Positions 1 to 48,339 of a DNA stretch of 48,339 nt are shown in pieces. Each line of letters starts with the position of its first letter. The first letter of the stretch is position 1. The stretch comes from Rhodoferax sp. (GTDB lineage: Bacteria > Pseudomonadota > Gammaproteobacteria > Burkholderiales > Burkholderiaceae_C). A model generated the notes under the pieces. It had not been told where the DNA came from. It was given only the letters and a program-made list of their open reading frames with translations, and did not search any database. Where the stretch lies: positions 1 through 48,339 of the forward strand of contig NZ_JAGPBB010000021.1 in assembly GCF_018063565.1 (NCBI RefSeq), written 5' to 3'. The translations under genes were made by a program, and so were the position numbers.

Positions 1-624
1 CTGGTGCTTGATTTTTCAAAGCTGGATGGCCCGATTTCGCGGCACGCGGTCGAGACGCTGTTATCGACTTTGGCGGCCTGCCGCCTGAAGCCGGTGGCTT
101 TCAGGGGCTGCCATCCTTCGGACCGGGCGGGTCTGTTGGAGCTGGGTCTGGTCGAGGCCCCGCCAGACCCGGTGCGATCAAAGTCGTCCGGCAAAACCGC
201 TGAGCCCAAAGCATCTGCCGTCACCGCGGCACCGGTGATCCAGGAAGTGATTCGGGAGGTACGTGTCGAGGTACCCGGCCCGGCTACCCTGGTCATCGAC
301 AAGCCGGTTCGTTCGGGTCAGAAGATCTACGCCCGCGGGGCCGATCTGGTGTTGCTGGCCATGGTCAACCCGGGCGCCGAAGTGGTGGCCGATGGCAACA
401 TCCATGTGTACGCGCCCTTGCGAGGCAAGGCCATGGCGGGTGCCAGTGGCAACACCCGGGCGCGCATTTTTTCGATCTGCCTGGAGCCTGAACTGATTTC
501 GATCGCCGGGGTATACCGGACCAGCGAAAATCCCCTGGCTGCCGGGATCCAAGGCAAGCCAGCGCAAGTGCGGTTGAGCGACGACGGCCAGGAAAAGCTG
601 CTGTTTGAGGCTTTGACAGCCTGA
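1..624 (+). CDS. minC: Septum site-determining protein MinC (5' end outside window)
   Basis: MinC inhibits FtsZ polymerisation and is carried to the cell poles by MinD, so that division occurs at mid-cell. The visible part holds the end of the N-terminal domain, a Pro/Ala-rich linker (roughly residues 55-95) and the C-terminal beta-helix domain, recognised by [29 protein letters not shown] and the [10 protein letters not shown] segment that contacts MinD. The frame is open from base 1 and the first residues correspond to the middle of the MinC N-terminal domain. The gene therefore starts upstream of the window, and the GTG at base 4 is not taken as a start. It is followed 25 bases later by minD on the same strand. 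Confidence 0.95.
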
Positions 625-649
625 ACTATTTTTGAAAGACTCTGTAGAC

Positions 650-1465
650 ATGGCAAAAATCATTGTGGTGACTTCGGGCAAGGGTGGCGTTGGCAAGACG
701 ACCACCAGCGCCAGCTTTGCAACCGGGCTGGCGATGCGCGGCCACAAGACGGCGGTGATCGATTTTGATGTGGGCTTGCGCAATCTGGACCTGATCATGG
801 GTTGCGAGCGCCGGGTGGTGTACGACCTGATCAATGTCATCCACGGTGAGGCCAACTTGAACCAGGCACTCATCAAGGACAAACAATGTGAAAACCTTTA
901 TGTTCTGGCGGCGTCGCAAACCCGCGACAAGGACGCTTTGACCCAGGACGGTGTTGAAAAGGTGCTGGCCGATCTGGGGTCGATGGATTTTGAATACATC
1001 GTGTGTGACTCACCCGCAGGCATTGAGACTGGCGCGCTGATGGCCATGCATTTTGCCGACGAGGCACTGGTGGTGACCAATCCAGAAGTGTCGTCAGTGC
1101 GCGACTCGGACCGCATTTTGGGTATGTTGGCGAGCAAAACCCGCCGCGCAATGCAAGGTGAGACACCGGTCAAGGAGCATTTGCTGATCACCCGCTACAA
1201 CCCGTCGCGGGTCAATCAGGGCCAGATGCTCTCGTTGCAGGACATTCAGGACATCCTGCGTATCAAACTCATTGGTGTGATCCCGGAGAGTGAGACCGTT
1301 TTACAGGCGTCCAACCAGGGTGTACCGGCGGTTCACATGACCGGCAGCGATGTGGCCGAAGCCTACAAAGACGTGATTGACCGGTTTTTGGGCGAAGAAA
1401 AGCCCTTGCGTTTTACCGAACCACCCAAGCAAAGTCTGCTCAAGCGCCTGTTCGGGGGAAAGTAA
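650..1465 (+). CDS. minD: Septum site-determining ATPase MinD
   Basis: MinD is the ParA/MinD-type ATPase that binds the membrane when ATP-loaded, recruits MinC and oscillates under MinE control. The deviant Walker A box GKGGVGKT lies at residues 10-17 with both lysines present. The C-terminus LLKRLFGGK is the amphipathic membrane-targeting helix. The ATG at 650 gives 271 residues, the family's usual length, beginning [13 protein letters not shown]; the in-frame ATG at 632 would add six non-conserved residues and is not used. It lies between minC and minE in the normal gene order. Confidence 0.97.
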
Positions 1466-1469
1466 AGCC

Positions 1470-1730
1470 ATGTCGTTCTTTTCATTTTTCCTCGGTGAGA
1501 AAAAGAAAACCGCCAGTGTGGCCAAAGAACGGCTGCAGATTATTCTGGCGCATGAGCGCAGTGGGCGCGGGCCTTCCACACCAGACTACCTGCCGGACCT
1601 GCAGCGCGAGTTGATTGCTGTCATCAGCAAGTACGTCAAAATCAACCCGGACGATATCAAGGTCAATCTGGAGCGGCAAGATAACCTTGAAGTGCTCGAA
1701 GTCAAGATTGAATTGCCTGACAAACGCTGA
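1470..1730 (+). CDS. minE: Cell division topological specificity factor MinE
   Basis: MinE stimulates the MinD ATPase and drives pole-to-pole oscillation. The 86-residue product begins [15 protein letters not shown]. It has the N-terminal MinD-interacting stretch ([15 protein letters not shown]) and the C-terminal topological specificity domain ([23 protein letters not shown]). The ATG at 1470 is four bases after the minD stop. An in-frame start upstream inside minD exists but would add a long unrelated extension. Length and order match the canonical minCDE operon. Confidence 0.96.
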
Positions 1731-1807
1731 TTTAAATTGAATGTTGCAGCCTAAAATCGGATGAAAGAATGAACAGACAGTTGAGTCTGTTTGAAATTGG
1801 AGCCATC

Positions 1808-2428
1808 ATGATCAAGCGTCAAGTCATTTCCCGTCTGGGTATGGTTGTTCTGGCCAGTTCGCCACTTTTTTTTGGTGTGGCACAGGCTGCCGATAAAACC
1901 GGACAACAAGTGGTGCAGGAAGTGTGTGCCAACTGCCACGTCAGCGGCAAGGACGGTGCCCCCATCATTGGTGATGTTGGTGCCTGGACCAAACATTCCA
2001 AGAATGGCCTGATCAAGTTGACCGAAAACGCCATTGCCGGCATCGGCAAAATGCCAGCCCATGGTGGACAGGCCAATTTGACTGACCTGGAAATGAGCCG
2101 TGCCGTGGCTTACATGGTCAGCGCTGGCAAGGCCAAAGACCCCAATAAGCCCTATGCGTCACCAAGCCGTGTGACAGGCGAACAACTGGTGGCAGAACGC
2201 TGCACGGTTTGTCATGAAAGTGGCAAGGAAGGTGCGCCGCGGATCGATGACTTTGCTGCCTGGAAACCTCGCCTGCAAAAAGGTGTGGAGAACCTGGTTC
2301 AATCCGCCATCAAAGGGCACAAAGCCATGCCTTCGCGCGCCGGCATGGCCAATCTGAGCGACACCGACTTGCGCAACGCCGTCACCTACCTGATCGTGCA
2401 AAGCGCCACTTACAAGCCTAAATCCTGA
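1808..2428 (+). CDS. Secreted dihaem cytochrome c (c5-like)
   Basis: Predicted periplasmic electron carrier of 206 residues. A signal peptide (basic start, hydrophobic core, cleavage near VAQA-ADK, about residue 26) is followed by two similar cytochrome c domains. The haem sites are CANCH and CTVCH; likely axial methionines lie in GKMPAHGG and KAMPSRAG. The two halves share the pattern GAPxIxDxxAW, indicating internal duplication. The ATG at 1808 is chosen because GGAG at 1799-1802 sits at normal distance and the signal peptide then begins properly; a further in-frame ATG at 1769 lacks this support. Its redox partner cannot be told from context. It converges on the copper ATPase gene. Confidence 0.9.
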   Translation: MIKRQVISRLGMVVLASSPLFFGVAQAADKTGQQVVQEVCANCHVSGKDGAPIIGDVGAWTKHSKNGLIKLTENAIAGIGKMPAHGGQANLTDLEMSRAVAYMVSAGKAKDPNKPYASPSRVTGEQLVAERCTVCHESGKEGAPRIDDFAAWKPRLQKGVENLVQSAIKGHKAMPSRAGMANLSDTDLRNAVTYLIVQSATYKPKS

Positions 2429-2460
2429 AACAGGATCTCGAAGGCTTCCAGACTGCAATA

Positions 2461-2520
2461 AATGTTGTAGCTATAAAGTCATAGCTAGATTGCGCTGAAG
2501 GCCATTTTTTCTTGAAATCT
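2461..2520. repeat. Dispersed GATAGCTATC-type intergenic repeat, copy A (degraded)
   Basis: The stretch between the convergent cytochrome and copper ATPase genes contains TAGCTATAAAGTCATAGC and GGCCATTTTTTCTTGAAAT. Read on the minus strand it follows the same order of blocks (CAAGAAAAAATGGCC, CAGCGC, TAGCTAT) as the copies at 26021-26078 and 40471-40530, but the central hairpin is shortened. The family resemblance is seen by hand alignment. That such repeats are common in Comamonadaceae is recalled knowledge, not tested here. Confidence 0.6.
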
Positions 2521-2521
2521 T

Positions 2522-4741
2522 TCATGGTTTCCAGCGTTTTAGCAGGAGTGCGTTGCTCATCACGCTGACTGAACTCAGCGCCATCGCCGCACCCGCCATC
2601 ACCGGATTCAGGTAACCCAGGGCTGCCAGTGGAATGCCCGCCACGTTGTAGATAAGGGCCCAAAACAGGTTCTGCCTGATTTTGGCCACAGTGCGCCGTG
2701 AGATGTCCAGCGCTGCAGCCACCAGCAAGGGGTCACCACGCATCAGTGTGATGCCCGCTGCGTGCATGGCCACGTCGGTTGCGCCCTCTGCGTTGGCCAT
2801 GGCCATGCCCACGTCGGCTGCCGCCAGTGCCGGTGCGTCGTTGACACCATCACCCACCATCACCACGGTTTTGCCACTGTCTTTGAGGGACCTGATATGG
2901 GCTTCCTTGTCGGCGGGCAAGACCTCGCTGATCACCTCGCCTGCTGTGACAGACAAACCCACGCGCAGAGCCATCGCCTGCGCCGCACTGCGGTGGTCAC
3001 CCGAGAGCATCTGCACCTGCAGTCCCAAGGCTCGCAGCTTGCCGATGGCAGCGTTGGCCTGGGGCTTGGGTTCGTCGGAAAAACCCATCAGTGCCAGCAG
3101 CTGCAAGCCCTGCGGGGTGACCATGGCCATGCAAGCCAGCGTGCTGTCACTGGCTTGCAGGCGTTTGAAAGGCAGGTCAAAAGTGTCAAACTTGCCGCCT
3201 TGCTCCAGCATCCAGCTCGGGCTGCCAAGCTGGTAGCACACACCCTCGAGCTCACCACTGAGACCTCTGCCTGGCCATGACACGATGTTTTGCACGGCTG
3301 GCAATTCCAGAGATTGATCCGCGGCAGCGCGCACCACTGCGCGCGCCAGCGGATGGCTGCTGCCACTTTGCAGGGCAGCAGCCAGACGCAACAACTCGTT
3401 GGCCGCCACGTCGGGGTGAACCACAAACTCGGTCAACTGCGCTCGCCCAAGCGTCAGTGTGCCGGTTTTGTCAAACACCACCACATCGGCCTGGTGTGCC
3501 AGCTCAAGGGCTTGCGCGTCCTTGATCAGGATGCCATATTGCGCGGCCACACCGGTGCCAGCCATGATGGCCGCCGGCGTGGCCAGCCCCAGCGCACAAG
3601 GGCAGGCAATGACCAGTACCGTCACGGCGTGGATGATGGCCAGCTCCAGCACAAGTCCATTCAGCCACCATCCCAGGAATGTGGCGAGCGCGAGCAGCAG
3701 TACCACCGGCACAAACACCGCACTCACGCGATCCACCAGCCGCTGGATGGGCGCCTTGGCAGCCTGCGCGTCCTCAACCAGTCGGATGATGCCCGCCAGC
3801 ACCGTGTCCACCCCGGTGGCCTGTACCCGCACCAATACCCGCCCGTCACCATTGAGGGTACCCCCGGTCACACGATCACCGGCCGCTTTGGCCACTGGCA
3901 AGGGTTCACCGGTCAACATCGACTCATCCACCTGCGTCTGGCCCTCAAAGATCAGACCATCCACGGCAAAACGTTCCCCCGGTCGCACCACCAGCTCATC
4001 ACCGACCATGACCTCATCCATCGGCACGTCAAGTTCGCCATCCAGGCCAATCAGATGGGCCAGCTCCGGGCGCAACTGGTGCAAGGCACGGATGGCCGAG
4101 GTGGTTTGCCGCTTGGCGCGCGCCTCCAGCCACTTGCCCAACAGAACCAGACTGATGACCATGGCTGACGCTTCAAAATACAAATGCACCATGGCATCGG
4201 GTGCAGCCGTCAGCCACAGCCACATCGACAACAGCCAGGCCGCGCTGGTGCCGATGGCGACCAGCAGGTCCATATTGCCGCTAAGTGACAGCAGTGCGTG
4301 CCAGCCGGCCTTGTAAAAGCGAGCACCCAAAATGAACTGCACTGGCGTGGCCAGCAGACACTGCAGCCAGGCTGGCAACATCCAGTGCTGGCCAAACAGG
4401 CCGCCCAGCATGGGCAATGTCAGCGGAAGTGACAGGGCCAGGCCAAGCGCGACTGGCGCAAAACCAGCCCAGGCCGAGGTTTCCGTGGCATCAATGGCGG
4501 CGCTGGGTGCTACAGGTTCATACCCGGCATCTCGCACGGCACGGCGCAAACGTGCCTCGATGTTGTCGCCTGGTGCCACCATCACCCGCGCGGACTCGGT
4601 GGCCAGGTTGACCGCTACGTCCTGCACTCCAGGCACTCTCTTCAAGGCGCGCTCGGCACGTCCGACACAAGAGGCACAGGTCATGCCGCGAATGCCAAGG
4701 TCGATGCGCACGGAGTCGTTGTTGTTTTCTGGGGTTGTCAT
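2522..4741 (-). CDS. copA: Copper-exporting P1B-type ATPase CopA
   Basis: Pumps Cu(I) from the cytoplasm using ATP. One N-terminal heavy-metal-binding domain carries GMTCASC (Cys22, Cys25). The membrane CPC metal site is at residues 380-382, the phosphorylated aspartate is Asp424 in DKTGTLT, and SHPLA and [16 protein letters not shown] of the nucleotide-binding and hinge regions follow. The C-terminal segment [23 protein letters not shown] is typical of the Cu+ subgroup. The length of 739 residues is normal for a single-HMA CopA. The ATG at 4741 is used; a GTG at 4765 would add eight residues and neither has a clear ribosome site. Divergent from the chaperone-like gene 75 bases away. Confidence 0.95.
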
Positions 4742-4816
4742 GAAGTGTTGATCTTGAGGGGACACGAAGGTTCACAATACGCGCTTTTGCAAGACACCCA
4801 TTTTCCAAGCATTTCT

Positions 4817-5014
4817 ATGAAACAAACTTTCCATGTGGACGGCATGACCTGTGAACATTGCGAAAAAGCCGTGGTACGCGCCATCAAGCAGCTCGATCGG
4901 GCAGCGCTGGTGCAGGCGGATCGCCTGACCAAGCGGGTCGAGGTGGAGTCGGGCTTGACCACTGAGGTGCTCAGGCAGGCCATCACCGACGAAGGTTACC
5001 GCGTGGTTGATTGA
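4817..5014 (+). CDS. CopZ-like heavy-metal-associated domain protein
   Basis: A single HMA domain of 65 residues with the metal site MTCEHC (Cys12, Cys15), followed by the expected helix-strand layout ending TDEGYRVV. Such proteins hand Cu(I) to CopA-type ATPases in the cytoplasm. The ATG at 4817 is chosen because it starts directly at the domain (MKQTFHVDGM); the in-frame start at 4745 adds 24 residues that overlap the divergent copA promoter region. Stop and the next gene's ATG are four bases apart, so it is probably co-transcribed with the Crp/Fnr regulator. No CueR gene is adjacent. Confidence 0.9.
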   Translation: MKQTFHVDGMTCEHCEKAVVRAIKQLDRAALVQADRLTKRVEVESGLTTEVLRQAITDEGYRVVD

Positions 5015-5018
5015 CACC

Positions 5019-5693
5019 ATGGCTGACCTTGCTGACTTGCCCATTGACCAGATATTGGGCCTGTATCCCTCGCTGGCGCAGGTGCAACCGGCACTGGCTG
5101 ACCTGGGCCAGACACTGGCGGTATATCAGGTCCCCGCAGACACCGTGCTGTTCAGTGAAAACGCCGCCTGCCAGGGATTTCCGCTGGTCTTGCAAGGCGA
5201 AATCAAGGTCTCGCGCAATTCCGGTGACGGGCGGTCACTGGAGCTGTACCGGGTGGTGCCAGGCGAGTTGTGTCTGGTTTCCAGTGCCTCGCTGTTTCGT
5301 GCGCAGCCACTCTCCGCCTTCGGCGTTACCACCAAAAACAGCCAGTTCATGCTGATCAAGCCAGATCTGTTCAAACGCTGGATCGAAACCCCCGCGTTTC
5401 GCAATGATGTACTGGGTCTGTTCGCAGAGCGTATGGCAGACCTGACCGGTCTGATCGATGCGGTGGCCTTTCATAAGCTGGATCGGCGCCTGGCCGCTGC
5501 GCTGCTGGGTCGGGGCCAACAACTCAACCTGACCCATCAGGCACTGGCCGATGAACTCGGGACGGTGCGCGAGATCGTCACCCGCTTGTTGCGGCGTTTT
5601 GAGCGCGAAGGCTGGGTGGTGCTGGGTCGAGAGCAAATCCAGATTGTCAACAGTGCGGCCTTGCGGGCGTTGGTAAGTGCTAACTTGAACTGA
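5019..5693 (+). CDS. Crp/Fnr-family transcriptional regulator
   Basis: A 224-residue protein with an N-terminal cyclic-nucleotide-binding-type beta-barrel (residues about 20-130), a dimerisation helix (RMADLTGLIDAVAFHKLDRRLAAALL) and a C-terminal winged helix with the HTH in LTHQALADELGTVREIVTRL. No N-terminal cluster of cysteines is present, so it is not an oxygen-sensing iron-sulphur FNR. The recognition helix VREIVTRLL keeps both the CRP-like R-E...R and an FNR-like E..(S/T)R arrangement, so its site is ambiguous. The ATG at 5019 is preferred over a TTG at 5007 that overlaps the previous gene. It converges with the hybrid kinase gene, leaving three bases between stops. Confidence 0.9.
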   Translation: MADLADLPIDQILGLYPSLAQVQPALADLGQTLAVYQVPADTVLFSENAACQGFPLVLQGEIKVSRNSGDGRSLELYRVVPGELCLVSSASLFRAQPLSAFGVTTKNSQFMLIKPDLFKRWIETPAFRNDVLGLFAERMADLTGLIDAVAFHKLDRRLAAALLGRGQQLNLTHQALADELGTVREIVTRLLRRFEREGWVVLGREQIQIVNSAALRALVSANLN

Positions 5694-5696
5694 AAG

Positions 5697-8600
5697 CTAG
5701 CGCCGCACCCACTTGAGAATGACCTCAAACAGGTCGTTGGGGTGGACCGGTTTGGACAGGAAGTCATTCATGCCGGCGCCAAAACAGCGATTGCGGTCTT
5801 CCACAAACGCGTTGCCGGTCATGGCGATCACCGGCACCTCAACGCCATTCGGCAGGGTACGTAGCTGGCGTGTCGCGTCGAGCCCGTCCATGCGAGGCAT
5901 CTGCATGTCCATCAGGATCAGGTCATAGCGTTTGTTTCTGACACATTCCACGGCCTGCAGCCCGTCTTCGGCCAGGTCCACGACCGGCCAGATTTCCTGC
6001 AGCATGATGAGGGTGATTTCCTGGTTGAACGGGTCATCTTCCACCAGCAGCAACCGGCGGTCGGCGTAGTCACGCGCCAGTATGGTCTCCGCCGGCAGGG
6101 TGGGGACCGGTTTCTGACTGAGCGCACAAGCGGCGCCCCGGCGCAGGCGCGCAGTGAACCAGAATACGCTGCCCTGCCCCAATGTGCTGCTCGCTCCCGC
6201 ATCCCCATCCATCAGTTGCGCCAGTTTTTTGGTGATGGCCAAACCCAGCCCGGTGCCGCCGTATTGGCGCGTGGTCGAGTTGTCGGCCTGCTCAAACGCG
6301 GTGAACAGCCGTGGCAGGACGGCAGGGGCAACACCAATGCCCTGATCCTCGACCTCGAAGCGAAGCAGTGAGGCATCCGCGGTGGACTCCAGCAACTGAA
6401 CACGAAGGGTCACCGTCCCCCGATCGGAAAACTTGATGGCGTTGCTGCCGAAGTTGAGCAATCCCTGCTGCAGCCGGGTGGGGTCACCGACAAAATTGCA
6501 GCTGGACAGCTGGTTGTCGATCACGAAGGAAAGTTTTTTTGCCTGCACCTGATGGCTCAGGATCGACGCCACGTTGGCCACGATGGCACCCACATCCAGC
6601 GCCACCTCTTCCAGGGTGAACTTGCCCGCCTCGATTTTGGACAAGTCCAGGATGGTGTTGATGATTTCCAGCAGGTGGCTGCCTGCCATTTCAATTTTGC
6701 CCAAGCGCTCACTTTGTTCAGCGGTGACACCCGAGCGTCGGATCAGGTGCGTCATGCCAGTGATGGCATTGAGCGGGGTGCGAATTTCGTGCGACATATT
6801 GGCCAGAAATGCGCTCTTGGCCACTGTGGCGGCCTCAGCCTGCTGCTTGGCGTCGATCAAGGCTTGTTCCGCGGCCTTGCGTTGTGTGATGTCGGTCTGG
6901 AACGAGATCAAATGTGGCGACATTGCTTCGCCACCCTCATGATAGTAAATAGACACCTCCAGGGGCAGGTACTTCCCATCACGGCATCGCTGTTGTGTTT
7001 CGATGCTGATTTGCCCTTGGTTGCGGATGATTTCTTTGATGCGATCGTACTCAGACCTTGGAAAGTTGGGGTCGACATCCATCACGGTCAACTGGAGCAT
7101 CTCGGCCACCTCGTAGCCGATCATCTGCGCCGCCTTCTGGTTCACGGCGATAAAGCGACCTGTTTCGAAATCGACCCAGTGGATGCCGATGCCAACGCAC
7201 TCCATGGCAAACTGGGTGCTCAGCAGCTTCTGATGGGAGGCATTGAGTGCGCTGGTACGCTCGTCCACCAGCTGCTGCAGATGGTGCTGGTGCATCACCA
7301 GCGCCTCTTCGGTGCGTCGTTGCTCGGTGATGTCGTGCGAGATGCCCAGCACGCCCTGCAAGCTGCCATCGGAGCCGTACATGGGTGTCTTGCAGGTGCT
7401 CAAGAGGGCGCGACGGCCGTCAATCGCGTAGGTGATCCATTCCTCGTTGTAGGTCAGTCCCCCGGCTTCAATGGCGGCAAGGTCGTTGGTGCGGAAAAAC
7501 TGCGCAAGTTCTTCATCCACAAAATCGAAGTCCGTTTTACCCACGATATTGGCCTCGATTTGACCAAAAAACGCCTCGAACGCCGGGTTGCAGGCCAGGT
7601 AAACACCCTTGACGTCCTTCAGCCAAACCAGCTCCGGGATGGTGTTGATCAAGGTGCGCAAGGTGTCGTGTTGCTTTTCCAGCGCTTGTTCGAGCGAACG
7701 TCGTTCAGAAATGTCGCGTGAAACCCCCAGCAGCGCGGGTTGCCCATTCCAGTGACCATGCACGATGCGGGTGTCCACCATGATCTCCGAGCCATCGGCC
7801 TTCAACAGTGGCAGCGGGCATGATTCACGCTTGCCCTGGAGCATCTCCGTGACAATGGACCAGGCCGAGGCGTGTACCCGCTCTGGGTGTACCGCCAGCA
7901 CGGATTGTCCGAGCAGGCTTTTGTCGTATCCCAGCTTCAGGTGGACGGCCGGGTTGACGTAGAGCATCTCGCCCTGTGGGTTAAGCACGAACACAAAATC
8001 CTGCAGGGCGTTGAAGAAGCCGTCCAGGTTCTGGCGTTGATTGAGCGCGTCCTCGCGTGCCACCAGGCGCTCGATGGCCAGGCCGAACTGCTCGGCCAGG
8101 CTTTGCAGCAGCGTGATGGAAGCTGGGGGAAGCTGGCGCACATGTTTGCTGGCCAGATTGAGGCAGGCGTGGCCGCGTCCGGCAACCCGGATCGGTAACA
8201 CCACCAGGGCCACAATGCCCTCGGCCTGAATTTGCGGCAAACGGACCAGGCCAGGGTCCGTACAGACATCCTGTGGCTCGATACAGCTGCAGACCATGGC
8301 ACCGGCTTGGATCATACCGGCGCGTGGATCGTCGGGCTCGATGTTGCCGGTGTTGATCAGGAACGCCTGACTCAGGCCGCGACTGATCAGCAGGTCAAAG
8401 CCGCCGTCACCGCGTTCCCAGTACAGACCACCACCATCCAGATCCGAAAGACCCAGCACGGTATCGAGCATGGTGGCAATCAGGGTGGGGCGATCCGGGC
8501 TTTGCGCCAGCACTTCCAGGAATTTGCGTTGCAGTGTGGCGTGTTCCGCCAGACGCTCGCGCTCGGTGATGTCGGCCAGCACCCCAATGAGTTGAACGGA

Positions 8601-8822
8601 TTCAGGGTCCGCCGGGTTTTCCAGCGGCTGCGACTGCAACTCAAACCACTGCCAGGTTCCCAAGGCGTCCATGACCCGGAACACCACTGACTGCGCACCT
8701 TCTGCGCCAGCGTGATCGAGAAAGTCCTGCAGTGCCGCAGCGTCCTGCGGATGGATGTGGGTGACATCAACATAACGGGCCAAACCTTGAAGGTTCAAAT
8801 TCTGAACGATGTGGAGAGGCAT
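5697..8822 (-). CDS. Soluble hybrid sensor histidine kinase (PAS-GAF-PAS3-HisKA-HATPase-REC)
   Basis: A 1041-residue cytoplasmic hybrid kinase with no membrane segment. In order: a partial PAS/PAC segment (1-110), GAF (about 115-255), three PAS domains (about 265-385, 390-510, 530-660, each followed by DITE/DISE-type PAC ends), HisKA with His678 in SHEIRTPLN, HATPase with N, G1 and G2 boxes (NAIKFSD, DQGIGV, GGTGLGLAI), and a receiver with Asp972 in LILMDMQMP. The PAS/GAF set suggests sensing of a small ligand or redox state; the signal and the output partner are unknown. An in-frame TGA lies 10 codons upstream of the ATG, so the protein really begins mid-way through a PAS fold, which is odd. 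It lies downstream of the TRAP genes on the same strand. Confidence 0.93.
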   Translation of the reverse strand: MPLHIVQNLNLQGLARYVDVTHIHPQDAAALQDFLDHAGAEGAQSVVFRVMDALGTWQWFELQSQPLENPADPESVQLIGVLADITERERLAEHATLQRKFLEVLAQSPDRPTLIATMLDTVLGLSDLDGGGLYWERGDGGFDLLISRGLSQAFLINTGNIEPDDPRAGMIQAGAMVCSCIEPQDVCTDPGLVRLPQIQAEGIVALVVLPIRVAGRGHACLNLASKHVRQLPPASITLLQSLAEQFGLAIERLVAREDALNQRQNLDGFFNALQDFVFVLNPQGEMLYVNPAVHLKLGYDKSLLGQSVLAVHPERVHASAWSIVTEMLQGKRESCPLPLLKADGSEIMVDTRIVHGHWNGQPALLGVSRDISERRSLEQALEKQHDTLRTLINTIPELVWLKDVKGVYLACNPAFEAFFGQIEANIVGKTDFDFVDEELAQFFRTNDLAAIEAGGLTYNEEWITYAIDGRRALLSTCKTPMYGSDGSLQGVLGISHDITEQRRTEEALVMHQHHLQQLVDERTSALNASHQKLLSTQFAMECVGIGIHWVDFETGRFIAVNQKAAQMIGYEVAEMLQLTVMDVDPNFPRSEYDRIKEIIRNQGQISIETQQRCRDGKYLPLEVSIYYHEGGEAMSPHLISFQTDITQRKAAEQALIDAKQQAEAATVAKSAFLANMSHEIRTPLNAITGMTHLIRRSGVTAEQSERLGKIEMAGSHLLEIINTILDLSKIEAGKFTLEEVALDVGAIVANVASILSHQVQAKKLSFVIDNQLSSCNFVGDPTRLQQGLLNFGSNAIKFSDRGTVTLRVQLLESTADASLLRFEVEDQGIGVAPAVLPRLFTAFEQADNSTTRQYGGTGLGLAITKKLAQLMDGDAGASSTLGQGSVFWFTARLRRGAACALSQKPVPTLPAETILARDYADRRLLLVEDDPFNQEITLIMLQEIWPVVDLAEDGLQAVECVRNKRYDLILMDMQMPRMDGLDATRQLRTLPNGVEVPVIAMTGNAFVEDRNRCFGAGMNDFLSKPVHPNDLFEVILKWVRR

Positions 8823-8859
8823 GACGCTGGATTCTGGCTGCTGGGCAAATCAACTCTTC

Positions 8860-8900
8860 ATCGTAGCGGTGGGGAAAAGCCCAGGGTTGATTTACGTCAA
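8860..8900 (-). promoter_or_regulatory. FNR/Anr-type box with class II spaced -10 for the hybrid kinase gene
   Basis: TTGATTTACGTCAA at 8887-8900 matches the FNR consensus TTGATnnnnATCAA except for one base. On the minus strand a -10-like TACGAT lies at 8865-8860. The distance from the centre of the box to the -10 (about 29 bases) is that of class II FNR promoters, where the box is centred near -41.5. This would give a leader of about 30 bases before the kinase start at 8822. The match is seen in the sequence; binding is inferred. Confidence 0.6.
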
Positions 8901-8931
8901 ATGAGTACGGTTTTCTGTGGCACTGGTTGAA

Positions 8932-10215
8932 TCACGGTCCAAACACCAGATCGGGCAGAAACAGCACACTGGTTGGCCAGACGATCATCAAGATGACCAA
9001 GGCGATGACCGCACCCAGCAGGGGTAAGGCTTCTTTGATGTATTCGTCCATCGGACACTTCAAGATGCCACAGACAGTGAACATGGCCACCCCGACAGGC
9101 GGTGTCATACCGCCCAATGTGACACAAGTCATCATTACCAGTCCAAAATGCACCGGATCAATGCCTACGCGCAGGATGATGGGCATCAGGATCGGGGTCA
9201 GCAGCAGCACAATCACGGTCGCTTCCAGAAACATGCCCAGCACCAGGATGAAGCTGATCAGCAGCAGCATCAGCGCTATCCGGTTTTCGGTGATGCTCAC
9301 CAAAAACGAAGCGGCAGTCTGCGGCACACCCTCGAGCGTGATCATGTAGCCGATCATGGAGGAGAACATGATGATCAGCATGATCATGCCAATGTCGGCG
9401 ACACTGTGGCGCAAAGCGTTCAGTAGCGCGTCCAGCGTCAGCTCGCGGTAGATCGCTCCACCGATGAAGATCGCGTATGCCACGGCAAAGGCACCCGCCT
9501 CGGACGGGGTGAAGATGCCATAGCGGATGCCGACAATCAGCAGAATCGGGAACATCAAGGCCCATTTGCACTCCCAGGTGCGATGCGCAATGACCTTGAA
9601 AGACGGTGCGTGCTCAAGTTCTGCGGTGTAACCACGCCGTCTGGCCACCAGGTAAGCCACACTCATCAGAACAATGGTCATCAGGACGCCGGGCACGATG
9701 CCGCCAACAAACAGCCGACCGATCGAGACGTTGCCCATGAACCCGTACAGGATCAGACCGATGCTCGGTGGAATGGTGGCGGTGATCAGTGAGCCAACCG
9801 CAATCACGGCGCTGGTGTAACCCCGTGTATAGCCACGCTTGATCATGTCCGGGCCCAGAATGCGGGCTTCCATCGCGGCGTCAGCAACGGCCGAGCCAGA
9901 AACGCCGCCCATCAGCGCACTGAGCATGATCGCCACCTGTGCCAAGCCACCACGCATCCAGCCGGTGAGCACGGTGGACAGCGAAATCAATCGGCTGGTG
10001 ATGCCCGAGGCATTCATCAGATGCCCGGCAAACACAAACAAGGGCACCGCCAACAGCGGAAACGACTGGGTTGCGGTGGTGATCTTCTGGATCGCAATTT
10101 CGGGCGGCACCGGACCGAAAATATAAAACATCACCGCCGAGATACCGATGGCAAACGCCACCGGCATGCCCAGAAACATCAGCACCAGAAAAAGAAGTGT
10201 GAGGATGCCGCTCAT
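8932..10215 (-). CDS. TRAP transporter large permease (DctM type)
   Basis: The 12-helix ion-coupling subunit of a tripartite ATP-independent periplasmic transporter, 427 residues. Typical sequence features are the start MSGILTLLFLVLMFLGMPVAFAIG, the loop FPLLAVPLFVFAGHLMNASGI, the GSAVADAAMEARILGPDMIKRGY region and the end GxxTPPVGVAMF. It overlaps the stop of the small permease gene by ATGA, so the two are translationally coupled. It works with the binding protein encoded at 10713-11684. The neighbouring mannonate dehydratase suggests a sugar-acid substrate rather than a C4-dicarboxylate. Confidence 0.95.
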   Translation of the reverse strand: MSGILTLLFLVLMFLGMPVAFAIGISAVMFYIFGPVPPEIAIQKITTATQSFPLLAVPLFVFAGHLMNASGITSRLISLSTVLTGWMRGGLAQVAIMLSALMGGVSGSAVADAAMEARILGPDMIKRGYTRGYTSAVIAVGSLITATIPPSIGLILYGFMGNVSIGRLFVGGIVPGVLMTIVLMSVAYLVARRRGYTAELEHAPSFKVIAHRTWECKWALMFPILLIVGIRYGIFTPSEAGAFAVAYAIFIGGAIYRELTLDALLNALRHSVADIGMIMLIIMFSSMIGYMITLEGVPQTAASFLVSITENRIALMLLLISFILVLGMFLEATVIVLLLTPILMPIILRVGIDPVHFGLVMMTCVTLGGMTPPVGVAMFTVCGILKCPMDEYIKEALPLLGAVIALVILMIVWPTSVLFLPDLVFGP

Positions 10216-10703
10216 ATCGCTGTCCCGTCATGACCTTCGAGTGAAAGCACCTCGCGCCCGGTCAAACCGCGCCACAAACGGGTGACCGCCGTGCCCAGCA
10301 TCAGCAGCGCGCCGACCGGAATGCACCCGGTGACCCAGCTATAACTGATCCCCACGTCACCCAGCACACGTTCCATGTTCTGCAAGGTCAGCTTGGTGCC
10401 GTACCAGACCAGAAAGCACAGAAAGGCGGCGATGGCCACCAGCCAGATCACCGCCAGGACTTTTCTGACCTGGCGCGGAAACTTCCTGATCAGGATGTCG
10501 ATTTCGATGTGGGTATTTTTCTTCAGGGCCAGGTCCGCCCCCAGAACACAGGCCCAGGCAAAACTGAGCTGGGCCAGGTCTACCGCCCAAATGACCGGAA
10601 CACCCGCCGTGCGGGTGGCAGCTCCGATCAGGACAAAGATGGAGGTCGCTGCAAAGAACGCCATGGCCAAGCGTTCCTCCAATTTGAAGAATAGGCTCGC
10701 CAT
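10212..10703 (-). CDS. TRAP transporter small permease (DctQ type)
   Basis: A 163-residue membrane protein with four predicted hydrophobic helices. It has the DctQ pattern of a tryptophan-rich second helix and the conserved KKNTHIEIDIL stretch just before the third helix. It bridges the binding protein and the large permease in the inner membrane. The start at 10703 is nine bases after the binding-protein stop, and the stop overlaps the next gene. The gene order P-Q-M on the minus strand is the standard TRAP operon. Confidence 0.92.
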   Translation of the reverse strand: MASLFFKLEERLAMAFFAATSIFVLIGAATRTAGVPVIWAVDLAQLSFAWACVLGADLALKKNTHIEIDILIRKFPRQVRKVLAVIWLVAIAAFLCFLVWYGTKLTLQNMERVLGDVGISYSWVTGCIPVGALLMLGTAVTRLWRGLTGREVLSLEGHDGTAI

Positions 10704-10712
10704 GGCAGGTTC

Positions 10713-11684
10713 TTACTTGCCCAGGACCACATTGACCTGCTTGCGCAGATCGGTATAACCCAGCTTTTCATAGACACCGCTGGTTGAGGCGATGAACGGC
10801 TTGATGTCGATGTCGACGATCTGCACGCCTTTTTCGCGCATCAGCTTTTCGTAGTTACCAATCGAGTCGATGGTGGCTTTGGAGGCGGTATCGCCGGCCT
10901 TGAGCGCTTCATCACGGACCACCTTTTGCAAGTCGGCCGGCAGCTTGTCGAACCACACTTTGGAGCCCACCAGCCCGGTGATCAGGCTGATGTGCCCGGT
11001 CTTGGTGATGTACTTGACCACTTCGTACAAGCGTTGGCCATAGGTGGCGGGTGCCTGCGCCTCGGCGCCGTCAATCGCCTTCATCTGCAGCGCCGAGTAC
11101 ACCTCGGCCCAGGGCATGGGTGTCGGGGTGGCCCCCAGACCCCGCACCGTTTCCAGCCAGACCGGTGCGCCCGGGGTGCGCATGCGCACGCCAGCCAGGT
11201 CGGCGGGTTTGGTCACCGGTTTGTTGGTCAGCAGTTGGCGGTCCCCCTGGTACCAGTTGAACGAGAGCACCTGGTGACCACTGGCAGCACGCAGTTTCTG
11301 ATTCCACTCCTCCATCATGGGCGACGTGACCACTTTGCGCATTTCGGTAAATCCGCTGGCCAGATACGGTGCACCCAGAATGCCAAACTCCTTGACAAAA
11401 GGTGCCAGCCGCCCGCCATCCACCAGCACCGCCACGCCGGCACCAGAGCGTGCCTGTTCGAGTACGTCTTCGTCAGACCCGAGCTGTGAGCTGGGAAACA
11501 GTTTGACCGAAATCTTGCCGCCGGAATTTTTCTCGACACCGTCCTTGAACTGTTGCAGGCCCTTGAACATCGGGTCATCGACGGTCAGCGACGAGTTGAC
11601 GTTGAGGTTGAAATCTGCCGCAAAGGCAGCGGTGGCGACCAGCGCGGATGCTACGGCTACTGACAGCAGTTTGAGCATTTTCAT
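10713..11684 (-). CDS. TRAP transporter substrate-binding protein (DctP type)
   Basis: Periplasmic solute receptor of 323 residues. The signal peptide (MKMLKLLSVAVASALVATAAFA, cleavage near residue 22) is followed by the DctP fold: LGSDEDVLEQARSG near the N-terminus, and RMRTPGAPVWLETVRGLGATPTP with the arginine that normally pairs with the substrate carboxylate. The ATG at 11684 is chosen because AAGGAAA lies eight to nine bases upstream and the signal peptide then starts cleanly; a TTG at 11702 would add six residues. It is the first gene of the operon and diverges from the mannonate dehydratase gene, so a hexonate or hexuronate is the likely ligand (inference). Confidence 0.93.
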   Translation of the reverse strand: MKMLKLLSVAVASALVATAAFAADFNLNVNSSLTVDDPMFKGLQQFKDGVEKNSGGKISVKLFPSSQLGSDEDVLEQARSGAGVAVLVDGGRLAPFVKEFGILGAPYLASGFTEMRKVVTSPMMEEWNQKLRAASGHQVLSFNWYQGDRQLLTNKPVTKPADLAGVRMRTPGAPVWLETVRGLGATPTPMPWAEVYSALQMKAIDGAEAQAPATYGQRLYEVVKYITKTGHISLITGLVGSKVWFDKLPADLQKVVRDEALKAGDTASKATIDSIGNYEKLMREKGVQIVDIDIKPFIASTSGVYEKLGYTDLRKQVNVVLGK

Positions 11685-11758
11685 GGTTGTTTCCTTGATC
11701 AAGTGTGTGGTTTGAAGCTCTTCGCCCTGAGGTTTTCCTCATAAAGCACTTGTATGGT

Positions 11759-11778
11759 AGTATTGTTTTTGCGATACT
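11759..11778. promoter_or_regulatory. Candidate operator in the TRAP/ManD divergent region
   Basis: The 225-base divergent region between the binding-protein and ManD genes contains the inverted repeat AGTAT (11759-11763) and ATACT (11774-11778) with a 10-base spacer in an AT-rich setting. A GntR/FCD regulator is encoded just beyond ManD, and such regulators bind short palindromes in divergent regions. The match is short and the repeat does not show the TGGTnnnACCA form common in the family, so this is a weak call. Confidence 0.3.
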
Positions 11779-11909
11779 GCAATCGATTTATGAGCCGCGA
11801 CGCAAAAGTTCATCTCGTTTTGGCGCAATTCTTGTGAAATTGGGTTTGAACCTCTGGCATCAATGACGCCATCGCCATCACCTTCGAAATTGACACGAAA
11901 GGGACTTCA

Positions 11910-13115
11910 ATGAAAATTCTCAGCGCCAATGTGATCGTATGTTGCCCAGGGCGCAACTTTGTCACCTTGAAAATCACCACCGACGAGGGAGTGACCGGCC
12001 TGGGAGACGCCACTTTGAACGGCCGTGAACTCGCAGTTGCTGCTTACCTGCAAGATCACGTTTGCCCGGCGCTGATTGGCCGTGATCCGCAAAACATCGA
12101 GGATATCTGGCAATACCTGTACAAAGGTGCGTACTGGCGCCGCGGTCCGGTCACCATGTCGGCGATCGGCGCCGTCGACATGGCCTTGTGGGACATCAAA
12201 GGCAAGCTGGCCAACATGCCGGTTTACCAGCTTCTCGGTGGTGCATCGCGCGAGCACGTGATGGTCTACAGCCATGCCACCGGGCGCGATATTGCCGAAA
12301 CACTGGACGCGTTTGCCCAATACCAGGAAAAGGGGTTCAAGGCGATCCGTGCGCAGTGTGGTGTGCCGGGCATGAAGTCCGTCTACGGGGTGTCCAAAGG
12401 CGGTGCTTACGAGCCTGCCACCAAAGGCTGGCCGCAGGAGCAGGTCTGGTCCACCGAGAAGTACCTCGATTTTGTCCCCAGCCTGTTTGAGGCCATCCGC
12501 AACCAGTTCGGTTTTGACACGCATTTGCTGCACGACGTGCACCACCGCCTGACCCCCATTGAAGCGGCCCGCCTGGGCAAATCGGTGGAGGACTACCGCC
12601 TGTTCTGGCTGGAAGACCCAACCCCGGCCGAGAACCAGGAAGCCTTTCGCCTGATTCGCCAGCATACCGTCACGCCGATCGCAGTTGGCGAGGTGTTCAA
12701 TACCATCTGGGATTGCAAGCAGTTGATTGAAGAGCAGTTGATCGATTACATCCGCATGACGATCACCCACTCCGGCGGCATTACCCATATGCGCCGTATC
12801 GCCGACTTTGCCGCCCTATACCAGGTGCGCACCGGCAGCCATGGACCGTCTGACCTGTCACCCGTGTGCATGGGTGCCGCGCTGCACTTTGATTTGTGGG
12901 CGCCGAACTTCGGCATGCAGGAGTACATGGGTTACCACGAGCAGACCATGGAGGTTTTCCAGTGCGGCTGGAGCTTCATGGACGGCTTCATGCACCCCGG
13001 TGACAAACCTGGTCTGGGCGTAGAGATCGACGAGGAGCTGGCCAAAAAGTACCCCTACGAGCCAGCCTCACTGCCGGTTGCACGCCTGGAAGACGGCACC
13101 TTGTGGAACTGGTAG
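11910..13115 (+). CDS. manD: D-mannonate dehydratase (ManD/RspA, enolase superfamily)
   Basis: Predicted to dehydrate D-mannonate (possibly also D-gluconate) to 2-keto-3-deoxygluconate, feeding hexuronate catabolism. The 401-residue length equals the ManD family. The Mg2+ ligands expected of the barrel are present: Asp209 in HDVHH, Glu235 in WLEDP and Glu261 in GEVFN. The ManD-type catalytic residues are seen as Arg in AIRAQCG, Tyr in the following VYGVSKG loop, and His211 beside the first ligand. AAAGGGA at 11898-11904 is a good ribosome site for the ATG at 11910. ManD family members differ in activity, from efficient on mannonate to nearly inactive, so the exact substrate is not proven. Confidence 0.88.
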
Positions 13116-13164
13116 TCAGGGCAAAACCTGCCAGGTCGGCGCGATGTGAGGCAAGACGCCCGCG

Positions 13165-13899
13165 TCAGGAGGTTTCAAACAAGTCTGGGAAGTGCGCGGC
13201 AATGTCAGGCAAGGAGACAATGATTTCCCGCAGATGGGCTCGGGTGGCCGTTGCAGCGGCGTCTGGATCTCCGGCTTCGATGCCATCCACAATGCGGATG
13301 TGCTGCTCGATGATCAGATCGATCGGTGTTGCATCGTCAAGGCTGAGGTAGCGGATCCGGTCCATTTGCGCCTTGATGCCTTCAATCACCCGCCAGGCAT
13401 GGGCGCGGCGAACCGACAGCGCAAGGGTGCGATGAAACTCTTCGTCCAGCGCCAGAAAGTCTTCATTTCGGCCATGCGCCACCGCTTTTTGTTGCTCTAT
13501 CAGATCGCGCAGACCTTTGACGGCCTCCGGTGAGGCGGCGCTGGCGGCCTCCTGGGCCACGGCGACCTCGATGGCCTCGCGCACAAAACGCGCGTCAAGC
13601 ACATCAGCGACCGAAATCTTCACCACAAAGGTGCCGCGCTGCGGCAAGATCGCCACCAGCCGTTCCTCGGCCAGTTTGATGAATGCCTCGCGCACCGGTT
13701 GGCGACTGGTGGCGTACTGTTTGGCGATCTCTGACTCTGACAGGGCCTGACCCGGGCGCAGTTCGCCACGGATGATGGCACCGCGCAGATGCCGATGCAG
13801 CTGGGTCCCGATAGAGACCGGCTCAATGTGCTGAAAAGCCCGAACGGAATGAAGAGTAGACCGCATGACACCAAGTATCGCACCAGGGTTCTGACGCAT
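13165..13899 (-). CDS. GntR-family (FCD/FadR-type) transcriptional regulator
   Basis: A 244-residue regulator with an N-terminal winged helix (HLRGAIIRGELRPGQALSESEIA, then SRQPVREAFIKL) and a C-terminal FCD ligand domain. The FCD metal ligand pattern is visible as Asp/His in ALDEEFHRTLA, His in IIEQHIRIVDGI and His in ATRAHLREI. Regulators of this kind often control sugar-acid genes and respond to hexuronates or their products. Convergent with manD and near the TRAP genes, it most likely represses that unit (inference). The start is uncertain: ATG at 13899 or ATG at 13866 (MRSTLHS), neither with a clear ribosome site. Confidence 0.88.
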   Translation of the reverse strand: MRQNPGAILGVMRSTLHSVRAFQHIEPVSIGTQLHRHLRGAIIRGELRPGQALSESEIAKQYATSRQPVREAFIKLAEERLVAILPQRGTFVVKISVADVLDARFVREAIEVAVAQEAASAASPEAVKGLRDLIEQQKAVAHGRNEDFLALDEEFHRTLALSVRRAHAWRVIEGIKAQMDRIRYLSLDDATPIDLIIEQHIRIVDGIEAGDPDAAATATRAHLREIIVSLPDIAAHFPDLFETS

Positions 13900-13923
13900 G
13901 GCGCATCGCGCCCCGCGCGGCGG

Positions 13924-14661
13924 TCAAATCATCGCGCCATTGATCGAAATCACTTGGCCCGAAATGTAGGCGGCCTGGTCAGATGCCAGGAAAGCGACCA
14001 GATCAGCCACCTCGTGGGCCTGACCAACGCGTTGCATGGGCACCAGTTTTTTGACGGTCTCGGCATCAAATGCGCCTTCAATCATGTCAGTGGCAATCAG
14101 GCCCGGTGCCACCGCATTGACGGTGATGCCACGGCTGGCCAGCTCCAGCGCCAGCGATTTGCTGGCCGCATGCAGGGCACCCTTGGCAGCCGAATAGTTC
14201 ACCTGACCGCGGTTGCCGGTGATGGCTGCCACGGATGAAATGCTGATGATGCGCCCCCAGCGCTTGCGGATCATCGGCATCGTCAGCGGTTGGGTCACGT
14301 TGAAAAAACCGTTCAGCGACACATCAAGCACCCGGTCCCATTGCGCGCCGTTCATACCGGGGAACACCACATCGTCGTGGATGCCAGCGTTGTTCACCAG
14401 GATCTGAATGGCACCCTCACTCAGCAGGGTTTCCAGTGCGGTCAGCGTCGCCAAGCGGTCGGTGACATCAAAAACCACAGATTCGGCGCTCCCGCCCTGT
14501 GCAATGATGCGGGCCACCAGCGCCTGCGCCTTGTCCAGCGCCCGGTGGGTGTGCACGATGACATGCTGGCCGTCTGCCGCCAGGCGCTGGCAAATGGCAG
14601 CCCCAATGCCGCCGCTTCCGCCCGTGACCAGGGCTCTTTTTTTGTCGTTGCAGGGTGTCAT
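13924..14661 (-). CDS. 3-ketoacyl-ACP reductase of the APE pathway (FabG-like)
   Basis: A short-chain dehydrogenase of 245 residues that would reduce the 3-keto group of the growing ACP-bound polyene with NADPH (ApeQ-type role). The cofactor motif TGGSGGIG is at residues 13-20, NNAG follows, and the catalytic Ser-Tyr-Lys set is in SISSVAAITG..GQVNYSAAKG. The C-terminus SGQVISINGAMI is FabG-like. The start overlaps the dehydratase stop by ATGA, and the gene is the last pathway gene on this strand; the GntR regulator follows 24 bases later. Confidence 0.9.
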   Translation of the reverse strand: MTPCNDKKRALVTGGSGGIGAAICQRLAADGQHVIVHTHRALDKAQALVARIIAQGGSAESVVFDVTDRLATLTALETLLSEGAIQILVNNAGIHDDVVFPGMNGAQWDRVLDVSLNGFFNVTQPLTMPMIRKRWGRIISISSVAAITGNRGQVNYSAAKGALHAASKSLALELASRGITVNAVAPGLIATDMIEGAFDAETVKKLVPMQRVGQAHEVADLVAFLASDQAAYISGQVISINGAMI

Positions 14662-15092
14662 AAAGTCTGCCTGTCAAGCACCACCGAAGCCCGGCCGTCC
14701 ATCAGGCAGCGGCCCGCGTGGTGCAGCCTAAATTGGTACAACACCAGTCGCTCATCGCCCGACAGACGTTCGGCGCTCACCTGCAGTGGGCCGTCCAGGT
14801 CGTCAAGTCGTTGCACCTGCAGGTTCAGGCTGCGCACGCTGGTCAGGTAGCCTTGGCTGGGTGGGCTGCTGGGCCGGGTCAGCAACGCACCATGCACCGC
14901 CATCGCCTGCGCAGCGTATTCCACCCCGGACACCGCACCCAGCCGGTCGGCGTTGCGCAAGGGGTGGTCGCGGGCAAAGTGGCTGGCGGTTTCACACACG
15001 ATGTGTTGCTCACTCCAGGCCAGCACCGTGTCGAGCAGACACATGCGGCCCTGGTGCGGAATGTGCGCCGCAATCCATTGCCGGTCTAACAC
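14658..15092 (-). CDS. Hotdog-fold 3-hydroxyacyl-ACP dehydratase (ApeP-like)
   Basis: A 144-residue hotdog protein with the FabZ-like opening AAHIPHQGRMCLLD and a helix VSGVEYAAQAMAVHGAL that carries the acidic active-site residue. It would remove water from the 3-hydroxyacyl-ACP to give the trans double bond. It lacks the FabZ HFPGxPxxPG block, so it belongs to the separate ApeP-like lineage. It overlaps the KS-like gene upstream and the ketoreductase downstream. One of three dehydratase-like proteins in the cluster. Confidence 0.82.
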   Translation of the reverse strand: MLDRQWIAAHIPHQGRMCLLDTVLAWSEQHIVCETASHFARDHPLRNADRLGAVSGVEYAAQAMAVHGALLTRPSSPPSQGYLTSVRSLNLQVQRLDDLDGPLQVSAERLSGDERLVLYQFRLHHAGRCLMDGRASVVLDRQTL

Positions 15093-15901
15093 GTTTGTAG
15101 GTCCAACTTGAGTTGCATCGGAGCCAGATAGTCAAGCACCACACCACCTGTTTGACCCAAAGCCAGCCGCTGCAACAGCGGCAGGGCGCGCAAGGCCGGT
15201 ATCTGCAGGCGCAAGGTTTCCAGTGCGGCATCGTCCATGACATCGGCGGCGAGCGTGCTGGTCGTCAGCGTGACGCGGGCGAGAGACGATGCGTTGCGCT
15301 GCGGACTCAGCAGCAGCGCCACACCGCCACAGTCCGGCGTGTTGCGTTTGGCGTGCAGCGGTTGAGGGTATTCGCTGTCGTAGGCGACCAGCAGCACCGG
15401 CTGGCCGTCGCACACCACCTGGGTCAGCGCATCCAGCAGTCCGGCGCCAAAACTGGCATCAAAAGCCGCGATCACCTGGCAGGGTGCCATGCTGTGGGTG
15501 GCGATACCCCAGTAGCCGGCGGCGGCGTTGTGCACTGAATTGTGAAAACGGGTGGGCGAAATCTGTCGGTCGTCACTGGCGAGTTGCTCGCACAAGGCAT
15601 GGCAGTTGTGGCCATCGGCTCCAGACGAGGCAAACACCGTGGCCAGACTGGCGGCATCAGCACCGGCGTGCTCCACCGCTTGCAAGCCCACGCCCAGACA
15701 CAGTTTGATCACGCGGCTGGCGCGTCGGCGCTCGGCCGTTGGCAGCACCGCAGGCGCTGGCAGCACGCTGGCGGCTGCGGCATAGTCCTGCTCGCCGCGC
15801 AACACCGCGCGCGCGCTGGGCCAATCGGGCAGACCGGGGGCGATCAGGCCGATGCCGTCGATCCATGCCTGCGGAGCGCGGGTCGCCGTGGCTGCGCTCA
15901 T
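15086..15901 (-). CDS. Ketosynthase-like partner protein (ApeC/chain-length-factor type)
   Basis: A 271-residue protein with only the N-terminal half of a thiolase fold (beta-ketoacyl synthase-like, Ketoacyl-synt_2 type). The expected nucleophile segment of a KS, TACSSS, is replaced by AAFDASFGAGLL without a cysteine at that place, and the HGT and GHT histidine motifs are absent. In characterised APE systems a protein of this kind pairs with the KS encoded next to it. Here the KS gene overlaps its start by ATGA, which fits a KS/partner heterodimer. Catalysis by this protein alone is not expected. Confidence 0.8.
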   Translation of the reverse strand: MSAATATRAPQAWIDGIGLIAPGLPDWPSARAVLRGEQDYAAAASVLPAPAVLPTAERRRASRVIKLCLGVGLQAVEHAGADAASLATVFASSGADGHNCHALCEQLASDDRQISPTRFHNSVHNAAAGYWGIATHSMAPCQVIAAFDASFGAGLLDALTQVVCDGQPVLLVAYDSEYPQPLHAKRNTPDCGGVALLLSPQRNASSLARVTLTTSTLAADVMDDAALETLRLQIPALRALPLLQRLALGQTGGVVLDYLAPMQLKLDLQTC

Positions 15902-17088
15902 GGGCTGACTCCCAAAATCAGGCTGCAGTTGCTGCCGCCAAAACCAAACGAATTGCTCAGCGCCGTTCGCAATTGCGCCGGTGCACTTTGGTGTTGATAG
16001 CGGATGGCCATCGCGGGGTCGAGCACCTGGGTTCCCGGGCTGCCGGGCAAAAGGCTCTCTTGGAGCGCCAGTGCGCAGACCAAGGCTTCAACTGCTCCCG
16101 AGGCACCCAGCGTGTGGCCGGTAGCCCCCTTTGTCGAGTTGCATGGCACGCGTTCGCCAAAGAGAGCTGCCACGGCCTGGCCCTCGGCCGCATCATTGGC
16201 TGGTGTGGCAGTGCCGTGCAGGTTGATGTAGTCGATGTCTGCCTCAGCCAGCCCAGCGCTGCGCAAGGCGGCCGCCATGGCCAGTTGCGCGCCCAGCCCT
16301 TGCGGGTGTGGAGCCGACATATGGTACGCATCGCTTGATTCACCCACGCCCAGCAGCAGCACCGACGCGGGGGCGGGCGTGTCAGCCCGCTCCAGCAGTG
16401 CAAAGGCAGCCGCCTCACCGATCGAGATACCGTCACGCGCGGTGTCATAGGGCCGACACGGTTGCGACGAAGTCAATTGCAGCGAGGCAAAGCCGTACAG
16501 GGTGGTCAGACACAGCGAGTCCACCCCGCCCACAATTGCCGCGTCGATGTGGCCCAGCGCGATCTGACGCGCCGCTGCGGCAAACACCTTGGCGCTGGAT
16601 GAGCAGGCGGTGGACAGCGTCATTGCCATGCCCGTGAGGCCGAAATAGTCGCGGGTGAATTCGGTCAGCGAAAACGCGTTGTGGGTGCTGCGGTAGTTGA
16701 AGCTGTCGGGCAAGGCGCCATTGGCCGGGTCGCGTGCGCGGTAAGCCAGCTCGGTTTGAAAAATCCCGGCTGTGCTGGTGCCCAGAAAAACCCCGACGCG
16801 ATCGCGACCGTGATGCGCCACGGCTTCACGCACCCGCTGCGCAAAGCCATCGGTTTCCAGCCCCATTTGGGTCAGCCGGTTGTTGCGGCAGTCGTAGTGG
16901 CGCAGCGGTTCAGGCAACACCTGTGCGTCCACCCCGGTCACTTCACCGACCCAGGTGGGGAGTTCCACCGATTCGAAACGGCAGGGTGTCAGACCCGAGC
17001 GCCCACTGCGCAGGGCGTCGCGGGTCGCCTCCAGCCCCCGGCCCAGGCAGGTGGTCAAGGTGGTGGCGGATAGCAGCAAAGGTGGCAC
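15898..17088 (-). CDS. Beta-ketoacyl-ACP synthase (ApeO-like)
   Basis: A 396-residue FabF-class condensing enzyme for polyene elongation. The nucleophile is Cys162 in LSTACSSSA; the two histidines lie in NLHGTATPANDA and KGATGHTLGASG. The end SNSFGFGGSNCSLIL is standard. The start is a GTG at 17088, without a strong ribosome site. It is the first gene of the detached four-gene block KS / KS-like / dehydratase / ketoreductase, each overlapping the next. The 102 bases upstream contain AAGATCAGGATCTT (17107-17120), a small palindrome of unknown meaning, and no clear promoter. Confidence 0.9.
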   Translation of the reverse strand: MPPLLLSATTLTTCLGRGLEATRDALRSGRSGLTPCRFESVELPTWVGEVTGVDAQVLPEPLRHYDCRNNRLTQMGLETDGFAQRVREAVAHHGRDRVGVFLGTSTAGIFQTELAYRARDPANGALPDSFNYRSTHNAFSLTEFTRDYFGLTGMAMTLSTACSSSAKVFAAAARQIALGHIDAAIVGGVDSLCLTTLYGFASLQLTSSQPCRPYDTARDGISIGEAAAFALLERADTPAPASVLLLGVGESSDAYHMSAPHPQGLGAQLAMAAALRSAGLAEADIDYINLHGTATPANDAAEGQAVAALFGERVPCNSTKGATGHTLGASGAVEALVCALALQESLLPGSPGTQVLDPAMAIRYQHQSAPAQLRTALSNSFGFGGSNCSLILGVSP

Positions 17089-17190
17089 AGGCGAACTCGA
17101 GTGATAAAGATCAGGATCTTAGTCGCTCGCCAAGGCGGACTACATCGCGCCCAGCTTCAACGGTAACGGTTATCTCACTCGCTTTGAGAG

Positions 17191-19686
17191 CTACTGTCCA
17201 AAAAATATCTTCTGCATCGTGAGCGTTGCGCTCTCCGACTCAAGTATTGCGCTGCATGAAATGCCAGCGGCGTCCGCGATCGCTGTGTTGCTGACTCCGG
17301 TTCGAGTTGCCCTGAGTGTGGCGTTCTCACTAAAAGTGAAGTCATAACTGACATTGCAGGCTCGATGAAACCTGGTGCCCTTGATTTTTGCCGTTGACCC
17401 TGTCAAAGACCCGCTAAGCAAGTCAAACAAATCCAGTTGCGGTACGACCAGAGCTCCACCGGAAGCGGCCCTAAAACTAATGCTTGTGTTGTCATTGAAA
17501 TAGTTTGTCGCAATCATGTCCATACTATCCTGGTGCAAAGACAAATAATTGCCATCAGTCCAGGCATAGATCCCGTCATAAACACCTGTCGCAGCCACTG
17601 GTGGCGACACGGGCGCGCCAAAAGCGATCCTTTGCATGGTGCGTGTGGGGCTCTCGTTGGCAACCATTGCGCTGCACGAAATACCTGCCGCGTTTGCCAT
17701 CGTGGTGTTGCTCACGCTGGTTCTGGTTGCGGTGATTGTGGCATTGGCACCAAAGACAAAGTCATAACTCACGTTGCAAGCCCTGTGAAACATGGTGCCG
17801 CTGATCTTTGCCGTTGTCCCAGTGACGGTCCCAGCAAGAAGATCAAACAGATCGAGCTGTGGAATGGATAAAGTGCCGCCAGTGGTTGCCGTAAAGCTAA
17901 AAGCTCCGTTGTCATTGAAATAGATGGTCGCAATCACCTTCGAGGCATCCTGGTGCAGCGACAAATAGTTGCCATCGGACCACAAGTAGATTCCGTCATA
18001 TAGACCCACTGCAGAACCGGTTGACACGCTCACAGTCGCGCTTGCAACACTGCTCTTGCCGCCGCCATTGACACCTTGCACGGTGTAAGTGGTGTTGCTT
18101 GAGGGCATCACCGTACAGGTGGACGATGTTGTTCCAGCACAGGTGCCACCTGTCCATGTGTAGCTTGCTGCAATCGGGTTGCAATTGGCGGTGAGGGTTG
18201 AACTTGCGCCCGCGTTGATCAGTGCCGGATTGGCGCTCAGCGTACAAACAGGAGCGTTCGATGTATCGCCGTTCACTTCGTCGGCGCCAATGTCGTTGGC
18301 ACCAACGCGCGGCTGCCGGTCGATGTCCTGCGCTACTTGCGCCAGCGTTTCACCTTTGTCTATGGCCGGGCTGCCGGGCAGCAAGTGGCCATCGGTCGTG
18401 ACGCTGATCGCGCCGGTCAGGCTGCGGGCATCCACCATGTTCTGGGCGCGCCACTGCTCCAGCGTGCCACCATCGGCCAGCGTGCTGCCGGGACGATTGT
18501 CTGCAAAGTTGCAGGCACCAAGTGCGTTGTAAAACCAGTTGCTGTCCATGCCTGCACTGCCTTCGAGACCGTACAAGCCCGCAGCAGTGATCTCATTGGC
18601 CCATCGGATGCGCGCGCAGTCGCCACCGTTTTGAATAATCAGGTTGTTGCGGATGATGGGGTTGATATTGGCGGGCCGCCCGGCAGAAGGTTCAAAGTCC
18701 TGCAAGGTGACACCAAAGTAAATGGCGGCGTGCCCGGCCGATGCTGTGTTCACTACGGTGTTGTTCGCCACCACCGCGTCTTTGGCGGCGTACAGGCCAA
18801 TGCCAGCGTAACCGGTGTCGCGCACCACGTTGTTGATCACGGTGCCGCGAATGCTCTCGTAGTAGCGGGGGTTCAGCACGGTGTCAAAGTAGTCCGGACT
18901 GGTGTCAAAGCCTACCATGATGCCACCCAGACCGGTGCGCTCAATACGGTTGCGTTGAACGGTGACATCCTGCGCCCCACCTTTGAAGTACAAACCGGTG
19001 GTGGCAATGTCGTGGATGTAGTTGTCTTCCACCAGCATGCGGCTGCCATTCACGTTGTCGATGCCTTCTGCGTTTTTGTCGTCCAGTGGCGTGCCTTCGG
19101 GGTAAATGCGGCCCGTGTTGTAAATTTCGCAGCGGCGGATGGTGATGCCATCACTCTTGGGCGTGATCTTGATCGCATCGCGCCCGGTGTCGTGAATCTT
19201 GCAGTCTTCCAGAATAATGTTGGACGCTCCCAAGCCCTGCCGGTTGTCCCGCGAGTCCCAGTCGGTCTGCATGAACACACCGTACAAGTTCCCACCCGTT
19301 ATCTCAAGTCTGGAAAGGCTGCTGCCGGAAGCTGAGGGGTCAATCTGCACGCAAACACCGTCTTGCAGCGTAATGGGGCAGGAGATGACCGCCCATTCCC
19401 CTTCAAAAGAACGCAGCGTGAGCGGCACTCGCAGGCGCACCTCGTTCTCGTTGAACACGTTGTTTCCAACTGGCCCTCGCAAGGTGACGGTGTCGCCCGA
19501 TCTCACCAGGCCGCGCGCCGGGTCAAGCAAAAAGCCCAAGCTCTTAAAGGGTGTTGCCACGCTCCCATTGCCCGCAACATCACTACCCAGCGGTGACACA
19601 AACCACTCGGTGGCATGGGCCGAAAAGCAACTCGTGGCAAACAAGGCTGAGGCACAGACTGCGCGCCTGATTTTGAAGCAGTTCAT
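17191..19686 (-). CDS. Secreted parallel beta-helix protein with Ig-like domain and two DGIY repeats
   Basis: An 831-residue secreted protein. Signal peptide 1-25 (cleavage near SAHA-TEW). Residues about 27-470 form a right-handed parallel beta-helix, with many DNxIHDI, RRCEIYNTG and NNxVxDTGYAGIGLY turns and the closing GSPAIDKG...GANDIGADE. Residues about 478-556 form an Ig/PKD-like domain with paired cysteines (SANPALINAGASSTL, TYTVQGVNGGGKS). Residues 561-690 and 701-830 are two copies of one domain, about 69 percent identical by hand count. GAGGAA seven bases before the ATG supports the start. Beta-helix proteins often bind or cut polysaccharide, but no lyase or hydrolase residues are claimed. 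Its relation to the flanking pathway is unclear; it looks inserted. Confidence 0.85.
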   Translation of the reverse strand: MNCFKIRRAVCASALFATSCFSAHATEWFVSPLGSDVAGNGSVATPFKSLGFLLDPARGLVRSGDTVTLRGPVGNNVFNENEVRLRVPLTLRSFEGEWAVISCPITLQDGVCVQIDPSASGSSLSRLEITGGNLYGVFMQTDWDSRDNRQGLGASNIILEDCKIHDTGRDAIKITPKSDGITIRRCEIYNTGRIYPEGTPLDDKNAEGIDNVNGSRMLVEDNYIHDIATTGLYFKGGAQDVTVQRNRIERTGLGGIMVGFDTSPDYFDTVLNPRYYESIRGTVINNVVRDTGYAGIGLYAAKDAVVANNTVVNTASAGHAAIYFGVTLQDFEPSAGRPANINPIIRNNLIIQNGGDCARIRWANEITAAGLYGLEGSAGMDSNWFYNALGACNFADNRPGSTLADGGTLEQWRAQNMVDARSLTGAISVTTDGHLLPGSPAIDKGETLAQVAQDIDRQPRVGANDIGADEVNGDTSNAPVCTLSANPALINAGASSTLTANCNPIAASYTWTGGTCAGTTSSTCTVMPSSNTTYTVQGVNGGGKSSVASATVSVSTGSAVGLYDGIYLWSDGNYLSLHQDASKVIATIYFNDNGAFSFTATTGGTLSIPQLDLFDLLAGTVTGTTAKISGTMFHRACNVSYDFVFGANATITATRTSVSNTTMANAAGISCSAMVANESPTRTMQRIAFGAPVSPPVAATGVYDGIYAWTDGNYLSLHQDSMDMIATNYFNDNTSISFRAASGGALVVPQLDLFDLLSGSLTGSTAKIKGTRFHRACNVSYDFTFSENATLRATRTGVSNTAIADAAGISCSAILESESATLTMQKIFFGQ
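17197..18006 (-). repeat. Tandem 130-codon duplication within the beta-helix gene
   Basis: Copy 1 occupies 18006-17617 and copy 2 occupies 17586-17197, separated by 10 codons. Each is exactly 130 codons and begins GxYDGIYxWxDGNYLSLHQD. Shared blocks include YFNDN, PQLDLFDLL, FHRACNVSYDF and AAGISCSA, with 90 of 130 residues identical by hand count. Each copy has two cysteines (in RACNV and ISCSA) that could form a disulphide. The domain is not one I recognise. Confidence 0.85.
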
Positions 19687-20134
19687 TCAAAATTCCTCAA
19701 TTGAAAATGAATAAGGCGGCAAACGACAGATATCAGGCAGGCATCTCAATCACACGGGAACAAGCATCACACCATGCAGCGCTCTGCGTTCCAGGTCGAT
19801 ACCCTCGATTCGCTGCTTCACCTGCCGAACTTGGCAGATCGACCACACAAAGTCCTGAATTGGCGAGCGATATCCGGTGTGACAGATCTGCCTTGAGCAG
19901 CGTTCATCATCACCAAAAAGAACGAATTGATGCGGATCTTGCCATGGAATGGGATCTGATGCTCACACTGCAAACTTGCTTCTCGAACTCGGCAGATTGA
20001 ATTCAGCGGTGGTCGTCATCAGGATCACAAACCATTCGACCCAATGTCCGCTTCAGTCCCCAATGGACTTGAAGTGGACCTCGGATTCAAGTCAAGTACT
20101 CAAGAGGGTCTGGAATCCAGAAAATGGCTGAATC
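19687..20134. other. Intergenic stretch, no supported gene
   Basis: This 448-base stretch between the beta-helix gene and the transposase remnant looks less GC-rich than its surroundings. It holds only short frames with no recognisable protein, including a 40-codon frame from an ATG at 19774 that lacks a good ribosome site. Its right part runs directly into the IS3-like orfA start, so it may include the left end of a lost element; no terminal inverted repeat could be fixed by eye. Confidence 0.5.
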
Positions 20135-20215
20135 ATGAGCGAAACGAAGAAACGCAAAATTCAGACGCCAGAGTACAAAGCCAAGGTCGTTGGATCTCAG
20201 ATTACAGGCGTTTGA
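20135..20215 (+). pseudogene. Remnant of IS3-family transposase OrfA (N-terminal fragment)
   Basis: The frame starting at the ATG at 20135 reads MSETKKRKIQTPEYKAKVVG and stops after 26 codons. The first 18-20 residues closely follow the start of IS3-family OrfA proteins (pattern M.ETKKRKIYTPEFKAKV). After that the similarity ends and the rest of OrfA and all of OrfB are missing. The fragment runs into the 3' end of the small gene on the other strand. It is evidence of past transposition within the stretch that splits the APE operon. Confidence 0.7.
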
Positions 20216-20465
20216 CGCCTGACACATAGCCGATCAGGACGCCATCAGCATACAACGCGCCTTCGGGGGCGCCAGCCTCGGCGTAGAACTCCAGTTCTCG
20301 CTCCACCATGGCCCGTGGCCGCGGATTTGGAACGGCAGCGAGTCTGCGGGCAATTCTGGTCAGAACCAGGCCGGCGGCCCGCAAAACTGCGGCCATCAGT
20401 AGGCGGGCCCGATATCCCATTTCGGGTGCAACAGGGGCATAACTCCAATACAAGTTCTTTATCAT
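20202..20465 (-). CDS. Hypothetical protein, 87 residues
   Basis: Not recognised. The ATG at 20465 has a strong ribosome site, AAGGAGA, eight bases upstream, which is the main reason to accept it. The product starts MIKNLYWSYAPVAPEMGYRA, has a short moderately hydrophobic segment (LLMAAVLRAAGLVLTRIARRL, basic at its end) and an acidic stretch MVERELEFYAEAGAP. It could be a small membrane-associated protein. Its last codons contain CAGGCGTCAAACGCCTG, a perfect 7-base stem, and overlap the transposase remnant on the other strand, so the C-terminus may have been altered by that element. Confidence 0.6.
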   Translation of the reverse strand: MIKNLYWSYAPVAPEMGYRARLLMAAVLRAAGLVLTRIARRLAAVPNPRPRAMVERELEFYAEAGAPEGALYADGVLIGYVSGVKRL

Positions 20466-20797
20466 GATAATTTCTCCTTGCCCACTGTGCGTTGAGTTGT
20501 CAACTTCGTGGGCGCACTGGGTCTGTGTAGATTTCAGTCATTCGTTTCACGGGAATTCGCCGGGATACAGATGTGCGCTCAGCGGCGTCAGTCGAATCAC
20601 TTAAGCGGACTCGGCTGACGTCGCCCCTGGCGGTGCGACATCGTTGACGCATTTCAGGCTGCGGACAACATGGATGCGTTGTGGGTTGATGGGTGATCCT
20701 GGTTCGCCAGAAATCTGTGAGGAGATCCGACAAACTTGCCCTAATGATAAACAAAATATTATCTTGAGCAAGCAATTGTTGCTCAAGTGCGCCAGCG
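20466..20797. other. Intergenic stretch between two hypothetical genes
   Basis: These 332 bases carry the leader and ribosome site of the 87-residue gene at the left end and a likely terminator of the 189-residue gene at 20750-20786. In between, short frames on the minus strand give no recognisable protein and have no ribosome site. No promoter stands out clearly. Confidence 0.5.
20750..20786 (-). terminator. Probable intrinsic terminator of the 189-residue hypothetical gene
   Basis: Read on the minus strand, an 8-base stem TTGAGCAA / TTGCTCAA (20786-20779 and 20771-20764) with a 7-base loop is followed by GATAATATTTTGTTT. It begins 12 bases after the stop codon of the minus-strand gene ending at 20798. 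The stem is perfect but only moderately GC-rich and the T tract is interrupted, so strength is uncertain. Confidence 0.5.
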
Positions 20798-21367
20798 CTA
20801 CTTCTTTTGTTTCAAAGGCGCAACACTGGCTTGTGTCTTGCGCCACAGTGCGAAAGCCTCGTCAGCCGCCGACGGGGTTTGGGGCGTATTGGGCGGGGAA
20901 CTGCTTGCTGAGCGTGTGCTCGCTGGAGCGGGCGTCAATGCTTCACCGAGTAAGTCAAGCAGGCGAGTGCGCGCACGCTGCGGGTGGCGTCGGTAGTAGG
21001 TGAGGACCAGTCCGACGATAAAGCGTTCGTCATCATCTTGCGGACCTGGACTGTCATTGCCCGTAGCGGGCAGGTGGCCGTCAGGGTCGGCGGGGGTGAG
21101 TTGGGTGGCATGGACCTGATCCATCCAGCCATGGGGTTTTTGGCACAGTTGCTCAAACTGCCGTGCCAGTCGCTCGCCGATCTGCCGTGATCGACTCTTG
21201 ATTTGACTCCAGTAACTCGGCTGAACCTGAACCCGCAGTGCAAACCGGCCTTCCAATCCCCGCAACGTTGCCGCGTCTGGGTGCTTCACCGTGTTGTGGA
21301 CGAACTCATCAAACAGCGCCAAAGCGTTCTGGAAACGTATTTGGGCAAGATCCGGCGTACTGTTCAT
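20798..21367 (-). CDS. Hypothetical protein with a phage-repressor-like helix-turn-helix segment
   Basis: A 189-residue protein without a firm family. Residues about 50-90 (YWSQIKSRSRQIGERLARQ, then LCQKPHGWMDQ) resemble the segment found in XRE-type repressors, where a GExxARxxE helix precedes a P.GWLD motif. This suggests DNA binding but does not prove it. The rest is polar, with a Pro/Ser-rich tail (about 150-175). The ATG at 21367 starts MNSTPDLAQIRFQNALALFDEF. It is followed by the probable terminator at 20750-20786. Confidence 0.6.
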   Translation of the reverse strand: MNSTPDLAQIRFQNALALFDEFVHNTVKHPDAATLRGLEGRFALRVQVQPSYWSQIKSRSRQIGERLARQFEQLCQKPHGWMDQVHATQLTPADPDGHLPATGNDSPGPQDDDERFIVGLVLTYYRRHPQRARTRLLDLLGEALTPAPASTRSASSSPPNTPQTPSAADEAFALWRKTQASVAPLKQKK

Positions 21368-21711
21368 AGCGCTGATGATAAACCGAGCTTATCCAAAGCG
21401 AATGCCGGATCAAGTGTCAGCAACCATCAATGACCTCAGCGCAGCACCACGTGGTAACCAGGGACAGCAGTGCGGTGTGTTTGAGCGGCGTGTTGTGCCT
21501 GGGTGTAAACCCGGCAAGGCAGCAAGGGCATCGACTGATGTGCCGTAATCTCGAGTCCATCGCGGCCTACCCGGTTGCAAGTCTGAACTGTAGAAGGAGT
21601 TGCCATAAATGTCGTGGTGAGGGAAGACCCGCGCAATGCAGATACCCATGACCTATGAACACGATCGCATGGCCCTCAAGCCCAACCCAAACCACAAAGG
21701 TGCACACGAGA
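21368..21711. other. Intergenic stretch upstream of the ABC1 gene
   Basis: This 344-base stretch has no supported gene. The part 21480-21600 contains GTGTAAACCCGGCAAGGCAG and further paired-looking blocks that vaguely recall the folded 5' part of group II introns, but I cannot confirm this by eye and no reverse transcriptase is present. The last 60 bases hold the alternative start (21655) of the ABC1 gene. Confidence 0.4.
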
Positions 21712-23082
21712 ATGCCCATTGACCCACCTGCTTTGATGACCAGACCGCCCGGCGTCAGCTCAATCGTGCCCAGTGGCCGCCTCAGCCGCTTGATGCGCAT
21801 GGGGCAAATGGCCTCTGGTGTGGCGGGAAACATGCTGCTGGCGGGTGCCCGGGAGTTGGCGCAAGGCAAACGCCCCAAAATCAGCGACCTGCTGCTGACC
21901 CCCGCCAACGCCCTCAAGATTACCCAGCAACTGGCACAGATGCGGGGCGCGGCGATGAAGGTCGGGCAACTGATCTCGATGGACGCCGGCGACCTGCTGC
22001 CGCCCGAGATGGCTGCCATTCTGGCGCGCCTGCGCTCGGATGCCCATGCCATGCCACCCCGTCAGGTCCATGCCGTGCTGACGGCCAACTGGGGTGGCAA
22101 ATGGCAGCAGCGGTTCGAGCCCTTTTCGTTCACCCCCATCGCCGCCGCCTCCATTGGCCAGGTGCACCGTGCCAAAACGCTGGATGGGCGCGACCTGGCC
22201 ATCAAGATCCAGTATCCCGGAGTGCGAAAAAGCATCAGCAGCGACGTCAACAACGTGGCTACGCTGTTGCGACTGTCTGGCTTGCTGCCCAGCACACTTG
22301 ACATTGCGCCACTGTTGCTGGAGGCCAAACGCCAACTGCGCCAAGAGGCCGATTACCAGGCCGAGGGCGCTCACTTGCAGCGCTTTGCCGACCTGCTGGC
22401 CGATTCACCCGAGTTTGTGGTGCCGCAGTTACACGTCGACCTGACCACCACGCATGTGTTGGCCATGTCGTTTGTGGGGGGTGTGCCCATTGAGTCGATG
22501 ACCGAGGCGCCGCAGGCCGAGCGCGACCGCATCGTGCGGCTGTTGGTACGCCTGTTGTTCAGGGAGTTGTTTGAGTTTGGCCTGATGCAAACCGACCCCA
22601 ACTTTGCCAACTATCGCTATGACCCGCTCACGGGTCAATTAATCTTGTTGGACTTCGGCGCCACCCGGGCATTTGCCCCCGCCTTTGGCGCGGCCTATCG
22701 CCAACTGATGGTCGCAGCCCTGGCCGGGGACCGCGCGGCCATGAAGCAGGCTGCCATGGAGATTGGCTATTTTGACGAGGACGTCCTGCCCACGCATCAG
22801 ACGGCGGTACTGGACATGATGCAGATGGCGCTGGAGCCACTGCGTCAGGCGGGTGAGTTCAACTTTGGCCACACCGACCTGGTGCAACGCCTGCGCGAAG
22901 CAGGGGTGGCGCTGGGCCTGGAGCGCGACTTCTGGCACATTCCGCCCATTGATACGCTGTTTTTGCATCGCAAGCTGGGCGGCTTGTACCTGTTGGCAGC
23001 CCGCCTCAAAGCGCGTGTCAATGTGTGTCAGTTGACACAACCATTTCTGGCGGCACCGGCGCGCAGCAAGGCCATACCATGA
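21712..23082 (+). CDS. ABC1/UbiB-family atypical kinase
   Basis: A 456-residue member of the ABC1 (AarF/UbiB/ADCK) family, atypical kinase-like ATPases linked to ubiquinone or lipid metabolism. Hallmarks: the KxGQ motif in AAMKVGQLISMD, the Ala-rich loop AAASIGQVHRA in place of a glycine-rich loop, the ATP lysine in LAIKIQYPG, the glutamate in RQEADYQAEG, and DPNFANY..LILLDFGATR as catalytic and metal loops. It lacks the C-terminal membrane helices of UbiB, so it is a soluble paralogue of unknown substrate. The ATG at 21712 has AAAGG upstream; an ATG at 21655 would add 19 residues of low-complexity sequence. The stop overlaps the bicupin start (ATGA). Confidence 0.88.
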   Translation: MPIDPPALMTRPPGVSSIVPSGRLSRLMRMGQMASGVAGNMLLAGARELAQGKRPKISDLLLTPANALKITQQLAQMRGAAMKVGQLISMDAGDLLPPEMAAILARLRSDAHAMPPRQVHAVLTANWGGKWQQRFEPFSFTPIAAASIGQVHRAKTLDGRDLAIKIQYPGVRKSISSDVNNVATLLRLSGLLPSTLDIAPLLLEAKRQLRQEADYQAEGAHLQRFADLLADSPEFVVPQLHVDLTTTHVLAMSFVGGVPIESMTEAPQAERDRIVRLLVRLLFRELFEFGLMQTDPNFANYRYDPLTGQLILLDFGATRAFAPAFGAAYRQLMVAALAGDRAAMKQAAMEIGYFDEDVLPTHQTAVLDMMQMALEPLRQAGEFNFGHTDLVQRLREAGVALGLERDFWHIPPIDTLFLHRKLGGLYLLAARLKARVNVCQLTQPFLAAPARSKAIP

Positions 23083-23798
23083 GTCTGGCGGCGAATACCG
23101 GTCTGAACGCAGACCTCTCCTTGCGTTGTGTCGTAGCCAGCACGGCATTGCCTTGGCAGGCTTCAGCTTGCGCCCAGATTCAGCGCAGACTGCTGGAGGG
23201 TGAGGGTGGTGAAGTCGCGCGGTCTACGTCGCTTGTTCGGTATGCAGCTGGAGCCCGTTTTGATGTGCACCTGCACGAGCTGGGGGAAGAAATCCTTGTG
23301 CTCGAAGGCACCTTGAGCGACGAGGCCGGTCAGTACGGTCCGGGCACTTACCTCAAGAACCCGCCCGACTCGCGTCACGCCCCCTGGTGCGAGGCGGGCT
23401 GCCTGTTGTTTGTGAAGCTAGGCTACCTGGACCCTGCCGACACCGAGTGCTGCGTGGTGGACACCCGTCGCGCGACGTGGTTTCAGGGTTTGGTGGCGGG
23501 GTTGACCGTGTTGCCGCTATCCGAATTTGGCACCCAGCACACGGCCATGGTGCGCTGGGCGCCGGGCACTTTCTTCAATCCGCACCGGCACTACGGCGGT
23601 GAAGAAATATTGGTGCTTGAAGGCGTGTTCTCCGACGAGCACGGCAGCTACCCCGCAGGCAGCTGGCTGCGCAGCCCTCACCTCAGTCAACACCAACCGT
23701 TCAGCCGGGAGGGCTGCGTGATTCTGGTAAAAACCGGGCATCTCCCAGCTGCGCCCCCATTCGTTGACATAGCGCCGGGCGCTGCGATGCCAACCTGA
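23079..23798 (+). CDS. ChrR-like bicupin protein
   Basis: A 239-residue protein made of two ChrR-type cupin domains. Metal-binding patterns are visible twice: HLHELGEEILVLEG with a downstream histidine in DSRHAPW, and HRHYGGEEILVLEGVFSDE followed by SQHQPFS. The N-terminal zinc anti-sigma domain of true ChrR is absent, so it is not expected to sequester a sigma factor. Possible roles are an oxygenase-like or small-molecule-sensing cupin. The ATG at 23079 overlaps the ABC1 stop, so the two are coupled and may act on the same lipid or quinone substrate (inference). Confidence 0.8.
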   Translation: MSLAANTGLNADLSLRCVVASTALPWQASACAQIQRRLLEGEGGEVARSTSLVRYAAGARFDVHLHELGEEILVLEGTLSDEAGQYGPGTYLKNPPDSRHAPWCEAGCLLFVKLGYLDPADTECCVVDTRRATWFQGLVAGLTVLPLSEFGTQHTAMVRWAPGTFFNPHRHYGGEEILVLEGVFSDEHGSYPAGSWLRSPHLSQHQPFSREGCVILVKTGHLPAAPPFVDIAPGAAMPT

Positions 23799-23841
23799 AT
23801 GTGAGCCGCGAAACAAGCACAAAGTTGGCGCCCATGGGTTT

Positions 23842-24564
23842 TCAGCACTGCTTTCTGCACACCAGCATCACATTGGCAAACGGCTTGCCTTCGTTCATCG
23901 CCTCGCTCTGCACGTCAAACCCGATTTCGCCCAGCAGCCGTTTCCAGTCAGCCAGGCTGCGGCAATACAGACGCGGCAAGCGGTGTCCGCGAAAAAAGGT
24001 CACCACATGGTCCACCCAGTTGGACACATGAAACGGCAGTCCCGCGCTGGCGTCGCCAATGCGCGTCAGAAACAGGCCACCTGGGGGCAGGGCGGCGTGA
24101 ATGCGCTGCAGCACACGCTGCTGTTGCTCATGGTCAAAATAATGCAGCGCATCCAGAATGGTGATGACATCGGGCTGGCCAAAGTCGGCCCGGTTCATGT
24201 CACCTTGCTCAATGTGCACCAGCGGGTGCTTCGCACCAAAGGCCAGCGCGGCGCGATCCACATCGTTTTGCATCAGCTCCACGCCACGCAGGCTCAAGGG
24301 TTGCGGTGGCGCCGGCCAATCAGCGGGCCACTGACCTTGCTGGTAAAGCTGGCGCGCTGCCAGCAGCCAGGCAAACAGGCTGCCCTGGCCACAGCCCAGG
24401 TCCAGAAAATGCCCTTGCGCCGGCAAGATGCCGCGCCTGAGCAGCTCGCGAAAAATGCAGTCACCCCCGAGCTTGCCGCGTGCGTAGTGGTAGGCAAAAC
24501 GGCCACTGGACCGAAAGGGCTGACTGGCCTGGTCAAGCAGGGTGGGCATGAAGCGGGTCGTCAT
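23842..24564 (-). CDS. Class I SAM-dependent methyltransferase (ApeB-like)
   Basis: A 240-residue methyltransferase. The SAM motif I is FLDLGCGQGSLFAWLL, motif II-like acidic residue is in RGVELMQND, and DVITILDALHYFD is the post-I segment. The conserved N-terminal FAYHYARGKLGGDCIF is typical of the methyltransferase seen in APE clusters, which methylates the aryl head group. Its start overlaps the deacetylase stop by ATGA, and it is the last gene before the inserted segment. Convergent with the bicupin gene. Confidence 0.85.
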   Translation of the reverse strand: MTTRFMPTLLDQASQPFRSSGRFAYHYARGKLGGDCIFRELLRRGILPAQGHFLDLGCGQGSLFAWLLAARQLYQQGQWPADWPAPPQPLSLRGVELMQNDVDRAALAFGAKHPLVHIEQGDMNRADFGQPDVITILDALHYFDHEQQQRVLQRIHAALPPGGLFLTRIGDASAGLPFHVSNWVDHVVTFFRGHRLPRLYCRSLADWKRLLGEIGFDVQSEAMNEGKPFANVMLVCRKQC

Positions 24565-25361
24565 GTCAAGGCATCCTTCAGGGTCACGGGCTGCAGGCCG
24601 TGCCGGGCCATTGTCTGCAGCAACAGGGGCAGGGTGGCCAGGATCACCGGCTGGTTCTGCGGCGTGCGGGCAGCGTGGCCGTCGTGCATCAGCAAAATGT
24701 CGCCCGCCGCAAGGCGACGGGTCAGGCGCTGTAGCACCACTTGCGCACGTCCTTCGCGGGTGTCATAGGCGCGGCGTGTCCAACTGGCCAGGTTCAGGTC
24801 AAGTTGTGCCAGCACTGGCTCCAGAAACGGGTTGCGCAGTCCGGCGGTGGGTCGAAAAAACAGGGGTGCCTGGCCGGTGATGTCGCTCAGCGTGTTTTGC
24901 GCTGTCGATATGTCGCGCCGCATGCGCGCCGGACCATACAGCGAAAAGGCGTTGGAATGCGCATCGCCATGGTTTTCTATCCGGTGGCCTCGCGCCACGA
25001 TCTCCCGGCATAGCCCCGGGTGTTGCCTGGCGCGCCAGCCGATGCAAAAGAAACTGGCTTTGGCACCGGCACCGTCCAGCAGATCAAGCACACGCGGGGT
25101 CACCTCGGGGTCGGGCCCGTCGTCCAGGGTGAGTGCCACCTGTTGTCGGGCGACCGCTGCGGCGGGCAAACGGCTGATGTTCGGACCGAGCCAGTGCGCA
25201 CGCGGCAGCAATCCTGCCAAGGTCAGTGCGGCATGATTGCTCACCAGTGCCCCCAGGGCCCACGGCCACAGGCCAGGCACGGCCAGCGTGCCCAGAGCCG
25301 CCATCGCATGCACGGCAGCCGAAACTTTCAGCAAGGCAGGGGTGACCGGGCGGCGTGTCAT
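24561..25361 (-). CDS. NodB-type polysaccharide deacetylase, membrane-anchored
   Basis: A carbohydrate esterase 4 / NodB-homology protein of 266 residues. Two hydrophobic segments (about 11-52) probably anchor it in the inner membrane with the catalytic domain outside. Catalytic and metal residues are Asp80-Asp81 in LTLDDGPDPE and His131/His135 in ENHGDAHSN; RPTAG and LLMHDGH follow in the correct order. The ATG at 25361 is chosen because it overlaps the previous stop (ATGA); an upstream in-frame start at 25415 would overlap that gene by 58 bases. Not part of the core APE set: it may de-N-acetylate a glycan or glycolipid linked to the product. Confidence 0.85.
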   Translation of the reverse strand: MTRRPVTPALLKVSAAVHAMAALGTLAVPGLWPWALGALVSNHAALTLAGLLPRAHWLGPNISRLPAAAVARQQVALTLDDGPDPEVTPRVLDLLDGAGAKASFFCIGWRARQHPGLCREIVARGHRIENHGDAHSNAFSLYGPARMRRDISTAQNTLSDITGQAPLFFRPTAGLRNPFLEPVLAQLDLNLASWTRRAYDTREGRAQVVLQRLTRRLAAGDILLMHDGHAARTPQNQPVILATLPLLLQTMARHGLQPVTLKDALT

Positions 25362-26068
25362 GAACGACGGGCAAAGAAACCCAGGTCCAGAAATTGCGCC
25401 CACAGCCGCTGCCACACTGGCCAGTCGTGCGCACCGGGCAACTGGCAGTGGTGGGCTGAGGGTAAACGTGCAGCCAGCAAGGCCATGCCATCGGCAAACC
25501 GGTCATGCGCGCCGTAACCCATGAAGACCGGGATCTGGATGTCAGGTTGCTTGAGCCATTGCCATAGGCGGAACTCCGGGTCTTGCCACTGCGCGGGGCT
25601 GGCTTGCCAGGCATCGATGCCGCCGGCGCGCCGGATCGCGTTGGTGGTCAGGCGGCTGCCTGCATACGGCGCAATCAAGCACAGACCGTCCACCAGTGCG
25701 GCGTGCTCGGCCAGGCAGGACAAGGCCAGTTGCCCGCCCCGCGAAATACCGCCCAACCACACCTGCCGGTAGTGCGCACGCGCCGGCAACAGAAGGCCAA
25801 CTGCCAGCGCGTGCAGTGCGGCGCGGTTGCAGCCCTCCAGGGCGTGCAGATCAGGTGCGATCAGGTCAAGTGGCAACCCACGCTGCTGCACCGCCGCCAA
25901 TATGCCGGCCTGCTCCATGTGCTGCGGTGTCATCAGCGCGCCGGGCAACATCACCAGCAAAGTGTCGGCCCCGCCACGGTGTACCGCGCTGGTGGCCACG
26001 AGGGTTTCATCGATAAATGAACAAAAATGGCGTCTAGCGCTTTCTGTAATTGCGCTTGCAGCTATCAT
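25358..26068 (-). CDS. Alpha/beta-hydrolase-like protein whose start lies in a dispersed repeat
   Basis: A 236-residue alpha/beta hydrolase fold protein: LLVMLPGALMTPQ is the early strand, Ser109 in WLGGISRGGQLAL is the nucleophile elbow, Asp in YGAHDRF and His in PGAHDWPVW complete a triad. In the pathway it could act as a thioesterase or esterase; no hotdog thioesterase is seen nearby. The ATG at 26068 has AGGTGA upstream. Residues 1 to about 17 (MIAASAITESARRHFCS) are encoded inside repeat copy B, so the original N-terminus may have been replaced. Every other junction in this operon overlaps, but here a 7-base gap separates it from the MMPL gene. Confidence 0.8.
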   Translation of the reverse strand: MIAASAITESARRHFCSFIDETLVATSAVHRGGADTLLVMLPGALMTPQHMEQAGILAAVQQRGLPLDLIAPDLHALEGCNRAALHALAVGLLLPARAHYRQVWLGGISRGGQLALSCLAEHAALVDGLCLIAPYAGSRLTTNAIRRAGGIDAWQASPAQWQDPEFRLWQWLKQPDIQIPVFMGYGAHDRFADGMALLAARLPSAHHCQLPGAHDWPVWQRLWAQFLDLGFFARRS

Positions 26069-26078
26069 TATTGATTCA
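26021..26078. repeat. Dispersed GATAGCTATC-type repeat, copy B
   Basis: Same block order as copy C at 40471-40530: AAAAATGGCGTCT, a stem AGCGC (26036-26040) / GCGCT (26052-26056), then GCAGCTATCATTATTGAT. It straddles the MMPL/hydrolase junction and supplies the hydrolase start codon and about 17 codons. In copy C the stem is AGCCC / GGGCT, a paired change that keeps the hairpin. Confidence 0.65.
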
Positions 26079-28418
26079 CCTGGATTGTGCCGGATACACC
26101 AGCACTGCCGCCAGGAACAGGGCCAGCAGCGCACCCGGCCCGACCGTGACACCGATGGCCTGCAGCACCGGAACACTCGACAGGGCCAGGGTGCCAAAGC
26201 CGATCGCCGTGGTCAGTGTGGCGACTGCCATCGACATCAGCGTGGCCGCGTCCAGCGGCTCACCGCCAGCAGGTCGGTCAAAGAACAAGGCATAGTTGGA
26301 GCCCACCGCCACAATCAGCAGCATGCCCACCAGGTGCAGCAGGTGCAGGCGCGTGCCAGACAGGTGCAGCAACGCGATCACGCCCATCACCGTCAACACC
26401 AGCGTCAGCAGCACCCGCAGCAGACGCTGCGGTGAGCGCAGCGTCAGCGCCAGCAACAGCACAATCGCCACAAAACCGGCCAGCGACAGTTGCACCGCCT
26501 CATCCATATAGCCGCTGTAGAGCGCCTCAAACTCGGCCTTCAAATCGACAAACAACGCGCCACTTCCGGCCAACGCGGCCCGCAGTTTTTCTGGCGGAAT
26601 GGCAGCATCGGGCGCACCCGGGGCGGGGCGCAAAGGCATCATCACGGTCCAGCCGCCTGATGCCACCGGCATCAGCATCGAGTCCACCGCCAGCGCCAGC
26701 GCGCTGCCGCTCAGATCGGCCCGGCGCATCACACCGGCGCTGCGGGCGGCCTGCACGTCAGCCACAAACGGGGCGAGTTTGTCGGCACCCAGTGGTGACT
26801 CGGCCAGCGCGCTGCGCAGTCGCACCTGCAAGACATCCGGCGCTGGCAGGCTGGCCAGACGCTGCTGTTGCTGCACGGCACTGGGCAGGAAACGCGCCGG
26901 GCTGTCGTAGCCGCCAATCACCGCTTGCGCCACCAGCCGATCGAGTTGCGCGCCAACCCGTTCGGCGGCCTGCAAGGCGCTTTCCTGGTCTGGTGCGTGA
27001 ATGGTGACCAGGTAGCGCGCATCGGGTGCGGCCAGGTCGGCCCGCATGCGTGAGTCGGCGTTGGCCTCGTCCTGGCTGACGGTGGACAGCGCCGACAGGT
27101 TCGCATCCCACAAATTGGCACGCTGCAGCCATAGGTAGCCCCCTGCCAGCAGCGCCAGCAGCGCCACCCCGGCTCGCAGGCGATGCGCTTTGCCCAACTG
27201 CGCCAGCGCACGGTGCACCCAGGGTGCCGGCGCTGGCACACTGAAATGCGTGCCTGCCAGCGTGGGCAACACAAACCGGGTCACCAGGGCCGCTGTCACA
27301 ACCCCGGACAAGGCGTACAAACCTAGTTGCGACAAGCCCGGAAAGCCTGAAAACAGCAGCGCCCCAAAACCCAGCGCCGAGGTCAGCACCCCCAGGCGCA
27401 CCGTCGGCCAGAACACCCGGCGCCAGTTGTCCAGCCCGATGCGCCCGGACTGCACAAAGAAGTAGATGGCGTAATCCACCGCCTCGCCGATCAGTGCCGA
27501 GCCAAACCCCACGGTGATGCCAAACACCGTGCCATGCACCAGACTCACCACGGCCACCCCGGCCAGCGCACCGCTGAGCATGGGCAGCAGCCCCAGAGCC
27601 AGCAGCCGTGGCGAGCGATACACCCACAGCAACACCCCCACGATGCCCGCCATGCTGATGAGAAACAGACGCGACACCTCGGTCTTGATGGTTTCGCGTG
27701 CCTGCACTGCGAACTTGCCCGGGCCCGAGACCTGCAGTGTCATGCCGCGGCGCCCCTGTTGCGAAAGCACCTCGTCAAAAGCCTGCTGCACGCCTGCAAT
27801 CGCTGCGCCCTGGCCATCGGTGTCGGCACCCAGCGCGCGGGTTTGTGCCAGCAGCATGGCCCGCTCGCCGTTTCGCGAAGCCCAGACACCGGCGCGCGTT
27901 TCAGGCTGGGCACCGGGGTTGAACTGGGTCACCACCTCCAGCAGTTCCCCGGTCGGGTCGCGCGCCAGATAGGGCTTGAACATCAGCCCCAGTGGCGAGG
28001 ACAGCAAGTCAATGGTGTTGGCGACGGCGGCCTGCAGGCCGGCTTCGGTAAAGCGTTCCGCCGACACCGTCGGACTGAGCTGATAGCGGTAGCGCAGCAG
28101 CAGGTCACGCTCGCCTTCGAGTCCACCAGCCTCGCCGTTCTGCACCGACACATAGGCCGGATCGCGGGCCAGGCGTTGGCGCAACGCCCGCGATACCGCA
28201 GCGCGCTGCACGGCATCGGCGCCATCGATGGACAACATCAGCAAGCGCGAGACCGTACCGTCTTGCAACTGGCCGACCAGGGCGCGCTGCTCGGCGCTGG
28301 GTTTGGATGGCAGGAAAAACGACATGTCGGCGGAAAACCGGCTGTTCCAGACCACCGCTGCACCAGCCAGCATACACAGCAGCCAAAGCAGAAACACCCG
28401 CAGCTTCGCAGACTTCAT
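26076..28418 (-). CDS. MMPL/RND-family exporter of the APE cluster
   Basis: A 780-residue inner-membrane transporter of the MMPL type, expected to move the finished polyene lipid across the inner membrane. One N-terminal helix (VFLLWLLCMLAGAAVVW) precedes a large periplasmic domain. A block of helices around residues 250-400 carries the family's GSALIGEAVDYAIYFF motif. A second periplasmic domain and a second helix block with VGSNYALFFDR repeat the pattern, showing the usual two-half layout. The stop lies seven bases before the hydrolase start; the start overlaps the LolA-like gene by ATGA. MMPL plus LolA-like carrier is a diagnostic pair for APE clusters. Confidence 0.9.
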   Translation of the reverse strand: MKSAKLRVFLLWLLCMLAGAAVVWNSRFSADMSFFLPSKPSAEQRALVGQLQDGTVSRLLMLSIDGADAVQRAAVSRALRQRLARDPAYVSVQNGEAGGLEGERDLLLRYRYQLSPTVSAERFTEAGLQAAVANTIDLLSSPLGLMFKPYLARDPTGELLEVVTQFNPGAQPETRAGVWASRNGERAMLLAQTRALGADTDGQGAAIAGVQQAFDEVLSQQGRRGMTLQVSGPGKFAVQARETIKTEVSRLFLISMAGIVGVLLWVYRSPRLLALGLLPMLSGALAGVAVVSLVHGTVFGITVGFGSALIGEAVDYAIYFFVQSGRIGLDNWRRVFWPTVRLGVLTSALGFGALLFSGFPGLSQLGLYALSGVVTAALVTRFVLPTLAGTHFSVPAPAPWVHRALAQLGKAHRLRAGVALLALLAGGYLWLQRANLWDANLSALSTVSQDEANADSRMRADLAAPDARYLVTIHAPDQESALQAAERVGAQLDRLVAQAVIGGYDSPARFLPSAVQQQQRLASLPAPDVLQVRLRSALAESPLGADKLAPFVADVQAARSAGVMRRADLSGSALALAVDSMLMPVASGGWTVMMPLRPAPGAPDAAIPPEKLRAALAGSGALFVDLKAEFEALYSGYMDEAVQLSLAGFVAIVLLLALTLRSPQRLLRVLLTLVLTVMGVIALLHLSGTRLHLLHLVGMLLIVAVGSNYALFFDRPAGGEPLDAATLMSMAVATLTTAIGFGTLALSSVPVLQAIGVTVGPGALLALFLAAVLVYPAQSR

Positions 28419-28987
28419 GGGCTGTCGATCGGCTCAATGGCGATCTCGGAGCGGTCGCCATCGACTTGCAGGTACTCGATGTGGCGCACCTGGCTGTTGC
28501 TGCCGCTGACCGTGATGCGTTGCAGCAGCGCCGAGATGGCGGGCGCACTGGGCATCAGGGTCAGCACCCATTGCCTGCTATCGCCCTGCAGTTGAAGCGC
28601 ATAGTTTTGCTCCAGCACCTGCCGGTTGCCCGCCAGGGTGCTGCGGATGCTGTCGACAAAAGCCTGGGCTTCAGGGCGGCTGCTCAAATGGATCGACATC
28701 CGGCGCTTGTCGCGCTCCAGGCTGAGCTGGTCTTTGTCAAGCACCATGGTTTCCGGTTTGGGCAACAAGGTGCGCTTTTCGAGCCGGTCGGGCGGACTGT
28801 AGAGCATTTCGCCGCTGGACTGTACCGGTTTGTCGAGCAGCGCGATGTGGCGCTTTTCGACAAAGCGCGCGCGGCCCCCCTTGTTTTTAGCCAGTTCACC
28901 CATGAGCTGATCCAGATCGAAGGCCGCCCACGCGTTGCCTGCCAACCCCAGCGTCACCATCATGGCCATACAGCAGCATCGGATCAT
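28415..28987 (-). CDS. LolA-like outer-membrane lipoprotein carrier protein
   Basis: A 190-residue periplasmic protein with a signal peptide (MIRCCCMAMMVTLGLAGNAWA, cleavage near residue 21) and a LolA-like fold: FDLDQLMGELAKNKGGRARFVEKR, then EMLYSPPDRLEK, and a strand-rich end. In APE clusters this protein probably shuttles the lipid-linked pigment from the MMPL pump to the outer membrane. The ATG at 28987 overlaps the acyltransferase stop (ATGA); a TTG at 28999 is less likely. Sequence similarity to true LolA is low, as is common for the APE group. Confidence 0.85.
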   Translation of the reverse strand: MIRCCCMAMMVTLGLAGNAWAAFDLDQLMGELAKNKGGRARFVEKRHIALLDKPVQSSGEMLYSPPDRLEKRTLLPKPETMVLDKDQLSLERDKRRMSIHLSSRPEAQAFVDSIRSTLAGNRQVLEQNYALQLQGDSRQWVLTLMPSAPAISALLQRITVSGSNSQVRHIEYLQVDGDRSEIAIEPIDSP

Positions 28988-29889
28988 TTTTTTTGCCAAA
29001 AATCGAAGAAATTAAACCAGTTGTAGGGTGCCAGCCGACACAGCCGGGTCAGGCTGTCAGCATAACGCTGCACGGCAGTCTGAATCGCGGCATCACGCTG
29101 GCGGCGTTCGATCTCTGAGAAATCGGCCAGCAATTCAAAATGCAACTGGTAGCGGTTGCCGCCCAGATACAGCCCGGCCATCAGGAACACAGGGCGTTTG
29201 AGCATCGCCGCCATGCGCCAGGGGCCGAGCGGAAAGTCGGCACTGTGCCCCAGAAAATCAGCCGCCAGCGTGGTGTCGCCGCCCAGGGATCGGTCCGCCA
29301 GCATGCCCACCAGGTATCCGGCGTCGAGCTTGTCGCGCACTTGCAGCATCGAGTCGAGCTGTCCCAGCGCAATGATGTCTTGCATGGCGCGCGGGTTAAT
29401 GGCAGCCAGCGTGGCATTGAGCTTGCGCGCGTTCTGCTCGTACATCAGCATCGCGACACGCAGACCCTGCTGGTCCCGGCCGATGGCGCGCAGGGCTTCA
29501 AAACTGCCCAGGTGCGCGCCCACCAGCAAGGCCCCGGGCTGTCGTTGCAAGGCCGCCTGCAGCGCCTGCGCCCCCCGCACCTCGATGTCAAACACATCGA
29601 AACGGTCGTTGAGCAGATAGACCCGGTCGTGGATGGTGCTGGCGAAGCTCAACACATGGCGATAACCATCGCGCCAGCCGGCGTGCCGACCCAGCGCACG
29701 CGTCAGGTAGGCGCGACTGGCGCGCCGTGCCATGGGTGCAAACAGCACAAAGTAGGCGGTGATACCGTGCAGCACCAGCCGGCCCAGGCGACGGCCAAAA
29801 GTCAGCGAGATCCAGACCATCAGACGCAACACCAGCGCATGGCTGCGTTCCTGCTGCTGCATCCAGTCGGGACGAGGATCGGGTTTCAT
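28984..29889 (-). CDS. LpxL/HtrB-like acyltransferase
   Basis: A 301-residue lysophospholipid acyltransferase-superfamily protein of the lipid A late-acyltransferase type. The N-terminal half has a membrane-binding helix (LVLHGITAYFVLFAP). The catalytic HxxxxE is His126-Glu131 in VGAHLGSFEAL, followed by the block ADRSLGGDTTLAADFLGHSADFPLGPW. In APE clusters it likely transfers the aryl-polyene acyl chain to its lipid or sugar acceptor. The ATG at 29889 overlaps the dehydratase stop; a longer in-frame reading would extend through that gene and is rejected. Confidence 0.88.
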   Translation of the reverse strand: MKPDPRPDWMQQQERSHALVLRLMVWISLTFGRRLGRLVLHGITAYFVLFAPMARRASRAYLTRALGRHAGWRDGYRHVLSFASTIHDRVYLLNDRFDVFDIEVRGAQALQAALQRQPGALLVGAHLGSFEALRAIGRDQQGLRVAMLMYEQNARKLNATLAAINPRAMQDIIALGQLDSMLQVRDKLDAGYLVGMLADRSLGGDTTLAADFLGHSADFPLGPWRMAAMLKRPVFLMAGLYLGGNRYQLHFELLADFSEIERRQRDAAIQTAVQRYADSLTRLCRLAPYNWFNFFDFWQKK

Positions 29890-30191
29890 GGCAACGGTGG
29901 CAACACGCTGCCAGTGGCCATGGTGCGACCGGCACAACTCACCGTGAACGCCAGCGCGCCGCGAGCGCCATCCCGAAAGGAAAACACCAGCGCATCGCCC
30001 GGGCCGCACGGACTCAGGAACTTGGCCTGCGTGATCTGCCAGCCCGGTTCAGGCTGTCCCAGATGTTGCTGGGCAAACAGCAGGGCCTGGTCCAGCAGCA
30101 GGACGCCAGGCAGGATGGGATGCCCCGGAAAATGTCCGGCAAATGCAGGGTGCTCCGGTGGCACCTGCCAGGTGAACACGGCCTCAGCCAT
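29886..30191 (-). CDS. FabZ/FabA-like dehydratase (ApeI-like)
   Basis: A short hotdog protein of 101 residues. The dehydratase block FAGHFPGHPILPGVLLLDQ carries His20 and Asp34 at the active-site positions. In characterised APE systems a protein of this type partners with the ApeP-like dehydratase (here 14658-15092). The ATG at 30191 overlaps the AMP-ligase stop by eight bases; further upstream starts would be nested in that gene. Length and motif both fit. Confidence 0.85.
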   Translation of the reverse strand: MAEAVFTWQVPPEHPAFAGHFPGHPILPGVLLLDQALLFAQQHLGQPEPGWQITQAKFLSPCGPGDALVFSFRDGARGALAFTVSCAGRTMATGSVLPPLP

Positions 30192-31518
30192 GCGTGTGTT
30201 GCTGGTAAAGCGCCTGTAGTGCGCTGCGTGGCAGCTTGCCGGTACTGTTGCGTGGCAGGGCATCGAGCTGGACCAGCGGGCGTGGCAAAAAAATGGGATC
30301 GATGCGATGGCGCAACGCCGCCAGCAGTGCAGCGCGCGGCAGGCCCGGTGCCACCACAAAAGCGCTCAGTCGGGTGACGGCCTCTGTCGCCTGGGCATCC
30401 GGCAGAAAAAACGCACCGTCCTGCACACCCTCGATGGCGCACAACTGGTGGTTCAGGTAACCCAGCGAAGTTCTTTTGCCCGCAATGTTGACCAGATCTG
30501 CATGGCGGCCGTGCAACAGAAAGTAGCCATCGGGCCGTAACTCGATCAGGTCTGACAACGGCACCCGTCCCTCGACGTGGCCGCCCTGCGCGTAGCTGGT
30601 GTCGCTCGCCTGTGTCAGTTGCACTCCGGGCAGCAAACGCCAGGCGGCTCCGTCTGTGGTGCGCCGGCAGGCCAGTTGCGACGATTCGGTGGAGCCATAG
30701 ATCTCATGCACCGGTGCGCCACTGCGTTGCTCCACCTGCGCGGCCAGCTCGGTACTCAACGGCGCAGTGGCGGACAGGCAGCGTTGCAGCGTCGGCCACG
30801 CCAGACCCGAGCCCAGCAGCGCCGACAGGTGGTAGGGGGTGGTGACCAGCATGCGCGGTTGCGGTACCGCCTGCAGAGCCTCGACAACATCCTGCGGGTA
30901 AAACGGCTTGCCGCTCCAAAAGCTGCAACCCCCGTGCAGCGCCATTAAAAAGGTGGACTCAAAACCGTAGCTGTGCTGTGCCGGCACCGTGCCGACCAGC
31001 ACCGGCGGGTGCTTGCCCAAGCCCAGCCCAAGCGCCTCGGCCTGGCCGTTTTGCACCAGTTTGCCCCAGGTCTTGCCGTGTGGCTGGGGCAGACCGGTGG
31101 AGCCCGAGGTGAACAAGATCGCCACCACCCGGTCGGCGGCAATGGCTGGCATGTCGTTCACCGGCGGGCGCGCCAGCCGGTTGAGCTCAGGGAACGCCAT
31201 GCGGGCCAAGCCCGGCAGATCAAAGCTGCCATCGGTCACGCAAAAAGCCCCAGCATAGTCCTGCGCCAGGCGCAGCAGCGTTTCAGGTGACTGCGACGCC
31301 GGCTGCAGACTGGTCTTGCCAGACAGCAGGCAAGCGGCAAACAGCACGGCAAAGTGGTAGCGGTCTTCGCACAGGTTCAGCACCCAGTTGCCAGCGGGCA
31401 GCTCAGCCGCCACCGCCTGCGCGTCCGCCAGGTACTCCCCCACCGTGACCGGCCCTGCGGGGCGCCAGGCCAACGTATCGCCCAGTGTGCGCTCACTCAC
31501 CAGCGGCAGCAGGCTCAT
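30184..31518 (-). CDS. AMP-dependent acyl-ACP ligase (ApeH-like, starter activation)
   Basis: A 444-residue member of the adenylate-forming family that should activate the aromatic starter acid as acyl-AMP and load it on ACP. The nucleotide loop FTSGSTGLPQPHGKT is at residues 136-150. Other core motifs are EIYGSTES, GRHADLVNIAGKR and the catalytic lysine in RNSTGKLPR. It is shorter than acyl-CoA ligases, as usual for this clade. It overlaps its neighbours on both sides. The starter (for example a hydroxybenzoate or hydroxycinnamate) cannot be read from the sequence. Confidence 0.9.
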   Translation of the reverse strand: MSLLPLVSERTLGDTLAWRPAGPVTVGEYLADAQAVAAELPAGNWVLNLCEDRYHFAVLFAACLLSGKTSLQPASQSPETLLRLAQDYAGAFCVTDGSFDLPGLARMAFPELNRLARPPVNDMPAIAADRVVAILFTSGSTGLPQPHGKTWGKLVQNGQAEALGLGLGKHPPVLVGTVPAQHSYGFESTFLMALHGGCSFWSGKPFYPQDVVEALQAVPQPRMLVTTPYHLSALLGSGLAWPTLQRCLSATAPLSTELAAQVEQRSGAPVHEIYGSTESSQLACRRTTDGAAWRLLPGVQLTQASDTSYAQGGHVEGRVPLSDLIELRPDGYFLLHGRHADLVNIAGKRTSLGYLNHQLCAIEGVQDGAFFLPDAQATEAVTRLSAFVVAPGLPRAALLAALRHRIDPIFLPRPLVQLDALPRNSTGKLPRSALQALYQQHTHG

Positions 31519-32195
31519 GCACCGTGCTCCGGTGGCTGCTGCGCCGAGTTACCCAAAGCTGCGCGCTGGCGGTAGGCCCGGATCACGTCGGCCAGACCCG
31601 GGCGTTCGTGTGGCGGCAAGACACGCTGGCGCACCAGATGCTCGGCCAGAAACATCCCGGCGATCAGGGGTCCGGTCAGCAAGTTGGCGTGTACCGACCA
31701 GACGGCCGGTGTGGCCCAAAAAAACAGACCGGTAGAAACCAGCGCGTTGCCCAGGAAGAACAACGTCCAGGCCCAGGTGACTTGCCGCGTGTACCGGAGT
31801 TTGCGCGCGGACAGGGTATGGCCAAAGATGTATCGGGCCATGCGGGTGATCAGCGGCTCGCCCGGCTGGCGCAGGGTGCGCCCAAACAGCACGGCCAGCG
31901 CCAGATGGGTGCCCAGGTGTTGCAGGTAATACAAAAGCGCGACGTTCTGTCGCAATTGGGGCCACAAGGCCAGCACCGCAGCCAGTGCCAGCAGCAGACC
32001 CGCCAGGCGAACGGCGCGCTGCTTGACCTGCCACAACAGCACCGCCCAGGCCAGCAGCAGCGGGGTAGTGGCAATGGCTGCGTTCACATCGGCACTGCCG
32101 ACGCCGGCACTGCCCAGGTGGGCCGACACGGTCCAGGCCAGCAGCAGTGCGCCAGCCGCCGCGCCGCGCCATGCCTGCGACCAGCTCAGGCTCAT
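31515..32195 (-). CDS. COG4648-type integral membrane protein of the APE cluster
   Basis: A 226-residue membrane protein with about six hydrophobic segments (near 10-28, 40-56, 61-80, 88-105, 140-158, 165-185). Between segments it carries FGRTLRQPGEPLITRMARYI and the conserved LRYTRQVTWAWTLFF, which mark the predicted membrane protein regularly found next to the AMP-ligase in APE clusters. Its function is not known. It overlaps the ACP stop and the ligase start by four bases each. Confidence 0.82.
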   Translation of the reverse strand: MSLSWSQAWRGAAAGALLLAWTVSAHLGSAGVGSADVNAAIATTPLLLAWAVLLWQVKQRAVRLAGLLLALAAVLALWPQLRQNVALLYYLQHLGTHLALAVLFGRTLRQPGEPLITRMARYIFGHTLSARKLRYTRQVTWAWTLFFLGNALVSTGLFFWATPAVWSVHANLLTGPLIAGMFLAEHLVRQRVLPPHERPGLADVIRAYRQRAALGNSAQQPPEHGA

Positions 32196-32473
32196 TGGGT
32201 GCGCTGGCTGGCAATGTGTTGGGTCAGTGCGCGCAGCGACGCGTAGATCTGCGCATTGTGCTCGTTGTCTGAGCGCAGCTGGAAGCCATAGCGTTTGGAG
32301 ATCACCAGCGAAATTTCAAGCATGTCAATGGAGTCCAGCCCCAGGCCCTCGCCGTACAGCGGGTCATCGGGCAAGACCTCACTGGCCTGAACCTCCAGGT
32401 TCAGCGCTTCTATGATCAACTCGGCGACCTCATTCATGAGGGTATCCAGGGCAACAGAGGGAACGTCAGACAT
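32192..32473 (-). CDS. Acyl carrier protein 1
   Basis: A 93-residue ACP with the phosphopantetheine serine Ser48 in GLGLDSIDMLEI. It carries intermediates during polyene synthesis. It is the first gene of the long minus-strand operon, and its stop overlaps the membrane-protein start by ATGA. The ATG at 32473 (MSDVPSVALD) has no strong ribosome site; the in-frame ATG at residue 13 would truncate helix 1. A second ACP is encoded at 34252-34533. Confidence 0.92.
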   Translation of the reverse strand: MSDVPSVALDTLMNEVAELIIEALNLEVQASEVLPDDPLYGEGLGLDSIDMLEISLVISKRYGFQLRSDNEHNAQIYASLRALTQHIASQRTQ

Positions 32474-32572
32474 TTGAGATTATTTTCATGGTTGGACAGT
32501 GCGGCAGGCTGTGTCTACCCTGTCAGGAGCGCACTGCAAAAAGGCGTGGTGGCCGACTTTTACCCCCAAAAA

Positions 32573-32578
32573 ATTATA
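32573..32578 (-). promoter_or_regulatory. Candidate -10 box of the minus-strand APE operon
   Basis: On the minus strand this reads TATAAT, a perfect -10 hexamer, 100 bases before the ACP start and in the divergent gap between ACP and PAP2 genes. A -35 element is weak (GGTTGC-like at 32599-32594, spacing 15), so an activator may be needed. No other candidate is as good in this gap. Confidence 0.45.
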
Positions 32579-32634
32579 CGCTGGCACAATCGCGCAACCC
32601 CTATTTCAGGCGCCGCGACCGCGCCGTTTCCTCC

Positions 32635-33282
32635 ATGAAACCCCAATGGCCACAACGCATTGCAGACCGCCTGGTCCGTTACTGGCCGCTCAAGGCCCTT
32701 GGTACCTCGCTGTTCATGGCGCTGTTTTTCTGGGCTTATTTTCAGGTGCTGCACCACCCTGATGGGGTGCCGTGGGTCATGCCCAGGATCTGGCTCGACG
32801 ACTGGGTCGCGTTCACGCCGTATTCTTTCCCGATCTATGCATCACTGTGGGTGTATGTGTCACTGCCGCCAGCATTGATGGGCAACCTGCGGGCGCTGAT
32901 CCTGTATGGCTTGTGGGTTGGACTGATGTGCTTGCTGTGTCTGGCCCTGTTCTGGTTTTTCCCGACGCAGACCCCCACGGTTGACATCGACTGGCGCCAC
33001 TATCCAGCCCTGGCGATGATCAAGGGTGTGGACGCTGCGGGCAATGCCTGTCCGTCGCTGCACGTGGCGTCGGCGGTGTTTTCAGCCTGCTGGCTGGGGC
33101 GCATCCTGTGGCAGTTGCACACGCCCAACAGCCTCACCTGGATGAGCTGGGTGCTTTGTCTGGGCATCGCCTGGTCCACCATGGCGTCGTTGCAGCATGT
33201 CGCGCTCGACGTGATCAGCGGGGCAGTCGTGGGCCTGGTCTTTGCGGCGGCATCGCTGCGCCACATCCGCAATACCGTCTGA
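32635..33282 (+). CDS. PAP2-family membrane phosphatase
   Basis: A 215-residue membrane protein with about five or six helices and the PAP2-type motifs: GNACPSLHVASAVF (in place of PSGH) and STMASLQHVALDVISGAVVG (SR-like...H...D). The PSLH form is typical of the inositolphosphotransferase-like branch that acts on polyprenyl or glycerolipid phosphates. The ATG at 32635 (MKPQWPQRIA) starts just before the first helix. It diverges from the ACP operon and is convergent with the PlsC-like gene. A role in removing or swapping a phosphate headgroup of the APE lipid is possible but unproven. Confidence 0.82.
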   Translation: MKPQWPQRIADRLVRYWPLKALGTSLFMALFFWAYFQVLHHPDGVPWVMPRIWLDDWVAFTPYSFPIYASLWVYVSLPPALMGNLRALILYGLWVGLMCLLCLALFWFFPTQTPTVDIDWRHYPALAMIKGVDAAGNACPSLHVASAVFSACWLGRILWQLHTPNSLTWMSWVLCLGIAWSTMASLQHVALDVISGAVVGLVFAAASLRHIRNTV

Positions 33283-33323
33283 CAGGATTGTTGAGGCCAA
33301 AAAAACTGCGGCGACCAGGGCTC

Positions 33324-34067
33324 TCAGAGGCGCAAACCTTCATCAATCGAGCGGGTCATCTGCGCCTCGTAGTAGCGCTGCAGGTGGCGCGCGGTATCGG
33401 CGCACGCACCTGTGGCGGGCAGTTGCGCGCCGATACGGGCTTGATAGATCAGTGGAAACCGGGGCGGGCGAAACAGCGTCCAGCCCTTGCTCAGGTAGGG
33501 TGAGTTGGTGCGGATCAGGAGGGTCTGCAGCGGTTGCCCGGTCCGCTTGGCAATCAAAGCCACGCCGGGCTTGATGTCATTGACGGGCTGGCGCGTGGTG
33601 CGGGTGCCTTCCGGGAACACCAGCAAATGCGGCCCCCTGAGCACCGTGCTGCTGGCGCTGCGCAGCATCTGGCCGGGTTTGTGGTTGGACACATAACCCG
33701 CCAGATAGGCACCCGCACCAAACAGAATGTTGCTGCCGATGCTGGCCTTCATCAGGCAGACGCCGCGCCGCACCCTTGAAATCACCAGGAACACGTCGAT
33801 CATGCTGGGATGATTGGCCACCAGCACCAGTCCCGTTTGCTGATTCAGCGCATCGAGCTGGCGCAAATCGAGCTGCATCAGACCGCTGCGCTCGGCGCCG
33901 GTCAAAAAAACGCGAAACACGCCGCTAATCAGCCCCTGCACCAGCGGCTCGCGAAAGCGGCGCGGCGTGGCCAGCAGTGGCAGCACCGCCACATTGCCGG
34001 CCAACAGCATCAGGCCGAGCCACAGCAGCATCACATAAAACAGGCCAAGTTGACGAATTCGGACCAT
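33324..34067 (-). CDS. PlsC-like 1-acylglycerol-3-phosphate acyltransferase
   Basis: A 247-residue acyltransferase with an N-terminal helix (LGLFYVMLLWLGLMLLAGNVAV) and the catalytic NHPSMID (Asn85-Asp91, HxxxxD), the block FPEGTRTTRQ and GVALIAKRTGQP. It acylates lysophosphatidate-like acceptors at the membrane. The ATG at 34067 has GAGG six bases upstream; a TTG at 34109 is rejected. It lies between the two divergent halves of the cluster, with its promoter region shared with ACP 2, so it probably supplies or modifies the lipid part of the pigment. Confidence 0.87.
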   Translation of the reverse strand: MVRIRQLGLFYVMLLWLGLMLLAGNVAVLPLLATPRRFREPLVQGLISGVFRVFLTGAERSGLMQLDLRQLDALNQQTGLVLVANHPSMIDVFLVISRVRRGVCLMKASIGSNILFGAGAYLAGYVSNHKPGQMLRSASSTVLRGPHLLVFPEGTRTTRQPVNDIKPGVALIAKRTGQPLQTLLIRTNSPYLSKGWTLFRPPRFPLIYQARIGAQLPATGACADTARHLQRYYEAQMTRSIDEGLRL

Positions 34068-34222
34068 CCAAGCCTCACAGGCACCCACAAAAAACGGACC
34101 CACAGTCAAACACCAGGCGGTCGTGGCGCGGTGGTCTTGAACGCAAGGTTACTACAGTTTTCGTCGCAGAATGTCCCCCGCAGACCCGCCCTGCGTGCCG
34201 TCAGATATCGCCGGTGGCTCAT

Positions 34223-34228
34223 TACAAT
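34223..34228 (+). promoter_or_regulatory. Candidate -10 box of the plus-strand APE operon
   Basis: TACAAT lies 23 bases before the ACP 2 ATG, in the 184-base divergent gap. The -35 region at the usual spacing is weak (GTCAGA). GAGG at 34241-34244 is a good ribosome site for the ACP. The leader would be short. This is a plausible but unproven promoter. Confidence 0.35.
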
Positions 34229-34251
34229 CCCCTTAAAAATGAGGCTTTTTC

Positions 34252-34533
34252 ATGCTCGACAACATCATCAAAGAGTACTTGATCAACACGGCAGGGGTTG
34301 ATCCGGAGAAATTCACCCAGCCTGACCTGACCGTGGCTGACCTGCAGCTGGATTCTTTGGGCCTGCTGGAGATGTTGTTTGAAGTGGAAGACAAGTTTGG
34401 TCTGCAAATCCCCGAGCCAATGCGCTACCTGAGCATGAGTTTTACCGACATGGTGGCCGACATCGAGGCGTCGGTGCGAGCGCATCACAACGGGCAACTG
34501 CCGGTGGTGGATGCCGCACCTTCGGTGGGCTGA
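34252..34533 (+). CDS. Acyl carrier protein 2
   Basis: A 93-residue ACP with Ser35 in DLQLDSLGLLEM as the phosphopantetheine site. It is followed without any gap by the KS gene (TGA then GTG). APE systems use two ACPs, one thought to receive the starter and the other the extender; which is which here is not clear. The ATG at 34252 has GAGG seven bases upstream. The C-terminal tail is Pro/Ala-rich. Confidence 0.9.
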   Translation: MLDNIIKEYLINTAGVDPEKFTQPDLTVADLQLDSLGLLEMLFEVEDKFGLQIPEPMRYLSMSFTDMVADIEASVRAHHNGQLPVVDAAPSVG

Positions 34534-35793
34534 GTGAACCGGGTCCTGATCACCGGGCTGGGGATGATCACCCCGCTGGGCAGCGACAGCAGCAGCAGCT
34601 TTGCCGCGGCGCTGCAAGGTCAAAGTGCCATCCGGCCAGCCCCGACCGACATCACCGGCGGCTTGTCCAACCTGCTGATGGCGGCGGTGGCGGCAGATCC
34701 CGCCAGCCTGCTCGACAAAAAATTTGCCTCCCTTGACCGGGCGACCCAGTTTGCCCTGGTAGCCGCTGACGAGGCCCTGAAACACGCCAGTATCAGCAGC
34801 CATCCGGCTGACAGCGCCCGTTTTGGTGTCTTTGCCGGCATCGGTTTTGGTGGCGCGCACACGCTCGACGGCCTGTACGCCCGTTATTTTGCGGCGCTCA
34901 CGGCACCCAGCCATGCCCACAAGAACCCCACCGTCATGCACCCCTTGTCGGTGCCGCGCATGATGGCCAATGCGGCCGCGGCCGCCGTCTCCATGCACTA
35001 CGGTCTGGCCGGTGCCAGCAACACCTACAGTGTGGCCTGTGCCTCGTCTGCGGTGGCGGCGGGTGAGGCGTTTCGTGCCATTCGGCACGGCTACCTCGAT
35101 GCTGCCGTGGTGCTTGGCACCGAATCCATGCTGACGCCGGGTTCGCTGATGGCGTGGAACGCGCTGCGGGTCATGGCCAAACCCGACAGCCGCAACCCGG
35201 CACACAGTTGTCGCCCCTTCTCGCTGGACCGCAATGGATTTGTGCTGGGCGAGGGTGCCGCAGCGCTGGTGCTGGAAAGCCAGGCACGGGTGCAACAGCG
35301 CCAGGCGCCGGCGCTGGCAGAGCTGGCCGGCTATGGCTGCAGCAGTGATGCCCAGCACCTGACCAACCCGAGCGTGCAAGGACAAGTGGCGTCCATGCAG
35401 CAGGCGCTGGACATCGCGGCGCTCGGTGCCGGTGACATTGGGTACCTCAATGCCCATGGCACCGCCACGGACGCGGGTGATGTGATCGAAACCCAGTCCA
35501 TCCGTGCCGTGTTTGGTGCCGTCGCCGACCGGTTGGCGGTGAGTTCGACCAAGGCGGTGCATGGTCACCTGATTGGTGCCGGTGGTGCGCTTGAGCTGGC
35601 GCTTTCCATCATGGCCATGCGCAGTGGTTCATTGCCGCCCACGGCCCACCTGGAGCATCCGGATCCTCGCTGTGACCTGGACTACGTGCCCCTGCAGGCA
35701 CGCCACCACTGCCGGATCGACGCGGTGATGTCAAATTCGTTCGCCTTTGGTGGCAGCAACGCCACGCTGATCGCGCGCCGGTACGTGTCGTGA
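34534..35793 (+). CDS. Beta-ketoacyl-ACP synthase II-like (ApeR/FabF-like)
   Basis: A 419-residue condensing enzyme starting from GTG directly after the ACP stop. Nucleophile Cys169 is in YSVACASSAVA; histidines lie in NAHGTATDAGD and KAVHGHLIGAGG. The C-terminus SNSFAFGGSNATLI is standard. It is a stand-alone complete KS, different from the KS/KS-like pair at 15086-17088, and may do the first condensation or another step. It overlaps the dehydratase gene by GTGA. Confidence 0.92.
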   Translation: MNRVLITGLGMITPLGSDSSSSFAAALQGQSAIRPAPTDITGGLSNLLMAAVAADPASLLDKKFASLDRATQFALVAADEALKHASISSHPADSARFGVFAGIGFGGAHTLDGLYARYFAALTAPSHAHKNPTVMHPLSVPRMMANAAAAAVSMHYGLAGASNTYSVACASSAVAAGEAFRAIRHGYLDAAVVLGTESMLTPGSLMAWNALRVMAKPDSRNPAHSCRPFSLDRNGFVLGEGAAALVLESQARVQQRQAPALAELAGYGCSSDAQHLTNPSVQGQVASMQQALDIAALGAGDIGYLNAHGTATDAGDVIETQSIRAVFGAVADRLAVSSTKAVHGHLIGAGGALELALSIMAMRSGSLPPTAHLEHPDPRCDLDYVPLQARHHCRIDAVMSNSFAFGGSNATLIARRYVS

Positions 35794-36299
35794 GCCCCGC
35801 GCAGATGCACTATCCGTTTGAGCTGGACCGGCCACAGATAGAGGCCCTGCTGCCACACCGCGGTGACATTTTTGTGTGCCAGCACCTGGTCATCCACGGT
35901 GCGCACAGTTTTGTTGGCAGAGCCAACTGGCCCTTGACCAATCTGATCATTCAAGGGCACTTTCCCGGCATGCCCGTGGTGCCGGGAGCCCTGCTGATTG
36001 AAACCGCAGCGCAACTCGCCGGTGCCGGTCTGCTCGCGGGCGACCCGTATGTCAGGTCGCTCACCGGTGATCTGGTGGGCGTGCTGGCATCGGTCAGGAA
36101 GTGTGTCTTCAAGCAACCGGTGCCGGCACAGTGCGACGTGGCGTTTGCCATCCAGTGTCGTCAAATGGCACCCATGGCCGTGCAGGTGCTCGCCACGGTC
36201 ACCGCGCAGGGGCTCGAAGCGGCACAACTCGACATCCTGATGGTGTACACCAGCAAAGGGCATTTGCTCAACGCATTGGGGTCACCGGTCAGCCCATAG
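35790..36299 (+). CDS. FabZ-like 3-hydroxyacyl-ACP dehydratase
   Basis: A 169-residue hotdog dehydratase with ALLPHRGDIFVCQ and the active-site block QGHFPGMPVVPGALLIETAAQLAG, holding His57 and Glu71. Unlike the other two hotdog proteins of the cluster it has the full FabZ signature. Its start is a GTG that overlaps the KS stop; the ATG five codons later is an alternative. It would dehydrate polyene intermediates or, less likely, replace housekeeping FabZ for this pathway. Confidence 0.87.
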   Translation: MSPAQMHYPFELDRPQIEALLPHRGDIFVCQHLVIHGAHSFVGRANWPLTNLIIQGHFPGMPVVPGALLIETAAQLAGAGLLAGDPYVRSLTGDLVGVLASVRKCVFKQPVPAQCDVAFAIQCRQMAPMAVQVLATVTAQGLEAAQLDILMVYTSKGHLLNALGSPVSP

Positions 36300-36370
36300 T
36301 TGGGCGGTTCTGGCGCAGGCAAACCGACTATCATCGAGCGCACCAATCGACCAATCACCGCCAACGACAG

Positions 36371-37729
36371 ATGGGCCAAACCAGGGTGCAATCAACCGCC
36401 AGTCAAGCTTCCAGCGACGCGCCACACCCGTGTGATGTGTTGGTGATTGGCGGCGGCCCGGCCGGCTCGACCGTTTCGAGTCTGCTCGCCGAACAGGGCC
36501 ACAAGGTGGTGCTGCTGGAAAAAAACCATCATCCACGCTTTCATATTGGCGAGTCCTTGCTACCGGCCAATTTGCCCCTTTTCGAGAAGATGGGCATTGC
36601 CGACGAGATCAAGGCCATTGGCATGTTCAAACCCGGCGCCGAGTTTGTCTCGCCCACCCACAACGCGAAACAGACCTTTCACTTTGCCGATGCCTGGGAC
36701 AAGTCCATGCCCCATGCCTATCAGGTCAAGCGCGCCGAGTTCGACCAGATTTTGATCCGCCATGCCGCGCGCAAGGGCGCTGAAGTGCTCGAAGGCTGCA
36801 AGGTGATGGCGGTGGACTTTTCAGCCGATGGTGGCGCGCGCGTCACCGCCCGGCATGACGACGAGCGCGAGCAGCAGTGGCAGGCGCGTTTTGTCGTGGA
36901 CGCCTCCGGGCGCGACACCTTTTTTGCCAACCGCTTCAAGATCAAGCAAAGCAACCCCAAACACAACAGTTCGGCGGTCTATGCCCACTTCACCCAGGCG
37001 CGGCGCAACGAGGGTCACGACGAGGGCAATATCACGATATTCTGGTTTGACCATGGCTGGTTCTGGTTCATTCCGCTGACCAATGGCACCACCAGTGTCG
37101 GCATGGTGACCTGGCCCTACCACATCAAGACCCGCGGCCAGCGCACGCTGGAGCAGTTTCTGATGGACAACATTGCGTCCAGCCCGGCCTTGAGCGCACG
37201 ACTGCAAGACGCCACCCGGGTCAGCCGGGTCGAGGCCACCGGCAATTTCTCGTATGTGTCTGAGCGAAATCACGGCACCAACTATCTGATGCTGGGGGAC
37301 GCTTACGCCTTCATTGACCCGGTTTTTTCCTCCGGCGTCTGGCTGGCCATGAACAGCGCGGTGATCGGTGCCGAGGCCATCCACACCTGTCTGACCGCCC
37401 CGGCCCGCTCGGGGGCTGCACTGGCGCGTTTTGACCGCCTGATGCGCCACGGGCCGCGCGAATTCTCGTGGTTCATCTACCGCGTCACCAACCCCATCAT
37501 GCGTGACTTTTTCATGCATCCGAAAAACGTGTTTCGGGTCAAGGAAGCGCTGTTGTCAGTGCTGGCCGGCGACATTTTTGGCAAAACGCCGATCTGGCGC
37601 TCACTGCTGGTGTTCAAGATGCTGTACTACAGCGCCAACATCCTGCAACCCAAACGCGCCTTCATGGCCTGGCAGCAGCGCCGCTTCAATATCCGCAAAG
37701 TCGATGACGCCGTGGCGTACAACGCATGA
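36371..37729 (+). CDS. Flavin-dependent halogenase (phenolic/xanthomonadin type)
   Basis: A 452-residue FAD-dependent protein. The FAD-binding GGGPAGS is at residues 27-33, IGESLLP at 59-65 as in phenol and pyrrole halogenases, a lysine (Lys87 in GMFKPGAEF) stands where the catalytic lysine is expected, and the halogenase motif WxWxIP is intact at residues 230-235 (WFWFIP). The second flavin motif LMLGDAYAFIDPVFSSG follows. It should use FADH2 and chloride or bromide to halogenate the aryl head or the polyene. The ATG at 36371 is used; frames further upstream overlap the dehydratase. Which halide is used is not visible. Confidence 0.88.
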   Translation: MGQTRVQSTASQASSDAPHPCDVLVIGGGPAGSTVSSLLAEQGHKVVLLEKNHHPRFHIGESLLPANLPLFEKMGIADEIKAIGMFKPGAEFVSPTHNAKQTFHFADAWDKSMPHAYQVKRAEFDQILIRHAARKGAEVLEGCKVMAVDFSADGGARVTARHDDEREQQWQARFVVDASGRDTFFANRFKIKQSNPKHNSSAVYAHFTQARRNEGHDEGNITIFWFDHGWFWFIPLTNGTTSVGMVTWPYHIKTRGQRTLEQFLMDNIASSPALSARLQDATRVSRVEATGNFSYVSERNHGTNYLMLGDAYAFIDPVFSSGVWLAMNSAVIGAEAIHTCLTAPARSGAALARFDRLMRHGPREFSWFIYRVTNPIMRDFFMHPKNVFRVKEALLSVLAGDIFGKTPIWRSLLVFKMLYYSANILQPKRAFMAWQQRRFNIRKVDDAVAYNA

Positions 37730-37780
37730 CGCGCCAGGCCGCCAGCGTCGGCTGGCCTGCTGCCATCGCCGCAAGATCCG

Positions 37781-38554
37781 ATGACTGAGCCTTTTCGCTT
37801 TGCATCGACCAGCCATCTGGTGCTGATCCCCAGTTACAACCCCGGCCCCCAGGTGCTCGACACCGTGCGTCAGGCACGCCAGTTCTGGAACCCGGTCTGG
37901 GTGGTGGTGGACGGCAGCACCGACGGCACCGATCTGCAACTCCAGGCCCTGGCGCAGACCGATGCCGGCCTGCGGGTGATGGTGTTGCCCCGCAACCAGG
38001 GCAAAGGTTCGGCGGTGCTGCACGGCATCACCCAGGCGGCGCAGGCGGGCTTTACGCACGCCCTCACGATGGATAGCGACGGCCAGCATCCGGCGCAGGC
38101 GATCCCGGCTTTCATGGCAGCGTCGATCCAGAAGCCCTCGGGCATGGTGCTGGGCAAACCGGTTTTTGGCGCAGAAGCACCGGCACTGCGGGTGAACGGG
38201 CGCAAGGTGTCCAATGGCTGGGCCAACCTCGAAACCCTGTGGATGGGCATCGGGGACTCGCTCTACGGCTTTCGTGTTTATCCGATCAAGCCGCTGATCA
38301 AGGTCATGCAGGGCAACCCCTTCATGCGCCGTTTCGACTTTGACCCCGAAGCGGTGGTGCGCCTGTGCTGGGCCGGTGTGGTGCCAGTCAATATCGATGC
38401 GCCGGTGCGTTACCTGTCGGCCGCCGAAGGTGGCGTCTCGCACTTCAACTACCTGCGCGACAACGTGCTGCTGACCTGGATGCACACGCGCCTGTTTTTG
38501 GGTTTTGTACTGCGCCTGCCCCTGCTGATCTGGCGCCGCGTCACCGGAGAATGA
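37781..38554 (+). CDS. GT2-family glycosyltransferase
   Basis: A 257-residue GT-A fold protein of the GT2 family. VLIPSYNPG and VVVDGSTDGT bind the nucleotide sugar, LTMDSDGQHP carries the metal-binding DxD-type residues, and ALRVNGRKVSNG and the following acceptor loop are typical of polyprenol-phosphate or lipid glycosyltransferases. A hydrophobic C-terminal segment (RLFLGFVLRLPLLIW) may attach it to the membrane. It lies 51 bases after the halogenase and probably glycosylates the pigment or its lipid anchor. Confidence 0.85.
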   Translation: MTEPFRFASTSHLVLIPSYNPGPQVLDTVRQARQFWNPVWVVVDGSTDGTDLQLQALAQTDAGLRVMVLPRNQGKGSAVLHGITQAAQAGFTHALTMDSDGQHPAQAIPAFMAASIQKPSGMVLGKPVFGAEAPALRVNGRKVSNGWANLETLWMGIGDSLYGFRVYPIKPLIKVMQGNPFMRRFDFDPEAVVRLCWAGVVPVNIDAPVRYLSAAEGGVSHFNYLRDNVLLTWMHTRLFLGFVLRLPLLIWRRVTGE

Positions 38555-38555
38555 A

Positions 38556-39314
38556 TTGACTCAACCCGCCGCGCGTACCAGCGCCCTCAAGCCCGACCAC
38601 CGCATGGACCCCTACTTCACCTCCGAAGAGGGTCGGCGCAGCCTGACGCAGGCGATGTTCAACCAGGCCGCACCTGGCTATGACAACGCCGAGAGTCTGA
38701 CCGCGCTGGGCAGCGGTGCCTGGTACCGGCGTGAGGTGCTGCAACGCAACGGCCTGGCTGCGGGCATGACCCTGCTTGACGTGGCAGCCGGCACCGGACT
38801 GGTGACCGTGCCCGGGCACGCCATCGTTGGGCAGCAAGGCCGGGTACTGGCGCTGGATCCCTCACCCGGCATGCTGGCCGAGCTGCGCAAGAAGATTCAG
38901 GTCGAGACCATCGAAGCCTATGCCGAGGCCATTCCACTGCCTGACGCCCAGGTTGATTTCATTTCAATGGGCTACGCGCTGCGCCATGTGGGTGATTTGA
39001 ATCTGGCGTTTGCCGAGTACCTGCGTGTGTTGCGCCCGGGTGGTCGTGTCTGCATCATGGAGATCAGCCGTCCGCGCCACGCCTGGGCGCGTGCCCTGCT
39101 GGGTTTTCACATCAAGGCGGTGGTGCCACTGCTGGCGCGCCTGACGCGCCGGCATGCCGATGTGCAACGCCTGTGGGAGTATTACGGCGACACCATCGAG
39201 GCGGCGCTGGAACCCGAGCTGATTCTGGACGCCTTGCGTCGCGCCGGTTTTGCCCATGTGGCGTGTTCGGTGACCCTGGGCATTTTTCGCGAGTACACCG
39301 GACACCGGCCGTGA
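38556..39314 (+). CDS. UbiE-like class I SAM-dependent methyltransferase
   Basis: A 252-residue methyltransferase: motif I is LLDVAAGTGLVTVP, an acidic residue in LALDPSPGML, and SMGYALRHVGDL and LRVLRPGGRVCIMEISRP as in UbiE/COQ5. GGAGA six bases upstream supports the TTG start at 38556 (MTQPAARTSA); the ATG at 38604 is an alternative. Its stop overlaps the antiporter GTG. It could methylate the aryl ring in the pathway, or be a quinone methyltransferase; position in the operon favours the former. Confidence 0.83.
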   Translation: MTQPAARTSALKPDHRMDPYFTSEEGRRSLTQAMFNQAAPGYDNAESLTALGSGAWYRREVLQRNGLAAGMTLLDVAAGTGLVTVPGHAIVGQQGRVLALDPSPGMLAELRKKIQVETIEAYAEAIPLPDAQVDFISMGYALRHVGDLNLAFAEYLRVLRPGGRVCIMEISRPRHAWARALLGFHIKAVVPLLARLTRRHADVQRLWEYYGDTIEAALEPELILDALRRAGFAHVACSVTLGIFREYTGHRP

Positions 39315-40504
39315 ACACCACCGAGGTTTTCCTGATGGCGATGCTGATCATTTTCAGCATCCCCTGGCTGATCTGGCGCTTTGCCAAGACCGACTACTTT
39401 GCCCCGTTGGTGGTGGTGCAGATCATCGCCGGCATTGTGCTGGGTCCCGGTGTGCTGGGCCGCTGGTTCCCCGAGTACTACCAGTTTGTCTTTACACCCG
39501 TCGTGGTGCAGTCATTGAACGGCATCGCCTGGTGGGCGGTGATGCTGTTTGTCATGATCGCCGGTGTGGAGCTGGACCTCAGACAGGCATGGCAACACCG
39601 GCGCGAAAGCGCCATCACCGCCGGATTCGCCCTGGGCGCACCCCTGCTGCTGGGTTGTGCGGCAGCGCTTGTACTGCTCGGTTTTGACGGCTGGGTCGGC
39701 CGCCAGGCGCAGGGCTGGCAGTTTGTGGCGGGCATCGGCATGGCCTGTGCGGTCACCGCCTTGCCGATACTGATCCTGCTGATGGAAAAGCTCGATCTCC
39801 TGCGCCAACCGCTGGGTCAGCGTATCCTGCGCTACGCCAGCCTGGACGACATCGCCATCTGGGGTGTGCTGGCGCTGATCCTGATGGACTGGACGCGCAT
39901 GGGCAAACAACTGGCTTTTCTGCTGGGCTTTGTTGTACTCGGTCTGCTCTATCGCCGCTTGATGGCCAAGCTCGCTGAGGCCGACCGCTGGTATCTGGCG
40001 CTGGTCTGGCTTGCCTTGTGTGGCCTGGGTGCCGACTGGGCTGGCCTGCATTTCATGGTGGGCGCTTTTCTGGCGGGTGCCATCATGGACGCCCACTGGT
40101 TCAACCAGAACCAGCTCGACCAGTTGCGCCACCATGTGTTGCTGGTCATGATGCCGGTGTTCTTTCTCTCCACCGGGCTGCGAACCAACTGGGCCGTTGG
40201 TGGTGTCGAGGTTTTTGCGGCCGCGGCGCTGTTGCTGCTGGTGTCGGTGGCGGGCAAGCTCATCGGTGTGCGTCTGGCAGGCTGGCTGCTGCGCTGGGCA
40301 CCCGGTGAAGCCTCGGTGATCGGCTGGCTGCTGCAAACCAAAGCCCTGATCATGATCATTTTTGCCAACATCCTGCTGGACAAACAGTTGATCACCAGCG
40401 AAACCTTCACAGCCTTGCTGCTGATGGCGGTGGCCAGCACCATGTTGACCGTGCCGATGGTCGAGAAAAAAACAAGAAAATTAGCCTCCAGCCCAATTAG
40501 ATAG
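39311..40504 (+). CDS. CPA2-type cation:proton antiporter (KefB-like core)
   Basis: A 397-residue membrane protein with about twelve helices of the Na+/H+ exchanger family. Typical blocks are IIAGIVLGPGVLG, VMLFVMIAGVELDL, and GMACAVTALPIL. It has only the membrane part, without the RCK/TrkA domain of full KefB. The GTG at 39311 overlaps the methyltransferase stop, so it is coupled to the pathway operon. The last nine or so residues (RKLASSPIR) are encoded by repeat copy C. A role in energising or supporting pigment export is speculative. Confidence 0.85.
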   Translation: MNTTEVFLMAMLIIFSIPWLIWRFAKTDYFAPLVVVQIIAGIVLGPGVLGRWFPEYYQFVFTPVVVQSLNGIAWWAVMLFVMIAGVELDLRQAWQHRRESAITAGFALGAPLLLGCAAALVLLGFDGWVGRQAQGWQFVAGIGMACAVTALPILILLMEKLDLLRQPLGQRILRYASLDDIAIWGVLALILMDWTRMGKQLAFLLGFVVLGLLYRRLMAKLAEADRWYLALVWLALCGLGADWAGLHFMVGAFLAGAIMDAHWFNQNQLDQLRHHVLLVMMPVFFLSTGLRTNWAVGGVEVFAAAALLLLVSVAGKLIGVRLAGWLLRWAPGEASVIGWLLQTKALIMIIFANILLDKQLITSETFTALLLMAVASTMLTVPMVEKKTRKLASSPIR

Positions 40505-40530
40505 GGCTTTGATAGCTATCAAAATAAATT
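40471..40530. repeat. Dispersed GATAGCTATC-type repeat, copy C
   Basis: Contains CAAGAAAATTAGCCTCC, the stem AGCCC (40490-40494) / GGGCT (40504-40508) and the palindrome TTTGATAGCTATCAAA (40508-40523). It covers the last codons and stop of the antiporter and the gap before the convergent DUF1015 gene. Compared with copy B the stem has changed on both sides so that pairing is kept. It may also serve as a two-way terminator. Confidence 0.65.
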
Positions 40531-40554
40531 CGCCACTCCGATGGCGCATGGCCC

Positions 40555-41871
40555 TCACACAATCTTTCTGGCTTCCATATAAAAGCGTTTTTCGTGGGCG
40601 TGACCGAGTGAAAACGTCTTGCGTGGCAAGGCCCCTTCCAGAATCACCGTCTTGAACAGCTCGGACTTGTGCATCCCGGCAAAGTAAAAACCGGCATGAC
40701 CTGGTTGCAAAGCCAGACGCTCCAGCACGTCGGCGCCGTGCACATAGTCGATCGCCTGCGCGCCACCCTGCTGTAAAAACCGGTCCAGAAAAGTCTGTAC
40801 CGTGCCCACCGGCAGGTTCGACGAGGGCTGATCGATCTCCATCACCCCGTAACGCTGACCGCCGCCGATCAGCCCGACTACCTGCCGGGGGCCATGCGCG
40901 CCATCGACGCGTTCGCGCATGATGTCGGCACTGGCCACCTCGGTGTAGTGCAAATTCCCGCCCCAGGCGGCTCTGAGTTCAGCCAGTAAATCGGTCTTCA
41001 GGCCAAACAGCAGGCGGTGGATCGCTTCAAACTCCAGGCCCTGATCGTGCACGTTTTCTATTTCAACCAGCGCGTAACGGCTGGGGTGGTCCATGCCGAC
41101 CACGGGTTTTTTTGCCTCCCAGATCGCCTTGGCAGTGGCCAGCGAGTGGTTGCCATCGCCCATGGCATACAGGAGCACCGGTTGCTCCGGCCCGACGCCG
41201 TATTTGCTGGCAAAGGCACCGGGTTCCGCCAGCGCGCGCAGCGCCTGCACCACCTGCTGTTGCGCCGCTTCGGTGACCGCAAAGGCCGCCAACTGGCCGC
41301 TGCCCTGCATCAACTCAAAATCGTACAGCGCCTTGAACCCGGCTTTGGCGCGGGTCAGTGGCGCAATCACCTGGTGTTGCGGGTCGTCAATCAGCACCAG
41401 AATGTGCGGCAACTCCAGCGCCGCCGCTTCGCGAATCTTGATGCGCGGGGGCAGCCGGTCCACAATCGTGCCTTCGGTGGCGCGGATCAGGCTCGAAGAG
41501 CCGGCCCGGTAGTCATAACACTCCAGGTCCAGACACAACAGGATGCCGTGCCGGGTTTTACCGCCCACGCGGCGCTCGACGTAGATCAGCGCGTCGTGTG
41601 GCACCAGCACGTCCGCCTGCAGATAGTCCTCCATGGTGCGCCCGATCGCCGCAATGCGCGCCGGTGCGCCGGGCTGCTCCAGGTACACCTCGGGAAAAAT
41701 CATCTTCAAGGTGGAGGGGGCGTCGCCGACCTTTTGTTCAACCTCTTGCCAATACTGTGGCTCTGAGGTGTATTGGTCACAGGCGATGACCGCCCATTTT
41801 TGCAAGTCGATACCGTCTTTGGGCAGATACACCGGCCCGATCTGGACACCAATGTCAGGGTAATGATTCAT
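40555..41871 (-). CDS. DUF1015-family protein
   Basis: A 438-residue protein of the DUF1015 family, function unknown. Recognised by the start of the domain (PDIGVQIGPVYLP), KWAVIACDQYTSEPQYW, the block LYAMGDGNHSLATAKAIWE, and the end KSELFKTVILEG. The MGDGNHS segment looks like a ligand or metal site. The ATG at 41871 begins at the domain; a further start at 41919 adds unrelated residues. The gene stands alone, convergent with the APE cluster end, and is probably not part of the pathway. Confidence 0.85.
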   Translation of the reverse strand: MNHYPDIGVQIGPVYLPKDGIDLQKWAVIACDQYTSEPQYWQEVEQKVGDAPSTLKMIFPEVYLEQPGAPARIAAIGRTMEDYLQADVLVPHDALIYVERRVGGKTRHGILLCLDLECYDYRAGSSSLIRATEGTIVDRLPPRIKIREAAALELPHILVLIDDPQHQVIAPLTRAKAGFKALYDFELMQGSGQLAAFAVTEAAQQQVVQALRALAEPGAFASKYGVGPEQPVLLYAMGDGNHSLATAKAIWEAKKPVVGMDHPSRYALVEIENVHDQGLEFEAIHRLLFGLKTDLLAELRAAWGGNLHYTEVASADIMRERVDGAHGPRQVVGLIGGGQRYGVMEIDQPSSNLPVGTVQTFLDRFLQQGGAQAIDYVHGADVLERLALQPGHAGFYFAGMHKSELFKTVILEGALPRKTFSLGHAHEKRFYMEARKIV

Positions 41872-42053
41872 AGCGTGCTCGTGGAAATGAGGGCTCAAAC
41901 CAGCCCTCAGGGAACTCAATTATCGATCGGGCGGCCAAGGTGCCCGCGCCGGTGGCTGGGTGACCTGAGTCACAGACGTCAGGGCGCTGCAGCGGGTGTA
42001 ATTCGCCTGCCTTCCTGTTCATCTGTCTTTTTTCATTCATCCGAGGAGTTTTC

Positions 42054-42245
42054 ATGAAATCAAATGTTGGCGGCATCGACCGTATTTTGCGCATTGTCGT
42101 GGGTCTGGTTCTGATCGGCCTGACCCTGATGGGCACCTTGCCGGTGTGGGGCTGGATCGGTGTGGTGCCACTGGCCACCGGACTGATCGGCTGGTGCCCC
42201 CCGTACGCCATCTTTGGCTGGAGCACCTGCTCGATGAAGAAATAA
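42054..42245 (+). CDS. DUF2892 (YgaP-like) small membrane protein
   Basis: A 63-residue protein with two hydrophobic helices (ILRIVVGLVLIGLTLMG and VVPLATGLIGWCPPYAIFG). The start MKSNVGGIDRILRI and the cysteines in GWCPPYAIFGWSTC are typical of DUF2892 proteins, which occur alone or fused to rhodanese domains. The cysteine pair may be redox active or bind metal. GAGGAG stands seven to eight bases before the ATG. It is a single gene with no clear partner here. Confidence 0.9.
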   Translation: MKSNVGGIDRILRIVVGLVLIGLTLMGTLPVWGWIGVVPLATGLIGWCPPYAIFGWSTCSMKK

Positions 42246-42283
42246 CGCCACTGCGCCACCGCAACGGTGGCGCGGGCGGTCAG

Positions 42284-43135
42284 TCAAACGGCGCCTGAGT
42301 CGCAGGTCTTGAGGAACTCGGCCAGCTTGCAATCCGAGTTGGCAATATGCCCCAGAAACCATTGCGCAATGAAGTCTTCAAGCTCGTCCTTCACCAAGGT
42401 GTCGCGTGTGATGTGCTGCAAGAACAGCTGCAGTTGCCTGATCAGCGCCTCGTGCTGCGCCAGGTGCGCAGCCATATCCGGGTAGTGCCAGCGGCGCATC
42501 AGGCTCTCCTCGTGCGAGAAGTGGGTGCGCGTGTACTGGTACAGGCGCAAGGCACTCAGCGTCTGGCTCTCATGGTTGACGGCGGCAATGATGTCTGCCG
42601 CCCGCATGAACAGCTCCTGGTGCTGCTCGTCAATGCTGCTCTCACCCACTTTGTAGCTGTTGTTCCACTCGACCAGTCTTGAGGTCTGGCGGATTCTGGA
42701 CTTGACCCAGTAATGCGCCGTGGCGTAGTCCTCGAACACCTGGCATTCAATGTCCGCCCCCTGGTAGCACTGCTGGAACAGCGGTGCCATGGCCTGGCCA
42801 CCCTCAATGGCGTGCCCGAACACCAGCGCGGTCACCGGGCGGGTCTCCGGGTTGACGTAACGCCGCTTCAGGTACTCGGTAAATTCCTGCAACGCGGCCG
42901 TTGAGGTCCAGGCGTTTCGCTCAAAGGTGACGATCTGCCCCCATTTGCCCTGCTGAATCAGCTTGACCAGCAAGATCTTGATGCCCGGCGGAATGGCGGC
43001 GACCAGCTCGTCGTTGAACGGGCCGACCGCCGTGGTGCGCAGAATGCGCCCCTCAATCCGGTAATCAATCCGCGCACCAGATCCGCTGGGCCCGCCAATT
43101 GAAGGACCGTTGGGTTGGCTTTCAGAGTTGGGCAT
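42284..43135 (-). CDS. Bacteriohemerythrin with an additional N-terminal domain
   Basis: A 283-residue protein. The C-terminal half (about 155-275) is a hemerythrin domain with all seven di-iron ligands: His172 (DEQHQEL), His205 and Glu209 (HFSHEE), His224 and His228 (HLAQH), His263 and Asp268 (GHIANSD). It should bind O2 or act as an oxygen sensor. The N-terminal half (about 20-150) is a separate alpha/beta domain (IDYRIEGRILRTTAVGPFND...) resembling STAS/SpoIIAA-like folds. The ATG at 43135 has GGAGGAG upstream; an upstream start at 43213 is not supported. Confidence 0.88.
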   Translation of the reverse strand: MPNSESQPNGPSIGGPSGSGARIDYRIEGRILRTTAVGPFNDELVAAIPPGIKILLVKLIQQGKWGQIVTFERNAWTSTAALQEFTEYLKRRYVNPETRPVTALVFGHAIEGGQAMAPLFQQCYQGADIECQVFEDYATAHYWVKSRIRQTSRLVEWNNSYKVGESSIDEQHQELFMRAADIIAAVNHESQTLSALRLYQYTRTHFSHEESLMRRWHYPDMAAHLAQHEALIRQLQLFLQHITRDTLVKDELEDFIAQWFLGHIANSDCKLAEFLKTCDSGAV

Positions 43136-43230
43136 GCAAAGCACTCCTCCAAGGTTGGTGACGGCCCCGCGCCGCAGGCAGCACAGTGTCAAGCAAAGCC
43201 GCGATGTCTGCAATACCGCCGTGTGCGGCC

Positions 43231-44127
43231 TCAGGCCAAAGGCTTCTCTCCGCCGAGCGCGGCCAGCACGTCGGGCAGCATTTTTTGCAACTCACCGGTG
43301 GCAATCGCCACATCGGCATCAAAACCATCATCACCTTGCTTGCTGCTGCCCTCAAACACCCCGTCCAGAAATGCCAGTTTCTTCAGTTGCAGCCCTTCGG
43401 TCAGCACAAATGACACCCGCTCATCCCAGGTCAGCGCCAAACGGGTGGGCAACTTGCCCTCGCTGACGTACTGTTTCACCTCCTCCGTGTCCAGCCGGTG
43501 CCGGGCGTAACGCACCACCGCCTTGGACTCATCGGCGGCCTTGAGCTCACATTCACGGTCCACACTGAAACCGGCCGGCGCTTCCTGGCTGATCAGCCAT
43601 TCAGACATGGCCGTCACCGGTGCCACCTGGGTGTCGATCAGGCTCAGCGCCAGCCCGGGCAGGGTCTGAACCAGCAGCGTCACCACTTCGTCGGCGCGCG
43701 CCTGGCTGGCCGCATCAATCAGCAGCAAGCCCGCTTCGCGGTCGATCCAGACCTGCAGCGTCGACTGTTTGGTAAACGCCATCGGCAGCAGCTCCAGCCG
43801 GATGTCGTCCTTGAGATCACGGGTTTCCTTTTTGCCAGGTTTGCGCCCGGTGCTGGCCTCAATGTGGGCCACGCGCTCCTGCACCTTGCGTTGCAGCACC
43901 GACGCGGGCAGGGCGCGCGTCTCCACCATCAGCTTCAGGATCCACTGCCCCGCCACCGACTCCAGCAGCGGGCCATGCTCGTGGCCACGCGGCTCGACCC
44001 AGCCGAGCGACTTTTCCTGCGTGGCACCGCACTCGACAAAGCGGCCCGGCTGCAAACGCTCCTCAAGCTGCTCGGGGGAAATCTGCCAGTCAGGGGCAAT
44101 GCGGTACATGATGATGTTCTTGAACAC
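43231..44127 (-). CDS. rdgC: Recombination-associated protein RdgC
   Basis: RdgC is a ring-shaped DNA-binding protein that limits RecA filament formation. This product has 298 residues, close to E. coli RdgC (303). It begins VFKNIIMYRI, as RdgC proteins do, and has WVEPRGHEHGPLLE, LPASVLQRKVQERV and GRKPGKKETRDLKDDI. The start is a GTG at 44127; an upstream in-frame start would add 15 unrelated residues. The gene diverges from the Spy-like gene. Confidence 0.95.
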   Translation of the reverse strand: MFKNIIMYRIAPDWQISPEQLEERLQPGRFVECGATQEKSLGWVEPRGHEHGPLLESVAGQWILKLMVETRALPASVLQRKVQERVAHIEASTGRKPGKKETRDLKDDIRLELLPMAFTKQSTLQVWIDREAGLLLIDAASQARADEVVTLLVQTLPGLALSLIDTQVAPVTAMSEWLISQEAPAGFSVDRECELKAADESKAVVRYARHRLDTEEVKQYVSEGKLPTRLALTWDERVSFVLTEGLQLKKLAFLDGVFEGSSKQGDDGFDADVAIATGELQKMLPDVLAALGGEKPLA

Positions 44128-44314
44128 GGGTAACTTTCTGTGCGATCTGGTTTTGACGAAGGCGCAGATCATCCCACCAAAACGGGGCTAAACTTTCATG
44201 CAACTTTACAAAGCTTTTGGTTTGACGCATCGCCGCGATACACAAGCGGCGCACACTTCTCCCCATGCCGACGCCACCTTCTGATGCAGCGGCTTCAACT
44301 GAAAGGAAATCAAC

Positions 44315-44818
44315 ATGAAATCAAGTCTCAAACTCTCGCTGCTCGGCGCGCTCCTGGCCGTGGCCGGTACGTCTTTTGCCATGGGCCCGATGGGCGGCCA
44401 GTGCGATATGGGCGGCGGCATGTCAGGCCGTCATGGCATGCAGCAAAGCCATCGTGGCAACATGGACCCGGCACGTATGCAGGCCCGCATGGAGCAGCGC
44501 CACAACATGCTGAAAACCCAGCTCAAGCTCACGGCCGAGCAGGAAGGCGCCTGGACCGCCTTCAACGCCGCCCACAAAGCACCTGGCATGATGAACAAGC
44601 AGCGCCCTGACCCTGCCGAGATGGCCAAGCTCACCACCCCCGAGCGCATCGACAAGATGAAGGCCATGCGTGCCGAACATCAGGTCGAGGCTGACAAACG
44701 CGCCGATGCCACCAAGGCTTTTTATGCCGTCCTGACGGCGGATCAAAAGAAGGTGTTTGACAGCTTTGCCATGCAAGGCCATGGCAAATCCGGCCGTCAA
44801 GGTCCCGGTCGCAGCTAA
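44315..44818 (+). CDS. Periplasmic Spy/CpxP-like LTXXQ-motif protein
   Basis: A 167-residue secreted protein. Signal peptide MKSSLKLSLLGALLAVAGTSFA (cleavage near residue 22) is followed by a Gly/Met-rich segment (GPMGGQCDMGGGMSGRHGM) and a helical domain with two LTxxQ motifs (LTAEQEGAW, LTADQKKVF). Spy-type proteins act as periplasmic chaperones, and Met/His-rich variants may bind metal such as copper. GAAAGGAA stands upstream of the ATG. The gene is followed by a strong terminator, so it is probably monocistronic. Confidence 0.9.
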   Translation: MKSSLKLSLLGALLAVAGTSFAMGPMGGQCDMGGGMSGRHGMQQSHRGNMDPARMQARMEQRHNMLKTQLKLTAEQEGAWTAFNAAHKAPGMMNKQRPDPAEMAKLTTPERIDKMKAMRAEHQVEADKRADATKAFYAVLTADQKKVFDSFAMQGHGKSGRQGPGRS

Positions 44819-44844
44819 AACCACCCGGGCTCAAGCCCATTGCA

Positions 44845-44877
44845 AAGCGCCAGCACTGCGTGTGCTGGCGCTTTTTT
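44845..44877 (+). terminator. Strong intrinsic terminator after the Spy-like gene
   Basis: The 12-base stem AAGCGCCAGCAC / GTGCTGGCGCTT with a 5-base loop (TGCGT, 44857-44861) is followed by a run of T residues ending at 44877. It begins 26 bases after the stop codon at 44818. The stem is perfect and GC-rich. It also shows that the DUF2189 gene must begin downstream of it. Confidence 0.93.
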
Positions 44878-44893
44878 GCGTCTGGCGCACCAC

Positions 44894-45796
44894 ATGAGCG
44901 CCCGGCGGGCCCGGCTTGTGGCAACATCGCAGGCTTTTGCGCCCAAGCCCCAAGCCCGCCCTGCCATGCCCCAAATGCCGCCCACGCCCCTGTTGAGCCC
45001 TGCTGCCATCGCGCGCAGCGTCGATCTGGCGCAGCCCGTGCAGTGGCTGGCGCGCGGCTGGCGTGACCTGTGGCGCAGCGGCTGGGTCAGCCTGTTGCAC
45101 GGCGTGCTGATGGCGCTGGGCGGGGCCGTCATGTTTGGCCTGGCGCGCGAGCACTTCTGGTTTCTGGCGGGGGCTTTTTCCGGCTTTCTGCTGGTCGCGC
45201 CCATCCTGGCGACCAGCCTGTATGCCCTGTCCTGTGCGCTTGAGCGTGGTCAGCCACCCGGCATGGCCATCGTGCTGCGCACCTGGCTGAACTGGCATGA
45301 CGGCGCCGTCCAGCCCTGGGGCCTCACGCACTGGCGGTTGCTGCAGTTTGGTGTGCTGCTGGCCGCAGCAGGCACCGCCTGGGTGCTGGTTTCGGCGGCA
45401 CTCATCACCTTGCTGGCACCCGCCACCATCGATACTCCGCTCGCCTTCATTGAACACGTGGTACTGGCCAAACAGGGTTTTCTCTTCGAGTTGTGGCTGG
45501 CGCTGGGCGGCGTGATGGTGGCACCCATTTTTGCTTCCACCGTGGTCACTATTCCCTTGCTGCTGGACCGTCAGGTCAGCATACCGGTGGCAGTGGCCAG
45601 CAGCTGGCAGGTGATTCTTGCCAACCCGATTCCCATGGCCTTGTGGGGCGCCATCATCATGGTGCTGACCTTGCTGGGCTTTGCCTCGGCCCTGGTGGGG
45701 CTGGTGCTGGTGGTGCCCTGGCTGGGCCACGCCAGTTGGCACGCCTACCGCGACCTGCTCGACGTGTCGGCCTTGCCTGAGCGGGAGCGGCGCTGA
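44894..45796 (+). CDS. DUF2189-family integral membrane protein
   Basis: A 300-residue membrane protein of the DUF2189 type. After about 50 residues it reads WLARGWRDLWRSGWVSLLHG, the family's opening, then about six hydrophobic helices, with FSGFLLVAPILATSLYALS and PWLGHASWHAYRDLL near the end. Function unknown. Starts at 44894 or 44966 (MPQMPPTPLL) are possible; starts further upstream would lie in the terminator. The stop overlaps the DUF2788 ATG (TGATG). Confidence 0.83.
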   Translation: MSARRARLVATSQAFAPKPQARPAMPQMPPTPLLSPAAIARSVDLAQPVQWLARGWRDLWRSGWVSLLHGVLMALGGAVMFGLAREHFWFLAGAFSGFLLVAPILATSLYALSCALERGQPPGMAIVLRTWLNWHDGAVQPWGLTHWRLLQFGVLLAAAGTAWVLVSAALITLLAPATIDTPLAFIEHVVLAKQGFLFELWLALGGVMVAPIFASTVVTIPLLLDRQVSIPVAVASSWQVILANPIPMALWGAIIMVLTLLGFASALVGLVLVVPWLGHASWHAYRDLLDVSALPERERR

Positions 45797-46008
45797 TGTT
45801 TGGCCTGAATGAAGAGCAGATCACCGAATTCGGCATGACCTTCGGCATTGGTGCCGGCATTCTGTACATGCTGTTCATCATTGGCCAGCTCGCCTGGGAG
45901 TCCAAGGCCGGCAAGTTCGGCACCTTTGTGATGTTTCTCGGGCTGGCCTTCGGTTTTGTCGGGTTCATTGCCAAGTACCTGATCCAGTACTTCATGGGCA
46001 TCAAGTAA
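45796..46008 (+). CDS. DUF2788-family small membrane protein
   Basis: A 70-residue protein with two hydrophobic helices. The opening MFGLNEEQITEFGMTFG and the end GFIAKYLIQYF match DUF2788, a small beta- and gammaproteobacterial membrane family of unknown function. Its ATG shares one base with the DUF2189 stop, so the two are translationally coupled. It is convergent with the diguanylate cyclase gene. Confidence 0.87.
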   Translation: MFGLNEEQITEFGMTFGIGAGILYMLFIIGQLAWESKAGKFGTFVMFLGLAFGFVGFIAKYLIQYFMGIK

Positions 46009-46049
46009 GGAGCCTGACCCCCCGCCCGGTGCTGCGGTGTGTGGCCTGC

Positions 46050-47630
46050 TCAGGCGCCAAGCACCCGGTTCTTGCCAGCACGTTTGGCCAGATACATGGC
46101 CTGGTCGGCCCGCTTGATGGCGTCCACCCCGGTCTCCTGGTTGGCCAGTTGCGCCACCCCGGCACTGAACGTGATCAGCACTTTCTCGGTGCCCGCCAGG
46201 AAAAAGCGCTTCGTCAGCTCGCGCTGCAAACGCGTCATGGCCTCAATGCCGCGCTCCAGCGGGGTGTCGGGCAGCAGGATCACAAACTCCTCGCCACCGT
46301 AGCGGGCCAGCGTGTCCTGCGGGCGCATCACCTCGCGCGCCACACTGGCCAGATGTGCCAGCGCCGTGTCACCGGTGTCATGCCCCAGCGTATCGTTGAG
46401 CTTCTTGAAATTGTCTATGTCCAGCAGCGCCACACACAAGGGGGTTTCCTGGCGCCTGACGGTGGACACCTCACGGTTGATGGCTTCTTCCAGGCCCTGG
46501 CGGTTCAGGGCGCCGGTCAGCGGGTCGTGCCGTGCCAGTGAACTCACCCGGTCCAGCTCCTGATGCAGTTTGCTCAGCTCGGCCTCGGTCACCTCGGCGC
46601 GCTTTCGCATGTTCAGCAGCTCACTGCGCGCCGTCTGGCTGTCATTGGCCATGTTGCGGGTGGCTCCCACCACATCCTTGAGCACCGGCGCAATGTCGGT
46701 GATCGAGCGCGCCTGCTCGATCAGGCGGGCACTCTCTTCCAGTTTCTGGTGAAAACTGCCGGTGGTCTCGGACATCGCGGCCAGACGCTCGACAAAGGTG
46801 GCGAGCATCTGACGCATTTCCTCTTGCGCCTGCACGCTGCGGGTCTTGGCTTCGGTCTGCTTGAAAATCACGTCTTTCAGGCGCTGCTCCACATCGTCGA
46901 GCCGGCGCAGTGTCAGCGGTGGCACACACACCTCCATCAACGCATCCACCTGACCCTTGAGCCAGCCGTCGTCCAGACTCAAGTGGCTGATGTTCTCGAT
47001 GATCAGGTGCAACAGCTTGAGCAGCACATTCTTGATTTCGGCCTGATCTTCCGCCGCAAACGACAGGCGGTGCCCATACTGCACCAGCAGTTGTTTGGTG
47101 GCCACCGCATCGGGCTGCGGCAGTCGCAAGGCTTTAATCAGGCTCTGCGTTTGCTCGGTAAAGCGCTCATCGTCCTGGCCCAGGGCTGGCATGGCGTACT
47201 CAATCAGCCGGGCCACTTGCGCAAAAAAGTCAGCCGTCAACGCTGGCGCCGTCAACACCGGTGCATCGGTTGGCGCCACCACCGTGGTGGGTGTCGTCAC
47301 CAGTGCGGGCGGCTGCGGGGTCGGGGTGGGGCTGTCTGCCACGCTCGGGCTAAAGCCACCGTACGCCATCAGCGCGTTCTTCACGCCGTCCCAGTTCAGA
47401 TTGTTGATGGCCGACTCCAGCAAACCGCGCTGGCGCTGCTGCCCCGGCGTTTTGGTGGGCAAGGCCGTGGCAATGTCGCGCAGGCGGTCCGCGGGAAACG
47501 CAGGCTCTATCGGCAAGCCGGCTATCTCGCTGTAGATACGCTGGTAATTCATCGGCGTCGGTGCCAGCTTGCGCGCGGTCAGCTGCTTGAGCGTTTCGCG
47601 GGCAATCTCGAATGGGGTTTTGTCAGTCAT
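46050..47630 (-). CDS. Diguanylate cyclase (GGDEF) with intact inhibitory site
   Basis: Makes c-di-GMP from two GTP. The 526-residue protein lacks membrane helices. Residues 1-340 form an unclassified, helix-rich region with a Pro/Thr-rich linker (about 98-125) and a predicted coiled coil (about 260-375). The GGDEF domain follows, starting SLARHDPLTGALNR, with the active-site GGEEF at 445-449 and the I-site RPQD at 436-439, five residues before it. Both the cyclase signature and product inhibition are therefore expected. It lies 16 bases after the stop of the EAL-type gene and is probably co-transcribed with it. Confidence 0.93.
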   Translation of the reverse strand: MTDKTPFEIARETLKQLTARKLAPTPMNYQRIYSEIAGLPIEPAFPADRLRDIATALPTKTPGQQRQRGLLESAINNLNWDGVKNALMAYGGFSPSVADSPTPTPQPPALVTTPTTVVAPTDAPVLTAPALTADFFAQVARLIEYAMPALGQDDERFTEQTQSLIKALRLPQPDAVATKQLLVQYGHRLSFAAEDQAEIKNVLLKLLHLIIENISHLSLDDGWLKGQVDALMEVCVPPLTLRRLDDVEQRLKDVIFKQTEAKTRSVQAQEEMRQMLATFVERLAAMSETTGSFHQKLEESARLIEQARSITDIAPVLKDVVGATRNMANDSQTARSELLNMRKRAEVTEAELSKLHQELDRVSSLARHDPLTGALNRQGLEEAINREVSTVRRQETPLCVALLDIDNFKKLNDTLGHDTGDTALAHLASVAREVMRPQDTLARYGGEEFVILLPDTPLERGIEAMTRLQRELTKRFFLAGTEKVLITFSAGVAQLANQETGVDAIKRADQAMYLAKRAGKNRVLGA

Positions 47631-47646
47631 GGATTTGGATCAGCAG

Positions 47647-48339
47647 TCATTGAGGCGCACCGAAATAATAGCCCTGGCCGGCGTCCACCAGTGCCACTTG
47701 CAGGCTCGACAATTGTTGTTCATTCTCAAGTTGTTGTGCAATCACCATCACATCCAGTGAATGCGCCAGTGTCACAAACGACAGCAGCATTTCAGTGGCT
47801 GTCTCCACCGACGACAGATCTGCCATCAGTGCACCCGACAGTTTGACATAGTCTGGCACCAGCTGGCGCAGCAACTCCAGTGCCTTGGGCTCCAGGCCAA
47901 AATGGTCAATACCAAACTTGCCACCCAGCCGCTGCACCAGCGCCTTGGTGCGCTGTGCCGCAGGCACGTTGCGCACCGCGCCAAACTCCGACACCTCAAT
48001 GGCCAGAAACCGTGCCATGCGCCCCAGCTTGCCCGCTTCGAGCTCCAGCCAGGTCATAAAGGCGGCATCACCCAGACTCTGGGGCGACAGATTCACCGCC
48101 ACCGTCACCTGGTCAAAACCGTCCTGGCGCAAGCGCTCAAAAGCCAGGCTCAACATCGCCTTGTCCACCTCGGGCATCAATTGGTGGCGCGCCGCCATGG
48201 GCAGGAAGTTGGCCGCAGGCACCAGTGCGCCCTTGTTGTCAATCAGCCGCGCCATGCATTCGGTCTGCAAAACACGCCGCGTCGTGTCCAGTGCCAGCAC
48301 CGGCTGGAACAGCAAACGCCAGCGCTTCTCCACCAGCGC
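47647..48339 (-). CDS. Degenerate EAL-domain protein (5' end outside window)
   Basis: The C-terminal part of an EAL-type c-di-GMP protein; the frame is open at the window edge, so the start lies outside. The fold is recognisable from FQPVLAL, AVNLSPQSL, AIEVSEFGAV and QGYYFGAP. However the EAL motif reads ECM (TECMARL), DDFG reads DHFG, the lysine-Asp pair KxD reads KLS, and the EGVE segment reads QQLEN. Several metal ligands are thus missing and phosphodiesterase activity is unlikely; binding of c-di-GMP as an effector, as in LapD-type proteins, is possible. The neighbouring cyclase may be its partner. Confidence 0.85.
   Translation of the reverse strand, partial: ALVEKRWRLLFQPVLALDTTRRVLQTECMARLIDNKGALVPAANFLPMAARHQLMPEVDKAMLSLAFERLRQDGFDQVTVAVNLSPQSLGDAAFMTWLELEAGKLGRMARFLAIEVSEFGAVRNVPAAQRTKALVQRLGGKFGIDHFGLEPKALELLRQLVPDYVKLSGALMADLSSVETATEMLLSFVTLAHSLDVMVIAQQLENEQQLSSLQVALVDAGQGYYFGAPQ

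Follow-up and report, generated by a model that had tools for sequence, protein, structure and literature searches.

A halogenase-bearing aryl polyene gene set

Which pigment pathway does this halogenase-bearing locus of Rhodoferax sp. encode, and would its product carry halogen? In the window (the whole stretch of DNA analysed, 48,339 nucleotides), Pfam searches confirmed an aryl polyene (APE)-type gene set at 13924-40504, with the features listed below; percentages are identities, and 'Hydrogenophaga-type' denotes the clusters L027, L028, L030 and L031 with L158-L161, L027 being a MAG.

13924..14661, minus: KR, FabG-type (ApeQ/ArcH-like); Pfam adh_short; 49% to E. coli ApeQ, 82% Hydrogenophaga-type
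14658..15092, minus: ApeP-like dehydratase (ArcI position); Pfam ApeP-like E 4.8e-4, below cut-off; 72% Hydrogenophaga-type
15086..15901, minus: KS-like chain-length factor (ApeC/ArcJ); Ketoacyl-synt_2; 29% to ApeC
15898..17088, minus: KS (ApeO/ArcK); PDB matches; 41% to ApeO; Cys/His/His/Lys present
17089..23841, unstranded: insert, 6.75 kb (beta-helix protein, transposase-like stub, unknown ORF, ABC1 kinase, ChrR cupin); GC, synteny
23842..24564, minus: SAM methyltransferase (ArcM position); Methyltransf_23; 64% Hydrogenophaga-type
24561..25361, minus: polysaccharide deacetylase (ArcN-like); Polysacc_deac_1 E 1.8e-26; 71% Hydrogenophaga-type
25358..26068, minus: alpha/beta hydrolase-like (ArcO position); Hydrolase_4 below cut-off; 70% Hydrogenophaga-type
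26076..28418, minus: MMPL exporter (ApeM/ArcP); MMPL; 78% Hydrogenophaga-type
28415..28999, minus: LolA-like carrier (ApeL/ArcQ); LolA_3 E 2e-21; 76% Hydrogenophaga-type
28984..29889, minus: LpxL-type acyltransferase (ArcR position); Lip_A_acyltrans; 79-81% in four Hydrogenophaga-type clusters
29886..30191, minus: ApeI-like dehydratase (ArcS position); FabA above, ApeI-like below cut-off; 37% over 59 aa to ApeI
30184..31518, minus: aryl-AMP ligase (ApeH/ArcT); AMP-binding E 1.1e-17; 26% to ApeH, 75% Hydrogenophaga-type
31515..32195, minus: COG4648-type membrane protein (ApeG/ArcU); 29% over 143 aa to E. coli ApeG
32192..32473, minus: ACP 1 (ApeE/ArcV); PP-binding; LDSID motif; 43% to ApeE
32488..33282, plus: PAP2-family phosphatase; PAP2 E 1e-8; 61% Hydrogenophaga-type
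33324..34109, minus: PlsC-type acyltransferase (ApeD-like), putatively grafted lineage; Acyltransferase E 2e-12; 31% to ApeD, 70% G418/G325, 37% Hydrogenophaga
34252..34533, plus: ACP 2, putatively grafted module; PP-binding; 75% G418/G325, 43% Hydrogenophaga
34534..35793, plus: third KS, FabF-like (candidate ApeR equivalent), putatively grafted; 34% over 421 aa to ApeR, 75% G418/G325, 40% Hydrogenophaga
35790..36299, plus: third dehydratase, FabZ-like, putatively grafted module; FabA domain, above cut-off
36371..37729, plus: flavin-dependent halogenase (ArcA-type by synteny); PDB matches; conserved residues
37781..38554, plus: GT2 glycosyltransferase (ArcE); Glycos_transf_2; 39% to ApeJ-type protein, 85% Hydrogenophaga-type
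38556..39314, plus: UbiE-type methyltransferase; Ubie_methyltran E 2.5e-27; 79% Hydrogenophaga-type
39311..40504, plus: Na+/H+ exchanger (ArcG); Na_H_Exchanger E 1.8e-29; 84% Hydrogenophaga-type

The KS at 15898-17088 had 6qsp_A (E 1e-77) and 7f28_B (E 3e-74) as its best PDB matches, with FabF next at 1e-49, while 7f28_A and 6qsp_B were the only PDB matches at E<=1 of the chain-length factor at 15086-15901. Both structures, the top matches for this pair, are KS/chain-length factor complexes, and 6qsp is one that we take to be the Xenorhabdus ApeO:ApeC complex. The KS histidine columns are empty in the chain-length factor, the third KS (34534-35793) has its Cys/His/His/Lys set, and both ACPs carry the DS motif. 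Homology, PDB matches and residues thus identify an ApeO-type KS with an ApeC-type chain-length factor. These are accompanied by an AMP-ligase (top NCBIfam match 4-coumarate-CoA ligase, below cut-off), ACPs, a KR, ApeI/ApeP-type dehydratases that score below the cut-offs of the ApeP and ApeI Pfam models, and LolA, MMPL and acyltransferase genes for export and attachment. By blastp, E. coli APE proteins were matched by 12 of the 26 window proteins, a tally that leaves aside the LpxL-type acyltransferase, which was checked apart and also matches the E. coli APE locus; the ApeP-like dehydratase, second ACP and methyltransferases had no match in that set at E 0.1.

As in xanthomonadin/arcuflavin-type clusters, the halogenase gene lies near those for GT2 and for the KR-dehydratase-chain-length factor-KS block; this block and the halogenase-GT2-UbiE-Na+/H+ exchanger block are each conserved, but they are arranged differently relative to one another. 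A XanB2-type chorismatase, also expected of this type, was not found in the window or in the rest of the genome (assembly 92.8% complete). From gene identities, key residues, synteny and the pattern of identities, all directly observed, we conclude with high confidence that this is a xanthomonadin/arcuflavin-type APE pigment cluster, mosaic and probably acquired horizontally. Homology, active-site residues and synteny bear out the APE cluster proposed in the first-pass annotation, as one of xanthomonadin/arcuflavin type. Every gene that it named is real by Pfam (two ACPs, KS, KS/KS-like pair, KR, three dehydratases, AMP-ligase, LolA, MMPL, LpxL, flavin-dependent halogenase, GT2 and two methyltransferases), but it missed the polysaccharide deacetylase, the ArcO-like hydrolase, the COG4648/ApeG-like protein, the PAP2 phosphatase, the second (PlsC) acyltransferase and the Na+/H+ exchanger.

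An insert and a mosaic block within the cluster

Within the span 13924-40504 first proposed for the cluster, 17089-23841 is most likely not pigment machinery. Its beta-helix, ABC1-kinase and ChrR-cupin genes had no relatives in the compared stretches, and in L028 the matches of its two flanking genes lie 60 bp apart, and hence we rejected it as part of the pathway. Its GC content of 0.578 is lower than that of the DNA to its two sides (0.644 and 0.648), and nucleotide searches for it in plasmids gave no match. Since these 6.75 kb split the cluster, its expression is not assured.

Most cluster genes are 61-85% identical to those of Hydrogenophaga-type clusters. The PlsC|ACP-KS-dehydratase block, by contrast, shares 70-75% identity with a different APE lineage (G418/G325), and its genes are either 37-43% identical to, or not found in, Hydrogenophaga. 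Judged from these identities, the cluster is a mosaic, one gene block apparently having been replaced by that of another pigment lineage, a slightly unusual trait. Relatives of the third dehydratase (E<=1e-12, own genome included) occurred in 4 of 300 genomes of the order and 15 of 399 of the family; genomic context was examined for nine of the 14 family relatives, those other than G324, G330, G362, G445 and G610. Such a mosaic offers a natural test of whether ACP, starter KS and acyltransferase can be interchanged between APE lineages.

That the tailoring genes form an unusual set, as previously considered, is mostly unsupported, and we rejected that view: those for the halogenase, GT2, UbiE-type methyltransferase and Na+/H+ exchanger share their order with Hydrogenophaga-type clusters and G111, and the lists for the Azoarcus arc clusters include a halogenase, a glycosyltransferase, an antiporter, one methyltransferase and a deacetylase (PMC3949708).

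Does the halogenase imply a halogenated pigment?

The top PDB matches of the protein at 36371-37729 are halogenases (8zop, 3e1t, ChlB4 7fco, 5buk and PltA 5dbj), and its K76 and WxWxIP are invariant in all 23 aligned rows. The active-site lysine and WxWxIP, which we take to be the motifs of flavin-dependent halogenases, are thus both in place. Its relatives number 587 in the reference genomes, and 4 of 89 genomes of the genus, own included, have the gene. Around the 80 halogenase loci kept, many of which end early at contig ends and for which the LpxL-type acyltransferase was not counted, genes within <=10 kb included GT2 at 69, PlsC at 67, KR at 52 and KS and chain-length factor at 47 each. 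The halogenase gene is therefore common rather than rare in related pigment clusters and, being found in many proteobacterial APE clusters, does not by itself prove that the pigment is halogenated. In the halogenase tree, the forks determining the position of the window protein are not starred. A plasmid search with the halogenase returned 36 records, 15 of them covering most of the query.

That the pigment is regularly halogenated (brominated), in the manner of xanthomonadin I, is a serious contender, to which we give a little less than an even chance. It accords with the conserved lysine and WxWxIP, with the nearest solved proteins being halogenases, and with the description of Xanthomonas clusters bearing a halogenase gene as yielding pigments with 0-2 Br and of a Lysobacter cluster without that gene as yielding a non-brominated pigment (PMC3691225). 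A bromine-containing pigment is also reported for Steroidobacter cummioxidans, in a paper whose main text names no halogenase and gives the formula as C27H28Br2O3, versus C27H28Br2O2 in its table (PMC5979037). Against it, arcuflavin is C41H52O4, and hence halogen-free, even though its producer's cluster carries a halogenase gene (gene list in PMC3949708). The halogenated pigment predicted in the first-pass annotation consequently does not follow, despite the halogenase residues being kept. The same formula, together with the many relatives across reference genomes, could fit a flavoprotein acting in practice as a flavin oxygenase on the polyene or its ring, which we consider unlikely given the invariant lysine and WxWxIP. 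As the one published betaproteobacterial product found, halogen-free arcuflavin makes the role of the halogenase a clean question.

Starter supply and a proposed pathway

Neither a chorismatase nor UbiC nor an aromatic ammonia-lyase was found in the genome, as assembled to 92.8%, which counts against the pathway assignment. If the genome does lack both known hydroxybenzoate sources, and if the priming/attachment module (PlsC, second ACP, ApeR-like KS and third dehydratase) of one APE lineage has replaced that of a halogenase-bearing lineage, the cluster would prime with a different or differently made starter and give a new halogenated polyene, a chimaeric assembly line that we regard as quite improbable. 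A decaying, non-functional remnant, to which the insert, the missing starter enzyme and the mosaic replacement might point, is very unlikely, given pathway ORFs without internal stops, the checked residues being kept, a chorismatase that in the four nearest Hydrogenophaga-type genomes lies on a contig other than the cluster's, and the completeness of only 92.8% of the present assembly.

For the xanthomonadin/arcuflavin-type APE cluster that we favour, we infer the following steps. The AMP-ligase would load hydroxybenzoate onto an ACP, and the FabF-like third KS, in an ApeR-like role, would start a chain that the ApeO-type KS and ApeC-type chain-length factor would extend with malonyl units, each beta-keto group being converted to a double bond by the KR and dehydratases. 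In vitro, ApeR initiates and ApeC:ApeO elongates; the third KS may nonetheless be dispensable, since an E. coli apeR deletion still yielded the main APE lipid (PMC8253772). One or both methyltransferases could cap the ring hydroxyl, and the LpxL/PlsC acyltransferases, GT2, LolA and MMPL exporter would join the polyene to a lipid and carry it to the outer membrane. The most likely substrate of the flavin halogenase is a carrier-bound aryl or polyenoyl chain, and the product, which looks like a yellow, membrane-bound pigment, may carry halogen in certain conditions or incompletely, or may lack it altogether.

Comparison with known systems

The arc genes of Azoarcus sp. BH72 (Table 1 of PMC3949708), in which arcK and arcT insertion mutants are colourless, share with the window the halogenase, acyltransferases, glycosyltransferase, Na+/H+ antiporter, KR, dehydratases, KS-like protein and KS, methyltransferase, polysaccharide deacetylase, exporter, LolA, AMP-ligase and ACP. 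Azoarcus, however, has two unlinked arc loci and separate dar genes, compared to one locus with an insert here, and chorismatase and MipA-like genes beside its halogenase, both absent from the window, whereas the third KS, second ACP, third dehydratase, PAP2 and UbiE-type methyltransferase of the window are not on the published arcA-X list (PMC3949708).

Hydrogenophaga-type clusters have the common pathway genes at 61-85% identity, except ArcU (45%, and located elsewhere), PlsC, ACP 2 and the third KS. Like the window, they lack a chorismatase beside the halogenase. In contrast to the window, the halogenase there is followed by MipA and a further PlsC, ACP 1 adjoins a different KS-ACP pair (KS 39-40%, ACP 33-42%), and no third dehydratase was seen in the stretches fetched. 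The divergent PlsC|ACP 2-KS-dehydratase module is shared with G418/G325 at 70-75%, and with G192/G253 at 54-69%; no halogenase was found in the fetched stretches of these APE clusters, and in G418/G325 a chorismatase lies beside PlsC. The E. coli APE cluster (L168), whose annotated genes include no halogenase, deacetylase or Na+/H+ exchanger, has in common with the window two ACPs, three KS-type proteins, an AMP-ligase, dehydratases, KR, GT2/acyltransferase, LolA and MMPL. By its published description, the Xanthomonas xanthomonadin cluster, whose aryl polyene is chorismatase-fed, shares the halogenase and the KS/chain-length factor pair with the window (PMC3949708, PMC3691225).

Gene content and ketosynthases of the aryl polyene cluster

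Pfam scans bore out the gene set named in the first-pass annotation and added several overlooked genes, and the aryl polyene (APE) cluster at 13924-40504 is real, well conserved and of a type already known. For the ketosynthase (KS, 15898-17088) and its chain-length-factor (CLF) partner (15086-15901), the PDB complexes 6qsp (Xenorhabdus ApeO:ApeC) and 7f28 rank ahead of any FabF; on alignment, Cys/His/His/Lys are present in both KS proteins and the histidine columns are empty in the CLF partner. At E<=0.1, 12 of 26 window query proteins match the E. coli APE locus (KR, CLF, KS, MMPL, LolA, ApeI-like dehydratase, AMP-ligase, the COG4648-type membrane protein ArcU, ACP1, PlsC, third KS and GT2), and no match was found there for the ApeP-like dehydratase, second ACP, third dehydratase, both methyltransferases and the remaining query proteins. 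Compared with that locus, LpxL gave 29% identity over 303 aa. Directly adjoining the cluster, 8932-13899 encodes a TRAP transporter (DctP/Q/M), a mandelate-racemase-like enzyme and a GntR regulator, probably a separate locus of sugar-acid type.

Among PDB entries FabF is the nearest match of the third KS, which is 34% identical to ApeR and would have a priming role. Xenorhabdus enzymes are reported to initiate chains in vitro through ApeR and to elongate them through ApeO:ApeC, and an E. coli apeR deletion still produced the main APE lipid (PMC8253772), so the third KS may by analogy be dispensable.

Probable mosaic descent

The mosaic build of the cluster is worth noting. Best identities to four Hydrogenophaga-type clusters were 82% for KR, 72% and 64% for two dehydratases, 79% for CLF and KS, 64% for the methyltransferase, 71% for the polysaccharide deacetylase, 70% for the hydrolase-like ArcO, 78% for MMPL, 76% for LolA, 75% for AMP-ligase, 77% for ACP1, 61% for PAP2, 80% for the halogenase, 85% for GT2, 79% for UbiE, 84% for the Na+/H+ exchanger and 79-81% for LpxL, but only 37% for PlsC, 43% for ACP2 and 40% for the third KS, and the third dehydratase (DH3) was not found in the stretches fetched for these clusters. 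Genomes G418 and G325, of the same family, give 70% for PlsC, 75% for ACP2 and the third KS and 74% for DH3, with the backbone at 37-76%; the halogenase and Na+/H+ exchanger were not found in their compared stretches. ArcU (45% to Hydrogenophaga, 52% to genome G111) fits either pattern poorly.

ACP2-KS3-DH3 lies within or beside an APE backbone in G418, G325, G192, G253, G608 and G437; a divergent PlsC adjoins it in G192, G253 and a short contig of G159, and a chorismatase lies between PlsC and these genes in G418/G325. The neighbourhoods of G535, G468, G344 and G347 showed no comparable backbone as far as they were fetched, and that of G655 showed only the dehydratase; the survey covers all but five of the family relatives. 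Five loci (L118, L119, L121, L123, L128) carry DH3 relatives without a visible backbone in the fetched stretch, four of them adjoining ACP2-KS3 relatives.

A 6753-bp insert (17089-23841; GC 0.578, against 0.644/0.648 on the flanks) parts the KS from the methyltransferase, whose matches lie 60 bp apart in the Hydrogenophaga-type locus L028. Besides unknown ORFs, it contains:

17191-19686, right-handed beta-helix protein of 831 aa with two similar copies of a ~110-residue C-terminal unit (YDGIY...SLHQD)
20135-20215, 26-residue stub ending in a stop and resembling the beginning of an IS3-type transposase
21655-23798, an unusual pairing of an ABC1/UbiB-type kinase with a double ChrR-cupin protein, the two genes overlapping

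Plasmid searches with the insert gave no match.

The halogenase and its neighbourhoods

The nearest solved structures to the halogenase (36371-37729) are flavin halogenases, with 8zop, 3e1t, ChlB4 (7fco), 5buk and PltA (5dbj) at the top; several of these work on carrier-bound substrates. Lysine 76 and the WxWxIP motif are invariant across the 23-row alignment, which omits L005 (interrupted by an in-frame stop). The enzyme occurs in 24 of 200 genomes of the order, own included (E<=1e-60). The arrangement around it is beyond chance, since GT2 (69), PlsC (67), KR (52), KS (47) and CLF (47) recur among 80 loci drawn from at least 587 confirmed relatives, with up to 10 kb on each side and many loci ending at contig ends; being halogenase-drawn, such samples are silent on the fraction of APE clusters carrying the gene. 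No halogenase was seen in the fetched stretches of the APE clusters reached via DH3 (G418, G325, G608, G437, G192, G253). The earlier surprise at finding a halogenase here was not justified.

In a quick-method tree of 106 rows, the window halogenase groups with Hydrogenophaga sequences at forks with unstarred SH-aLRT values of 86 and 93 (no starred set of at most half the rows contains it), and three halogenase-bearing congeners group together elsewhere (100, starred). Because it is nearer to Hydrogenophaga than to congeners in the tree and in identity (80% versus 64-65%), and 4 of the 89 genomes from the genus, this one among them, carry it (E<=1e-40), the sequence comparisons favour, short of proof, horizontal acquisition of the cluster.

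Starter supply

The missing starter enzyme is also worth noting. XanB2, the chorismatase yielding hydroxybenzoate, is present in 49 of the 80 halogenase loci and absent from the window. Among 20 genomes examined, XanB2 occurs in 12 (E<=1e-5) and UbiC in six, with both in two (G111, G696) and neither in four that all have APE genes (G000, G608, G694 with locus L045, G700 with L067). Ubiquinone needs 4-hydroxybenzoate; in these four genomes the assembly may have gaps, UbiC may have diverged, or the compound may be made by a route not yet recognised. In the four Hydrogenophaga-type genomes, XanB2 and AMP-ligase lie on different contigs, and UbiC was not found; four congeners tested have UbiC, and XanB2 was not found. 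In the own genome there was no match to XanB2 at E<=10 or to its family model TIGR04444 at E<=1, a threshold that gave below-cut-off matches in 4 of 14 control genomes; neither UbiC (control search positive in E. coli) nor Lyase_aromatic (controls positive in 5 of 14) was found. An assembly gap is the simplest reading, as this genome is 92.8% complete in 196 contigs.

Comparison with published pigment clusters

For Azoarcus BH72, the published list of arc genes comprises arcA (halogenase), arcB (chorismatase), arcC (MipA-like), arcD (acyltransferase), arcE (glycosyltransferase), arcG (antiporter), arcH-K (KR, dehydratase, KS-like and KS) and arcM-V (methyltransferase, polysaccharide deacetylase, hypothetical protein, exporter, LolA, acyltransferase, dehydratase, AMP-ligase, hypothetical protein and ACP) (PMC3949708). 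Since G111 and locus L040 keep the halogenase-XanB2-MipA-PlsC-GT2 order of the arc genes, synteny, rather than direct comparison, suggests that the window halogenase is an ArcA. Arcuflavin is given there as C41H52O4, without halogen (PMC3949708), whereas xanthomonadins with 0-2 Br are tied to a halogenase gene and a non-brominated Lysobacter pigment to its absence (PMC3691225), and a dibrominated pigment is reported from Steroidobacter cummioxidans (PMC5979037). By analogy with these divergent precedents, the product of the window cluster may or may not be halogenated.
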